NCBI GenBank assembly: GCA_964017235.1
Contig: OZ024931.1
Coordinates: 120,291,530-120,355,529, forward strand
Direction: 5' to 3'
DNA length: 64,000 bases
Source of the DNA: Sabellastarte sp. h YS-2021
Lineage: Eukaryota; Annelida; Polychaeta; Sabellida; Sabellidae
How positions within the stretch are numbered: the first letter of the stretch is position 1; each line of letters opens with the position of its first letter. Position numbers and translations under genes: made by a program. Shown here one piece after another: positions 1 to 64,000 of this stretch. Below the pieces are notes generated by a model that worked only from the letters and a program-made list of their open reading frames with translations, had not been told where the DNA came from and ran no database searches.

Positions 1-1897
1 CAATGTCTATTTAGCTATATATGCGTCCAGCTTCTAGCACACTTTCAGAAATTTTAAAATGCTAATATCCCTGATGTAAAAAATGAGAAAGAAAATCACC
101 AATTTGCAAGTGCTTTTTATCACTTCTGAAGCTGCATTTGTATACATTAAACTTGAGTGAAAATTTAATGTTAGGTTTAAAATCCACAGATAAATTATCA
201 ATTTTATTTCTGTGGTAAAAATAACTGCATCTGTAACTAAAATAAAGGCTTAAAATATCATTTTAAACTGACGCCTGTTACATTAAAACTGAGGTGATTC
301 TCATTAACTGCAACAACTGTTGAGTGTTGTCCTTAGTTTCATCATGAAAATGTAATAGGACCAGATCACAATGCACTCGTATATGACACTTCCACAACAT
401 AATTCTTTACGACAAATACCAGGTTAGAGAGAATAATACTGGGATACGAGTAATACAAATTTTTTTGTTACCAGTAATACCAGCAAACAGATCTAAGAGG
501 TTTTTTTTTCTTAAATAGTCGATATTTAAATTTAATCCATACCTGTATCAAAATAAATCTGGAAACAATAGATTACTAAATCAATATATCACAAAATAGA
601 ATGCAGAATAATTGCCTGATTTTAGTTTCAAAGTTACTCAATCATATTGGCAATGATCACAAAACTTAATAAGACACCTAAATAATGTTAACATATATGT
701 AGACATTTAACAAAATAAAGAAATTTTCACCTATTTAAAAACATTCATGATAATTAAGAGACATCATTTAAAGAAATGATATTCAAGGTTAACGTTTGGG
801 TTTTATGTCCCCTAGGATTTAATTACCACGTGTTGTCATGGACTGCATTGGAAACCATGACAACAGATGTGACAGCCAAGTAAGCGTATACAAACTTTAT
901 AATATTCAACAGTAATATCTGAAACTTATTAATTTCAAAACAAGCAGATGCAATAACTTGGGGTTCCCCTTTCGCTATGATAAAAAATTAAAAAGAAAAC
1001 CTTGGTGAACTATATTACCATACAAGGAAAACTAACAGGATTTTAATTTCATCTGAACTATTGTAGCAAAAGTCGATATTAAAAACCAAAAGCACTATTT
1101 TTATACATAAAATATCTCCTGTCTACTATCAACCTACCAGTAACAAAAAAAAAAAACTTTTGTTTCTTCAGAAAGTAACCAAAAAGTGCAACTTACCATT
1201 TAGATCACAGTTTCTATATATCTGAAGTAATCTCAGGAAATGCCACACTATTGTCAACATTGTGACCGTTATTACATTTAGTGACCCCTGCTTTATTTGT
1301 CCTTCAAATCAGAATCTATCACAGCCCAGCAGCAAAGTAAAATCAAAGTTAAAACACAGTATAAACAGTGTCATCAATCAGAACAACAGTAGAGCCAGCA
1401 ATCATACTTCACAAAGAACACATGTCCATTTATTTTATCCACCAGAAGCAAGTTCAAACAACAACAATAGCAGATGTACTATTGCTAAGCATCATCAGAG
1501 GGAAAAAATCCCAGTTTTGTTTGCTAAATCTATTTCCATCTTTGGACTTGTGATGTAGTTGTTCCAGACACCCCCCAGTATCAGATTTCCCTTTTCCCTT
1601 TCTTTCACGTTTCAAAGGAACTCAAAAATGTTTCAAGCTAAATTCCTCTCTGCCAGGATCAGCAATAGGTGTAGCTCTCTCTCTAGCTGTTTCTCTCTCT
1701 GTGTCACAATTAATGATCTTATTATTACAACTAAGCCACAGTTTACTGTATTCTTGTTCATGCTTTTTCTCCCCTCTCCTGACATAAATTTAATTAGTTT
1801 CCATCCTGACATTATCACAGAAATTTCATCCTCCTGCACTTTTTTATTTTCCCCACACCTCGTGATGTTTTACCGCAAATGCAGTCAAAATCTACAC
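1..1897. other. AT-rich DNA, no gene recognised
   Basis: Short open frames only (for example 1262-1558 and 1559-1963). They have low-complexity composition, no recognisable domain and no splice context. The first ~60 bases recur at 5801-5860 in the same orientation. Confidence 0.6.
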
Positions 1898-2096
1898 ACC
1901 GTATTTTTTCAAAATATGGCCCGGGCGTTAATTATTTTCAAATGGCATCAGACCAGGCGTTAAATTGAACCAGGCGTTCTTTTGAAACACCATACAACAG
2001 TGTTATAAATTGTAAACAGTGTGCTAATTGGTACCAGGCGTTAATTTGAACCAGGCGTTTCTTTGAACCTGGGCGTTATTTTGGAAATTTACGGTA
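1898..2096. mobile_element. Small MITE-like element with accgta-type inverted ends
   Basis: The left edge reads accgtattttttcaaaat. The right edge, reverse-complemented, gives accgtaaatttccaaaat followed by acgccc, so the ends form imperfect terminal inverted repeats. The ~200-bp interior repeats the motif accaggcgtt several times. It is too small to encode anything. The family is not assigned because no clear target duplication was seen. Confidence 0.5.
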
Positions 2097-4347
2097 TTCT
2101 GAGTGCAGTGAAAGTGACATTTTCAGAGGTAATTCCAATTGATGTGTGAACTAAAACTGAAAAATAAAAACCAAAGCTAAAAAGCCAAAAGTCCCATTAT
2201 CAAGATTATTAAATTATTAAATCAGCGACAAAAAGTATAAATCGAAGAGACGGAAAAAGACAGATCCTTTAATCTCTATTTAAGGCATATGTGTGTGTAA
2301 TATAAACACAAGGGATGGTTATAAATGGGGCAGAACTGAGGGTTTTTATGTGCAATAATGGCATTTCATTTTGTTATGACTTGGCCCATGTTCCATAAGG
2401 TTGTGTTGTTAAATCATAGAAAAAGCCCCATACTCCAAACAACTGTACAGAGTTGCAATGAATTCCTGAGGACAGGACACTAACCTATAGCAATTTTACA
2501 GCATTATTCAAAGAATTACATGAAACAGGGCTAAATAACCTGAACTTCACTATATTTCATGGTAACTCTTATGCAGATATTAAGTTTATTAGTACATATG
2601 TAGCTCAGGTTTCTTATCTGTGAATAAAATACCTCAAATAGTTGTGATTTGACTTTTGAAAAGAATTACAATTCAATATTACTGACGACTGATCTGAACA
2701 ATTTTTCCAGTTGGCAAAGACTCTCCCAGACATCAATAATTTACACAAGACAATTTTCAATGTATTGTTGTTTTACAACTGTCATGCCATTCTTTAATGA
2801 CAAAATAAACTTCTAAAATTTTATATTCCGTTATTTGTAGACATAAACATTCAGCAAAGTTGCTACACAGTTTCTATTACCACATTTCACTTTGTCATCA
2901 ATATGTAAATGTTCATGTCTATCTAACATTCCAAAACATATTGTGTGAAATTGTGAATATAAAATTCTTCAAACATCGTTCAGCGTCTGTTGTCAAGAGT
3001 GTGTCCACTAAATATATAAACACAATCATTCCTGTGAAGCCTTGATGTTCCGACCTCTGACTTGTATTAACTACTATAAAATCTCTTATCCACAGTTATA
3101 TATGAAAGTGCATTCTACTGATTAGAACTAGAAATGAAATCAGACAGAATCCTGCAGTTATATTCCCTGTGACATTTGCCATTTCTCACTGATATATTTA
3201 ATTAAAACCACAGCAGAGGTTTGCAATTGGAGTCGTTTTTCTTGTGTCAAGTAAAAAATTGCAGTTAAATGCCATCCCTATTCTTCTAGTGAAGAAGCGT
3301 TTGTGTCCCAATGTCCCTCCCTCACTTCACACTTTTCTTTGTGCTCGTTATCACTCTGACATACGTGACTGTATTTCCCCCCCCCCCCTGTTGCATTTCA
3401 CCCAATGAGAGGTTACTCGTTTGTCAACCATTAAAGTGTGCTGCAAAAACTATCAACCCTCATGTCCATATGGTTTTCCCTCTTTTATGTACAACTCTCT
3501 TTATTAGAAATCCCTTGTTAATGGACAAAGCTAGAGGTCCCAACAAAAGGCCTTTTTCATTGTAATTTATCCCATTATTTGGAATTTCCAGTTAAATGGG
3601 AGTATTTTTCTGTTCCATCTGGCAGCTGACTACACTGGGTTAACTGTGATCCATAACAGTAAATACTACAACAGATTTAAATACATGAGGATATATGTAA
3701 CTTCAAAATATATAATCCAAAAATACTGTACTTAAAGCATGCAACCTCAAAATCATCTTTCTCCCCGTTTAAAGTATGTTGTTTAGCAGACTAAATGAAC
3801 TAAGACTTTAAATATCAGAGCTGAATGAGATCAATGAATTCTCAAGCGACACATAATCCAAGGGTTACAGTGACACAACTGTGTTGTATATACCACCCGG
3901 ATGAGGCCATTTGCTCAATGCAGGTCCACAGGAATCAATTTTTGAAAGGTATTCTGGAGCTGATTGATTGGCTGATAACACACAACTTCCCTTTAGAATG
4001 ACGATGTGAGGGGATCAATTGATGCACACAAGAATTGTTTTCTATAGTTTTTCTAAAACAGTTAAAAAATTAAGACAGATTAGTAACTGTTAACTCTTAC
4101 TTTGAAGAAAGTTATCAGCAAACTACTGAACTTTGAACAATCCAATCTACTGTTTTACAGGCACAATAACAAGGTGTGAAAAGTTAGGTTTTGTTAACTG
4201 GTGACAAACCCATTTGAGATGGATAGATGACAAAAATGATGAACTGTGACACCTGGTAAATAGTTTTTACATCTGAACTATCACTTGCTGTTACTTTGAA
4301 GGAGAATCAAAAGAAATAAATATGTAACTCACTTAACTTCCTATAAC
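2097..4347. other. AT-rich DNA, no gene recognised
   Basis: No coding signal, tandem repeat or clear mobile element was recognised. The 84-residue frame at 3311-3565 is hydrophobic but runs through a C-homopolymer and has no supporting context. Confidence 0.5.
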
Positions 4348-4770
4348 CAGGGTGTATCCACTAAATTTCAATATTTTTCCATGACTTTCCCACGACAGAA
4401 GCTTTAAAATTAAGGACCTTTTACATGCTTCATGGTATGAAAGAGACATGTACCGAGGCAATGAGCTCACAACAAGGCCATGAGCTCCCGCAGGTTTTGC
4501 CTTCGAGAACCACTCACAAGGATCCAGTCACAGTACAGGAAGATGTGGAAGACACCAAAATTTGATCCGATTACATGAACATATCCTTGTATTAAAATGC
4601 TGGATGAAAGAAAGGAACAATGCTGTTTCGCGAAAGGATGCCTTTTGATTTCCAGGACTTTTTATGAGTTTTCCAAAATCTGGAGTCAATTTCCATGACT
4701 TTTCCAGGCATGGAAAAAAATACTGGAATTCCATGACTTTGCCAGGTTTTCAATGACTGGATACACCCTG
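4348..4770. mobile_element. Non-autonomous DNA transposon with CAGGGTGTATCCA ends
   Basis: The element begins cagggtgtatcca and ends tggatacaccctg, a perfect 13-bp terminal inverted repeat. It is flanked on both sides by tataac (4342-4347 and 4771-4776), a 6-bp target duplication. Variants of ccatgacttt recur near both ends, giving a fold-back look. CAGGG termini recall hAT elements, but hAT duplications are normally 8 bp, so the superfamily is left open. No open frame is meaningful. Confidence 0.75.
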
Positions 4771-5800
4771 TATAACTTGGCTTAATATCTCACTGTGAAG
4801 GATCAACTACAAGTAACGATGGGGTTGTAATACAACTGTTCATGTTTTTTTAAAATTACTAGACAGTGTAGACAGGTTTTAGATTACAACTCTAATCTAA
4901 AACTAAACATTGCAACATATGCCTTGAGGTGAAATTCAGTGCAAATTCCACTTTTTCCAAGCGAAGTGTCAGGGCTCGTTGGTTAACTGATTAACGACAT
5001 CTGACCTCAAATGAGACGTCCAAGGTCAAATCTGAGATTACCATCACCAATGGCATATTGTGTTCTACATTTGAAAACCCTTTGGATCAATTATAAGGAA
5101 GACATGAAAGCCTTTTTTAGTCATTTCACACTATATAAACTCATAGCATAGGCCAAAGGTCAAGTCTGACCCTGTGAAAAAACTCCACAAGCCATGATTT
5201 CCTAAAAGCTGTTTGTAATATTACAACTGTAGCACCAATAATATTATACAAGGCATTTTTAGTATGAAGACCCTGTTTTTGACCTTAAGGCTGGGGTAAA
5301 ACATCAGATGAACAAAGTCTCTCAAGGTCAAGGCACAGGATCAATTCTTCATGGTTATCTCAAGCTCTGTTTTAAATTTGACTAGCCTCCATTGTTATGT
5401 CCAAAAGTTAAAACATTCTAAAATATGGACTAAAAGAGAAGTCTTGGTGGGGACTCTTGAACTCTTTGGGTGATGTTAAGGAGATATAGAGAAGATATAC
5501 ATCTATTATACACACACCCCAAAAGATCAACCAAGTCATTGTATATGTCTGATGTGAACCCCCACCTTACTTAAAAGCTGGATCCGCCCCTGAACTCATT
5601 GATATAATTGGAATATTATAGAAAAATAACTGTAAGTTATTAAAGTTATGGAAACCTTTGAAGTCTTCAGTAGGTGAGACTAACAGTGAAAGTTGTTTCA
5701 AAAGAATTATAAAAGTGTACAGAATTTCAAATATTGCCTTGAATTATAATCATTTAAGGCTTCCATCTGTACAATCTTTGATCACCAATCTCTGAACACA
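4771..5800. other. AT-rich DNA with weak transposon remnants
   Basis: No gene is seen. Around 4975-5040 there is a weak tRNA-like stretch (ggctcgttggttaactgatt, later aaggtcaaatctg) that may be an old SINE head. At about 5572-5594 the sequence ctggatccgcccctg resembles one hAT-type terminus without a visible partner. Both are low-confidence remnants. Confidence 0.3.
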
Positions 5801-5860
5801 ATGTCTATTTAGCTATATACGTCCAGCTTCTAGCATACTTTCAGAAATTTTAAAATGGCA
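5801..5860 (+). repeat. 60-bp direct copy of the window's first bases
   Basis: The segment matches positions 1-63 with a few substitutions and a short indel (tatatatgcg versus tatatacg). It is followed by a 26-bp tandem duplication (aatgctttaactgag...) at about 5863-5915. The function is unknown; it is probably the edge of a dispersed repeat. Confidence 0.6.
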
Positions 5861-5919
5861 CAATGCTTTAACTGAGAAAAAAACTCCCAATGCTTTAACT
5901 GAGAAAAAAACTCACTTAA

Positions 5920-6485
5920 CAATGACCTTATTCAGGAATCCTCCTGAACAGCGCCCAAAAGTAAAATCTATGAAGACACTGTCAAACCTTTTTATTACCA
6001 TTCAATGTTATTGATATGTACAAAAAATCAAAGATAATAAATCCTACCCAAATATATAAAGTTCCAAAAACTCCATCAACGTGAAACAAATCAACTTTCA
6101 ACATCCATTTTAGTACATGCTCAATCGAATAACTGCTTAGAGGATACAAACAAAAATTAAACAAAACGTGGCAATTTTAAAATTACCATAAAATATACAA
6201 AAGTATGAGATGAGAGTTTATAATTTCTCCAGAGTTAACTTTTATTTCTAAAATTTCAAGTTCTCCTGCTCACTTTTGTATGCTGACACTCAAGATGCCA
6301 ATTGTAAACTGTAAAGTATTTCATTATTGTAAACTGTAAAGTATTTCATTATTGTAAACTGTAAAGTATTTCATTATTGTAAACTGTAAAGAATTCATTA
6401 AAAGGACTACTCCCCACCCCCACCCCCCACACCCTTTGAAAAATGCATCGCCCCTGTGGCGTTTATTCGGATAAACACGGTATTC
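5920..6485. mobile_element. MITE, ATACCGTGTTTATCC-type end, copy 1
   Basis: The right end reads ggcgtttattcggataaa followed by cacggtatt, and is preceded by aaaaatgcatcgcccctg. The interior (aaaacgtggcaattttaaaa, later gagtttataatttct) is homologous to the element at 24762-25237, so both belong to one family. The left end is divergent and its boundary approximate. A 25-bp minisatellite (attgtaaactgtaaagtatt...) is repeated about four times at 6300-6396 within it. Confidence 0.55.
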
Positions 6486-6548
6486 AGATTACTACTCATT
6501 CTTGCCTTCATTTCAAAAAGCAGAGGCTCAGATCATCATTTATGCACT

Positions 6549-6860
6549 AAAGGGGTCACTCACCTGACCTTGAGTTTATGGCATGTGACCTCTGACCTTT
6601 GACCTGACCTTGATTATCAGTGATCAGTATACATGTTTTTATGCTTCTTTTAATGTATTTAGTTTAACTTTACTTCAGTGTTATGTAACTTTAATTTATG
6701 TATAATCAGAATCATGACAACTCACTTATACTTTATATTTTAACTTATTTTATGTAACCTGTGTATTCAGAAAATCTGACAGTCTTAGTTGTAACTTGTG
6801 TATCATACTTGGATCTGTATATATAATATAGTTAGAAATATACTGATATATATACTCAAA
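6549..6860 (+). repeat. Left copy of an identical 312-bp direct repeat
   Basis: The sequence from aaaggggtcactcacctg to atatatactcaaa recurs at 11434-11745 with the same length and no difference that I could find. The pair brackets the F1-A satellite element. The first 70 bases are rich in TGACCT half-sites. The ends are not TG...CA and no coding interior is present, so an LTR reading is not supported. Confidence 0.9.
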
Positions 6861-6870
6861 TGTATAATAA

Positions 6871-9800
6871 AACTAGACCTAGCGCATCAGAGAACCGATG
6901 CAAATTGTATCCACCGTAAAGACAATGCACCAAAACCTCTAGGACCAATAATAGACCAGTTATAAGCACTTTTAAGTTTGGCTGTCCTCATTTGACCTTC
7001 AAGGAGGGGCCCAAGGTCAAAACCGACCACACCAGAAGATTCCCAGAACATGATTTCCTATATGTTGGTTTACTATCCCAAACATCTAGGACCAATAACA
7101 AGCGAGTTATAAGCACTTTTTAGTTTGGCTGTCCTCACACTTGACCTTGAAGGAGGGGCCCAAGGTCAAATCCGACCATGACAGAAGATTCCCAGCCCAT
7201 GATTTCCTGTATGTTGGTTTACCATCCCAAACCTCTAGGACCAATAATAAGCGAGTTATAAGCACTTTTAAGTTTGGCTGTCCTCATTTGACCTTGAAGA
7301 AAGGGCCCAAGATCAAATCCGACCATGACAGAACATTCCCCGCCCATGATTTCCTATAGGTTGGTTTACCATCCCAAACCTCTAGGACCAATAATAAGCG
7401 AGTTATAAGCACTTTTAAGTTTGGCTATCCTCGTTTGACCTTGAAGGAGGGGCCCAAGGTCAAATCCGACCACACCAGAAGAATCCCAGCCCATGATTTC
7501 CTATAGGTTGGTTTACCATCCCAAACCTCTAGGACCAATAATAAGCGAGTTATAAGCACTTTTAGGTTTGGCTGTAATCATTTGACCTTGAAGGAGGGGC
7601 CCAAGGTCAAATCCGACCACACCAGAAGATTCCCAGCCCATGATTTCCTATAGGTTTGTTTACCATCCCAAACCTCTAGGACCAATAATAAGCGACTTAT
7701 AGGCACTTTAACCTTTGGCTATCCTCGTTTGACCTTGAAGGAGGGGCCCAAGGTCAAATCCGACCACACCAGAAGATTCCCAGTGAATGATTTCCTATAT
7801 GTTGGTTTACCATCCCAAACATCTAGGACCAACAATAAGCGAGTTATAAGCACTTTTAAGTTTGGCTGTCCTCATTTGACCTTGAAGGAGGGGCCCAAGG
7901 TCAAATCCGACCACACCAGAAGATTCCCAGCCCATGGTTTCCTATACATTGGTTTACCATCCCAAACCTCTAAGACCAATAATAAGCGAGTTATAAGCAC
8001 TTTTAAGTTTGGCTGTCCTCATTTGACCTTGGAGGAGGATCCCAAGGTCAAATCCGACCACACCAGAAGATTCCCACCCCATGATTTCCTATATGTTGGT
8101 TTACCATCCCAAACCTCTAGGAACAATAATAAGCCAGTTATAAGCACTTTTATGTTTGGCTATCCTCGTTTGACCTTGAAGGAGGGGCCCAAGGTCAAAT
8201 CCGACCACGCCAGAAGATTCCCAGCCCATGATTTCCTATATGCTCGTTTACCATCCCAAACCTCTAGGACCAATAATAAGCGAGTTATAGGCACTTTTAC
8301 CTTTGGCTATCCTTGTTTGACCTTGAAGGAGGGGCCCAAGGTCAAATCCGACCATGACAGAAGATTCCCAGCCCATGATTTCCTGTATGTTGGTTTACCA
8401 TCCCAAACCTCTAGGACCAATAATAAGCGAGTTATAAGCACTTTTAAGTTTGGCTGTCCTCATTTGACCTTGAAGAAAGGGCCCAAGATCAAATCCGACC
8501 ATGACAGAACATTCCCCGCCCATGATTTCCTATAGGTTGGTTTACCATCCCAAACCTCTAGGACCAATAATAAGCGAGTTATAAGCACTTTTAAGTTTGG
8601 CTATCCTCGTTTGACCTTGAAGGAGGGGCCCAAGGTCAAATCCGACCACACCAGAAGAATCCCAGCCCATGATTTCCTATAGGTTGGTTTACCATCCCAA
8701 ACCTCTAGGACCAATAATAAGCGAGTTATAAGCACTTTTAGGTTTGGCTGTAATCATTTGACCTTGAAGGAGGGGCCCAAGGTCAAATCCGACCACACCA
8801 GAAGATTCCCAGCCCATGATTTCCTATAGGTTTGTTTACCATCCCAAACCTCTAGGACCAATAATAAGCGACTTATAGGCACTTTAACCTTTGGCTATCC
8901 TCGTTTGACCTTGAAGGAGGGGCCCAAGGTCAAATCCGACCACACCAGAAGATTCCCAGTGAATGATTTCCTATATGTTGGTTTACCATCCCAAACATCT
9001 AGGACCAACAATAAGCGAGTTATAAGCACTTTTAAGTTTGGCTGTCCTCATTTGACCTTGAAGGAGGGGCCCAAGGTCAAATCCGACCACACCAGAAGAT
9101 TCCCAGCCCATGGTTTCCTATACATTGGTTTACCATCCCAAACCTCTAAGACCAATAATAAGCGAGTTATAAGCACTTTTAAGTTTGGCTGTCCTCATTT
9201 GACCTTGGAGGAGGATCCCAAGGTCAAATCCGACCACACCAGAAGATTCCCACCCCATGATTTCCTATATGTTGGTTTACCATCCCAAACCTCTAGGAAC
9301 AATAATAAGCCAGTTATAAGCACTTTTATGTTTGGCTATCCTCGTTTGACCTTGAAGGAGGGGCCCAAGGTCAAATCCGACCACGCCAGAAGATTCCCAG
9401 CCCATGATTTCCTATATGCTCGTTTACCATCCCAAACCTCTAGGACCAATAATAAGCGAGTTATAGGCACTTTTACCTTTGGCTATCCTTGTTTGACCTT
9501 GAAGGAGGGGCCCAAGGTCAAATCCGACCATGACAGAAGATTCCCAGCCCATGATTTCCTGTATGTTGGTTTACCATCCCAAACCTCTAGGACCAATAAT
9601 AAGCGAGTTATAAGCACTTTTAAGTTTGGCTGTCCTCATTTGACCTTGAAGAAAGGGCCCAAGATCAAATCCGACCATGACAGAACATTCCCCGCCCATG
9701 ATTTCCTATAGGTTGGTTTACCATCCCAAACCTCTAGGACCAATAATAAGCGAGTTATAAGCACTTTTAAGTTTGGCTATCCTCGTTTGACCTTGAAGGA

Positions 9801-11395
9801 GGGGCCCAAGGTCAAATCCGACCACACCAGAAGAATCCCAGCCCATGATTTCCTATAGGTTGGTTTACCATCCCAAACCTCTAGGACCAATAATAAGCGA
9901 GTTATAAGCACTTTTAGGTTTGGCTGTAATCATTTGACCTTGAAGGAGGGGCCCAAGGTCAAATCCGACCACACCAGAAGATTCCCAGCCCATGATTTCC
10001 TATAGGTTTGTTTACCATCCCAAACCTCTAGGACCAATAATAAGCGACTTATAGGCACTTTAACCTTTGGCTATCCTCGTTTGACCTTGAAGGAGGGGCC
10101 CAAGGTCAAATCCGACCACACCAGAAGATTCCCAGTGAATGATTTCCTATATGTTGGTTTACCATCCCAAACATCTAGGACCAACAATAAGCGAGTTATA
10201 AGCACTTTTAAGTTTGGCTGTCCTCATTTGACCTTGAAGGAGGGGCCCAAGGTCAAATCCGACCACACCAGAAGATTCCCAGCCCATGGTTTCCTATACA
10301 TTGGTTTACCATCCCAAACCTCTAAGACCAATAATAAGCGAGTTATAAGCACTTTTAAGTTTGGCTGTCCTCATTTGACCTTGGAGGAGGATCCCAAGGT
10401 CAAATCCGACCACACCAGAAGATTCCCACCCCATGATTTCCTATATGTTGGTTTACCATCCCAAACCTCTAGGAACAATAATAAGCCAGTTATAAGCACT
10501 TTTATGTTTGGCTATCCTCGTTTGACCTTGAAGGAGGGGCCCAAGGTCAAATCCGACCACGCCAGAAGATTCCCAGCCCATGATTTCCTATATGCTCGTT
10601 TACCATCCCAAACCTCTAGGACCAATAATAAGCGAGTTATAGGCACTTTTACCTTTGGCTATCCTTGTTTGACCTTGAAGGAGGGGCCCAAGGTCAAATC
10701 CGATCACACCAGAAGATTCCCAGCCCATGATTTCCTATATGCTGGTTTACCATCCCAAACCTCTAGGACCAATAATAATCGAGTTATAAGCACTTTTAAG
10801 TTTGGCTGTCCTCGTTTGACCTTGAATGAGGGGCCCAAGTTCAAATCTGACCTCACCAGAAGATTCCCAGCCCATGATTTTCTATATGTTGGTTTACCAT
10901 CCCAAACCTCTAGGACCAATAATAAGAGAGTTATAGGCACTTTTATCTTTGGCTATCCTCGTTTGACCTTGAAGGAGGGGCCCAAGGTCAAATCCGACCA
11001 CACCAGAAGATTCCCAGCCAATGATTTCCTATATGCTCGTTTACCATCCCAAACCTCTAGGACCAATAATAAGCAAGTTATAAGCACTTTTAAGTTTGGC
11101 TGTCCTCGTTTGACCTTGAAGGAGGGGCCCAAGGTCAAATCCAACCACGCCAGAAGATTCCCAGCCCATGATTTCCTATATGTTGGTTTACCATCCCAAA
11201 CCTCTAGGATCGATAATAAGCGAGTTATAAGCACTTTTAAGTTCTGCTATCCTCGTTTGACCTTGAAGGAGGAGTCCAAGGTCAAATCTGACAACATCAG
11301 AAGATTCGCATCACATGATTTCCTATAGGTTGGCTTCACATTGCAAACCTCTAGGACCAATAATAAGGTAGATATAGGCACTTTTAAAGTCCGCT
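6871..11395 (+). mobile_element. F1-A: Helentron/HINE-like element with 147-bp satellite array
   Basis: The left end is aactagacctagcgcatc, with a hairpin derived from gcatcggagaaccgatgc, then the subTIR ttgtatccaccg. About 30 tandem 147-bp monomers follow; each contains accaataataagcgagttat and ttgaccttgaaggaggggcc. The right domain is lost just after aaagtccgct, so the 3' hairpin present in F1-D and F1-E is missing. Because 147 is divisible by three, stop-free frames of 268, 268 and 415 codons run through the array; they encode only the 49-residue monomer repeated and I do not call them genes. Close relatives sit at 22546, 32555, 34942, 48916 and 58960. Confidence 0.85.
7141..10700 (+). repeat. 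Higher-order repeat: three 1176-bp blocks (8 monomers each)
   Basis: Inside F1-A the same ordered set of eight variant monomers returns every 1176 bp. For example, the gaccatgacagaacattccc variant lies at about 7319, 8495 and 9671, and the cccagtgaatgatttcc variant at about 7770, 8946 and 10122. The translated blocks 7729-8535 and 8905-9711 are identical. The third block diverges after about 10695. This indicates recent unequal exchange or amplification, or an assembly duplication. Confidence 0.9.
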
Positions 11396-11433
11396 CAGTA
11401 CAGGTGATCTGACCTTTGACCTTGAGGCGACCC

Positions 11434-11745
11434 AAAGGGGTCACTCACCTGACCTTGAGTTTATGGCATGTGACCTCTGACCTTTGACCTGACCTTGATT
11501 ATCAGTGATCAGTATACATGTTTTTATGCTTCTTTTAATGTATTTAGTTTAACTTTACTTCAGTGTTATGTAACTTTAATTTATGTATAATCAGAATCAT
11601 GACAACTCACTTATACTTTATATTTTAACTTATTTTATGTAACCTGTGTATTCAGAAAATCTGACAGTCTTAGTTGTAACTTGTGTATCATACTTGGATC
11701 TGTATATATAATATAGTTAGAAATATACTGATATATATACTCAAA
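11434..11745 (+). repeat. Right copy of the identical 312-bp direct repeat
   Basis: Partner of 6549-6860. It is separated from the truncated F1-A array by ~40 bases that include ctgacctttgaccttgagg. The downstream flank (gactctaacatg) differs from the downstream flank of the left copy. Confidence 0.9.
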
Positions 11746-12135
11746 GACTCTAACATGTAAAAACATTGGAAAGGCAACTATATACATGGGCAAGAGGTTC
11801 CAAATCTTCTAGCTTTACCAAGAAATCGCTTTACTGCCAGGAAAATGCTTCTTAACTGTGTCAACAAGCCTCTGATAATGAAATAAATGTCTATCTAAAA
11901 GTCACTCTTCATCTTATTAGGAGAAATTCCAGTCTGTTAAATTAAATGAAGGGATAATCAAAATCTGACCTCAAAATTGACAAGTTTGTCACCCCGGATA
12001 TTCCATCTGACAGTTGCGTAGGGGGTAGGAGAGAGAATTAATCACAGTCACATGGCAAAAAAAAAGAGAAACAGAGAAAAATGATTACCGCATATTTCCC
12101 AAATACTGCCCATGTGTATCTTCATTGCAGGTTAA
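11746..12135. other. Unique spacer
   Basis: AT-rich DNA between the 312-bp repeat and the F4-A element. No gene or repeat recognised. Confidence 0.5.
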
Positions 12136-14540
12136 AACTAGAAATAGGCCGCCCTGTTGATAGTAGATGCGAATAGAAACAGGATAGCATAGAAGAACAC
12201 ACATTATCATCTGTAATGTCCACCCATGAACCTTTTGCCCAAATTGTACAGTAGTCTTACAAGACCCTGTTTCATTTGTAAAATATATCAATGATGCTTA
12301 AATATTTGTTAGTGTAGATGTAAATTATTTCAGCTTCATGCCTTTTTGCATTGGTTGGGTTGAAAATTTTGACGAAATCACTCTATCTTGCACGGTTAAG
12401 AAGATAGAAGCAAATTCCTGTTTTTCTATTTTGGGCAAAAATTTGAAAATTCAAAATGGCCGCCATTTTTGGAAAAAGGAAATTTTTTTGAAAATTGCCA
12501 AGAGTACATTTCTTAGATACCCTATGGGTCGAAAATTTCAACAAAATAACTCTATTTTGCACGGTTAAGGCCAGTTTGTGTTTTTCCATTTTGGGCAAAA
12601 ATTCGAAAATTCAAAATGGCTGCCATTTTTGGGGAGGGGAAAATTTTTTGAAAATTGCAAAGATTACATTCCTTAGATACCCTGTGGGTTGAAAAATTTC
12701 GACGAAATCGCTCTATCTCGCATGGTTAAGGAGATAGAAGCAAATTTGTGTTTTGCCATTTTTGGCAAAAATTTGAAAATTCAAAATGGCCGCCATTTTA
12801 GGGGAGGGGAAATTTTTTTTTAAATTGCCAAGAATACAATGCTCAAATACCTGTGGGTCGAAAATTTTGACGAAATCGCTCTATCTCGCATGGTTAAGGA
12901 GATAGAAGGAAATTTGTGTTTTGCCATTTTTGGCAAAACTTCGAAAATTCAAAATGGCCGCCATTTTTGGGGAGGGGAAATTTTTTTGAAAATTGCAAAG
13001 ATTGCATTGCTTAGATACCCTGTGGGTCGAAAATTTTGACGAAATCGCTCTATCTCGCACGGTTAAGGAGATAGAAGCAAATTTGTGTTTTGCCATTTTT
13101 GGCAAAAATTCGAAAATTCAAAATGGCCGCCATTTTTGGGGAGGGGAAAATTTTTTGAAAATTGCAAAGATTGCATTCCTTAGATACCCTGTGGGTCGAA
13201 AATTTCGACGAAATCGCTCTATCTCGCACGGTTAAGGAGATAGAAGCAAATTAGTGTTTTGCCATTTTGGGCAAAAATTCGAAAATTCAAAATGGCCGCC
13301 ATTTTTGGGGAGGGGAAAATTTTTTGAAAATTCCAAAGAGTACACTCCTGAGATACCCTGTGGGTCGAAAATTTCGACGAAATCGCTCTATCTCGCACGG
13401 TTAAGGAGATAGAAGCAAATTTGTGTTTTGCCATTTTTGGCAAAAATTCGAAAATTTAAAATGGCCGCCATTTTTGGGGAGGGGAAAATTTTTTGAAAAT
13501 TGCAAATATTACACTCCTTAGATACCCTGTGGGTCGAAAATTTCGACGAAATCGCTCTATCTCGCACGGTTAAGGAGATAGAAGCAAATTTGTGTTTTGC
13601 CATTTTTGGCAAAAATTCGAAAATTCAAAATGGCCGCCATTTTTGGGGAGGGGAAAATTTTTTGAAAATTACCAAGAGTACACTCCTTAGATACCCTGTG
13701 GGTCGAAAATTTTGACGAAATCGCTCTATCTCGCACGGTTAAGGAGATAGAAGCAAATTTGTGTTTTGCCATTTTTGGCAAAAATTCGAAAATTCAAAAT
13801 GGCCGCCATTTTTGGGGAGGGGAAAATTTTTTGAAAATTGCAAATATTACATTCCTTAGATACCCTGTGGGTCGAAAATTTTGCCGAAATCGCTCTATCT
13901 CGCACGGTTAAGGAGATAGAAGCAAATTTGTGTTTTGCCATTTTTGGCAAAAATTCGAAAATTCAAAATGGCCGCCATTTTTGGGGAGGGGAAAATTTTT
14001 TGAAAATTGCAAAGAGTACACTCCTCAGATACCCTGCGGGTCGAAAATTTTGCCGAAATCGCTCTATCTCGCACGGTTAAGGAGATAGAAGCAAATTACT
14101 CAAAAGTAGTACTGAAAATACACAATGAAGTACCTAAATGGCTATTACTCATGTACTGACAAAGCTATCAGTCCCAAATGCAATACCAAGCGAGCTATGG
14201 ACATAACAATCTTGTATTCAAAATTGTAGTAAAATATCTTTAATTATTTTGGCTTAAATGCACGGAAACCAATGGGTACTGAAAATAGCTGTACTTAAGT
14301 ATTACTCAGTAAGCAAAAGAGGTACAACAGCCAAAAGCAATCCCAAGCAAGCTACTGACCCAATAAGCCTGCATACCAAATTTGGTGACAATAGCTCTAA
14401 TACTTTTCCTTTAAATGAGCGGAAACCATGCGTGACGCCGGACATCGGACGCCGGACATCGGACATCGGACAACGGACATCGGACATCGGACGGCGAAAA
14501 AAGCAAAAATAATATATCCACCCCCCAGGGGGGTGGACAT
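12136..14540 (+). mobile_element. F4-A: HINE-like element with 169-bp satellite (about 10 units)
   Basis: The left domain starts aactagaaataggccgccc and shares ~200 bp with the element at 27539. An array of ~10 units of 169 bp spans about 12350-14095; each unit carries the palindrome aaaatggccgccatttt and ttttgccatttttggcaaaa. A ~400-bp unique right domain (from actcaaaagtagtactg) ends in a gacatcg-type minisatellite and a terminal hairpin ccaccccccaggggggtgg at 14518-14536. The flanks differ from those of F4-B, so the two are independent insertions. The 60-80 codon frames in both directions shift every unit (169 is not a multiple of three) and are not genes. Confidence 0.8.
14434..14500 (+). 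repeat. CpG-rich minisatellite, ~10-bp unit gacatcggac
   Basis: The motif ggacatcggac/ggacgccggac is repeated just upstream of the F4-A terminal hairpin. The matching tract in F4-B (32360-32405) is shorter, so copy number varies between copies. Confidence 0.75.
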
Positions 14541-15040
14541 AATAATAACTATATGGTACAGAGCACCTCCATTCAAACTTACAGTATTATTTTTGTCAAT
14601 CCATCAATCCAACTGATGCCTGGTTGAAATGCAGAACTTAAGATTGAAAGAAAGTTAATTTCTTTATTTGGGTTTTAACTGAAAGAAAGTTGAAGAACAA
14701 GAGGGGTTTCAGAAATTTGTGGCTTAAAGCAATAAAATGAAATGATAACTGTAATGCAGAAATTCAGACCTTCTTCAAAATAGTTTTCTAAACCAGATAA
14801 GAACAAGAAGTACTTGTAGAGAGCAGAACATATGACTTGATGTGACCTGATTCGTGAGTGTTATAAAGTATTCTATTAACACAGTTAACATGCTTTATCT
14901 GCCCAAATAGGTCTACAAGTTATTATCACAGGAATCCAAGAAAAGTGAGTGCCAGTGTTTTTTAAAAAAAAAGCCTTCAAGTTAGGAAAGATACCTTTGG
15001 CTAAATAAAGCTTGGAAATCCTTCTAAATTACATGTTTAA
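14541..15040. other. Unique spacer
   Basis: No gene, RNA or repeat recognised between the F4-A and F2-A elements. Confidence 0.5.
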
Positions 15041-16737
15041 AACTAGAGGAATGCTTTTGCTAACAAAAGCGAAGCATCCCTGAAAGTTTAAAATGCTTTG
15101 TGGTTTTAATAAGCATGCTGTAAAGCTAAGAATGCACAAAGCTGCACCGTATGCTTTCCCAATACCTCTTAATACATTCTGAAGCTATAAAAGCAATGAT
15201 AAAGGAGATATAAGGCAAAAACTCCAAAGCAGCTATTTATGACCCCAGTTTGGCCCATAAGGGGGGGTCGGGGGGTAAAACTGACCGGCTATTTAGACTC
15301 TCCACATATGCTTTCCCAATACCTCTTAATACATTCTGAAGATATAAAAGCAACAATAAAGGAGATATAAGGCAAAACTCCAAAGCAACTATTTTATTAC
15401 CTCAGTTTGACCCATAAGGGGGGGTCGGGGGATAAAACCGACTGGCTATTTAGATTCTCCACATATGCTTTCCTAATACCTCTTGATACATTCTGAAGCT
15501 ATAAAAGCAACGATAAAGGAGATATAAGGCAAAAACTCCAAAGCAGCTATTTATGACCCCAGTTTGACCCATAAGGAGGGGTCGGGGGGGTAAAACTGAC
15601 TGGCTATTTAGACTCTCCACATATGCTTTCCCAATACCTGTTAATACATTCTGAAGCTATAAAAGCAATGATAAAGGAGATATAAGGCAAAAACTCCAAA
15701 GCAGCTATTTATGACCCCAGTTTGGCCCATAAGGGGGGGTCGGGGGGTAAAACTGACCGGCTATTTAGACTCTCCACATATGCTTCCCAATACCTCTTAA
15801 TACATTCTGAAGGCATAAAAGCAACAATAAAGGAGATATAAGGCAAAACTCCAAAGCAACTATTTTATGACCTCAGTTTGACCCATAAGGGGGAGTCGGG
15901 GGATAAAACCGACTGGCTATTTAAATTCTCAACATACGCTTTCCTAATACCTCTTAATATATTCTGAAGCTATAAAAGCAACGATAAAGGAGATATAAGG
16001 CAAAAACGCCAAAGCAGCTATTTATGACCCCAGTTTCGCCCATAAGGGGGGGTTGGGGGGTAAAACTGACTGGCTATTTAGACTCTCCACAAATGCTTTC
16101 CCAATACCTCTTAATACATTCTGAAGCTATAAAAGCAACAATAAAGGGGATATAAGGCAAAAACTCAAAATCAGCTATTTTATGACCCCAGCTTGACCCA
16201 TAAGGGGGTCCGTGGGGTAAAACTGACCAGCTATTTAGACTCTCCACATATGGTTTCCTATTACCTGCCAGTACATTTTATGGCTCTAAATGCAATATTT
16301 AAGATAATAGGGGGGTTGACCTAAATTTAAGGCTTTCAGATTGGAAGGTGTCAGAAAATCACTCATAAATGAGACATTTTTCAAGAGATTGCTCCCCAAA
16401 ATCTAATCAGCTCAGGTTTTCGATAGTATGAACAGGTGTGTCAACTTATAAGGCTGTATAGCAAGTAGTTTTTCCTAACTGCGATGACGGGGGGTGGTGG
16501 GGTGGGGGTGTGTGTGTGTGTGTGCTTCAAAAAAATTGTTTTTGATCATGTGATCTTCATAAAGGTCAAAGGTCAAATTTAAGCATGCAGAAAAATTTCC
16601 CCACGCCTAAGGTATATAACTGCCAAATATGGTTTGAAACCTTCTAATAATAAGGGAGATATTCAAGGGAGACCATAATGCGGCGGCGGTTAGGAAACTG
16701 AGGCGAAAACAAATAAGCGCCCTTTCAGGGACGCTTA
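15041..16737 (+). mobile_element. F2-A: complete HINE-like element with 157-bp satellite
   Basis: The left end is aactagaggaatgc with hairpin gcttttgctaacaaaagc (15053-15070) followed at once by the subTIR aagcatccctgaaag (15072-15086). About seven to eight monomers of ~157 bp follow, each with cccaatacctcttaatacat and ataaaggagatataaggc; variants recur in groups of three. The right domain holds a G/T-rich tract, a cggcggcgg tract near 16681 and the matching subTIR ctttcagggacgctt (16722-16736), itself inside a hairpin. Both ends are present, so this is one of the most complete copies here. It encodes no protein. Confidence 0.85.
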
Positions 16738-17184
16738 ATTACTTTTGTGACTGTAATTTTGTTATTGAATGTACCAACACAATATCTATCAAAGTCAATT
16801 TGAAAAAAAAGTTGCACTTTGGTGTACTGTAAATTTTCTATGAGATTTAAAAAATCCAACCAGTTGCTGTGACAGTCTCAAATCCTCAGTAAACCCTTAC
16901 ATTTACAGTGTGTTATAATTGCTTTGATACGAATATTGTTTATGTGGCATTTGTTATGTAATGTGTGCATATTTACTTTAACATCACAATGTACAGAGGG
17001 CTGATTTATTCTGAACATCCTTAATTCTTTAACCTTTGGTTATACTTAAACAATTTTAGGGGAATGAATTAACACAATCGCTACGTTACATTACAAAACC
17101 AGAGGTAAATATGGAGGAGCTACTAAAGGTATGACTTACAACCCCTTACCCCCACTCCAGATTTATCCTGTGTCAGAGGTCCTT
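16738..17184. other. Unique spacer
   Basis: No gene or repeat recognised. Confidence 0.5.
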
Positions 17185-17315
17185 GGTGGCCTAGTTGTTA
17201 GCAAGCTTGGCCTCAAATCAGTGGCTATGACCACTTTAGGGGCTTGATTACTGAGTAGTAATGCCGAGGGTCTGTTCCAATATGACCCTGGTTGATGAAC
17301 GGGACTGCCTCAGTG
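17185..17315 (+). repeat. Possible tRNA-like SINE head
   Basis: ggtggcctagttgttagcaa fits a pol III A-box (TRGYNNARNNG). The expected B-box is poor (ggtctgttccaatatg). It abuts the 3' end of the LINE fragment on the other strand, so it may be a separate old SINE or chance resemblance. Confidence 0.3.
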
Positions 17316-17990
17316 TGTGTTCCATTCTATTCTGTACTTTTATGGCACTTAATCGCTGCCAGGCAGACTCTACGGTGCAACACCAACATTCAATTCAAAA
17401 ACTCGTCTATCCATAGCCGTTGCCAAGTCCAGTACCACGGAGATGCCGGATAGAGTGTATGCTAAGTTGGGAATGCCTTTTTGAAGAGATACGCTTTTAA
17501 CCTTTTTCTGAAACAGATGAGAGTTGGGGTAGAATAGACCTCATCAGGCAAATTATTCCAAACTGTACGAGCATCAAAAGCAAAGCTGTGGCGAAAATGT
17601 TTTTTTTTTATTATGTGCAGATGGACAAAATTATGGAACCTTCAAGAACCTGTTATCTAGACGATTGTATCTTGTACCATACCTTGTACCATACAATGAG
17701 TAGACAAAACACAACCAAAGAACCAAAGTAACTGGGATGACCACTGTGAGGAAACTTGTAAACTAGGGTTGCAATTTTGAAGATACACCGAAATTCAACT
17801 GAGAGCCAATGGAGTCGTTTGAGAATAGAAGATGCCTGTGTGCATATATATTTATTACAGTTTTTGCATGTTGAAACTGGACAGACCCCTGAAGAGACAG
17901 TTGCAATAATCAAGGTGACTATTCACCAAGGTATTAGGCTATTAGCTGCCGGGATAGCAGCACATTAGTTCTATTCTATGCATGTACCGA
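17316..17990 (-). mobile_element. CR1/L2-type LINE, 3' fragment
   Basis: Read on the minus strand, this encodes the C-terminal end of a non-LTR retrotransposon polyprotein: LKRLHWLSVEFRCIFKIATL, then VYKFPHSGHPSYF (about 17913-17800). After a disrupted stretch comes HSFAFDARTVWNNLPDEV and CFRKRLKAYLFKKAF (about 17600-17470), ending in a stop. These motifs (LHWLP, FKI, VYK, WNSLP, FKKxLK) typify CR1/L2/Rex-like LINE C-termini after the reverse transcriptase. The 3' tail has gattaagtgccataaaagta and an agaat microsatellite. The copy is 5'-truncated and frameshifted. The tail resembles that of the LINE at 41240-41815, so they are related. Confidence 0.8.
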
Positions 17991-19663
17991 TATATGACCG
18001 ACGGCCAACATTGATCATCAGTCTTAGTTTTGTAAAATGAATGCCGGAAAGTAACAAATAATCAAACACAGAGCAGAGACAGGTGCAGTTCTGTATCATA
18101 TTATTATGCATAGGTCTAAATTCATCCTTTCAAGAGTCATAACACTGAGAAGACACCAAGAAAAGAGAATCATCAAAATCAGTTGGGAAATTTGTACAGC
18201 ATAGACTTCCACTAAGGGCACATTTTCAAAAATTTGGGAATTTTTTTATATCCAAATATGATCCGGATCTTTCCTAAAATTCACAAATATTTAAACCAGA
18301 ATTGAAAATAAATCAAAAAAGTGACTGAAAATACATCAAAAATGGGACCTTTAAAAATATGGGATTTTATGTAATGAGAATATGAACTGTATTCTTCATA
18401 AAATTGATCCCTTCTCACTTTGGTCAGGTCCTACAAACATAAAAAAAAAATCAGAAAGATATTTTCATCACTTTTGGAGTTATTGTGCAACAAAGACATA
18501 CAAACAGACCAATACACACACTCAAAAACATAACTTTCTGGTGGAGGCAAGAAGGCGGTATTAACTGAAAATGAACCCATTATAAATTTAAACGCCAAAA
18601 AAAACACAAATGGTTAAAAACAGATACATTTGCGTCAAGGAAACAGAAGCCTATGCTTAGAGATTAAAGCATCAACAAACTTCAGACAAGTTCAATTTAT
18701 TTATAAATACTTAGAAGAACAAAGCAGAGTATAATCCAATATTCTATTAATAGAGACTATTTTCCACGCTACGTGGTACATATTATGTTCTTAATGGGCA
18801 TGGACAGCAATAGAATGTAATATCAGTAGCAATCACCAGATTGGGGGGGGGGGGGGGGAGGAAGGGGCATACATAACAAAACAAAACCATGGCAATATGT
18901 CCGCAACTACCTTAGCTGACTTAAAATTAATATAAGGCACAAGTGCCAAACTTACCTCTTTCCTCCAAAAAAAATGAAAATTAATACATGATTTAAAACT
19001 CAGGATAAGGAAAAATGAATTGACATCTCGGTTCTATTGTTTTATTTCCATTTACAACTCGCCAATTTTATTATCACAGAATGTCAATTGGTCTAGCAAT
19101 ATTTCTAATTATAAGCTATGGGCTTGAGGTTAAATTTTTTTTCTCAGAAAAGTCAGCTTCTAAAGGCATCCTGAGGTGATAGAACTCAGGAAACATGTCA
19201 ATCTGAAAAACTACATAAACACTGCATTGAAACAGAATTGGATTGTATGTGAAGGTTTTTATAAAAGAAATAATTACAGAGGAACTCCTTTATGAAATTA
19301 CAGCAAATTTACAAGTTCTTAATTTAAACCTTTTAAAATGATTTAAGTGGTCTGAAATGATTTATTTATTTCTATTGCAGAAAAAATAAGCAACTTATGT
19401 CTTTGACGACATCTGGTAAAATAGAAATTATGGGCCTAGAAATTCAAAAAAAATTTTCTGATGGCAAAAATTAATTTTGCTTTGTGTACAGGACTATATG
19501 CTCATGCAACACAAACATTTAGCTTACTGGTTTAAATTTAGCTATCTGGGTTACTGTTCCATATGTATAGTTTAAGTTACTCAGAATCTTTGACAGATGG
19601 ATTAGATTTATTTATTTCAATTTACATCACTGTCTGGGGGATGAAGGGCAATAATTGGTTAAT
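17991..19663. other. AT-rich DNA, no gene recognised
   Basis: Only short, low-complexity open frames. There is a poly-G run at about 18842-18858. No exon-like segment stood out. Confidence 0.5.
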
Positions 19664-19926
19664 TTTTATTTATTTCGGTGTTAACGTCACTTTCAACACT
19701 ATATAGGTCATATCACGATGGGTAGTTAGTTTTATGGGTAGAGGAAACCAGTACAAGATTGTACTGGATGGAATAATGAGTAGAAGGGACAAGATTCTGT
19801 ACTGAAAACCACTGGTCACTGACAAACAACTTACCACCTCTCCCACTTAAAGTCAAGGCTGGGAATTGAACCCAGTACCTGGGAGGAGACAGAAAGATGT
19901 CTTGTCAATTTTACCACCACGACCCA
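19664..19926 (-). repeat. tRNA-derived SINE, diverged full-length copy
   Basis: The segment is the reverse complement of the same SINE as 38578-38808. It starts with tttatttatttcggtgttaa and aacgtcactttcaacacta, continues through gtcatatcacgatgggtag and agaggaaaccagtaca, and ends with the tRNA-like head containing gggaattgaacccagtacc (B-box on the minus strand). Many substitutions indicate an old insertion. Confidence 0.8.
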
Positions 19927-20004
19927 TTATAATACATGGGGGGGGGGGGGGGGAATAAATAATTATGTTACTGTCAGCTCTTGACAAAGGTATGATTGTG
20001 TTTA

Positions 20005-20165
20005 ACTTGTGTTTTATTCCTATAATACACAGCTGGTGTTATATGTTCTGTTCTACGGGTAGGGTCATATTTCGACAGACATTCCACATTGCCACTTGTC
20101 GGAGTTGAACCCATCACAGGTGAGCAGCCTATATTTAAATGCTAAACTTTTTAACTACTAAGGAC
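20005..20165 (-). repeat. Possible degraded tRNA-like SINE
   Basis: On the minus strand, gggttcaactccga resembles a B-box, and a tRNA-like 5' half lies upstream (gtccttagtagttaaaaag). The part at 20065-20090 (gtcatatttcgacagacatt) faintly recalls the SINE body. Too diverged to be sure. Confidence 0.35.
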
Positions 20166-22099
20166 AGTATACAGGCACTTAATTAACCAATCAGAATACA
20201 GATACATCATATATAATGTATAGAATAGGTATACAAATGATACAGATACAGTATACTAAGTGGCTATAACTGTTTTTGGTAAATTTTTGGTAAAATAGAT
20301 GTAAGTTGACACTTTTACTTAAAATGGCAATATTGATATACGTCTTTAGCCATCGATATCGGCAACCCTGTTCCAAAACACTAAATATCACCAATATCGA
20401 TTAACAATGTACCCACTAATATATATGGCAACAATAGTTAAACAAAACAGCCAGAAAATCTAGGTTGAAAGGTAAGAAAACTGAAAGATTTATAGTAATT
20501 ACCTCTTGCAAATGCCATATTTTGATGGCATTTAAATGACAAATTCAAAAACTACTCCATGCTGGCCATTTTAATGTTTATTATGTTACATACTTTGACC
20601 TGTACGTAGCTGGCCAAAATTGCCACAAAATGTGGCAAAACTAAGAAGCACCCAGCTAAAAATCAAGCAATTTATAAAATATTTCTTTTTTTTTGTGAAA
20701 GGAAGTGTACGAAAATTCGTCATCAGAAGAGTTCATTACTAAAGAGTCACATTGGTAGCGACTTTGGCTGTATTTCCTTTTTTTAAAAACTTTTTTCACC
20801 GTTTTTTCACCTATTGGTTCAATCCATACAAGTATTAAGGGTGATATCACGACATGTAAGTGAATTAACTCTTCCTATACAAGACGCTGTCATCACTCAT
20901 CTGGCCTACCCTTTACTACACTACTGATATTCCCTGACCCTCGTGTTTTCTTTCACTTTACGCAAGAAAGGTGTAGACCTTACATGTATTAACAGTAAAG
21001 CCTTTCCTGTCAAGTTTAAAGCTGCAAGATATATCAATTTACTAAATTCAGATAGTATAGCCAATTTAAATAGGACCAAATAAATGAACATATATCATTT
21101 GGATTGTGTAACTTAACTTTGGTGTTGCTTTCAAAAGCCAGTTTTTTGTCAGTTACAAGGATAGAGAGGGATCTCAATAACTTAAAACCCAAAGGCTCTA
21201 TGGTGATTAGACTTGGGGGTAATCAGACTTCATAAAGCGGGGGTGGAATCATCTTCTCTTTATATTATGTGATGCATTAACTAGTGCAGAAGAAACTCAA
21301 GGCATAGAGAAGGCATAGCTACATTGGAATCTCAACAGTCACCTGATCAGTTCCATCACATCCTTATTCAGGAAACGAGAAACTAAGGACTACTTTTAAT
21401 AACAAAGAGAGTTTGTCTATAAATAGATAGGTGTTTTGGTCTGGTTTTTTTTATCTTATATTCAAATAAGATGCTTCATGTATTGGTTTTTTTTCTGTAT
21501 TCCAAGAAAACTGAATCATTGCTTCCAGGAAGGAAAACTAAGATTGTTATAAAATACATCATGTGACTTCTGATGTAGTTTGGAAATATACGTAACACTG
21601 AAATAACCATTTTTCTATTCTCACACTGATAGTCAAGACACTAGGCAAAAGATTTCACTTTTGACCTAGCCACAGTAACCTTGAAACCTTCAGGCTATAT
21701 CTAAGAAGCTGTAAGGTGCAGCAAATTAGTACTTGGCAGGGACATTTCATGTCTTCAGTAAGGGTAACTGTAAATACGGTAAAGTAACAGCTTATTGGTC
21801 AAGGAATCTAATCATTAAAATAGGGATCTAAACGTGATTGATTGATGTGTAACTGGGCCATTCAAGGACTAAGGAATATACGGGAAAAGTACACAGAAAG
21901 AAAAATCTATGGGATTTGAAAATTGCATCAGTGTAGGATGAAATTCTGTTATATAAGAAGTAAAATAAAGTTGACAGTAACTAAAACACAATCAGAACAT
22001 GAATAGAAATCAAAACTGACTTTGCAACTAGCAATGTGTCCCATAATAAATAGAAAAGCACTTACAATACCTCCAATATGGTTCAACCAGTGCAGTAAT
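20166..22099. other. AT-rich DNA, no gene recognised
   Basis: Nothing recognised beyond short spurious frames. Confidence 0.5.
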
Positions 22100-22337
22100 A
22101 AAAAATAGCATAAGAGATGCCCATACTCCAATTGGAAACAAATTTTGACACTACGTGATATTGAAAAAGTGAAAAAGAAAAAGATCATGAGACTTTAAGA
22201 CCAGACAGTGTCCATTATATGAAGAACTATAAAATGTTTAAGCAGAGAAAATAATGTCTCAGAGAGAAAATATATTTAAAGATAAAGTATTAAATTAAGA
22301 AAATTCAATAGCAAGATGACAGCATTAATCAGTAAAC
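22100..22337 (+). mobile_element. F3-A1: left end only of an F3 element
   Basis: It begins aaaaatagcataagagatgc and runs to cattaatcagtaaactaa. It is homologous to the unique left domain of F3-C (56748-56990). It is interrupted at about 22338 by a second F3 left end inserted in the same orientation. No continuation was found on the far side. Confidence 0.65.
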
Positions 22338-24458
22338 TAAAAATAGCATCAGAGATGCCCGTACCCCACAACCTGGGGAAAGAGTTTTTGACACCATGAG
22401 CTATAGAAGAAGTGAAACATAAAAAGATCAGGAGACTTTGAGAGTAAATAGTGTCAGATATATATAAAGGTCCAAATCAGGTTTAAGTGGAGAAAATAAT
22501 GTTAAGGAGAGAAAATGTATGTAAATATAAAGTACATGTATTAAAACTAGACCTATGCATCGGAGAACCGATGCAAAATTGTATTCACCGGAAAGCCAAC
22601 TCACCAAAGCCAGTAAAACATCATTTGACCTTGAAAGGTCAAATCTAACAACATCAGAAGATTCTCAGCCCATGACTTCCTATGAGTTGGTTTCACATTG
22701 CAAACCTCTAGGATCAATAATAAGCGAGTTATAAGCAATTTTAAGTTTGGCTATCCTCATTTGACCTTGAAGGAGGAGCCCATGGTCAAATCTGACCACA
22801 CTAAAACATTTCTAGCCCATGATTTCCTATAGGTTGGTTTACCATCCCAAACCGCTATGACCATTAATAAGCGAGTTATAAGAACTTTTAAATTTGGCTA
22901 TCCTCATTTGACCTTGAAGGAGGGGCCCAAGGTCAAATCCTTCAACACCAAAAGATTCCCAGCCCATGATTTCGTATAGGTTGGTTTACCATCCCAAACC
23001 TCTAGGACCAATAATATGCGAGTTATAAGCACTTTAAAGTTTGGCTATCCTCGTTTGGTCTTGAAGGAGGGGCCAAAGGTCACATCTGACAACATCAAAA
23101 GATTCCCTGCCCATGATTTCCTATGAGTTGCTTTCACATTGCAAACCTCTAGGATCAATAATAAGAGAGTTATAAGCACTTTAAGTTAGGCTATATTCGT
23201 TTGACCTTGTAGGAGAGGCCCAAGGTCAAATCCAACCACACCAAAAGATTCCTAGTGCATGATTTCCTATACGTTGGTTTACTATCAAAACCTCTTGGAC
23301 CAATAGTGAGTTATAAGCACTTTTAAGTTTGGCTTTCCTCATTTGACCTTGAAGGAGGGGCCCAACGTCAAATCCGACCACACCACAAGATTCCTAGCCC
23401 ATGATTTCCTATGTGTTGGTTTGCCATCCCAAACCACTAGGATCAATAATAAGTGAGTTATAAGCACTTTTAAGTTTGGCTGTCCTCATTTGACCTTGAA
23501 GGAGGGGTCCAAGGTCAAATCTGATCACATTAGAATATTCACAGCACATGATTTCCTATAGGTTGGTTTCACATTGCAACCAATAATAAGGGAGATATAG
23601 GCACTTTTAAAGTCCACTATGTGGGGTACTTTGGCACTCTGTGGATGACCTTGCAAACCTCTAGTTGAAGGTCATTCCATAACTTAGCACACTTACACTC
23701 CCCAAGTAATGACCAATCTAAGAATGTACTTTCTACACCTTACAGTTTCCACGATATGGCAAACAAGATTTTAAAGGTCAAGGCATTTCAGCAAGGCCAA
23801 AGGTCAAATCAAGGTCACACCATGACATTGCATACCTACACCCCTCAACCAAGTATCAACTTCCTCCGCCTTACGGTTGCTGAGATATAGCCCACATAAT
23901 ATTTTAAAGGTAAAGGTCACTACAGGAAGGTCAAAGGTCAAATCAAGGTCACACCATGACATTGCACACCTACACTACCTAACCAATGTCACTACAAAGT
24001 ATCAATTTCCTACACCTTATGGTTTCCAAGATATAGACAAGAAAAGATTTTAAAGGTCAAGACCACTACAGCAAGGTCAAAGGTCAAATCAAGGTCAAAC
24101 TATGACATTGCACACCTACACTTCCTAACCAATGTTAAGACCACTACAGCAAGGTCAAAGGAACATCACATAATGTTGCATACCTACACTCCCTAACCAT
24201 CCTTACCATGTATCACCTTCCTACACGTCATAGTTTCTGAAATACAGGCCAGACAAGTTTTCAAACTTAAGATCACTACAGCAAGGTCAAAGGTCAAATC
24301 AAGGTCACACCATGAAGCTGCACGCATGTCCCTACCAAGTATTAACTTCCTACACATTACTGTTTCCGAGATACAACCTGGACAAACTTTTTCCTGCCGT
24401 CGGCACACCATGGATAAAAACATTACCCGCACAGCCCTAATAAAGGCTGTGGGGTAAA
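22338..24458 (+). mobile_element. F3-A2: HINE-like element with 146-bp-type satellite, interrupted
   Basis: The left end has hairpin agcatcagagatgc (22345-22358) and subTIR-like gtaccccacaacc. At about 22546 an F1 element interrupts it. F3-type monomers (caaggtcaaaggtcaaatca, gagatatagcc) resume near 23690. The right end carries cagccctaataaaggctg and the subTIR ggctgtggggta (24445-24456). It has no coding capacity. Confidence 0.75.
22546..23665 (+). mobile_element. F1-B: F1 element nested in F3-A2
   Basis: It starts actagacctatgcatcgg with the hairpin and ttgtattcaccgg. About seven 147-bp monomers follow, then the transition sequence tttaaagtccactatgtggg. The left junction falls within a string (gtattaaa) that is uninterrupted in F3-C, so insertion into F3 is clear there. 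The right end lacks the 3' hairpin and merges into F3 repeats near 23665. Confidence 0.75.
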
Positions 24459-24761
24459 AATCCTTTAAAAAACTTCAGGATCCATACATGGATCTGGATC
24501 ACCACCAAAATTCAATCATCTGTTCCATGTGCCATTGTTGACATTTCTTGAAAATTTCATTAACATCTGTCCACAACTTTTCAAGTTATTTTGCAAACCA
24601 TTGCAAGCAAATGCATGCCACCGATTGCACATCCCTCTTTATCAGGGGTTAATTTATCTAGACATGTTTGCACCAGATGTACTAGCATCAGTGAACAGGG
24701 GATTCTCATAAGTATATAAATAGATAACGAAATAAAAGAACCAAAGGACTTAATAGAAACT
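24459..24761. other. Interspersed-repeat-like spacer
   Basis: 24490-24600 (tggatctggatcaccaccaa, later aaaatttcattaacatctgt and ttttcaagttattttgc) looks like the generic repeat arms seen around marine invertebrate transposons. It is not assigned to a family. Confidence 0.3.
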
Positions 24762-25237
24762 TACCGTATTTATCCGTACAAATGCCCCCTCCATCTTTAT
24801 CACACACACACACCACCACCCCCATCCTCTCAAACTTTGCAAAGTTCATATTTCGGGGTTTTATATCCCTCTCAAACAGCCAGTATCTTTGCGATTCCGG
24901 GATTTTGAAAAAATTATGCATTTTAATAGTTCCCCAATCTAATACCGCTTACGTGAAATAAAGAAACTCACAACAAAACATGGCAGTTTTGGTAACAGAC
25001 GTATGAAAATCTGCAAAAATACGAAATAAAAGTTTATAATTTCTTTATATTTAAGGTTTGTTTCTAATATTTTAAGCTCTCCCACCATTATACATGCTGG
25101 CCAGTGAGATCAAGGCTGCAAGTGTCCATTATCGCACATTGCCACTGGACTGGAGAGTTGATTTTTTAATCTGTAATAGTAGCCCCCCTTTTGAAAAATC
25201 CATCGCCCCCAGGCCGTTTATACAGATAAATAGGATA
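24762..25237. mobile_element. MITE, ACCGTATTTATCC-type ends, copy 2
   Basis: The left end is taccgtatttatccgtacaa, then atgcccc. The right end ggccgtttatacagataaat reverse-complements to an imperfect match. The interior is homologous to the element at 5920-6485 (aaaacatggcagttttggta, agtttataatttcttt). A cacaca run and short C-rich tracts lie near the left end. Confidence 0.65.
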
Positions 25238-26109
25238 AATGCTTTATTACTAATGTCACATTCACACTGAATGCATTGTTACATTTTCTGGGTTTAAAAA
25301 ATCCCAATGGCATATTTTTGGTTGAAAATTTTAATGTGACAGATACATCCGGGGGATACATCTTATATATAACCTCTTCCAGTTAAGACATAACATTTAT
25401 TTATATTACTATAAACACTGTAAACATGACAAGGAAAAGAGTCTTTCCTTTATTTTTATATATTACCCACCCCACACTTGCCTGCCCATAACTTTAAATA
25501 ATTATTATGAATACACTTGGCAACTTTATGAATATTGTGCAAATAATTCCCCTAATGGATCGTTTTAGTCTTATACAGAATATTTATACATTTCGTTTAG
25601 GCATAAAACTATCGTTCTTGAAATTACAAAATAATTTCCCCGACAGTCTGAATTTTTTCCCAGACACTTTGGTGCATTACAAAATGAGATCATATCATAC
25701 AACCTAGTCATAGCTACGGCTTTTATCTTGCTCATTTTCTCCAATTCAATGTAGATTCCATCAACATACGACTGTATAGTCCATGAAAAGCTATCTCCTC
25801 TTTGTGAACATTTTCCGGAATTAGCTTTGAAATTGATATCAGGTATTATTTACAATATCATAAATACAGATTTCATTTGTAGAGAGAAACAAAGACGAAC
25901 TTTTATCAGGATGAATTTTCGTCAATTTAGCAACAGTCGTTAACAATAAAATGTTCAATCATCAACCCGAATGAACAATCATAAAGTGACAATTAGAAAA
26001 TCAGGTGTCATAATTATCATCTATGTTCACTTTTATATTTTCTCAAACTATAGTATCATTAACTACTGGCAACTGTAAACTGTGTTTGTAATAGAACATA
26101 CTGTATATA
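25238..26109. other. AT-rich DNA, no gene recognised
   Basis: Nothing recognised. Confidence 0.5.
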
Positions 26110-26822
26110 CAGTAGAACCTCAATTATCCGAACCCCATGGGAGACATACAATCCGGCCGGATAATCGAGGGGTTCGGATAGATGAAGGAAACCGAAATTC
26201 GCGGTCTATGGGTTACCGAGTGGGCGATAATTGAAGAATTGTTGTTTTTATGCAATATACATAGATGCTGGTGTTTGTTAATAAAATAATTTAATATATT
26301 TGTGTTATATAATATAAGTACTTGCATTGTTAGCATTTTAATTTTAGATTAACATCGTCCCGCATTTTGCCAATTGAAAAACTCCGGGAGATTATTTATT
26401 GTAAAACCCCAAGCGAACACGCCTTCAGTGACATGTGTGTTTGATTGGTAATGCATTGTTGACGTCTTTTCTTTTCTAAACGTTGTCAGTCTGTGAACCT
26501 ACTCCGGGAGATTATAAATTTGCGAAACGCAATCGAACACACTTTCATTGATTGGCGCATTATCAAAGAAGTTGTGTAGTGGGGTTGTGTAATTGAATTA
26601 ATCCCTCCCCTATTGTAACAATGGTGATAAAGATGAAAGAAGTTAGGCGTCTCTGTGAATGGTACGTTTTACAAAGCACTACAATTCATCGTTTACGAGA
26701 CTGTGTAAAATCTTGTATTATCGCTCACGCTTGACCGTGCATTATATGTAGGGAGACATCATTTCGGTTCAGTTAATCCGGAGATTTGGATAATAGAAGG
26801 CCGGATAAGCGAGGTTCTACTG
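26110..26822. mobile_element. pogo/Tigger-like (Tc1-mariner) non-autonomous element
   Basis: The ends are cagtagaacctc and gaggttctactg, perfect 12-bp inverted repeats followed inward by attatccga/ggataa motifs, and flanked by TA on both sides (26108-26109, 26823-26824). These are hallmark termini of Tigger/pogo elements (TA target). At ~713 bp it is far shorter than an autonomous copy, and no transposase motifs are visible, so it is a deletion derivative or MITE. Confidence 0.88.
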
Positions 26823-27538
26823 TATTATGACATCAATTAATGATATTTGACTAGTATAGGGCCATTATTATTTGTACTATCATAAATTATATCAAGTACT
26901 TTTACAGGATTCTGTTTTAAATCTGTAACTAAAATTCCTTTCATTAAAGAATTGTTTCTATTAATCCCTGCACCATGGAAAAAATATTCTACTGGACAAG
27001 AAAATGTATAAAGTTCAAATTGGGCTAAATTTAAATATTATACAGTGAACTCGAGAATGCCAATATTCATGGTATTTGCTTCTGGTTATGGCTATATTCC
27101 AGTAACACCTCTCATACCTCAATTCAAAATACACAGACTTAATACATACCCTTAGATTTTATATGTAAAATATGATCTAAAACCTGTAAGGATCAAAAGA
27201 ATGAAAATATCTGACATTATTTCACTGTAATATTACTATATTGGGTGGCCGTGAGGATCATTATTCTTCTGCCTTTTCCCTTATGCTGATCATGTGACTG
27301 AAATTAATGATGGTCACATGTCTGATGGCAATAAATGACTGAACATAAATACACCGGATAATACCTTTAATCACACTCAGCTCCCACACACCCACAAATA
27401 CACACATACTCTTCACAACAAATTAACTACTGTAATCTTGAGGACAAATACCACCAGTACTGATGACAGTCAAAACAGGACTTCAAGAACATTCCATAGT
27501 TGAGTAGGGAGAAAATGATCAGCAAAGCTACAATTTTT
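26823..27538. other. AT-rich DNA, no gene recognised
   Basis: Nothing recognised. Confidence 0.5.
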
Positions 27539-30500
27539 AACTAGAAATCGGCCGCCCTGTTGATAGTAGATGCGAATAGAAACAGGATAGCATAGAAGAA
27601 CACACATTATCATGTGTAATGTCCACCCATGAACCTTTTGCCCAAATTGTACAGTAGTCTTACAAGACCCTGTTTCATTTGTAAAATATATCAATGATGC
27701 TTAAATATTTGTTAGTGTAGATGTAAATTATTTCAGCTTCATGCCTTTTTGCATTGGTTGGGTTGAAAATTTTGACGAAATCACTCTATCTGGCACGGTT
27801 AAGAAGATAGAAGCAAATTCCTGTTTTTCTATTTTTGGCAAAAATTTGAAAATTCAAAATGGCCGCCATTTTTGGGAAAAGGAAATTTTTTTGAAAATTG
27901 CCAAGAGTACATTTTTTAGATACCCTATGGGTCGAAAATTTCAACGAAATAACTCTATTTTGCACGGTTAAGGCCAGTTTGTGTTTTTCCATTTTGGGCA
28001 AAAATTCGAAAATTCAAAATGGCTGCCATTTTTGGGGAGGGGAAAATTTTTTGAAAATTGCAAAGATTACATTCCTTAGATACCCTGTGGGTTGAAAATT
28101 TCGACGAAATCGCTCTATCTCGCATGGTTAAGGAGATAGAAGCAAATTTGTGTTTTGCCATTTTTGACAAAAATTTGAAAATTCAAAATGGCCGCCATTT
28201 TAGGGGACGGGAAATTTTTTTTTAAATTGCCAAGAATACAATGCTGAAATACCTGTGGGTCGAAAATTTTGATGAAATCGATCTATCTCGCACGGTTAAG
28301 GAGATAGAAGCAAATTTGTGTTTTGCCATTTTTGGCAAAAATTCGAAAATTCAAAATGGCCGCCATTTTTGAGGAGGGGAAAATTTTTCGGAAAATTGCA
28401 AAGATTGCATTTCTTCGATACCCTGTGGGTCGAAAATTTCGACGAAATCGCTCTATCTCGCACGGTTAAGGAGATAGAAGCAAATTTGTGTTTTGCCATT
28501 TTTGGCAAAAATTCGAAAATTCAAAATGGCTGCCATTTTTGGGGAGGGGAAAATTTTTTGGAAAATTGCAAAGATTGCATTCCTTAGATACCCTGTGGGT
28601 CGAAAATTTCGACGAAATCGCTCTATCTCGCACGGTTAAGGAGATAGAAGCAAATTTGTGTTTTACCATTTTTGGCAAAAATTCGAAAATTCAAAATGGC
28701 CGCCATTTTTGGGGAGGGGAAAATTTTTTGAAAATTGCAAAGATTGCATTCCTTAGATACCCTGTGGGTCGAAAATTTCGACGAAATCACTCTATCTCGC
28801 ACGGTTAAGGAGATAGAAGCAAATTAGTGTTTTGCCATTTTTGGCAACAATTCGAAAATTCAAATGGCCGCCATTTTTGGGGAGGGGAAAATTTTTTAAA
28901 AATTACCAAGAGTACAATGCTCAGATACCCTGTGGGTCGAAAATTTTGACGAAATCGCTCTATCTGGCACGGTTAAGGAGATAGGAGGAAATTTGTGTTT
29001 TGCCATTTTTGGCAAAAATTCGAAAATTCAAAATGGCCGCCATTTTTGGGGAGGGGAAAATTTTTTTTAAATTACCAAGAGTACAATGCTCAGATACCCT
29101 GTGAGTCGAAAATTTTGACGAAATCGCTCTATCTGGCACGGTTAAGGAGATAGAAGCAAATTTGTGTTTTGCCATTTTTGGCAAAAATTCGAAAATTCAA
29201 AATGGCCGCCATTTTTGGGGAGGGGAAAATTTTTGGAAAATTGCAAAGATTGCATTCCTTAGATACCCTATGGGTCGAAAATTTCGACGAAATCGCTCTA
29301 TCTCGCACGGTTAAGGAGATAGAAGCAAATTAGTGTTTTGCCATTTTTGGCAAAAATTCGAAAATTCAAAATGGCCGCCCTTTTTGGGGAGGGGAAAATT
29401 TTTGGAAAATTACCAAGAGCACAATGCTCAGATACCCTGTGGGTCGAAAATTTCGACGAAATCGCTCTATCTCGCACGGTTAAGGAGATAGAAGCAAATT
29501 AGTGTTTTGTCATTTTTGGCAAAAATTCGAAAATTCAAAATGGCCGCCATTTTTGGGGAGGGGAAAATTTTGTAAAAATTACCAAGAGCACAATGCTCAG
29601 ATACCCTGTGGGTCGAAAATTTTGACGAAATCGCTCTATCTGGCACGGTTAAGGAGATAGGAGGAAATTTGTGTTTTGCCATTTTTGGCAAAAATTCGAA
29701 AATTCAAAATGGCCGCCATTTTTGGGGAGGGGAAAATTTTTTAAAAATTACCAAGAGTACAATGCTCAGATGCCCTGTGGGTCGAAAATTTTGACGAAAT
29801 CGCTCTATCTCGCACGGTTAAGGAGATAGAAGCAGATTGGTGTTTTGCCATTTTTGGCAAAAATTCGAAAATTCAAAATGGCCGCCATTTTTGGGGAGGG
29901 GAAAATTTTTTGAAAATTGCAAAGATTGCATTCCTTAGATACCCTGTGGGTCGAAAATTTCGACGAAATCGCTCTATCTCGCACGGTTAAGGAGATAGAA
30001 GGAAATTTGTGTTTTGCCATTTTTGGCAAAAATTCGAAAATTCAAAATGGCCGCCATTTTTGGGGAGGGGAAAATTTTTGGAAAATTGCAAAGATTGCAT
30101 TCCTTAGACACCCTGTGGGTCGAAAATTTCGACGAAATCACTCTATCTCGCACGGTTAAGGAGATAGAAGCAAATTAGTGTTTTGCCATTTTTGGCAAAA
30201 ATTCGAAAATTCAAAATGGCCGCCATATTTGGGGAGGGGAAATTTTTTAAAAAATTGCCAAGAGTACAATGCTCAGATACCCTGTGGGTCGAAAATTTTG
30301 ACGAAATCGCTCTATCTCGCACGGTTAAGGAGATAGAAGGAAATTTGTGTTTTGCCATTTTTGGCAAAAATTCGAAAATTCAAAATGGCCGCCATTTTTT
30401 GGGGAGGGGAAAATTTTTGGAAAATTGCAAAGATTGCATTCTTTAGTTACCCTGTGGGTCGAAAATTTCGACGAAATCGCTCTATCTCGCACGGTTAAGG

Positions 30501-32450
30501 AGATAGAAGCAAATTAGTGTTTTGCCATTTTTGGCAAAAATTCGAAAATTCAAAATGGCCGCCATTTTTGGGGAGGGGAAAATTTTTGGAAAATTGCAAA
30601 GAGTACAATGCTCAGATACCCTGTGGGTCGAAAATTTTGACGAAATCGCTCTATCTGGCACGGTTAAGGAGATAGGAGGAAATTTGTGTTTTGCCATTTT
30701 TGGCAAAAATTCGAAAATTCAAAATGGCCGCCATTTTTGGGGAGGGGAAAATTTTTGGAAAATTGCAAAGATTGCATTCCTTAGATACCCTGTGGGTCGA
30801 AAATTTTGACGAAATCGCTCTATCTGGCACGGTTAAGGAGATAGAAGCAAATTTGTGTTTTGCCATTTTTGGCAAAAATTCAAAAATTCAAAATGGCCGC
30901 CATTTTTGGGGAGGGGAAAATTTTTTTTAAATTACCAAGAGTACAATGCTCAGATACCCTGTGGGTCGAAAATTTTGACGAAATCGCTCTATCTGGCACG
31001 GTTAAGGAGATAGAAGGAAATTTGTGTTTTGCCATTTTTGGCAAAAATTCGAAAATTCAAAATGGCCGCCATTTTTGGGGAGGGGAAAATTTTTGGAAAA
31101 TTGCAAAGATTGCATTCCTTAGATACCCTGTGGGTCGAAAATTTCGACGAAATCGCTCTATCTCGCACGGTTAAGGAGATAGAAGCAAATTAGTGTTTTG
31201 CCATTTTTGGCAAAAATTCGAAAATTCAAAATGGCCGCCATTTTTGGGGAGGGGAAAATTTTTGGAAAATTACCAAGAGCACAATGCTCAGATACCCTGT
31301 GGGTCGAAAATTTCGACGAAATCGCTCTATCTCGCACGGTTAAGGAGATAGAAGCAAATTAGTGTTTTGTCATTTTTGGCAAAAATTCGAAAATTCAAAA
31401 TGGCCGCCATTTTTGGGGAGGGGAAAATTTTGTAAAAATTACCAAGAGCACAATGCTCAGATACCCTGTGGGTCGAAAATTTTGACGAAATCGCTCTATC
31501 TGGCACGGTTAAGGAGATAGAAGCAAATTTGTGTTTTGCCATTTTTGGCAAAAATTCGAAAATTCAAAATGGCCGCCATTTTTGGGGAGGGGAAAATTTT
31601 TTTTAAATTACCAAGAGTACAATGCTCAGATACCCTGTGGGTCGAAAATTTTGACGAAATCGCTCTATCTCGCACGGTTAAGGAGATAGAAGCAGATTGG
31701 CAAAAACTCGAAAATTCAAAATGGCCGCCATTTTTGGGGAGGGGAAAATTTTTTTGAAAATTGCAAAGATTGCATTCCTTAGATACCCTGTGGGTCGAAA
31801 ATTTCGACGAAATCGCTCTATCTCGCACGGTTAAGGAGATAGAAGCAAATTTGTGTTTTGCCATTTTTGGCAAAAATTCGAAAATTCAAAATGGCCGCCA
31901 TTTTTGGGGAGGGGAAAATTTTTTGAAAATTGCAAATATTACATTCCTTAAATACCCTGTGGGTCGAAAATTTCGACGAAATCGCTCTATCTCACACGGT
32001 TTCTGAGATATTAGCAAATTACTCAAAAGTAGTACTGAAAATACACAATGAAGTACCTAAATGGCTATTACTCATGTACTGACAAAGCTATCAGTCCCAA
32101 ATGCAATACCAAGCGAGCTATGGACATAACAATCTTGTATTCAAAATTGTAGTAAAATATCTTTAATTATTTTGGCTTAAATGCACGGAAACCAATGGGT
32201 ACTGAAAATAGCTGTACTTAAGTATTACTCAGTAAGCAAAAGAGGTACAACAGCCAAAAGCAATCCCAAGCAAGCTACTGACCCAATAAGCCTGCATACC
32301 AAATTTGGTGACAATAGCTCTAATACTTTTCCTTTAAATGAGCGGAAACCATGCGTGACGCCGGACATCGGACGCCGGACGCCGGACATCGGACATCGGA
32401 CGGCGAAAAAAGCAAAAATAATATATCCACCCCCCAGGGGGGTGGACATA
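27539..32450 (+). mobile_element. F4-B: HINE-like element with 169-bp satellite (about 25 units)
   Basis: It has the same left domain as F4-A (ctagaaatcggccgccctg) and the same ~400-bp right domain, ending in the hairpin ccaccccccaggggggtgg at 32427-32445. The array (about 27755-32015) holds roughly 25 monomers against 10 in F4-A. The first two or three monomers of both arrays share the same private variants, so the arrays grew or shrank internally after a common ancestor. One unit near 31695 has a deletion. All 70-125 codon frames are repeat by-products. Confidence 0.85.
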
Positions 32451-32554
32451 ATAAATAGTGATAAAACCTCACTATGAAGTGCTATAGGTAATAGATATAC
32501 ATACAGATTACTATTAAAACAAAAAATATACTTTATTAATGTCATAACAGACAA

Positions 32555-35500
32555 AACTAGACCTAGCGTATCAGAGAACCAAAGCAAATTGTATCCACCA
32601 GAAAGACAACTCACCAAAGTCAATCAACCATCGCTTAATCTTGAAGGAGGAGCTCAAGGACAAATCTGACCACATCAAAATATTCCCAGCCCATGACTTC
32701 CTATAAGATGATTTCACACTGCAAACCTCTAGGACCAATTATAAGCGAGTTATAAGCACTTTTAACTTTGGCTATCCTTGTTTGACCATTAAGAAGGGGC
32801 CCAAGGTCAAATCTAACAACATCAGAAGATTACCAGGACATGATTTTCCATAGGTTGATTTTACATTGCAAACCTCTAGGACCAATACTAAGCGATTTAT
32901 AAGCACTTTTAGATTTTGCTATCCTCGTTTGACCTTGAAGGATGGGCCCAAGGTCAAATCTGACCACATCAAAAGATGCCTAGCCCATGATTTCCCACAT
33001 GTTGGTTTCACATTACAAACTCTAGGACCAATAATAAGCGAGTTATAAGCACTTTTAAGTTTGGCTATCCTCGTTTGACCTTGAAAGAGGGGCCAAAGTC
33101 CAAATCTGACCACATCAAAAGAATCCCAGCCCATGATTTCCTTTCAGTTGGTTTCATATCGCAAACCTCTAGGATCAATAATAAGTGAGTTATAAGCACT
33201 TTTAGGTTTTGCTATCCTCATTTGACTTTGAAAGAAGGGCCCAAGCTCAAATCTGACATCAAAATATTCCCAGCCCATGATTTTCTATAAATCGGTTTCA
33301 CATTGCAAACCTCTAGGACCAATAATAAGCGAGCTATATGCACTTTTAAGTTTGGCTATCCTCATTTGACCTTGAAGGAGGGGCTCAAGATCAAATTTGT
33401 CAACATTATAATATTCCCAGCCCATGATTTACTATAAGTTGGTTTCACATTGCAAGCCTTTAGGACCAATAATAAGCGAGTTATAAGCACTTTTAAGTTT
33501 TGCTATCCTTGTTTGAACTTCAAGGAGCGGCCCAAGGTCAAATCTGACCACATCAAAAAATTCCCAGCCCATGATTTCTTGTAGGTTGGTTTCACATTGC
33601 AAACTTCTAGGACTAATAATAAGTGACTTATAAGCACTTTTAGGTTTGGCTATCCTCGTTTGACCTTGAAGGAGGGGCTTAAGGTCAAATCTGATCACAT
33701 CAAAAGATTCCTGGCCATGATTTCCTATAGGTTGGTTTCACATTGCAAATCTCTAGGACCAATAATAAACGAGTTATAAGCACTTTTAGGTTTGGCTATC
33801 CTCGTTTGACCTTGAAAGAGGGGCCAAAGGTCAAATCTGACCACATCAAAAGAATCCCAGCCCATGATTTCCAATAAGTTAGTTTTAAATTGCAAACTTC
33901 TAGGACCAATAAAAAGCGACTTATAAGCACTTTTAAGTTTAGGGATCCTCGTTTGACCTTGAAGGAGGGATCCAAGGTCAAATCAAACAACATCAAAAGA
34001 TTCCCAACCCATGATTTCCTATATCAGTTGGTTTCATATTGCAAACCTCTAGGATCAATAATAAGTGAGTTATAAGCACTTTTAAGTTTTACTATCCTCG
34101 TTTGACCTTGAAAGAGGGGCCAGAGGTCAAATCTGACCACATCAAAAGATTCCCAGCCCATGATTTCCTATAAATTGGTTTCACATTGGAAACTTCTAGG
34201 ACCAATAATAAGTGAGTTATATGCACTTTTAAGATTGGCTATCCTCATTTGACCTTGAAGGAGGGGACTCAAGGTCAAATTTGTCCACTTCATAAGATTC
34301 CCAGCCCATGATTTCCTATGTGTTGGTTTCACATTGCAAACCTCTAGGACCAATAATAAGCGAGTTATAAGCACTTTTAAGTTTGGGTATCCTCGTTTGA
34401 CCTTGAAGGAGGGATCCAAGGTCAAATCAAACAATATCAAAAGATTCCCAACCCATGACTTCCTTTCAGTTGGTTTCATATCGCAAACCTCTAGGATCAA
34501 TAATAAGTGAGTTATAAGCACTTTTAAGTTTTGCTATCCTCGCTTGACCTTGAAAGAGGGCCCAAGGTCAAATCTGACCACATCAAAAGATTCCCAGCCC
34601 ATGATTTCCTATAAGTTGGTTTCACATTGCAAGCCTTTAGGACCAATAATAAGTGAGTTATAAGCACTTTTAAGTTTTGCTATCCTCGTTTGACCTTGAA
34701 CGAGCGGCCCAAGGTCAAATCTGACCACATCAAAAAATTCCAAGCCCATGATTTCCTATAAGTTGGTTTCACATTACAAACCTCTAGGACCAATAATAAG
34801 TGAGTTATAAGCACTTTTAGGTCTGGCTATCCTCATTTGACCTTGAAGGAGGGGCCCAAGGTTTAATCTGACCACATCAGAAGATTCCCAGCCCATTATT
34901 TCGTATAGGTTGGCTTTACATACCGAGCCTCTAGGACCAATAACTAGACCTAGCGCATCGGAGAACCGATGCAAATTGTATCCACCGTAAAGACAATGCA
35001 CCAAAACCTCTAGGACCAATAATAAGCGAGTTATAAGCACTTTTAAGTTTGGCTGTCCTCATTTGACCTTCAAGGAGGGGCCCAAGGTCAAATCCAACCA
35101 CACCAGAAGATTCCCAGAACATGATTTCCTATATGTTGGTTTACTATCCCAAACATCTAGGACCAATAATAAGTGAGTTATAAGCACTTTTTAGTTTGGC
35201 TGTCCTCACACTTGACCTTGAAGGAGGGGCCCAAGGTCAAATCCGACCATGACAGAAGATTCCCCGCCCATGATTTCCTGTATGTTGGTTTACCATACCA
35301 AACCACTAGGATCAACAATAAGCGAGTTATAAGCACTTGACCTTGAAGGAAGGGCCCAAGGTCAAATCCGACCACACCAGAAGATTCCCAGCCCATGATT
35401 TTCTACATGCTGGTTTACCATCCCAAACCTCTAGGACCAGTAATAAGCGAGTTATAAGCACTTTTAAGTTTGGCTGTCCTCATTTGACCTTGAAGAAGGG

Positions 35501-37860
35501 GCCCAAGATCAAATCCGACCATGACAGAACATTCCCCGCCCATGATTTCCTATATGTTGGTTTACCATCCCAAACCTCTAGGACCAATAATAAGTGAGTT
35601 ATAAGCACTTTTAAGTTTGGTTGTCCTCGTTGGACCTTAAATGAGGGGCCCAAGGTCAAATCCGACCACACCAGAAGAATCCCAGCCCATGATTTCCTAT
35701 AGGTTGGTTTACCATCCCAAACCTCTAGGACCAATAATAAGCGAGTAATAGGCACTTTAACCTTTGGCTATCCTCGTTTGACCTTGAAGGAGGGGCCCAA
35801 GGTCAAATCCGACCACGCCAGAAGATTCCCAGCCCATGATTTCCTATAGGTTGGTTTACCATCCCAAACCTCTAGGACCAATAATAAGCGAGTTATAAGC
35901 ACTTTTAGGTTTGGCTGTAATCATTTGACCTTGAAGGAGGGGCCCAAGGTCAAATCCGACCACACCAGAAGATTCCCAGCCCATGATTTCCTATAGGTTG
36001 GTTTACCATCCCAAACCTCTAGGACCAATAATAAGCGAGTTATAGGCACTTTAACCTTTGGCTATCCTCGTTTGACCTTGAAGGAGGGGCCCAAGGTCAA
36101 ATCCGACCACACCAGAAGATTCCCAGTGCATGATTTCCTATATGTTGGTTTACCATCCCAAACATCTAGGACCAATAATAAGCGAGTTATAAGCACTTTT
36201 AAGTTTGGCTGTCCTCATTTGACCTTGAAGGAGGGGCCCAAGGTCAAATCCGACCACACCAGAAGATTCCCAGCCCATGGTTTCCTATATGTTGGTTTAC
36301 CATCCCAAACCTCTAGGACCAATAATAAGTGAGTTATAAGCACTTTTAAGTTTGGCTGTCCTCATTTGACCTTGAAGGAGGGGCCCAAGGTCAAATCCGA
36401 CCACAGCAGAAGATTCCCAGCCCATGATTTCCTATAGGTTGGTTTACCATCCCAAACCTCTAGGACCAATAATAAGCGAGTTATAGGCACTTTTACCTTT
36501 GGCTATCCTCGTTTGACCTTGAATGAGGGGCCCAAGGTCAAATCCGACCTCACCAGAAGATTCCCAGCCCATGATTTTCTATATGTTGGTTACCATCCCA
36601 AACATCTAGGACCAATAATAAGATGAGTTATAGGCACTTTTACCTTTGGCTATCCTCGTTTGACCTTGAAGGAGGGGCCCAAGGTCAAATCCGACCACAC
36701 CAGAAGATTCCCAGCCAATGATTTCCTATATGCTGGTTTACCATCCCAAACCTCTAGGACCAATAATAAGCGAGTTATAAGCACTTTTAAGTTTGGCTGT
36801 CCTCGTTTGACCTTGAAAGAGGGGCCCAAAGTCAAATCCAACCACGCCAGAAGATTCCCAGCCCATGATTTCCTATATGTTGGTTTACCATCCCAAACCT
36901 CTAGGATCGATAATAAGCGAGTTATAAGCACTTTTAAGTTCTGCTATCCTCGTTTCACCTTGAAGGAGGGGTCCAAGGTCAAATCTGACCACATCAGAAG
37001 ATTCGCAGCACATGATTTCCTATAGATTGGCTTCACATTGCAAACCTCTAGGACCAATAATAAGGGAGATATAGGCACTTTTAAAGTCCGCTATGTGGGT
37101 TACTTCGGCACTCCGTGGATGACCTTGAATTAGGAGCTTCAAGGTCAAATGTGTGCAAGGTTGTAGAGGACATGTATATGTGTCACACATATCACCTATG
37201 AAAAGATTCAACCTTCTACCTATGAGGAACAGCCAGTAGAAAAATGTAGATTATTTTCAAAGAAATGCCCGTGGCGGCCATCTTGTTTTTCAGAATGAGG
37301 CTATTTTCCTTCCCAGAGAAGCTTACCCCCCAATGAAGATATCCTGCAAATTTGGTGAACCTAGCTGCTGTTGTTTTCCTCTTAGAGCGTTAACGCCGAA
37401 AATCTCTCTACGCGCGGCGGCGGCGGCGGCGTAGCGAACGCTAAACCAAAGTATCCACCGGATGCTTCCGGTGGATACAATAAGGGAGATATAAGCACTT
37501 TTCATGACTGCCAAAGAAACGTCCATGTCGGCCATCTTGTTTTTCAAAATGAGGCCAAAAATATTCACAGTCAAGATTTTGTAATGATGAACATATCCTG
37601 CGAATTTGAGATCTCTACCTATAATACCCTTTGCTCTAGAGGGCCAACAAAAGTCCTTGCTGAAAGTCGAAAAAACATGAGGCCAAAAATATTCCCAAGC
37701 AAGATTTTATGGTTATGAATATATCCTGCAAACTTCAGAAGGCTAGCTATAATATTTTTTTGGTTAGAGCGGTAACAGTGAAATACCTCTACACACTGTG
37801 AGGAGGCGTCGTACAAAGCGAAATCCACAGTATCCACCGGAAGCTATCCGAAGGACCCAA
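32555..37860 (+). mobile_element. F1-C: F1 element split by a nested F1
   Basis: The left end is aactagacctagcgtatcag with tgtatccaccag. About 16 diverged monomers run to 34941, where F1-D is inserted. The element resumes at 37481 (taagggagatataagcactt) and continues with the unique 3' domain typical of F1-E: ggccatcttgtttttcaaaa, then aatattcccaagcaag. The degenerate terminal hairpin is at about 37829-37860. Its monomers are more diverged from one another than those of F1-D, so it is the older copy. Confidence 0.8.
34942..37480 (+). mobile_element. F1-D: complete F1 element nested in F1-C
   Basis: The left end is aactagacctagcgcatcgg with hairpin gcatcggagaaccgatgc (34955-34972) and subTIR ttgtatccaccg (34976-34987). 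About 14 monomers of 147 bp follow, then a 3' domain with a (cgg)n tract at about 37415. The terminal hairpin tatccaccggatgc/ttccggtggata ends in the subTIR cggtggatacaa (37469-37480). Many monomers carry the same variants, in the same order, as F1-A, so the two are close relatives. The F1-C sequence accaataataaggg is split cleanly with no bases duplicated. Confidence 0.88.
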
Positions 37861-38444
37861 TCATCAGCATAAGCAAAGCCATAGTACTTTTTTGAGAAGG
37901 TGATAATGTAGACATCAAAACAAAAGTCACATGACCACAATAATACGTCGGTGACTGTGTCACCTGACTTAAAAATGGTAAGTGGTTCTTCTTGTAAAGG
38001 CATTATATGTTCAATTAAGGAGACTGAGATAAAACAATTCAATTAAATATTTCCTCTTGGAGGCTGCTTGCCCTACAGGCTTTATGTAACAACTAACTAC
38101 ATTACAAGCAAACACAATGATAAACTTTGAACTGGTATGACATACTACGTCTATATGGAAAGACAACAATACAACATAAGGTGATGAAGCTTTTTTTCTT
38201 GAAGGATGCTCTGACTTTAGACTTTCTTTAAGTCCTTTTGTCTAAGGTTTTATAGGAGTGCTGAATGACTTTTTAACCAGAATTTGTGGCTATTTCATCA
38301 GGCAATGATTACAAAGACTTGGAGCAGGTCTACTCTGACTGATTCCATCGATAGGTATTGTCAGTATATACCATAGATCTGCTGATAAAAAGACGAGAAC
38401 TTTCGTATTTCCGACTAAAATACTACTGGTTGGACCTTTATGAA
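37861..38444. other. Unique spacer
   Basis: No gene or repeat recognised. Confidence 0.5.
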
Positions 38445-39565
38445 AACAAGAGGGTCAAAGATGTCCCAAAAGGTTGCGCAGGCAGAAATAAGGTTAGCGA
38501 CTGTTGTAATTACATTTAGAAACAAGGAAAGAAATGTTAGGTCACCCAGTTAAGCTGAATGTGTTAGACATGCTTAGTTTTATTTATTTGGGGTTTTACG
38601 TCGCTTTCAACACTGTACAGGTCATATCACGACAGGTAGTTGGAAGGGCAGAGGAAACCAGTACATATAGTTCGCTAGGGTTCTGTACTGTAAACTGCCG
38701 ACCAACGGCAAGCAACTACCAGCTTTCCCACTTATGGCCATGACGGGGATCGAACCCCGGCCGCAGAGGTGGGAGGCAAGAGTGTTACCACTCTGCCACC
38801 GTGGCCCCTAGACATGCTTAGAAATGTAAAACTTGTAATCTAGGTTACATAATTGTATCTATGCTATAAACGGACAAACGAAAAGACGGAATTACACCAA
38901 TTTCGAAAGCAACTTAGGTATGATGGTGATGTATCTCCCTGTCAAGTTTGAATTCGATTGGACAAAGCGTTTTCAAGTTAGAGTCCGGAAACGGAAATGT
39001 TGACGGACAAACAAACATACGGAATTACACCAATTTCGAAAGGAACCTAGCTATGATGGTGATCTATCTCCCTGTCAAGTTTGAATTCGATTGGACACAG
39101 CGTTTTCGAGTTAGAGTCCGGAAACAGAAATGTTGATGGACAGATAAATGGACAAAAACCAGAGAAACGAACGGACTGAATTACACCAATTTTGAAAGGA
39201 ACCTAGCTATGATGGTGATCTATCTCCCTGTCAAGTTTGAATTCGATTGGACAAACCGTTTTCGAGTTAGAGTCCGGAAACGGAAATGTTGACGGACAAA
39301 CGGACAGACGGAATTACACCAATTTTGAAAGGAACCTAGCTATGATGGTGATTTATCTCCCTGTCAAGTTTGAATTCGATTGGACAAACCGTTTTCGAGT
39401 TAGAGTCCAGAAACGGAAATTTTGATGGACAGACAAACGGACAAAAAACGGACAAACGAAGAAACGGAATTACACCAATTTCGAAAGGAACCTAGCTGTG
39501 ATGGTGATCTATCTCCCCGTCAAGTTTGAATTCGATTGGACAAACCGTTTTTGAGTTCTCAGGAG
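38445..39565 (+). mobile_element. F6: satellite-bearing element, ends uncertain
   Basis: A possible left end is aacaagagggtcaaagatgt, which recalls the aacaagag start of F5. Five repeat units begin at about 38889, 39021, 39178, 39311 and 39467 (gaattacaccaatttcgaaa). The spacing alternates 132/157/133/156, so the working unit is a 289-bp dimer. Each unit has cgttttcgagttagagtccg. No convincing right hairpin was found. A SINE is inserted at 38578-38808. Confidence 0.6.
38578..38808 (-). repeat. tRNA-derived SINE with 13-bp target duplication
   Basis: Reverse orientation. The tRNA-like head is at the right: on the minus strand ggggccacggtggcagagtg holds the A-box, and gggttcgatccccg the B-box. 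The body includes ggtttcctctgcccttcc, and the tail taaaaccccaaataaata is at the left. It is flanked by tagacatgcttag on both sides (38565-38577 and 38809-38821), proving retrotransposition. The low divergence from 41976-42210 suggests a young, active family. Confidence 0.95.
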
Positions 39566-41211
39566 ACACAGCCAGCCCTGACAAAAGTTTGTCTTTGGAG
39601 AAACTATTCCCTTACTAAAGAATGCTTGTGCTATAATGAACTCCTGTAAGTTTCAAATTCAAATTTAACTGTTCAGGCCAATATTCGGTACAAATACAAA
39701 TACTTGGAGCAAGTCTACTCATTTTGTGAAGTCCACAGTAAAAACAAATGAACATTGAATACCTTATATCTATCAATTGTTCATACTTGTGCAATGGTTA
39801 TTTGTTTTTGATCTTTGGTGACTGAGTATGGGCACATTCAGAGTATTCATAATGCACTTATTTGCATTTATATTTTTATTTAGGTATTATTTTGTGTACA
39901 AACAAAAAAGAATAGTGATGAAAATAACAAAAAATTTTAATCCCTAAAATTTTAATATACAAGTTGAATCAAGAATAAACATTATTAGTGATAGTAAAAA
40001 TCAGTAAAACCCTGGGAAACAAACTTCAGTCAAATCTTGAGGGATGAAGCAAATTCTGCTTAACAAGGACCTTATGGTTCCTAATGTCAAACTGTTATGA
40101 CCGTCGTCAATTACAAACCATTGTACATGTCAGGGCACTCTTTTGAACATGTTTAAAGTACACGATTTAGCAATTTATAAAAGAAGATGCAATGCTGTGA
40201 CTTTTGAAGGGAATTAGTTGATAATTGTATAATATGGATTTCTGATGTTGCTGAGAAATCTAACTTAACAATTGAAAGGAAACTTGCCCATCAGTGAGAA
40301 ATGTGCAAGTGTACGATTACATGTTCCATGTATATGTGATTACCTCAAAATGAGGTATCCAAAATGGATATACTGGACAGCTCATTTTTCAATAAGCAAT
40401 GGCCAGACACAAGTTCTCTCTTACTGAAGACATTATTATAATGGAAAAAGATCGACAACTAGACAGCAAATACAGAAACGACCACATGGACAGGAGTGAT
40501 CACTGTAGTAACAGAATTCTATCAAAACGGGTAATTTGATAAGTATGTCATTGAGTAAAAGTTATTTATTTCCAGTAAGTATTTTCTTTAAGTATTTCAG
40601 TTTATCATAATCAAGAATGTAAAAACTGAGGACCCTGCAGCAAACAACACATTAAGAACAAAATTTACATAGTTTGATTCATATGTCCACTAATACCATT
40701 CAGATTTCCTTGTAAAATTGCCATTACCATAGAGTATTAAGAATAGACATTCTGAACACTAAATGTTAAAGTAAATTTACTCTTATATGTGTTACTTTAT
40801 ATGGAATTATGGGCAGGAAATTCCTGCATTTACAAATGTCACAGAAATTTATATGTATACCATATTTTTGTAACACTGACGAGTTACTTGATATAGCAAT
40901 GGTATTTTATGAGGTAACTGATCTTGGCTGCAGGAATTTCTTCTATTACGCAGATAAGTGACCCGATTTCTGAATACAATTACTTCATTCACTGATTTTC
41001 ATTATCACTGCAGGAATTTTATACCGCAGGAGGTCGTCCATTGTTCGTAAATGATATATTCCAATGAAATGTCAATGTTAAATATATTCTTGGCTATGTT
41101 ACCATGACGCACAAAAAATATGCATACCAAGACTTGTCACACGCTGAATGTCTGTGTATTTCTCTCCATATACTGTATAGATCCCTCTCTGAGTGTAGAG
41201 GAACACACTAT
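39566..41211. other. AT-rich DNA, no gene recognised
   Basis: Nothing recognised. Confidence 0.5.
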
Positions 41212-41239
41212 TACTAGTAGCCTTGTTGAAGGCTCAAGT

Positions 41240-41815
41240 TCCAAAATAGTGCTGCTAGAATTGTCACAAATTTGTGTAAATACACTCGGATAACTCTGGT
41301 ACTCAGGAAACTCCATTGGCTCCCTATTCAGTTTCGCTCAGAGTTCAAACTCAGGCTACCCTGGTGTACAAGTTTATTCATACTGGTTTCCCTAAATATT
41401 TTGCTCCACATCTATCCACATACCGCACTACTTACAATACTAGACGCAGTCAGAGTGTTGACAATTTCCTCAATGTACCAAAATTTCAACCTACAATTCA
41501 CAAGTCCACTTAGTCTAAGCAGTTTGGCTTCAGTTTTGCCTTTGATGCTCCCACTGTTTGGAATTCACTTCCTGAAGACATCCGTGCATCACCCACTATT
41601 GCCTGTTTTTGAAAGAAGCTCAAACCTATCTCTACGCAAAGGCATATCCTCCTTAGCTCATTTTCTCTTATGGCTTCTCCATGGTGCCGACCTGTTTTTG
41701 TCCCTGGACTTTGAATTTGCATATTGCTGTTGTCTTGTTGCGCCTTAGAGTCCACTACTCAGTGGAGATTAAGCGCTATAAAAGTCAATTTAGAATTAGA
41801 ATTAGGGAAAGTTTT
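41240..41815 (+). mobile_element. CR1/L2-type LINE, 3' fragment
   Basis: Forward frames encode a LINE C-terminus: LCKYTRITLVLRKLHWLPIQ (from about 41272), ATLVYKFIHTGFPKYFAPHL, then after a stop FAFDAPTVWNSLPEDIRASP (about 41540-41600) and KKLKP. Motif order matches CR1/L2-like elements and the fragment at 17316-17990. The 3' end is gagattaagcgctataaaag followed by short tagaat repeats. It is 5'-truncated and carries stops and frame changes. Confidence 0.82.
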
Positions 41816-41975
41816 CAGTTCAGATAATGGAGTTTCAGTTTCTATAATGTACTCATACATGTACTGACTTTCACAGCAGCATACAGCAAAGAGAAAGATA
41901 CAGTTCTATCTCTTAACTTGTATGAGTGCCTTATGAATACCAAATATCTGTGTGCATATTTGAAAAGATATCATG

Positions 41976-42210
41976 GGGGCCACGGTGGCAGAGTGGTAAC
42001 ACTCTCGCCTCCCACCTCTGAGGCCGGGGTTCAGTTCCCGGCACGGCCTCAAGTGGGAAAGCTGGTAGTTGCTTGCCGTTGGTCGGCAGTTTACAGTACA
42101 GAACCCTGACGAACTGTATGTACTGGTTTCCTCTGCCCTTCCAACTACCTGCTGTGATATGACCTGTACAGTGTTGAAAGCGACGTAAAACCCCAAATAA
42201 ATTAATAAAT
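41976..42210 (+). repeat. tRNA-derived SINE with 13-bp target duplication
   Basis: Starts ggggccacggtggcagagtg (A-box tggcagagtgg), then ggggttcagttcccggc (B-box), the conserved body and an AT tail aataaattaataaat. It is flanked by aaaagatatcatg (41963-41975, 42211-42223). The tRNA-like head is not called a tRNA gene because the cloverleaf's 3' half is replaced by SINE body. Confidence 0.95.
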
Positions 42211-42442
42211 AAAAGATATCATGCAAATTTGAGCCTACAGCAAGGCTATATTACTGGTAGTTGTAAGTTGTAACCCTTCCCATTTCACATAAACTGAAGA
42301 ACACAAGCTGGACACAAGATACATTTTTCATGGAAGGGTACTGTACTCATTGAAATCATAATTCTGAGACTGAAACCTAAAATAAAACTTCCAAATATCT
42401 GTGTGCATGTTTGAAAAGATATCATGCAAATTTCAGCCTTAA

Positions 42443-43016
42443 CTCTTTTACCGCGACGTTCACGCAATAAACGTATTTGGAAATGCTGTGGTCGACTGAC
42501 GTTGACTTTATTATAAAGTGAGACAGGCGACGGCAATCTCGGTGACGTATTGAATCACAAAACACTACATATGACATCTTTAAGTTGTACTAATGACGTA
42601 ATTTATCATTGAAACAGAAAGCCAAGTATTTCATTGGTAAAATCAGAAGCCAATTAAGTTACTGTTTGTTTCTCATGATATATTATGTATTTCTTTTTTG
42701 CTGTCTATTCATGACTAGCACAACAGCCAAGCAATTAAAAAACGAATTTCTCAGTTACTATGAGTACATAATGTGTATGTCTATTTACAATATTTTATTG
42801 GATTAACATCAGGCCAATTAAAATGAAGTTCACTATTGCCTAGGAGATATGCATTGATTGACTGACCCCTGTAACCTTGCAAAACACTGTGAAATGTGCC
42901 ATTTTGATTGACACATGTCTGATGCAAAATAATTCCGCACTGAAATATTCACTATTTACGTTATATATAGCGTTTTATCTACATGTCGACGGTATTCGCC
43001 AACAGCACCGATAAAG
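42443..43016. mobile_element. piggyBac-like MITE in a TTAA site
   Basis: It is flanked by TTAA (42439-42442 and 43017-43020). The left terminus is ctcttttaccgcgacgttca; the right terminus reverse-complements to ctttatcggtgctgttggcg, an imperfect inverted repeat in the CYCTTT style of piggyBac ends. The host site, agccTTAAgcaaggct, is the palindromic end of the neighbouring repeat. The 574-bp interior has no transposase. Confidence 0.75.
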
Positions 43017-43579
43017 TTAAGCAAGGTTATATTACTGGTAGTTATAAGTTGTAACCCTTCCCATTTCACATAAACTGAAGAACACAAGCTGGACACAAGA
43101 TACATCTTTTCATGGAAGGGTACTGTACTCATTGAAATCATAATTCTGAGACTGAAACCTAAAATCAAACTTCCTTAACTACTTTTCCTTTTATAGCGAA
43201 TGTAGTGGCTTGGATACCATCCATGTGTGTTTTATCATTATTATTATTATTTTAGAATGGCTTCTGCATCTAGTGAAGCATAGGGATCTACCTGATGGTG
43301 ATTCTTGAAGTTTGGGACAAAATCTTTTGTTGTTATTATTGTGAATTTTCATTTGATGACTATTTATAAATTGTTTATTTCATTTTCACATAATTTCATA
43401 GAGTTGTGGTGTAAATGTTTTTACTTACATTTTTCAACTTTCAGTATTGAGCCCATGAAACACTTAATGACAGTTTGGGAGCTAGTTCATACAGCAAAAC
43501 CTGTATCATCTGAATACCCGTCCGAAGTTTTACCGATTTCACCATTTATTTTCCAATGCACGCTACCTGTTATATCTAC

Positions 43580-43812
43580 TGTAGCCTTGCTTAAGGCTCA
43601 AATTTGCACGATATATTTTCAAACATGCACACAGATATTCGGTATTCATAAAGCACTCATACATTTAAGGAGATATAAGCTTATATTTCTCTTAGCTGTA
43701 TGCTCCTGTAAAAGTCAGTACATGTATGAGTACATTACAGAAACTGGAACTCCATTATCTGAACTGAAAACATTCATGTTGTGCAAAGAAACTTGAGCCT
43801 TCAGCAAGGCTA
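43580..43812 (-). mobile_element. Palindrome-ended repeat, uninterrupted copy
   Basis: Runs from gtagccttgcttaaggctca to ttgagccttcagcaaggcta. Reverse-complemented, it aligns with the pieces of 41212-42252 outside the LINE and SINE, which shows where those inserted. Confidence 0.7.
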
Positions 43813-45010
43813 CATCTCCTGTATGATAAACCCTTTGGTACAAGACATAATCTCCCTGTCCTGACATGTTCTGGTAATAAAGGTCTGTTGTAGGAGTATG
43901 ATCACCTCAACTTTGGGCTCATCTACTGAGTACAGTTTGAGCATAGAAGTCTACTTGTATTAATTTTTAATGAATACATGCCCAGGCAATATAGGGATTT
44001 TATGGACAGACACACCACATTTATGACATCAGACCTATAAAAAGACACTATCACATGCTGACAGGGGCCTTTTTCTGTGAGTAATTCTGACTCCATGGAG
44101 GGCATAATAAAAACAGATCCAATGTTGTAGCATCAATTCACCATCTATGACAGATCTGTGTATTATGTTAGCAATAATGCAGGATTTTGTCATTATAAGA
44201 GTTAGCATGTGTTCCCTGAATGCCGACCTTCAGTCCTTTCTTTTCAATGGTCAAACTGTTTCCACACATTAGATATTAAACATTGAAAATGATGAAACCA
44301 AATTTCAAGGGATTAGAATAACATTTACAATGTTATCCCAAGTAAGAGTGTAATTTTCAATGGAAAATGTTCAGACCCAATATACAATTCTACTTTAAAG
44401 GAGTTTTGCTTTTAATTTGCTCGCCTGTGTATAAATAATTAAATATATTTGAGGAACATACACTTTCCTTTAGTTTATTGACGTGACTACTTATTTCCCA
44501 ACAACCCTATTTTTTCTGTTACAAGACATATGAACTAGGATCAGTGGCTGGTGCTTGAAGTATACATCTGGTATGGGGGGGGGGGGGGAAGTTACATTTA
44601 AAAGCAATGAAAGTCATAATATTAGCACCAGGCATTAACAATCAGCAGGTAGGAGTCTGTGGAAACACTGACTAATATCATTACTTCCAAGTCCATCATT
44701 CAAGCTTTTCTTTTCCACATGACAAAATTGTCAATAAATGAAATGTCATAAAGCATTATAAATATTTTAGTACTTGGGTATTATAAAATATGGACCTATT
44801 GTTAGAAAGAATATAGTAGGAGTGTCCCATTAAGTATACACACTTTATTCACTGAAGGCAATGGATCAAAGCTCTTTTAAAAGAGATGAAAAGTTACTTC
44901 TTATGTATAATTGTCAATAAATATATGGTAATAAATGGACCAGAAGGACTTAATTTGGTACAACATGGCACTTGTCTCAAACCAAAAGGCCTATAAGAAT
45001 ATATTTAATA
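43813..45010. other. AT-rich DNA, no gene recognised
   Basis: Contains a poly-G run at about 44575-44588. Nothing else recognised. Confidence 0.5.
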
Positions 45011-45660
45011 AGGTGAAATGCGTCAACCTTCTACACCTTACAGAATCCAAAGAATAACCCGGACAACATTTTAAAACTCATGATCACTATGACAAGGTCA
45101 AAGGACAAATCAAGGTCACACTATGCTGTTGCACACCTACAACCCCCAACTAATTTCCCAACCAAGTATCAACTTCTTACACTTTACAGTTTGAGATATA
45201 GGCCAAACAAGATTTTATAGGTCAAGGTCACACCATGATGTTACACAAATACAACCCCTAACAAATGTCCCTACCAAGATATAGCCCGGACAAAATTTTA
45301 TAGGTCAAGGTCACTATGACAAGGTCAAAGGTCAACTCAAGGTCACACCATGACACTGCACACCTACAACCCCGAACCAATATTCCCTACCAAGTATCAT
45401 TTTCCTACACCTTACAGTTTCCGAGATAAAGCCCGGACAAGATTTTATAGGTCAACGTCACTACGACAAGGTCAAATCAAGGTCACACCATGACGTTGCA
45501 CACCTACACCCCCTAACCAATGTCCCTACCAAGTATCCACTTCCTACACCTTACGGTTTCTGAGATACAGCCTGGACAAACTTTTTCCTGCCATTCGCCA
45601 AGCAGAATGCCCATGGGTGACAACAATACCCAGAGAACCTTTAAGAGCTGTGGGGTAAAG
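45011..45660 (+). mobile_element. F3-B: 5'-truncated F3 element
   Basis: About four F3 monomers (gagatatagcccggacaa, caaggtcaaaggtcaa) precede an intact right end with agctgtggggta at 45646-45657. The left domain with its hairpin is absent. Confidence 0.75.
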
Positions 45661-47859
45661 AGAAAACAAAACATAACTGGATCAGTGTCTTTCCATTGGC
45701 AAATAGGTTTCTGGTTTACCATATTCTTTAACACAGTTTGATAAACCGAAACAGTAAACAAAATCATATATTTAAAAAAAATCCCATTATTCAAAGTTAA
45801 ATCACCCGATTTCCTCGGTGACAAATTCCTTCCTGTAATAACTGTCTGAAGTATGTTTTTAGACTTAAATAACTATGATCACTGAGAAAACTAACTACAG
45901 AAAGCTGGCTTGGTATAAGGGCAAGGTCATAACTAGCCTAAAGCAACTTTCCACAACATAAACAATCATAAACATCCATCATCAAAGCCCACACTATTAT
46001 AAAAGCTTCCTGTCTATTTTCTGGTAATTAGTATCAATATTTATATACATGTACTCTAACTACAACCCATCCTCCCAAGGGGCCTACCAGTACTTCCATG
46101 TTGACACTAAATGACTGGTTCACAGGCACTAAGGATGTGTTTCCATGAAGCTGAAGGCTGACACCTGATGCAAATTCTCTCTTCTATTATTTTTATATGT
46201 ATTTTTACATACCAGCATTTTCTCTAGCAAGACTTTTTCAATCAAAAAAACTATCTCTCTCAGAAACCAGAGTGTCTACGGCCTACTTTGCACCCGCACA
46301 TTGTTTTGCATCTTCCACACATTATACAAGTACAAAACATCTAACACTATATATTATGTATATTTTGTATCTAATTGCATAAATGTATGACCAATAGATA
46401 CACATTATTATAGCAATTGTAAAGCATACATCCTGGTAAATTTCCAGAATTCCTTGCAGATTCCGTGAGGGTTTGTTGTTGGCATAAAATACACATACAT
46501 GAAGATAATATACCATGACTTGTGTTGATGGTTGAAAATGCCTTATTTTCTCACTGGCAAGACTGAAATAAAGTATCTGTGTTGGTTATCTGCTTGTTAA
46601 TACTTACTGTTAACTTTATATAAAATAAACTAAACACTGATAGCTCACGGTTGATAACTTCATAATATTGTAAAAGAAATCTGGTACAAAAATCAGCAAA
46701 CTGGCATCAGTGATTGACTGTCCAATTTACAGGGATTGACTAACTGATTTCTTTTAAATAACCTCATGTTCTACACCTTGTACTGATCACGCCATAATGG
46801 ATAGTTGAGTTAATGGAGGAGAGCAATGCATACACACACTGAAAACCATCAGACAGCAGAAAGCAACTACCAACTTTCCCAATTTCCACACCATAACACC
46901 CCTATTCTGTTAGAAGGAAATATACATCAATGGTGAATACAATCGAAGAGGCAGCCTGATAACTGGATAATGGGTTGATAATATTTAGCTTTTACCTGAC
47001 TTATCTAACCTGACCACTTTTCAAGACAAGTACATTTATGTACCAGATATGTATTAATGGATTGAATTCCATGAAAAACAACTGACCTTCGATGGCAGCT
47101 GGAATTCTGTGGAAAAGATTGATTATAAAATAACAGGCCCCTTTTTGTTTGCTTATTATACCATAAGTTTTGTGTGTAGTAAAAAAGTTTTCTACATAAT
47201 TATACTCAACACGTAATACATGTAAAAGCAAGGCATTTTTGTGTAATTTTATTTCTGCCATTAATAGTTTTTGAATCCTTTCTCAGACTAACTGCATGAG
47301 AAAGGATTACATTGATACTTTCCGATTTAAAATCCCAACAGGAATTTTTATGAAGTTAAAATAAAAAGGTTAGTCAGAAAGTTAATGAAAACATATAAAA
47401 CCAAGGAAATATTTGAATTCAAATTTTAAAAAATCACATCACAAAAGCAAACAGTTTGTGCCAGCTCACCCCTCCATAGAGTAAAACTTTTTGGTTATAA
47501 ATTATAATACTCAAGATTTGAAATGTCACAAAAGTAAAAGCCTGTTTCTTTGGTTTTTACTGTTAAGAGTACTTGAGTACTCATAACAGAATACAATAAT
47601 CAATAACGGCATTCAGAGAGTGCATACCTTTGCCAGTGTCCAGTACCTCTTCATCACTTATGAATGCAATGAAAATGAAAATCCTTTAAAAATCATGGAT
47701 TCAGAATTGGTTGCCCATCATTTCCAAATTTAAATAAGTTCTGTGTGAGACTAAGACACACCAAATTTGATTTAAATCTGTACAGTAGTTTTTAAGCGTG
47801 AGTACTAGCTAGGATGGCGCTTCTAGAGATCACTTTTTTTTGTTTATTTTTTCTGTCAT
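45661..47859. other. AT-rich DNA with one SINE remnant
   Basis: No gene recognised. About 46783-46905 (actgatcacgccataatgga, then gaaagcaactaccaactttc) aligns loosely with the minus-strand SINE body and is probably an old copy. Confidence 0.45.
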
Positions 47860-47912
47860 GAAGTTAAGCAGCAATCGGCTACATTAGTACTTGGATGAGT
47901 GACCACCTCAGT
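47860..47912 (+). pseudogene. 5S rRNA-derived fragment (pseudogene or 5S-type SINE head)
   Basis: gaagttaagcagcaatcggc followed by ttagtacttggatgagtgac and cacct matches the 3' half of metazoan 5S rRNA, including the A-box/C-box internal promoter region and the highly conserved TTAGTACTTGGATG loop-E/helix segment. The 5' half of 5S is missing and the following sequence is not 5S. It may be a truncated pseudogene or the head of a 5S-derived SINE (SINE3 type). Confidence 0.8.
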
Positions 47913-48420
47913 GCACTGCTCATGTCTCTGATGGCTTTGCGGCTCATGCTAGTAGACCGAAACCCCTGTTGGCCAGATAAAAACTGGTTACCGGAGCTTT
48001 GAAACAATCAAAATGTGGTATTTTGTATGTTTGTTACTGTGTAGTGAAAATTAATTGCAGGTATACATGAGCTGTAACTTGTAACTGGAAATTGCCACAT
48101 ATTTATTAAGTGTGTAAACATCATTTTTGTTCAATATAAAGTAAAAATATTACATATTTTACCATTATTACCAAATGTGTAAATTTTTTGTTGATTTGAT
48201 GAAGTATCAGGCATTAGAAAGCCTACAATGAGGACATTTTCAACAACTGATTCCCAAATATTCTTCGCGAATTTTGTTACTTATATCAGAAACAAACCAA
48301 AAACTGCATACTGGAATCATTATCAATTTTATGAGAAAATTAGGGACTTCAAAACTCAGGTTCTGCTTGTACTTAATAATTTGACACATACCAATTACGT
48401 TTATATATTGTACTGCTTAC
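47913..48420. other. Spacer downstream of the minus-strand exon (probable intron)
   Basis: AT-rich. It begins, on the minus strand, with the donor sequence gtaagc of the exon at 48421-48603. No further exon seen. Confidence 0.45.
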
Positions 48421-48603
48421 CAGCTATTGCAAATAGCGAGTTTCCCAGCACAACCAAGGTGAGCCATGGAGGGGGCCGAGGACTGCGTAATAAAACTGGC
48501 TTCTCTGATGTTCTGTGGGAGAGTTCATCATCTTGGAGTGTGGATTTACATCTACCTGAGTAACCCATTGGTATGTCTTCAGTTATAACCTGAGCTGTTT
48601 TAC
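48421..48603 (-). CDS. Probable internal coding exon of a host gene (kelch-like motif possible)
   Basis: On the minus strand a 183-bp open segment lies between an acceptor (ttgataattgcag at 48604-48616) and a GT donor (gtaagc starting at 48420). Splitting codons at phase 1 on both sides gives a symmetric exon of 61 codons. The translation begins GKTAQVITEDIPMGYSGRCK, has an acidic and basic middle, a proline-rich stretch SPRPPPW and ends LTLVVLGNSLFAIAG. That end resembles the start of a kelch beta-propeller blade (hydrophobic strand, then LFAIAG in the place of the usual LYxVGG), but one exon is too little to assign a family. Composition is more GC-rich and less repetitive than the surroundings. 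No other exon of the gene was identified, so the window probably lies largely in introns or flanks of a minus-strand gene. Confidence 0.6.
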
Positions 48604-48915
48604 CTGCAATTATCAAAACAATGTTTTTCTCAATTAAAAAGATTAAGCAAAGCATGCAAAAATATTACCAGTAAAATGTCAGCAAGTTTTTCACAATTAT
48701 TTTGAGAGAATAAAATAAATTAAAACATCATCACTTAAAATGACTTGCATAACATGGTGGTGAAATATATTCGGATTTTTGCAAGTTTGTTAATCCTGAA
48801 ATATTATTTCAAACCATAAAATTAGGTTATTATGCAATAAGTATTTAAAATATTACACAACTACAATAAAACAAGATATTTTTTTTAAATCTCAAAAAAA
48901 GCTTCTGCAATGTAT
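48604..48915. other. Probable intron sequence
   Basis: AT-rich and without repeats, directly upstream (minus strand) of the exon's acceptor site. Confidence 0.4.
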
Positions 48916-50250
48916 AACTAGACCTATCGCATCGGAGAACCGATGCAAATTGTATCCACCAGAAGAAAACTCACCAAAGCCATTCTAACATCGCTTAACC
49001 TTGAAGGAGAAGCCCAAGGTGAAATCTGACCATATCAAAAGATTCTTAGCCCATGATTTCCTATAGGTTGGTGTGACACTGCAAACCTCTAGGAATACGA
49101 ATAAGCAAGATATAAACACTAATTTTGGCAATCCTCATTTGACCTTGAAAGAGGGGCCAAAGGTCAAATCCGATCACACCAAAAGATTCCCAGCCCATGA
49201 TTTCCTAGATTTTGGTTTACCATTCCAAAGCTCTAGGACCAATAATAAGTGAGTTATAAGCACTTTTAAGTTGGGCTATTCTCATTTGACCTTGAAGGAG
49301 GGGTCCAAGGTCAAATCCGACCGCAGCAATAGATTCCCAGCCCATGATTTCCTATAGTTTGGTTTACCATCCCAAACCTCTAGGACTGATAATAAGCGAG
49401 TTATAAGCACTTTTAAGTTTGGCTATGCTCATTTGACCTTGAAGGAGGGGTCCAAGGTCAAATCCGACCACACCAAAAGATTCCCAGCCCATGATTTCCT
49501 ATAGGTTGGTTTACCATCCTAAACCTCTAGGACCAATAATAAGCGAGTTATAAGCACTTTTAAGTTTGGCTATCCTCGTTTGACCCTGAAGGAGGGGTCC
49601 AAGGTCAAATCCAACCACACAGAAAGATTCCCAGGCCATGATTTCCTATAGGTTGGTTTACCATCCCAAACCTCTAGGACCAATAATAAGCGAGTTATAA
49701 GCACTTTTAAGTTTGGCTATGCTCGTTTGACCTTGAAGGAGGGGTCCAAGGTCAAATCTGACCACACCAAAAGATTCCCAGCCCATGATTTCCTATAGGT
49801 TGGTTTACCATCCCAAACCTCTAGGACCAATAATAAGGGAGATATAAGCACTTTTCATGACTGCAAAGAAATGCCTGTGGCGGCCATCTTGTTTTTCAAA
49901 ATGAGGCCAAAAATATTCCCAGTCAAGATTTTATAATGAGGAACATATCCTGCGAATTTGAGATCTCTACCTATAATACCCTTTGCTTTAGAGGGCCACC
50001 AAAAGTCCTTGTTTAAAGTCGAAAAACACCCGTGGCGGCCGTCTTGTTTTTCAAAATGAGGCCAAAAATATTCCCAGGCAAGATTTTATGGCTATGAATA
50101 TATCCTGCAAATTTGAGAAGGCTAGCTATAATATTTTTTTCATTAGAGCGGTAATGGTGAAATCTCTCTACACACTACGGCGGCGGCGGCGGCGTAGGCG
50201 TAACGAAGTCAAATCCATAGTATCCACCAGATGCTATCCGGTGGATACAA
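48916..50250 (+). mobile_element. F1-E: compact complete F1 element
   Basis: The left end is aactagacctatcgcatcgg, with hairpin and subTIR ttgtatccacc. Six to seven 147-bp monomers follow (some with ttgaccctgaagg variants). The unique 3' domain contains two copies of ggcggcc(a/g)tcttgttttt, a cggcggcggcgg tract at about 50178 and the terminal hairpin tatccaccagatgc/tatccggtggata ending ggtggatacaa (50240-50250). It is the best reference for the full F1 structure because it is not nested or truncated. Confidence 0.88.
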
Positions 50251-50874
50251 TGATGTAGAGTGGCTGTAACTGAAATATAAATGCATGTAGTATTTGGCAT
50301 ATACATTGGAAACATATGAAAATCACATATTTTTTAAGTTATTTGAAAGATGGAGAAGACACACTTTCAAAGTTTTGTCAACTGATAATACTGAGAGATC
50401 CTGGTATTTATGAATTAAGGAATACATAAATCACAAAATACTGTATATAGAGTACATTATATAGTTTACATTATTGCCCTCTGAATACAGGATTTATTCA
50501 GATCCCAGGAAAGATTTATTTATAGCTAGTAATTAAATATATTTAGGTCACTATTTCATAAATATCTTCTGGTGAGGAAAGATATAATATATGACCCTGA
50601 TAAACTTGGCACATAACCAATAATATGCTTGAATTGAGAATACATAGCTATAAATTTACACTAAAAATCTGGGGCAGGAAAAAATGACACATGTAGCACT
50701 AATGTATTACTTTTTGTTAAAAATAATGTCCAACTATACCATTCCAATCTTCAAACCTATAAAAATTAAAGCTATAAACATACTGCAGTCACTGGAAAAT
50801 ACAAACATAAAAATACAACAGAACATGGAAATTTCTAAAAGAAAAGAAGGAAAGTTTCCCTCTCACTATACTTA
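50251..50874. other. AT-rich DNA, no gene recognised
   Basis: Nothing recognised up to the Harbinger-like insertion. A TTA target copy is at 50872-50874. Confidence 0.5.
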
Positions 50875-51344
50875 GGGGCCAGTTACACTTTCACGGATCC
50901 CCCATGGATATAGGCCACGGTTCCATATATGGAAATGCCAAGGATCTGTTGCGGATCGTGGGGTTTGGGGAGGGGGGAATGTTAGAAAAGTGAGTGATTT
51001 ACGGACGCGTCAGGGAAACTCTCCGGATGATAGGGATGCCACAAGGACATTAGGGATGCATTGCGTTGCTTGCGGATGACCTCCAGATACTCCTCCGTGA
51101 TCACCCACAGTGCAGCGGAAAGACCCCAGGACATGCCAAGACAACAAATGGATGCATCAGGACGTCGCAAGGACACCCCGGATGGGTTTACGACTTTGCG
51201 GACACTAACGGATGGGGTTTACAGATCCTTATTTTTCTCGCAGATGTCAGCTTATCAATAAGAATATTTTATTAACATAACATTACACCTGTCTCCATGG
51301 GAGGTATTGACCACTGGATATCTGGATGCCTGGATGCCAATGGC

Positions 51345-51460
51345 TATAAAAGGGGGTAAGGTCCAGCTCACTTGCCAGATACAATGTAGATGCCAATATG
51401 GACAGACATGAAATAAATCTTGCACAACTTCAACTCTTACTGTTAGAAATGGAGAGGTAG
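51345..51460 (+). promoter_or_regulatory. Plus-strand TATA box and truncated reading frame in the Harbinger element
   Basis: tataaaag at 51345-51352 is followed ~46 bases later by an ATG (51398) opening MDRHEINLAQLQLLLLEMER, then a stop at 51458. It runs head-on into the 3' end of the minus-strand gene. This could be the start of the missing transposase gene whose body was deleted; that is inference, as 20 residues cannot identify it. Confidence 0.35.
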
Positions 51461-53232
51461 TTACTCATCATTTCAGCTATGATAGACCGGTTGAGAAGCA
51501 GATGGGGTCTGCCAGGGGGTCTGCCAATTATTAGACAGAGAAGACACAGTTGGTCTGGTTGGGTGTTTGATGTGTCTTCGACTGGCTGGAACTGAGGCGT
51601 GTTGATGGCACCAAAGCTGATATCCTGTGATGTGTTTGGAATGCTGAAGTACTGGCTGTCAACTGAGGGTGGATTCGTTGGTGGTGAGAGGGTGAATCCT
51701 GTTGGTGTGCTGGTGAGTGGTGGGCTGCCTTGGCGTCTAATGTCTGGCATTGTAGTGGGTGGTGACATGACACGCAGCTGTGATGATGAATCGGTGCTCT
51801 GTGACATTTGCTGCTGTGATTGCTGACTGTGTTGCTGTGTGGGCTGCTGCTGCTGCTGTATTGGCTGATGTGTAAGTATTGTCTGTGATTGCTGCGGCTG
51901 CTGCTGTTCTGGCTGCTGTGACTGTATGGAATGCTGTGGTTGAATTGCCTGCTGCTACTGCATTGGCTGCAAGTGTTCCTGTGGCTGGATGCTTTGCTGT
52001 GGAGCGTGTCCCTGGATCTGCTACTGAGCTGGTGCATGCAGCTGAGTGAATGTCTGTTGAAAGTGCTGCTGTGAATGCTGTAAATGCTGCTGTGGAAGCC
52101 CTTGCGGTACGTGTATAAAAGTCTGTTGCATCTGCTGATGTGGTGCCTGCATCTGTGTGTGAGACACTGGATAATGGTGTGACGTCGAGGCTTGGCTGTA
52201 GGTGGTCTGCGCCATGCTCATGCCCTTTCCGTGTTGATACCTTTGCTGCTGCTTGTCCCTACGTTTAAGTCTCATCACTAAGTTGAATGTCTCTAGTTGA
52301 AATTTGTCATACGAGTCGCTTGTCAGTTGTACCACCTCCACTTTCAGGAAGTCACAGAAGCCCAATCTTGGGTTATCAGGCTTGTCTTCAAACTTTTTCA
52401 CCACAATGTCTTATCCCCCTCTGTGATTCGGCAAGAGCTGCTTGGAGGTCGGAATCTGCTAAACTTGACGTCACACTGACAGCACGCGAGTGGGTAGTAG
52501 GCATATGTGTATCCAGGTGCGAGGTGTCTGATGGGTCACAAGTGGACTCTGGAAGAGAAATACCCTTTAACGGTTCCATGTGCATAGTCTCCTGTCTGGA
52601 TGATGAGCCCGCTGCTGCACTAACTTGAGAAGCAGACGCCTTGGGAGTCCTAAATTCACTTTTTGCTGTAAGGTGGTGCACAATGTGGTCCCTGAGGAAG
52701 TCAAAATTGTATCTGGTCCATTTCTGCCTCTCTGTCAGCACTTTTGGCAGGCATCTTTATCCAAATAGTTCTCCTCACAAAACTTTGCCCACACAGCCTC
52801 CCTCTTGGACCTATCCTTGTAGTCCATTAAATGCTTGTTGTAGAGAATTTCATTGTAACACAGAAAGTCCACTAACTTCTGTTCCTGCTCAGCACCGAAG
52901 AGAACTGGGGGGGTTTCTTGCTCCTTTTGTCAGCCTTTCCCTTCCCTGTGCCCTTGCCCTTCTGTGTAGCTCCATCAGCTTGTGTAATCTGTGTATCCTC
53001 ATCACATGTATCCGATTCGTGCTGTGTCTCCAGCCCAATGTCACCCTGTTCTGTATCCGACATCTCCAGAGGATCCTCCACTCCCACCACCAACTCCTCC
53101 ACCCCAGCTGCCTGCTGGCTCTGCTGAGTCTCTGGTACACAATTCAATTCATCCACCTCTGGACTCCTGGCCCTGGTGGGCATCCTCTGTCTCCTGACTG
53201 CCTCTCCTCTTGGACCTCTTCCTTGGTGACAT
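51430..53232 (-). pseudogene. MADF/Myb-like DNA-binding protein gene of the Harbinger element, frameshifted
   Basis: The likely start is the ATG at 53232-53230 (MSPRKRSKRRGSQETEDA, a basic, nuclear-signal-like start), but the frame changes within ~30 codons. The next segments in order are: an acidic region (DTEQGDIGLETQHESDTCDE); a basic KGKGTGKGKADKR patch; a MADF-type trihelix at about 52905-52745 (KLVDFLCYNEILYNKHLMDY, then KDRSKREAVWAKFCEE); TERQKWTRYNFDFLRDH; an S/T-rich linker; a conserved helix block at about 52400-52262 (NPRLGFCDFLKVEVVQ, DSYDKFQLETFNLVMRLK) like the C-terminal dimerisation part of Harbinger Myb-like proteins; and a Gln-rich then Ser/Pro-rich tail ending at 51430. At least three frame changes are visible, one beside a C7 run (52908-52914), one near 52745 and others in the Gln-rich part. 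Some could be sequencing errors. In intact elements such a protein brings the transposase to the transposon ends. Confidence 0.75.
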
Positions 53233-54184
53233 TTTACACAAGTATTCACCAAATTTCCCCTTTAAAAAAACAAAAACCTCTAAAATTCTGATTAAATATG
53301 TATGCCAACAAAATATATCCTCAAAAATACACAGAGTAAACTGTAAACTTCCAAAAATTTATGTATACACATCGAATTGCAGAAACTGTATATTAGCAAA
53401 AGCCAAGTCAAGTGCCCCTTATATAGGCTTTCGTTCATGAGAAAGCATCTTTCCATAAGTTTCCATAAAAGGTGAACGTTGAACGTTGACAAAAAAAAAT
53501 CTTTCCATAAGTTCCTGAGTGTCGTGGAAAACTACAATTCTATCCGTAAACCCCGTCCTTATTGTCCTTGGGGCGTCCTTATCATCTGTAAACCCTGTCC
53601 CTATTGTCTGTGGATAGATCCGTAAATATCCATGCATATCCGCAGACAAATTACATATCCGTGACCTTCTTCAAGGACCATCCCTATTGGTCTATGTGGT
53701 TTCCCACAATGTCCGATAACTTCCGGTGGTGTCCTTATAGCCTCCGAACATCCTCCGGGAATATACGTAGAAATTTTCCGAGCCATTATTGGCGCGGATG
53801 AGTCAAGGATGTCCCGGATACCACCCAGGAGATCTATGGCTGCTGTAAGAATGCTAGGGACGATTTACGGATTACATACGGATCAGTTGCGGATATTAAT
53901 TACACCTGTCATCCGCAAAACTTTTACGGAAAACTCAAGCAGCAGTTGGACTTTTCCATGGCATCCCCGGGGACACTTCCCATCCATGGCAAGATGCCAC
54001 AAGGGCATTATGGACGGTACAGACGTGTTCACGGATGAAAAATATGATCCATAAATCACTCACAATTTTCCATATTAGGTAACCTGCCGCGATCCGGTGG
54101 AACATCCGGCTATGTGTAACTGGGGTCTTATCACCGTGAGCAAAGGTTAGGTATTTCAACCACTTTCATAACAATCTCCAAATA

Positions 54185-55204
54185 AACTAGAGGAATGCTT
54201 TTGCTAACAAAAGCGAAGCGTCCCTTAAAGTTTAAAATGCTTTGTGGTTTTAATAAGCATGCTGTAAATCTAAGAATGCACAAAGCTGCACCGTATGCTT
54301 TCCCACTACCTCTTAACACATTCTGAAGCTATAAAAGCAACAATAAAGGAGATATAAGGCAAAAAATCCAAAGCAGCGATTTATGACCCCAGTTTGGCCC
54401 ATAAGGGAGGGTCAGGGGGTAAAACTGACCGGCTATTTAGACTCTCCACATATGCTTTCCCAATACCTCTTAATACATTCTGAAGCTATAAAAGCAACGA
54501 TAAAGGAGATATAAGGCAAAAACTCCAAAGCAGCTATTTATGACCCCAGTTTGGCCCATAAGAGAGGGTCAGGGGGTAAAACTGACCGGCTATTTAGACT
54601 CTCCACATATGCTTTCCCAATACCTCTTAATACATTCTGAAGCTATAAAAGCAACGATAAAGGAGATATAAGGCAAAAACTCCAAAGCAGCTATTTATGA
54701 CCCCAGTTTGGCCCATAAGGGGGGGGTCGGGGGGTAAAACTGACCGGCTATTTAGACTCACCACATATTCTTTCTCAATACCTCTTAATACATTCTGAAG
54801 CTATAAAAGCAACAATAAAGGAGATATAAGGCAAAAACTCAAAATCAGCTATTTTATGACCCTAGTTTGACCCATAAGGTGGGGCCAGGGGGTAAAACTG
54901 ACCGGCTATTTAGACTCTCCACATATGCTTTCCCAATACCTCTTAATACATTCTGAAGCTATAAAAGCAACAATAAAGGAGATATAAGACAAAAACTCAA
55001 AATCAGCTATTTTATGACCCCAGTTTGACCCATAAGGGGGGGCCGTGGTATAAAACTGACCGGCTATTTAGACTCTCCACATATGGTTTCCTATTACCTC
55101 CCAGTACATTTTATAGCTCTAAATGCAATACTTAAGAAGATAATAGGGGGGTTGGCCTAAATTTAAGGCTTTCAGATTGGAAGGTGTCAGAAAATCACTC
55201 ATAA
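54185..55204 (+). mobile_element. F2-B: 3'-truncated F2 element
   Basis: The left end aactagaggaatgcttttgc with its hairpin and the subTIR aagcgtcccttaaag matches F2-A. About five to six 157-bp monomers follow. The shared right domain stops abruptly after aaaatcactcataaa, where F2-A continues with tgagacattt. The next sequence (ctagattgggccaactcggc) could be the start of another element. No F2 right end was found further on. Confidence 0.8.
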
Positions 55205-55735
55205 ACTAGATTGGGCCAACTCGGCGCCAACATATCCCCAGACAGGTCATCACTCACGCCACAGGTTTTGATCAGGAATTTTTTATTTAATCCATTTGTT
55301 GTATGCCATAAATATTGGAAAAAGTTATATGAACTTCAGCACATCAATCTACTAAGTTTATATCTTCCCAAGGAAGATGATGGTGTATCCCCAGACGTCG
55401 AATACATAACTCAACAGATCATATTTTCAATCTTCCTGCAATGATAACTCTAAACCTATTTTCAAAGTATTTAAATGATTGATGATTGAATGTCCATTCT
55501 AAATTAATAATCTCAAAAGAGCATATCTGTTTCTATATTTGTTGACAAATAAAATATTATTTTTAACTCAACTCATCATACTTTTCAATCTTCCTGCAAA
55601 GGGTAACTCTGAACCTATTTTCAAAGTATTTAAATGATTGATGATTGAATGTCCATTCTAAATTCATAATTCCAAAAGCGTATCTCTGTTTCTATATTTG
55701 TTCACAAATAAAATATTATTTAAAAATCATATATT
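55205..55735 (+). other. Unclassified insert with a ~158-bp tandem duplication
   Basis: It starts actagattgggccaactcgg, similar to the actaga starts of F1, F2 and F4. A 77-codon frame (55211-55444) reads MGQLGANISPDRSSL and has no recognised domain. Segments 55424-55565 and 55582-55725 are near-copies (ttttcaatcttcctgcaa to gacaaataaaatattatt), each ending in AATAAA. It could be the 3' part of a mobile element or of a transcript. Confidence 0.4.
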
Positions 55736-56747
55736 ATTTATATTAATATTTTATTATATTATTTTTAGAATTTGCATTGTTTTTCAGTTATTCATTTTCT
55801 CAATTCCTATATATGTGGTCCATATATATGCAACCTAAATATGTGACACAATCTCAGTTCTGACTCCCTTTGTCTTAGATAATGAAGCAAACACCACCTC
55901 CCACCCCCACCCCACCTCTCTCCCCTTCTCCACACCTCTCTCACTATTACAGAAGATCTGTATACCTTTGTTTATTTAGTGTCACTCAATAGCTGCAGGT
56001 CCCAGAGGTGGGTGGGGGATGGGGGGTGGGACTACAAAGAGATAGAGTGCTGCAGCACAAATGGTAAACAAACACTTATAATATAAAAGGGGTAATCAAA
56101 TACAAAAAGCTCAGTTAATCTTATCACTAAAATAAAATCAAATATATAAATAAGGAATGTCCAACAGGAAGATTATATACCTCCAGAATTAAATATAAAT
56201 TATCAAACGACAAGAACAGATTTATAATAACAATTCAGAATTGAGAATTTTAAGTATGTGATTATCAATTGAAATGAGTTCGTAACTGTAGGAGCTGTGT
56301 CAAAATTAAGGCAAGTTGAATAAAACTGGGCTAGTTGAGGGTTAAAAATCCCCTATTTTTACTACATAAGGCTATAATTTCATTAATATTTGGGACTTAA
56401 AGCTCACCAGAAAATAACAGTGTCCATTTTGCCTATTTGAATATGTTTAACCAGTTTCATATTAAAAAGTTAAAAACTCAGCAAGCAGAGAGATAACACA
56501 CAAAAATAAGTTCTTAAAAGCCTAAGATAGCCATAACATTATTAATATTCAAAATTTAAATAGACAGGCACTTCCTTCGAAAAATTCAAAGATTTCAGCT
56601 CTATGAGCCACATAGTTTGACAGTTGACAGGACTTTAAAGTGGCATACTATCCATAAATTGGGTCTCTGTGGGCATTTTACAATTGTTAAAGAGACCTTA
56701 GCAATTAAACTACAGAACTGAAACTTTTTGGGGGACATACACAACAA
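55736..56747. other. AT-rich DNA with a C-rich/G-rich pair and an old repeat
   Basis: 55888-55930 is C-rich (cacccccaccccacctctct) and 56008-56030 is G-rich (ggtgggtgggggatgggg), capable of G-quadruplex or mutual pairing. 56575-56690 is a paralogue of the DNA flanking the transposon at 61566-63816. No gene recognised. Confidence 0.45.
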
Positions 56748-58612
56748 ACAAAAATAGCATCAGAGATGCCCGTACCCCACAGCCTTGGGAAATATTTTAA
56801 CACCATGAGATACCAGTACAAACTTCAGGATACTTTCAGAGCACTGTCAGTTATATAAAGGTCCAAACAATGTTTAAATGGATAAATAATGCTTAAAAGA
56901 AAGATAATGCATATAAAGATGAAGTATTAAAGCAAGATTATTCAATGACAAGATGACAGCATTAATCAGTAAACTAAAATTCAACACTCTTTATATACAT
57001 CTGCATTTCCGAATTATGGTTTAGATGGTTTGAATATTACCATGCATACAGAAGTGGTAATACATTCAATGAATGCTTACGAGTGGTCTTGGGAGTAAAA
57101 TCTGCGGCTCACTTGATGAAATTCTATCTCTTACAATGGGAAGTTATGAAAGTAAAATTCTTAATAAATTCTAATGTGACTTTTGCTTAATCTGCATCAA
57201 AAGACAGACCCAAAGGTGCAACAAGATTTTAAAGGTCAAGGTCACTACGGCAAGGTAAAAGGTCAAATAAAGGTCACACCATGATAATACACACCTATAG
57301 CCAATAACCAATGTCCCTACCAAGTATCAACTTCCTACACCTTACGGTTTCCGAGATACAGCCATGACAATTTTATAGGTCAAGGTCACTATGGCAAGGT
57401 CAAATCAAGGTCACACCATGATGCTGCACACCTGCACCCCCTGGCCAATGTCTCTACCAAATATCAACTTCCTGCACCTAACAGTTTCCGAGATATAGCC
57501 CGGACAATATTTTATAGGTCAAGGTCACTACGGCAAGGTTAAAGGTCAAATCAAGGTCAGACCATGATCTTGCACACCTACACCCCCTAATCAATATCCC
57601 TACCACGTATCAACTTCCTACACCTTACGGTTTCTGAGATATAGCCCAGACAACATTTTATAGGTCAAGGTCACTACGGCAAGGTCAAAGGTCAAATCAA
57701 GGTCAGACCATGACGCTGCACACCTACATCCCCTAAGCAATATCCCTACCACGTATCAACTTCCTACACCTTACGGTTTCTGAGATATAGCCTGGACAAG
57801 ATTTTATAGGTCAAGGCCACTACGGCAAGGTCAAAGGTCAAATCAAGGTCACACCATGACGTTGCACACCTACACCCCCTAACCAATATCCGTACCACGT
57901 ATCAACTTCCTACACCTTACAGTTTCTAAGATATAGCCCGGACAACATTTTATAGGTCAAGGTCACTACGGCAAGGTCAAAGGTCAAATCAAGGTCACAC
58001 CATGATGTTGCACACCTACACCCCCTAACCAATGTCTCTACCAAATATCAACTTTCCAAGCCTTACAGTTTCCGAGATATAGCCCGGACAACATTTTATA
58101 GGTCAAGGTCACTACGGCAAGGTCAAAGGTCAAATCAAGGTCAGACCATGACGTTGCACACCTACACCCCCTAACCAATATCCCTACCAAGTATCAACTT
58201 CCTACACCTTACGGTTTCCGAGATATAGCCCGGACAAGATTTTATAGGTCAAGGTCACTACGGCAAGGTCAAAGTCAAATCAAGGTCAGACTATAACGTT
58301 GCACAACTACACCCCCTAACCAATGTCCCTACCAAGTATCAACTTCCTACACCTTACAGTTTCCGAGATATAGCCCGGACAAGATTTTATAGGTCAAGGT
58401 CACTACGGCAAGGTCAAAGGTCAAATCAAGGTCAGATTATGACGTTGCACAGCTACACCCCCTAACCAATGTCCCTACCAAGTATCAACTTCCTACACCT
58501 TACGGTTTCTGAGATACAGCACGGACAAACTATTTCCCGCCGCCCGCCCGCCCATCCGGACACCATGGGTGAAAACAATACCCCAACAGCCATTAAGGGC
58601 TGTGGGTAAAAA
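56748..58612 (+). mobile_element. F3-C: complete HINE-like element with 146-bp satellite
   Basis: The left end has hairpin agcatcagagatgc and the subTIR taccccacagcc (56773-56784). A ~450-bp unique left domain follows, then nine or so monomers with a 145-146 bp period (57235-58530), each with ggtcaaggtcactacggcaa, aaggtcaaaggtcaaatcaa and ttacggtttccgagatatag. The right side holds cgcccgcccgcccatccgg and a hairpin acagccattaagggctgt containing the subTIR ggctgtgggta (58598-58608). It encodes no protein. Confidence 0.87.
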
Positions 58613-58676
58613 TTATATATAATACAGTTTAAGACTTGTCACACTAAGCATTTCCAAATAACAGGGCAAAATACAG

Positions 58677-61395
58677 AACAAGAGGAGAGTGCCCGTGAAC
58701 GGGCACTGTGTCAGCTGACTGAGTGTTTTTGATTTGTGAAGGTGATTACAGGACAGAATAATTATCAGGAAAAGGGCTGTACAGAAATACAGTAAATTGT
58801 AACTGAACAGCAAGTTCGAAAGAAATTCCGAAGCTGACAGAAGAAAAGGATAAAAAAGTTGTGCCCTGTAAATGGTATTATGAAGGAAAATAACAAGGTA
58901 ATTGTTTAAGTGTAAAAAATAGGTTAAAACATATTTAAAGAAATACTACAAATGCAATATCTTCGTTCGACCTTGAAGAAGGGGTCCAATGTCAAATCTA
59001 ACCACACAAATACATTCCCAGCCCATGATTTCCTATGGTTTACCATTCCAAACCTCTAGGACCAATTATAAATGAGTTATAAGCACTTTTAAGCTTGGCT
59101 GTCCTCATTTGACCTTGAAGGAGGGGTCCAAAGGTCAAATCTGACCATACCAAAAGATTCCGAGCCAATGATTTCCTATGGGATGGTTTACCATCCCAAA
59201 TCTCTGTCACCAATAATAAGCGAGTTGTAGGCACTTTCAATTTTCGCTATCCTTATTTGACCTTGAAGGAGGGTTCCAAGGTCAAATCGGACCATATCAA
59301 CAGATTCACAGCCCATGATTTCCTGTCTGTTTACCATCCCAAACCTCTGGGACCAATAATAAGCGAGTTATAAGCACTTTTAAGTTTGGCTATCCTTGTT
59401 TGACCTTGAAGGAGGGGTCATTGAAGGTCAAATCTGACCACACCAAAAGATTCCCACCCCATGATTTCCTACAGGTTGGTTTATCATCCCAAACCTCTAG
59501 GATCAATAATAAGGGAGATATAAGCACTTTTCATGACTGACAAAAAACACCTGTGGCGGCCATCTTGTTTCTCAAAATGAGGCCAAAAATATTCCCAGAC
59601 AACATTTTATGGTTATTAATATATACTGCAAACTTAAGAAAGCTAGCTATAATATTTTTTTTCATCAGAGCAGTAATGGTGAAATCTCTCTCTACACACT
59701 GCGGCTATCCAGTGGATACAATGATTTACTCAACAGTGAGAACCTGAAAGTAGCTATTGCTCAGCTATGCCATGACATAGAGGTCTGCAATTTCACTATG
59801 TTATAGCTGACCAAAAATTCTGTGAATAACATATTTAACAAATTACTCTAAATGTAATAGTTTTCAAGTTACAACTGATTTACTCAACAGTGAGAACCTC
59901 AAAGGAACTATTACTCAGCTATGCAATGAGCTACATGTCTGAAATTTTACTATGTTATAGCTAACCCAAAAGTAGGTGAACAACATATTTAAGCAAACTA
60001 CTGTAAATGCAATAGTTTTCAAGCTACAACTGATTTACTCAATAGTGAGAACCTGAAAATAGCTATTGCTCCGCTATGCCATGAGCTATAGGTCTGTAAT
60101 TTCACTATGTTATAGCTGACCCAAAAGTAGGTGAACAATATATTTTAACAAAATACTCCAAATGCAATATTTTTCAAGTTATAGCTGATTTACTCAACAG
60201 TCAGTACCTGAGATTAGCTATTGCTCAGTTGTGCCATGAGCTATAGGTCTATAATTTCACTATGTTATAGCTGACCCAAAAGTAGCTGAATAACATATTT
60301 GCACAAATTTCTGTAAATGCAATAGTTTTCCAATTATAACTGATTTACTCAACAGTGAGAACTTCAAAGTAGCTATTACTCAGCTATGAAATGAGCCACA
60401 GGTCTGAAACTTCACTATGTTATAGCTGACCCCAAAATAGGTGAATAACATATTGAAAGAAAATACTCTAAATGCAATAGTTTTCAAGTTATAAGTGATT
60501 TACTCAACAGTGATAACCTAAAAGTAGCTATTACTCAGCTATGCCATGAGCTACAGGTCTGAAATTTTACTATGTTATAGCTGACCCAAAAGTAGCTGAA
60601 TAACATATTTATACGAAATTCTCTAAATGCAATAGTTTTCAAGTTATAAGCGATTTACTCAACAGTGATAACCTAAAAGTAGCTATTACTCAGCTATGCC
60701 ATGAGCTACAGGTCTGAAATTTCACTATGTTATAGCTGGCCCAAAAGTAGCTAAATAACATATTTATACGAAATTCTCTAAATGCAATAGTTTTTAAGTT
60801 ACAAGTGATTTTACTCATAATGGAAGTTACTGAAAAGCCCAAAAGTAGCTATTACTCACTTAGCTATTGAGACAGACACCCAACTTACTCACCATATTGT
60901 AGCTATGAAAAAAGTAGCTGAACAACATATTTTAACAAAATGCTGTAAATGCAACACTTTTGAAGTTATAAGTGATTTAGTGCATGATTTCATGAATTTT
61001 AATGCATTAAAAATTATTAAAAAAATTTATTAAAAAAAAAGTAAGACAGATCCAGGTCTCATACTCACACAAGAGAATCTACCTCTGGCCTAGTACATAT
61101 ATGCAAGATATGAGAGAAATCCCTGCAATAGTCACTGAGAAAATTGTGATAAAAAGTTGAAATTTTCACACTTTTGGTGGGGGTACCCCCCTTGTAATGT
61201 CTCTAGCAAACAGACGAACAGACAGATTTGCATGCCTTGAACAATTTTTCATCCTCGATAGATAAGGTACCTTTTAAAAAAAACAGCATGTCTCTAGGCC
61301 TTGTAGTTTTGGAGAAGAAGTTGTTCACGTGGACGCATACGCCCACGCCGCAGAGTGATGACATAATGTCAGCTGACTGACAAGTCAGCTGACAT
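58677..61395 (+). mobile_element. F5: HINE-like element with 155-bp satellite
   Basis: The left end is aacaagaggag with hairpin agtgcccgtgaacgggcact (58688-58707) and the subTIR tgtcagctgac (58709-58719). Seven to eight monomers with a 154-155 bp period follow (starts at 59723, 59877, 60032, 60187, 60342, 60497, 60652, 60807; gatttactcaacagtgag). A unique 3' domain has a GC-richer patch (gacgcatacgcccacgccgc) and the terminal hairpin tgtcagctgac-tgacaa-gtcagctgaca (61367-61394). An F1 remnant sits inside the first monomer. Confidence 0.82.
58960..59722 (+). mobile_element. F1-F: 5'-truncated F1 nested in F5
   Basis: About three to four F1 monomers, then the F1 3' domain (ggcggccatcttgtttctca) and a shortened end ggctatccagtggatacaat. 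The left junction follows an F5 monomer string (aaatgcaatatctt) and the right junction is the start of the next F5 monomer. The F1 left hairpin is absent. Confidence 0.75.
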
Positions 61396-61565
61396 AAAAA
61401 AATGTCAAAAAAGGTCACTTGGGCAAGTGTCTATGGCCCTCATACACAGGTTAAATGTCTACTAAAAGCCTTGATTTTCGGCACATGTGAAAAGGACATA
61501 ATAATGCATTCCCAGATGGGATTTCAGCTCCATCAATAACATAGTTTAACAGTCACAGGGCTTAA

Positions 61566-63816
61566 AGGATGACTTCAGCGTTTTTGACATACATATTTTT
61601 AAGTGTAAATTCAAGCTTTATATATTATCAATATACTGACAAAGTTTTATGTGTCAAAGTTGCCTATATCTGCTGTAATTTGCATTTAAAAGTACAGAAG
61701 CACTGCCTTATTTGGGTAGTCACATGTTCCCTCCCGAAAATTGCCGAGTGCACATGAAGTAAATAAACATGTGTGGGTGACGTCATTTGTGTTCACTTGC
61801 CTTGGTTTTAGCTTAGAACTGTTCTGATATATACTGCTTTTTACGTTATAATTATCTCTTACAAAATGGAGCATTTCAAGGACATAGTAAAAGTAACAAT
61901 GTTCTAACTGTAGTTTGAGCCAATAAAACTTACAAAATGTGTGAGTTTATAGAACAAAAGATAAATATAACATGATCCACTGTGGGGGTGAACTGCCAAC
62001 ACTAATACTGAGAACAAGCACTGTTTATATTCTTTGCTGTGAACAGTGTATATTTATAACACTCTCTTTATAACACTTCTTTTATCAACTATAAGATGTG
62101 AAATGAGATGAGTTTCTGGTAAATGTTTCATGGTCAAAGAAAATACTGCAGTATCAAGTATTATCTGGGCCATCTAGCCTTTTTCTGTGTAGAAAGGTAC
62201 ATCAATTCAGAAAAGCTTCAGTTAACATTTGTTTCACTCTATAAAGTGCACATGCACTTATTAACTTTGGAAATCTAAAATTTAGTTCATTTACGTGAAT
62301 ATTTAATTTTAGCATATTATTTAACTATTGAAATAACATACAAAGAAATAGTCCAGAAGGCAAATAAATATATTAGTTCCTGGTATTTACAAATATATAA
62401 TCTCAAGCCTTCAACAGGGGTGTATTTTGTAACTGCTGAATTATACACTACTTCTTCTGTTTTAATGTTGCTTTGAACACTGTATAATAGGTCATATCAC
62501 GACAGGTAGTTTACAGGCAGAGGAAACCAGTACATACATGGTGCTGTCCTTTAAACTGCCATCCATCAGTAAGAAACTACCATCTTTCCCATATAGGGTT
62601 CTGGGTTTGAACCGCCTACATCAGAGATGTAACTATATTATAATTAAGGTAATTCTACTCCAGACTATTACTATGTACTGTTCCCCCCACCCTTTCAATT
62701 TTCCATCTATCAGATCAGAGAAATATTAATTCACAGTATTAGATTATTTTTGTGCATTTTAATGAGGTTTTTTGCAACACAAGTGCTGTCCACCAGTTCT
62801 GTCCAAAACAAGTGTGTCTAGAGGTTTCAATAAATGATCCAACATATAAACTGTGTGACGAGAACAAAGAAAATCAGTCACAATAGTATGTAAATAGATG
62901 GTTATAATTTAGTTTTTACTTAAAGTGTAGAAGTTTTTACTTGAGGATTCAAAAGCACTTCTAAAATCACATGAAAATATTAACTTAACTCTTATTGGAT
63001 ATATTAACTTTTTTTTAAAAAAAATTGCTTAACTCTGGTTTCATTATTTTCTATAAACCTCCAGGCTTTCATCTCTGTGGTGGTGGATTTAAATATATGA
63101 TATAATGGAATAAATGATGATCCCGTGTTGCAATGTGACCTTATAATTATGATAAAAGTGATACAAACACTCAGCTTGGAGCCAACTTTTAAATTTACAT
63201 ATCTCTCCTTTTAGCAATTTTGCCTTGACCAAGGTTGTAAAATTGAATAACTGACTATTTTTGAACAGCCACATTATCTACATTTACTGGCCTCAGTATC
63301 TAGATATCAAAATTCAGCTGAGATCATGCACAGATGACCTCTATGTCTGAGATAAATGTGGATACATTGAAGAGAAGAGAATAGTAAGAGAGAAAAATAT
63401 AGGTTATGTTTTGATCATTTTGAAAAATCAGAAAAAAAATCTTTTCTAGTTTCCTTTTACTAATTATATAATTCTTAATTTTATCCTTCAATAACTATGT
63501 ACAATTTACCATTTTAAACTGACAATTGCAAAAATAAATTGAGGAGACAAAAACAGATATACTGTATATATAGCACTGTTTTTATCCCTGCATACACAGC
63601 CCATGAACACATATGATGCAAACACACCACGTGACTGGTGAAAAGAGCCGAAGCAGGCAGTTGTAAATTTGAAATTTATCTCCTGTTATAAAAGCTTGTT
63701 TATGAAGTAAACAGACTACTTTGGGTACTAATAGTACCAGATACATGTTTTAAATAGGCAAGAGTATCATATCCTGCATTTAACTCAGAAGTGAAAAAAA
63801 ACACTGAAGTCATCCT
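61566..63816. mobile_element. TTAA-flanked DNA transposon remnant (Kolobok/piggyBac type)
   Basis: The left terminus is aggatgacttcagcgttttt; the right terminus reverse-complements to aggatgacttcagtgttttt. TTAA lies on both sides (61562-61565, 63817-63820). The joined flanks (cagggcTTAAAggtggca) align with an uninterrupted relative at about 56625-56645 (caggactttaaagtggca), so the insertion is supported by an empty-site paralogue. The 2.25-kb interior has no recognisable transposase and contains a SINE. The AGG start favours Kolobok over piggyBac, tentatively. Confidence 0.72.
62456..62640 (-). repeat. Diverged tRNA-derived SINE inside the TTAA transposon
   Basis: Reverse-strand SINE body (ggtcatatcacgacaggtag, gcagaggaaaccagtacata) with a decayed tRNA-like head (gggtttgaaccgcctacatc). 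It shows that the host transposon is older than this insertion. Confidence 0.75.
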
Positions 63817-63820
63817 TTAA

Positions 63821-64000
63821 AGGTGGCAAAAAGTCCATATATTGGGTCTTTGGGAGCCCGTCAGAGACCTCAATTTGACCTTCAAATTAAAGCTTCAGAC
63901 TTAAAATCTCTTACATACTAACATTACACATAGAATATATACCTAATACAGTTTGAAAATTCTCAGACTTACCATTTCCAAGTTACAGAGCAAAATATGT
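63821..64000 (+). repeat. Edge of an unclassified repeat
   Basis: The first part matches the empty-site paralogue at 56641-56690 (attgggtctttgggag versus attgggtctctgtggg). The last bases, accatttccaagttacagag, look like the core motif of the satellite monomers, so an array may start beyond the window. Confidence 0.4.

Follow-up and report, generated by a model that had tools for sequence, protein, structure and literature searches.

Satellite-bearing families of probable HINEs and an autonomous Helentron that carries one of their arrays

Results and discussion

The repeated families in the window (the whole stretch of 64 000 nucleotides analysed) are, with a probability that we put at about 0.82, HINEs: non-autonomous Helentrons that would move by rolling-circle replication using the enzymes of autonomous Helentrons, and whose satellites are internal. 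This is a joint figure, which also covers multiplication of the 5' ends, inheritance of the array by deletion and a diverged monomer lineage. The origin of satellite DNA is an old question, and here one satellite, that of family F6, was located within a recently mobile autonomous Helentron and also within a deletion derivative of that element. That a parent carries the array can now be tested directly in further families and species, and the built-in array of a full-length parent bears on how mobile DNA produces and spreads satellites. The general phenomenon, HINEs with many satellites, is already published for the oyster Crassostrea gigas (excerpts of PMC7492417). An earlier note on this DNA, made from its letters alone, had described part of the picture: its end motifs and arrays stand, whereas its orientation, its F4 without a subTIR and its wholly different monomers do not.

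An autonomous parent for F6

The note had proposed a search for an autonomous Helentron with the same termini, and for F6 this search succeeded. Helentron-A was recovered in one copy with a single open Rep/PIF1/endonuclease frame of 2245 residues (domains Peptidase_C48, DUF6570, Helitron_like_N, PIF1 and Exo_endo_phos, the last at 24.1 bits, just below its curated cut-off of 24.5) with the HUH-type motif PHLH, and three further copies are 97.9–99.5% identical to it over the stretches read. It has F6-type ends with a perfect 12-bp subTIR, a GTCC microsatellite and then the F6 array, whose monomers include the element's own GTCC microsatellite. Locus L115 is an F6 deletion derivative, 97.9% identical to Helentron-A over 616 bp and then 100% identical over 267 bp; an F6 HINE is Helentron-A minus ~10.8 kb. 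Since the autonomous parent has the array built in, the F6 HINE inherited it by internal deletion and did not capture its satellite; F6 alone has a complete parent. Of the 'satellite-capturing or satellite-generating mechanism' suggested in the note, the capturing half is not supported, in view also of the relatedness of the monomers described below, and the generating half fits better. The only fusion of two satellites with a readable history, that in F5, looks like a nested HINE insertion.

For F2 only the 5' end found a match, in Helentron-B (74% over 90 bp). No 3' end was found for that element, and its 5' part lacks the F2 array; Exo_endo_phos_2 scores above its cut-off there, and Pif1_2B_dom slightly below its own. 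Among the few of 24 PF14214 matches that were read to their ends, there was no complete autonomous parent for F1, F3, F4, F5 or F7. Two loci considered as F2 parents (L010 and L016, 99% copies of each other and so counted as one neighbour) were rejected, as their F2-like 3' end (80% over 44 bp), although downstream of Rep, points the wrong way, and F5/F1 pieces beside Rep fragments at L028–L031 were read as neighbours.

Structure of the families

The shared plan of the families is real and, once the opposite strand is read, it is the one published for HINEs: a 5' hairpin containing a subTIR, then a leader, an array or both, and a 3' subTIR, with the satellite placed after the 5' module and before the 3' end (Table 1). 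The polarity of the note is therefore reversed, its 'left' hairpin being the 3' end and its 'right' hairpin the 5' end of elements on the minus strand. All eight end motifs that it quoted were located in the window as given, which upholds the pairing of hairpin and subTIR in F1, F2, F3 and F5, and arrays with periods of 147, 157, 146, 169, 155 and 133 are located between these ends or next to them. In six of the seven families the 3' subTIR is followed by CTAG or CTTG at the terminus.

Table 1. Elements and end motifs in the window (a slash within a sequence marks the element boundary; left and right are as in the earlier note).
Feature	Position	Strand	Description	Basis
F1 copy	6871..11404	-	3' end (GGTCTAGT/T, hairpin, subTIR) and array of ~30 x 147 bp, without 5' end	
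F4 element	12134..14541	-	3' end TTTCTAG/TTTT, subTIR, 169-bp array, GTCC-type microsatellite, 5' hairpin	
F2 element	15040..16741	-	3' CCTCTAGT/T, 157-bp array, 5' hairpin starting AAGCGTCCC	boundaries, flanks, array-length steps
F3 copy	22340..24461	-	nested F1 (3' end 22545, array to ~23580)	
Second F4 element	27537..32450	-	~25 monomers	
Older F1 element	32555..37850	-	interrupted by F1 at 34942..37480	
Complete F1 element	34942..37480	-	within older F1 array	empty site; 5' end matches 32/39 other scored copies
F6	38445..39557	-	3' end and array	83% identity over 138 bp to Helentron-A 3' end; array match
Complete F1 element	48916..50250	-		
Second F2 element	54184..55205	-	5' side cut by F7 insertion	
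F7	55205..64000, beyond window end	-	3' end AATCTAGT/T, subTIR GTCTGGGGATAT, array unit ~351 bp	
F3 element	56751..58612	-	nested in F7	copy boundaries, A-run flanks
F5 element	58677..61396	-	nested in F7	ends, copies, empty site
F1-type array	58969-59531		inside F5	
F1 leader and 5'-end remnant	59542-59725		inside F5	
F5's own array	59717-60817		155-bp array	
F1 left motif	6905, 34976			exact motif match
F1 right motif	37469, 50239			exact motif match
F2 left/right motifs	15072/16722			exact motif match
F3 left/right motifs	56773/58598			exact motif match
F5 left/right motifs	58709/61384			exact motif match

SubTIRs of the HINE norm (11–15 bp at both ends) are present in F1, F2, F3 and F5, and that of F7 is, like that of the F6 parent, 12 bp and perfect. 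F4, said to lack a clear one, has an 11-bp subTIR whose two arms differ at no more than one position (ATGTCCACCCC, beginning at 32449, with its inverse at 27619; read from the sequence in the other copy at 14540 and 12217–12226). F6 had rightly been called incomplete: its window copy is without a 5' end, no subTIR string of the Helentron-A type was found there, and 38577–38811 within it is an insert not present in Helentron-A. F7, beginning at ~55205, is a seventh family and the host of the nested F3 and F5. The F1 copy starting at 6871 lacks a right end; the array breaks off near 11404, and the sequence flanking this copy is duplicated.

All seven 5' ends folded into hairpins (those of F6 and F7 taken from Helentron-A and locus L012) that only 0–1 of 200 mononucleotide shuffles equalled in stability, and the same was true of the 3' hairpins of F1, F2 and F5. 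The 3' hairpin was no better than shuffles in F3 (101 of 200 equally stable), F4 (64), F6 (70), F7 (156) and Helentron-A (158). Tandem Repeats Finder called a 5'-module microsatellite in F4 and, for Helentron-A, in the outer of its two 5' modules; inspection by eye showed no more than GCC repeats in F1 and F7, and G+C-rich runs of shorter length in F2, F3 and F5. We also searched by structure, requiring an 11-bp subTIR with no more than one mismatch, a local inverse, and a stem of at least 6 after the 3' subTIR. On the minus strand, the matches listed include F5, one copy of F4 and two of F1, together with many spurious pairs on both strands, most with one arm in an array; F2 and F3 were missed by these criteria, and 10 dinucleotide shuffles gave 0–3 matches per strand (mean 0.7). 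Neither RNA families at Rfam thresholds nor tRNA genes were found in the window.

Boundaries and target sites

As the note had expected, the majority of the own-genome copies scored begin and end at the hairpin/subTIR ends. For the F1 3' boundary, all 39 other scored copies start at query 54–74, and 34 of them at 65–72 (window 6864–6871); for F3, 36 of 39 start at 44–52 and 31 end at 1901–1925; and at the F4 3' end all 39 are 99–100% identical. F5 is matched unbroken through both of its arrays by 39 of 39 other scored copies, and it apparently holds two satellites because an F1 element landed in it.

Insertion is into A/T runs and, wherever an empty site could be rebuilt, without the target duplication of TIR transposons. 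The empty site of F7 in Helentron-A was rebuilt at 90/90 and that of the F1 element inside the older F1 array as A/A, both without duplication; those of Helentron-A, F3 and F5 were only roughly rebuilt (F3 weakly), since, for F3 and F5, the F7 units around them have diverged. Flanks agree: in every F1 row (7 of 7) and every F2 row (14 of 14) the terminal ACTAGA, which one F2 row spells ATTAGA, has an A before it. Among the copies fetched from the 39 scored for each family, F4 lies in A runs in 8 of 8, and F3 has an A run on the left in 10 of 10 and on the right in 9 of 10. The F5 3' flank is GAA/CAAG in all eight fetched copies, so that GTTC may be part of the element.

Doubled 5' ends and their excess over 3' ends

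Helentron-A starts with two 5' ends, 599–768 bp apart, in all three copies whose 5' end was read, and the outer flanks differ between copies; the doubled module travels with the element. Exact 5' ends number 1385 vs 372 exact 3' ends, an imbalance that would be expected from multiplication of the 5' module during rolling-circle replication. The first 100 listed exact 5' ends form 77 clusters, 22 of them with two or three ends, and 21 of 23 spacings among these ends are 428, 568–592 or 711–776 bp. This excess, with its monomer-step spacing, is a measurable footprint of possible array growth. It could be due in part to HINE subfamilies with other 3' ends, and 51 of the 77 clusters are without an exact 3' end within 14 kb. 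Four F1 5' ends at C1:113.11 Mb were considered as rolling-circle tandems and rejected, because one identical flank follows all four and the locus was therefore duplicated whole.

We infer that rolling-circle replication would start at the 5' end and sometimes restart or slip in the 5' repeats, by which 5' ends and monomers would multiply and 3' ends would not. Loss of the coding part by deletion would leave a HINE with an inherited array, and the differing satellites would mostly reflect old divergence of one core-bearing monomer lineage, with fusion by nested insertion in F5. A bolder proposal, which we advance tentatively and consider rather doubtful, is that the satellite is no cargo and may be a standing product of the Helentron's 5' module: rolling-circle replication would repeatedly multiply the 5'-adjacent stretch, as monomers between GTCC tracts and then as whole 5' ends, autonomous elements would carry arrays, and bivalve HINE satellites would be diverged descendants of one ancestral 5' module with a core of the type CTNTAWCTYGRAAAC.

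Relatedness of the monomers and alternative explanations

The satellites had been taken for unrelated, with monomers that differ completely. In fact the F1 and F2 monomers are homologous over ~128 bp, most of the unit (z 8.3, 0/400), and a 16-bp core occurs in all seven monomers on one strand (0/300 shuffled sets equal it). The strand assignment consistent with the elements ranks 1 of 64 (score 87.9, the next 86.1 and 85.9); without F1 the core weakens, and 1 of 300 shuffled sets reaches its score. The similarity of F3 to F6 and of F1 to F2 extends well past the core, in register, while that of most of the 21 monomer pairs is not significant and the opposite-strand pair scores high in two cases (F3–F7, z 3.9; F4–F5, z 2.8). 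In seven single-copy stretches (six 5' leaders and one 3' leader) the core was not significant (best 15 and 16 of 300, the others at least 117). Compared with the mean of each family, its variability is slightly lower in all but F3, where it is higher, and it ranks from 27 of 128 to 88 of 144 among windows, never among the extreme ones; these figures do not support functional constraint on the core.

These results bear on the possibility that HINE ends are a neutral chassis and that each family captured one unrelated, pre-existing genomic satellite. Periods and most of each monomer do differ, most pairs lack significant similarity, and independent incorporation was favoured for some oyster elements (excerpts of PMC7492417). 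We nevertheless consider capture quite improbable, given the F1–F2 homology, the single-strand core common to all seven monomers, and an F6 array that lies within its autonomous parent and whose monomers contain that element's own microsatellite. A better case, though still an unlikely one, can be made for convergence of the core, as a protein-binding or nucleosome motif under selection, in place of common descent: only ~16–20 bp are common to all, most monomer lengths are close to nucleosome size, and the core does not reach significance in the single-copy leaders. Against convergence, the core is not invariant within families, and the F1–F2 and F3–F6 similarities run well beyond it.

That the families might instead be MITE-like cut-and-paste elements with long terminal inverted repeats is barely credible. 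Inverted sequence does occur at both ends, and pearl-type elements were formerly called MITEs (excerpts of PMC7492417), but the rebuilt empty sites lack target duplications, the inverted repeat lies well internal to the terminus on one side, and the autonomous partner has Rep, helicase and endonuclease domains. The HINE/Helentron reading of the earlier note is supported in its ends, its target site and, for at least one family, its autonomous partner, though not in its unrelated satellites or their capture.

Comparison with known systems

As excerpted, the account of Cg_HINE in Crassostrea gigas (PMC7492417) is close to ours: a single bivalve with several HINE families and, in each family, a private satellite-like repeat of 138–181 bp, a subTIR, an inverse repeat, a GTCY-type microsatellite and a 3'-end palindrome (the last two clear here in some families only), oligo-T targets without target duplication, and occasional two-array elements. 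In contrast to the oyster, where by the same excerpts the authors could relate no autonomous partner, a satellite-carrying one is present here; in addition, all seven monomers here have a common core and the two-array element was traced to nested insertion.

HINEs such as HINE-Mo and DINE-1 are deletion derivatives of Rep-helicase-endonuclease Helentrons and, likened here by description and not by sequence, also have a subTIR and a TT target without duplication; the satellite array and two 5' ends of Helentron-A are not mentioned for their Helentrons in the excerpted text (PMC4067079). Plant Helitron arrays likewise have several 5' ends per 3' end, the 5' end being amplified more (Xiong et al., 2016, via excerpts of PMC12628747), but here the element is a Helentron, the doubling is present in all three copies read, and the 5' spacings follow monomer steps. 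The bivalve BIV160/Cg170/HindIII satellites and pearl elements are linked to Helentron-type elements and have two conserved motifs in common (excerpts of PMC5139131); our likening of the BIV160/Cg170/pearl repeats is by description only, with no membership claimed for the window satellites. Arrays in the window reach ~30 monomers, compared with a mean of 3.6 and a longest of 29.3 given for the oyster (excerpts of PMC7492417). In F1 and F2, array lengths vary by whole-monomer steps.

Ends and target sites of the families

The earlier note's reading of its repeat families (F1–F6) as HINE/Helentron derivatives holds: membership in the HINEs, non-autonomous Helentrons, is well supported for the set extended by a seventh family (F1–F7, each with a tandem satellite array), since their ends, their target site and an autonomous partner with F6-type ends agree with it. 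The HINE plan is already known; relative to the literature searched, what appears to be new is the families in this genome, an autonomous Helentron bearing a HINE satellite, the doubled 5' module of that element (Helentron-A) and a core common to the monomers. All end motifs quoted in the note are present in the window, with the arrays at the positions it gave, and copies elsewhere mostly stop at the hairpin/subTIR ends (see table). For each DNA search of this genome (1,785,957,881 bases, 647 contigs), the best 40 candidates were scored, the window itself among them, leaving 39 other copies. F5 matches fall short of the 5' end, and the F2 copies have left ends grouped at query 51–63 and right ends mostly at 1758–1765, the others being shorter.

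Family ends and other features in the window (slash, 3' terminus; copies, those agreeing among the 39 scored)
Feature	3' terminus	Position	Copies
F1 3' end, start	GGTCTAGT/T	6853–6873 (query 54–74)	39/39
F1 3' end, narrower		6864–6871	34/39
F1 5' end, match end		37480–37488	32/39
F2	CCTCTAGT/T		
F3, match start	GCTA + T run	56743–56751	36/39
F3, match end		58600–58624	31/39
F4 3' end, start	TTTCTAG/TTTT	12125–12135	39/39 (identity 99–100%)
F5, start	CCTCTTGTTC	58665–58677	38/39 (earlier in remaining one)
F6	CCTCTTG/TT		
F7	AATCTAGT/T		
F1 remnant in F5		59542–59725	
F1 array with higher-order period		7226–10900	
Insert in F6		38577–38811	
Direct duplication		6549–6860, 11434–11745	

The end called left in the earlier note is the 3' end, because it follows the coding frame in the autonomous element; with the termini read in that orientation, a terminal CTWG is common to six of the seven families. 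An A precedes the terminal ACTAGA in 7/7 rows for F1 (of the eight loci available, one was in reverse and went unmatched) and in 14/14 for F2, one of which has ATTAGA, and this A may be part of the element. A runs flank all eight F4 copies fetched and, for F3, lie on the left in 10/10 and on the right in 9/10. Where F7 is inserted in a Helentron copy, the empty site agrees with an uninterrupted copy at 90/90 bases, with no target duplication, and for an F1 inside an older F1 array the uninterrupted array is likewise restored at the junction.

Autonomous Helentrons

When the genome was searched for Helitron_like_N and each of the 36 candidates was scored, 24 proved to match. Helentron-A (C3:168.67 Mb) has a single 2245-residue frame, free of stops, with Peptidase_C48, DUF6570, Helitron_like_N and PIF1 domains and an HUH-type PHLH motif, an Exo_endo_phos endonuclease falling marginally below the cut-off. 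Its 3' end, ~700 bp past the frame, is 83% identical over 138 bp to the F6 3' end of the window; its 5' end, AGGCGGGTTGCG with a local inverse, matches the 3'-end inverse perfectly over 12 bp and is followed by a GTCC microsatellite and then by the F6 array. Three further loci are 97.9–99.5% identical to it over compared stretches of 1.4–6.4 kb, with shorter frames. At C11:69.20–69.21 Mb, a Helentron-A copy carries an F7 element just past the HUH (PHLH) codons, with both F7 ends read. A second element, Helentron-B (C3:189.22 Mb), has Rep and endonuclease domains and a Pif1 2B match marginally below the cut-off; its 5' end and the F2 5' end share 74% identity over 90 bp, and a search for its 3' end found none.

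The 5' end was covered in three Helentron-A copies (L014, L015, L017), and each of them has two 5' ends, separated by 768, 599 and 764 bp respectively. Flanking DNA beyond the outer end differs from copy to copy, which indicates that the doubled 5' module travels with the element. Genome-wide, the exact 5' end (34 bases) occurs 1385 times vs 372 for the 3' end (38 bases), with no matches to reversed control patterns of either. The first 100 5' ends listed, on contig C1, form 77 clusters, of which 21 contain two ends and one contains three; the spacings, 23 in all, are 428, 568–592 (five), 711–776 (15), 1105 and 1751 bp, the main three groups differing by about one F6 unit (164–168 bp). In this set an exact 3' end lies within 14 kb of 26/77 clusters, and a 5' end upstream of 25 of the 28 3' ends. 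For plant Helitron arrays, part of a review (PMC12628747) describes many 5' ends per single 3' end and a rolling-circle model. For the satellite arrays of the present genome, we infer that rolling-circle replication may build them.

Origin and relatedness of the satellites

The earlier note described families with a left hairpin, a subTIR, a private satellite, a GC patch and a right hairpin bearing the inverse subTIR, and envisaged a chassis that captures or generates satellites. For F6 capture does not hold. A short element on C1 (L115), located through co-located 5' and 3' end matches, aligns with Helentron-A positions 568–1175 (97.9% over 616 bp) and next with 12009–12275 (100% over 267 bp); it is thus Helentron-A minus ~10.8 kb, including the frame, with the F6 array kept, so that this array was not gained by the HINE. 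By eye, an insert in the window's F6 resembles a tRNA-derived SINE; neither ARAGORN nor Rfam gives a match to it.

Nor are the satellites wholly unrelated. When consensus monomers were aligned (21 pairs, 400 dinucleotide shuffles), F1 and F2 proved homologous over ~128 bp (z 8.3, 0/400), followed by F3–F6 (z 4.5, 2/400), F1–F4 (z 4.4, 2/400), F6–F7 (z 3.2, 5/400) and F1–F3 (z 2.8, 6/400); the majority of pairs showed no significant similarity against these shuffles, and opposite-strand controls were also high for F3–F7 (z 3.9) and F4–F5 (z 2.8). A motif finder given the seven monomers alone returned one shared 16-bp core in all (0/300 shuffled sets equal; 1/300 as good without F1). Of the 64 strand assignments, the one consistent with the elements came first by a small margin (87.9 vs 86.1 for the next). 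Leave-one-out analysis, at core sites picked with all families in view, recovered the core in 7/7 monomers (0/300 shuffles equal in five, 7/300 for F5, 11/300 for F1; lowest on the opposite strand, 13/300). Within families the variability of the core is not clearly lower, and common descent is therefore favoured over constraint, though not proven. Downstream of the Helentron-B frame (C3:189214001–189231500, positions 13041–13290), an F5 monomer is joined to an F1 monomer soon after the core.

Both ends were recognisable at 14/30 F2 loci. If 600 bp, a value of our choosing, is taken as the constant part, the lengths of 12 of these 14 come to within 0.17 of a whole number of monomers of 157 bp (~5 to 9), the exceptions being 6.79 and 10.34. 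A locus holding an F1 element occurs as a fourfold tandem duplication (C1:113106659–113117905); its four F1 elements follow one another at spacings of 3218, 3805 and 3805 bp, which differ by 587 = 4 x 147, or four monomers. Sequence matches show a higher-order period of 1176 bp (8 monomers) in one F1 array.

Nesting

In the window, members of one superfamily are stacked by insertion into one another: F3 and F5 lie inside F7, F7 inside F2, and F1 inside both F3 and F1. F5 holds an F1-type array with a remnant of the F1 leader and 5' end, and both arrays were matched through in 39/39 other copies scored, which suggests that an F1 element landed in F5; it would then have lost its 3' end before the composite spread. 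An F1 copy without a 5' end is flanked by a 312-bp perfect direct duplication, with short unrelated filler at each of the two junctions; the event behind it looks recent. At another locus (L071, 4452–4893), an F3 copy is interrupted by short ATAAACGTTT repeats.
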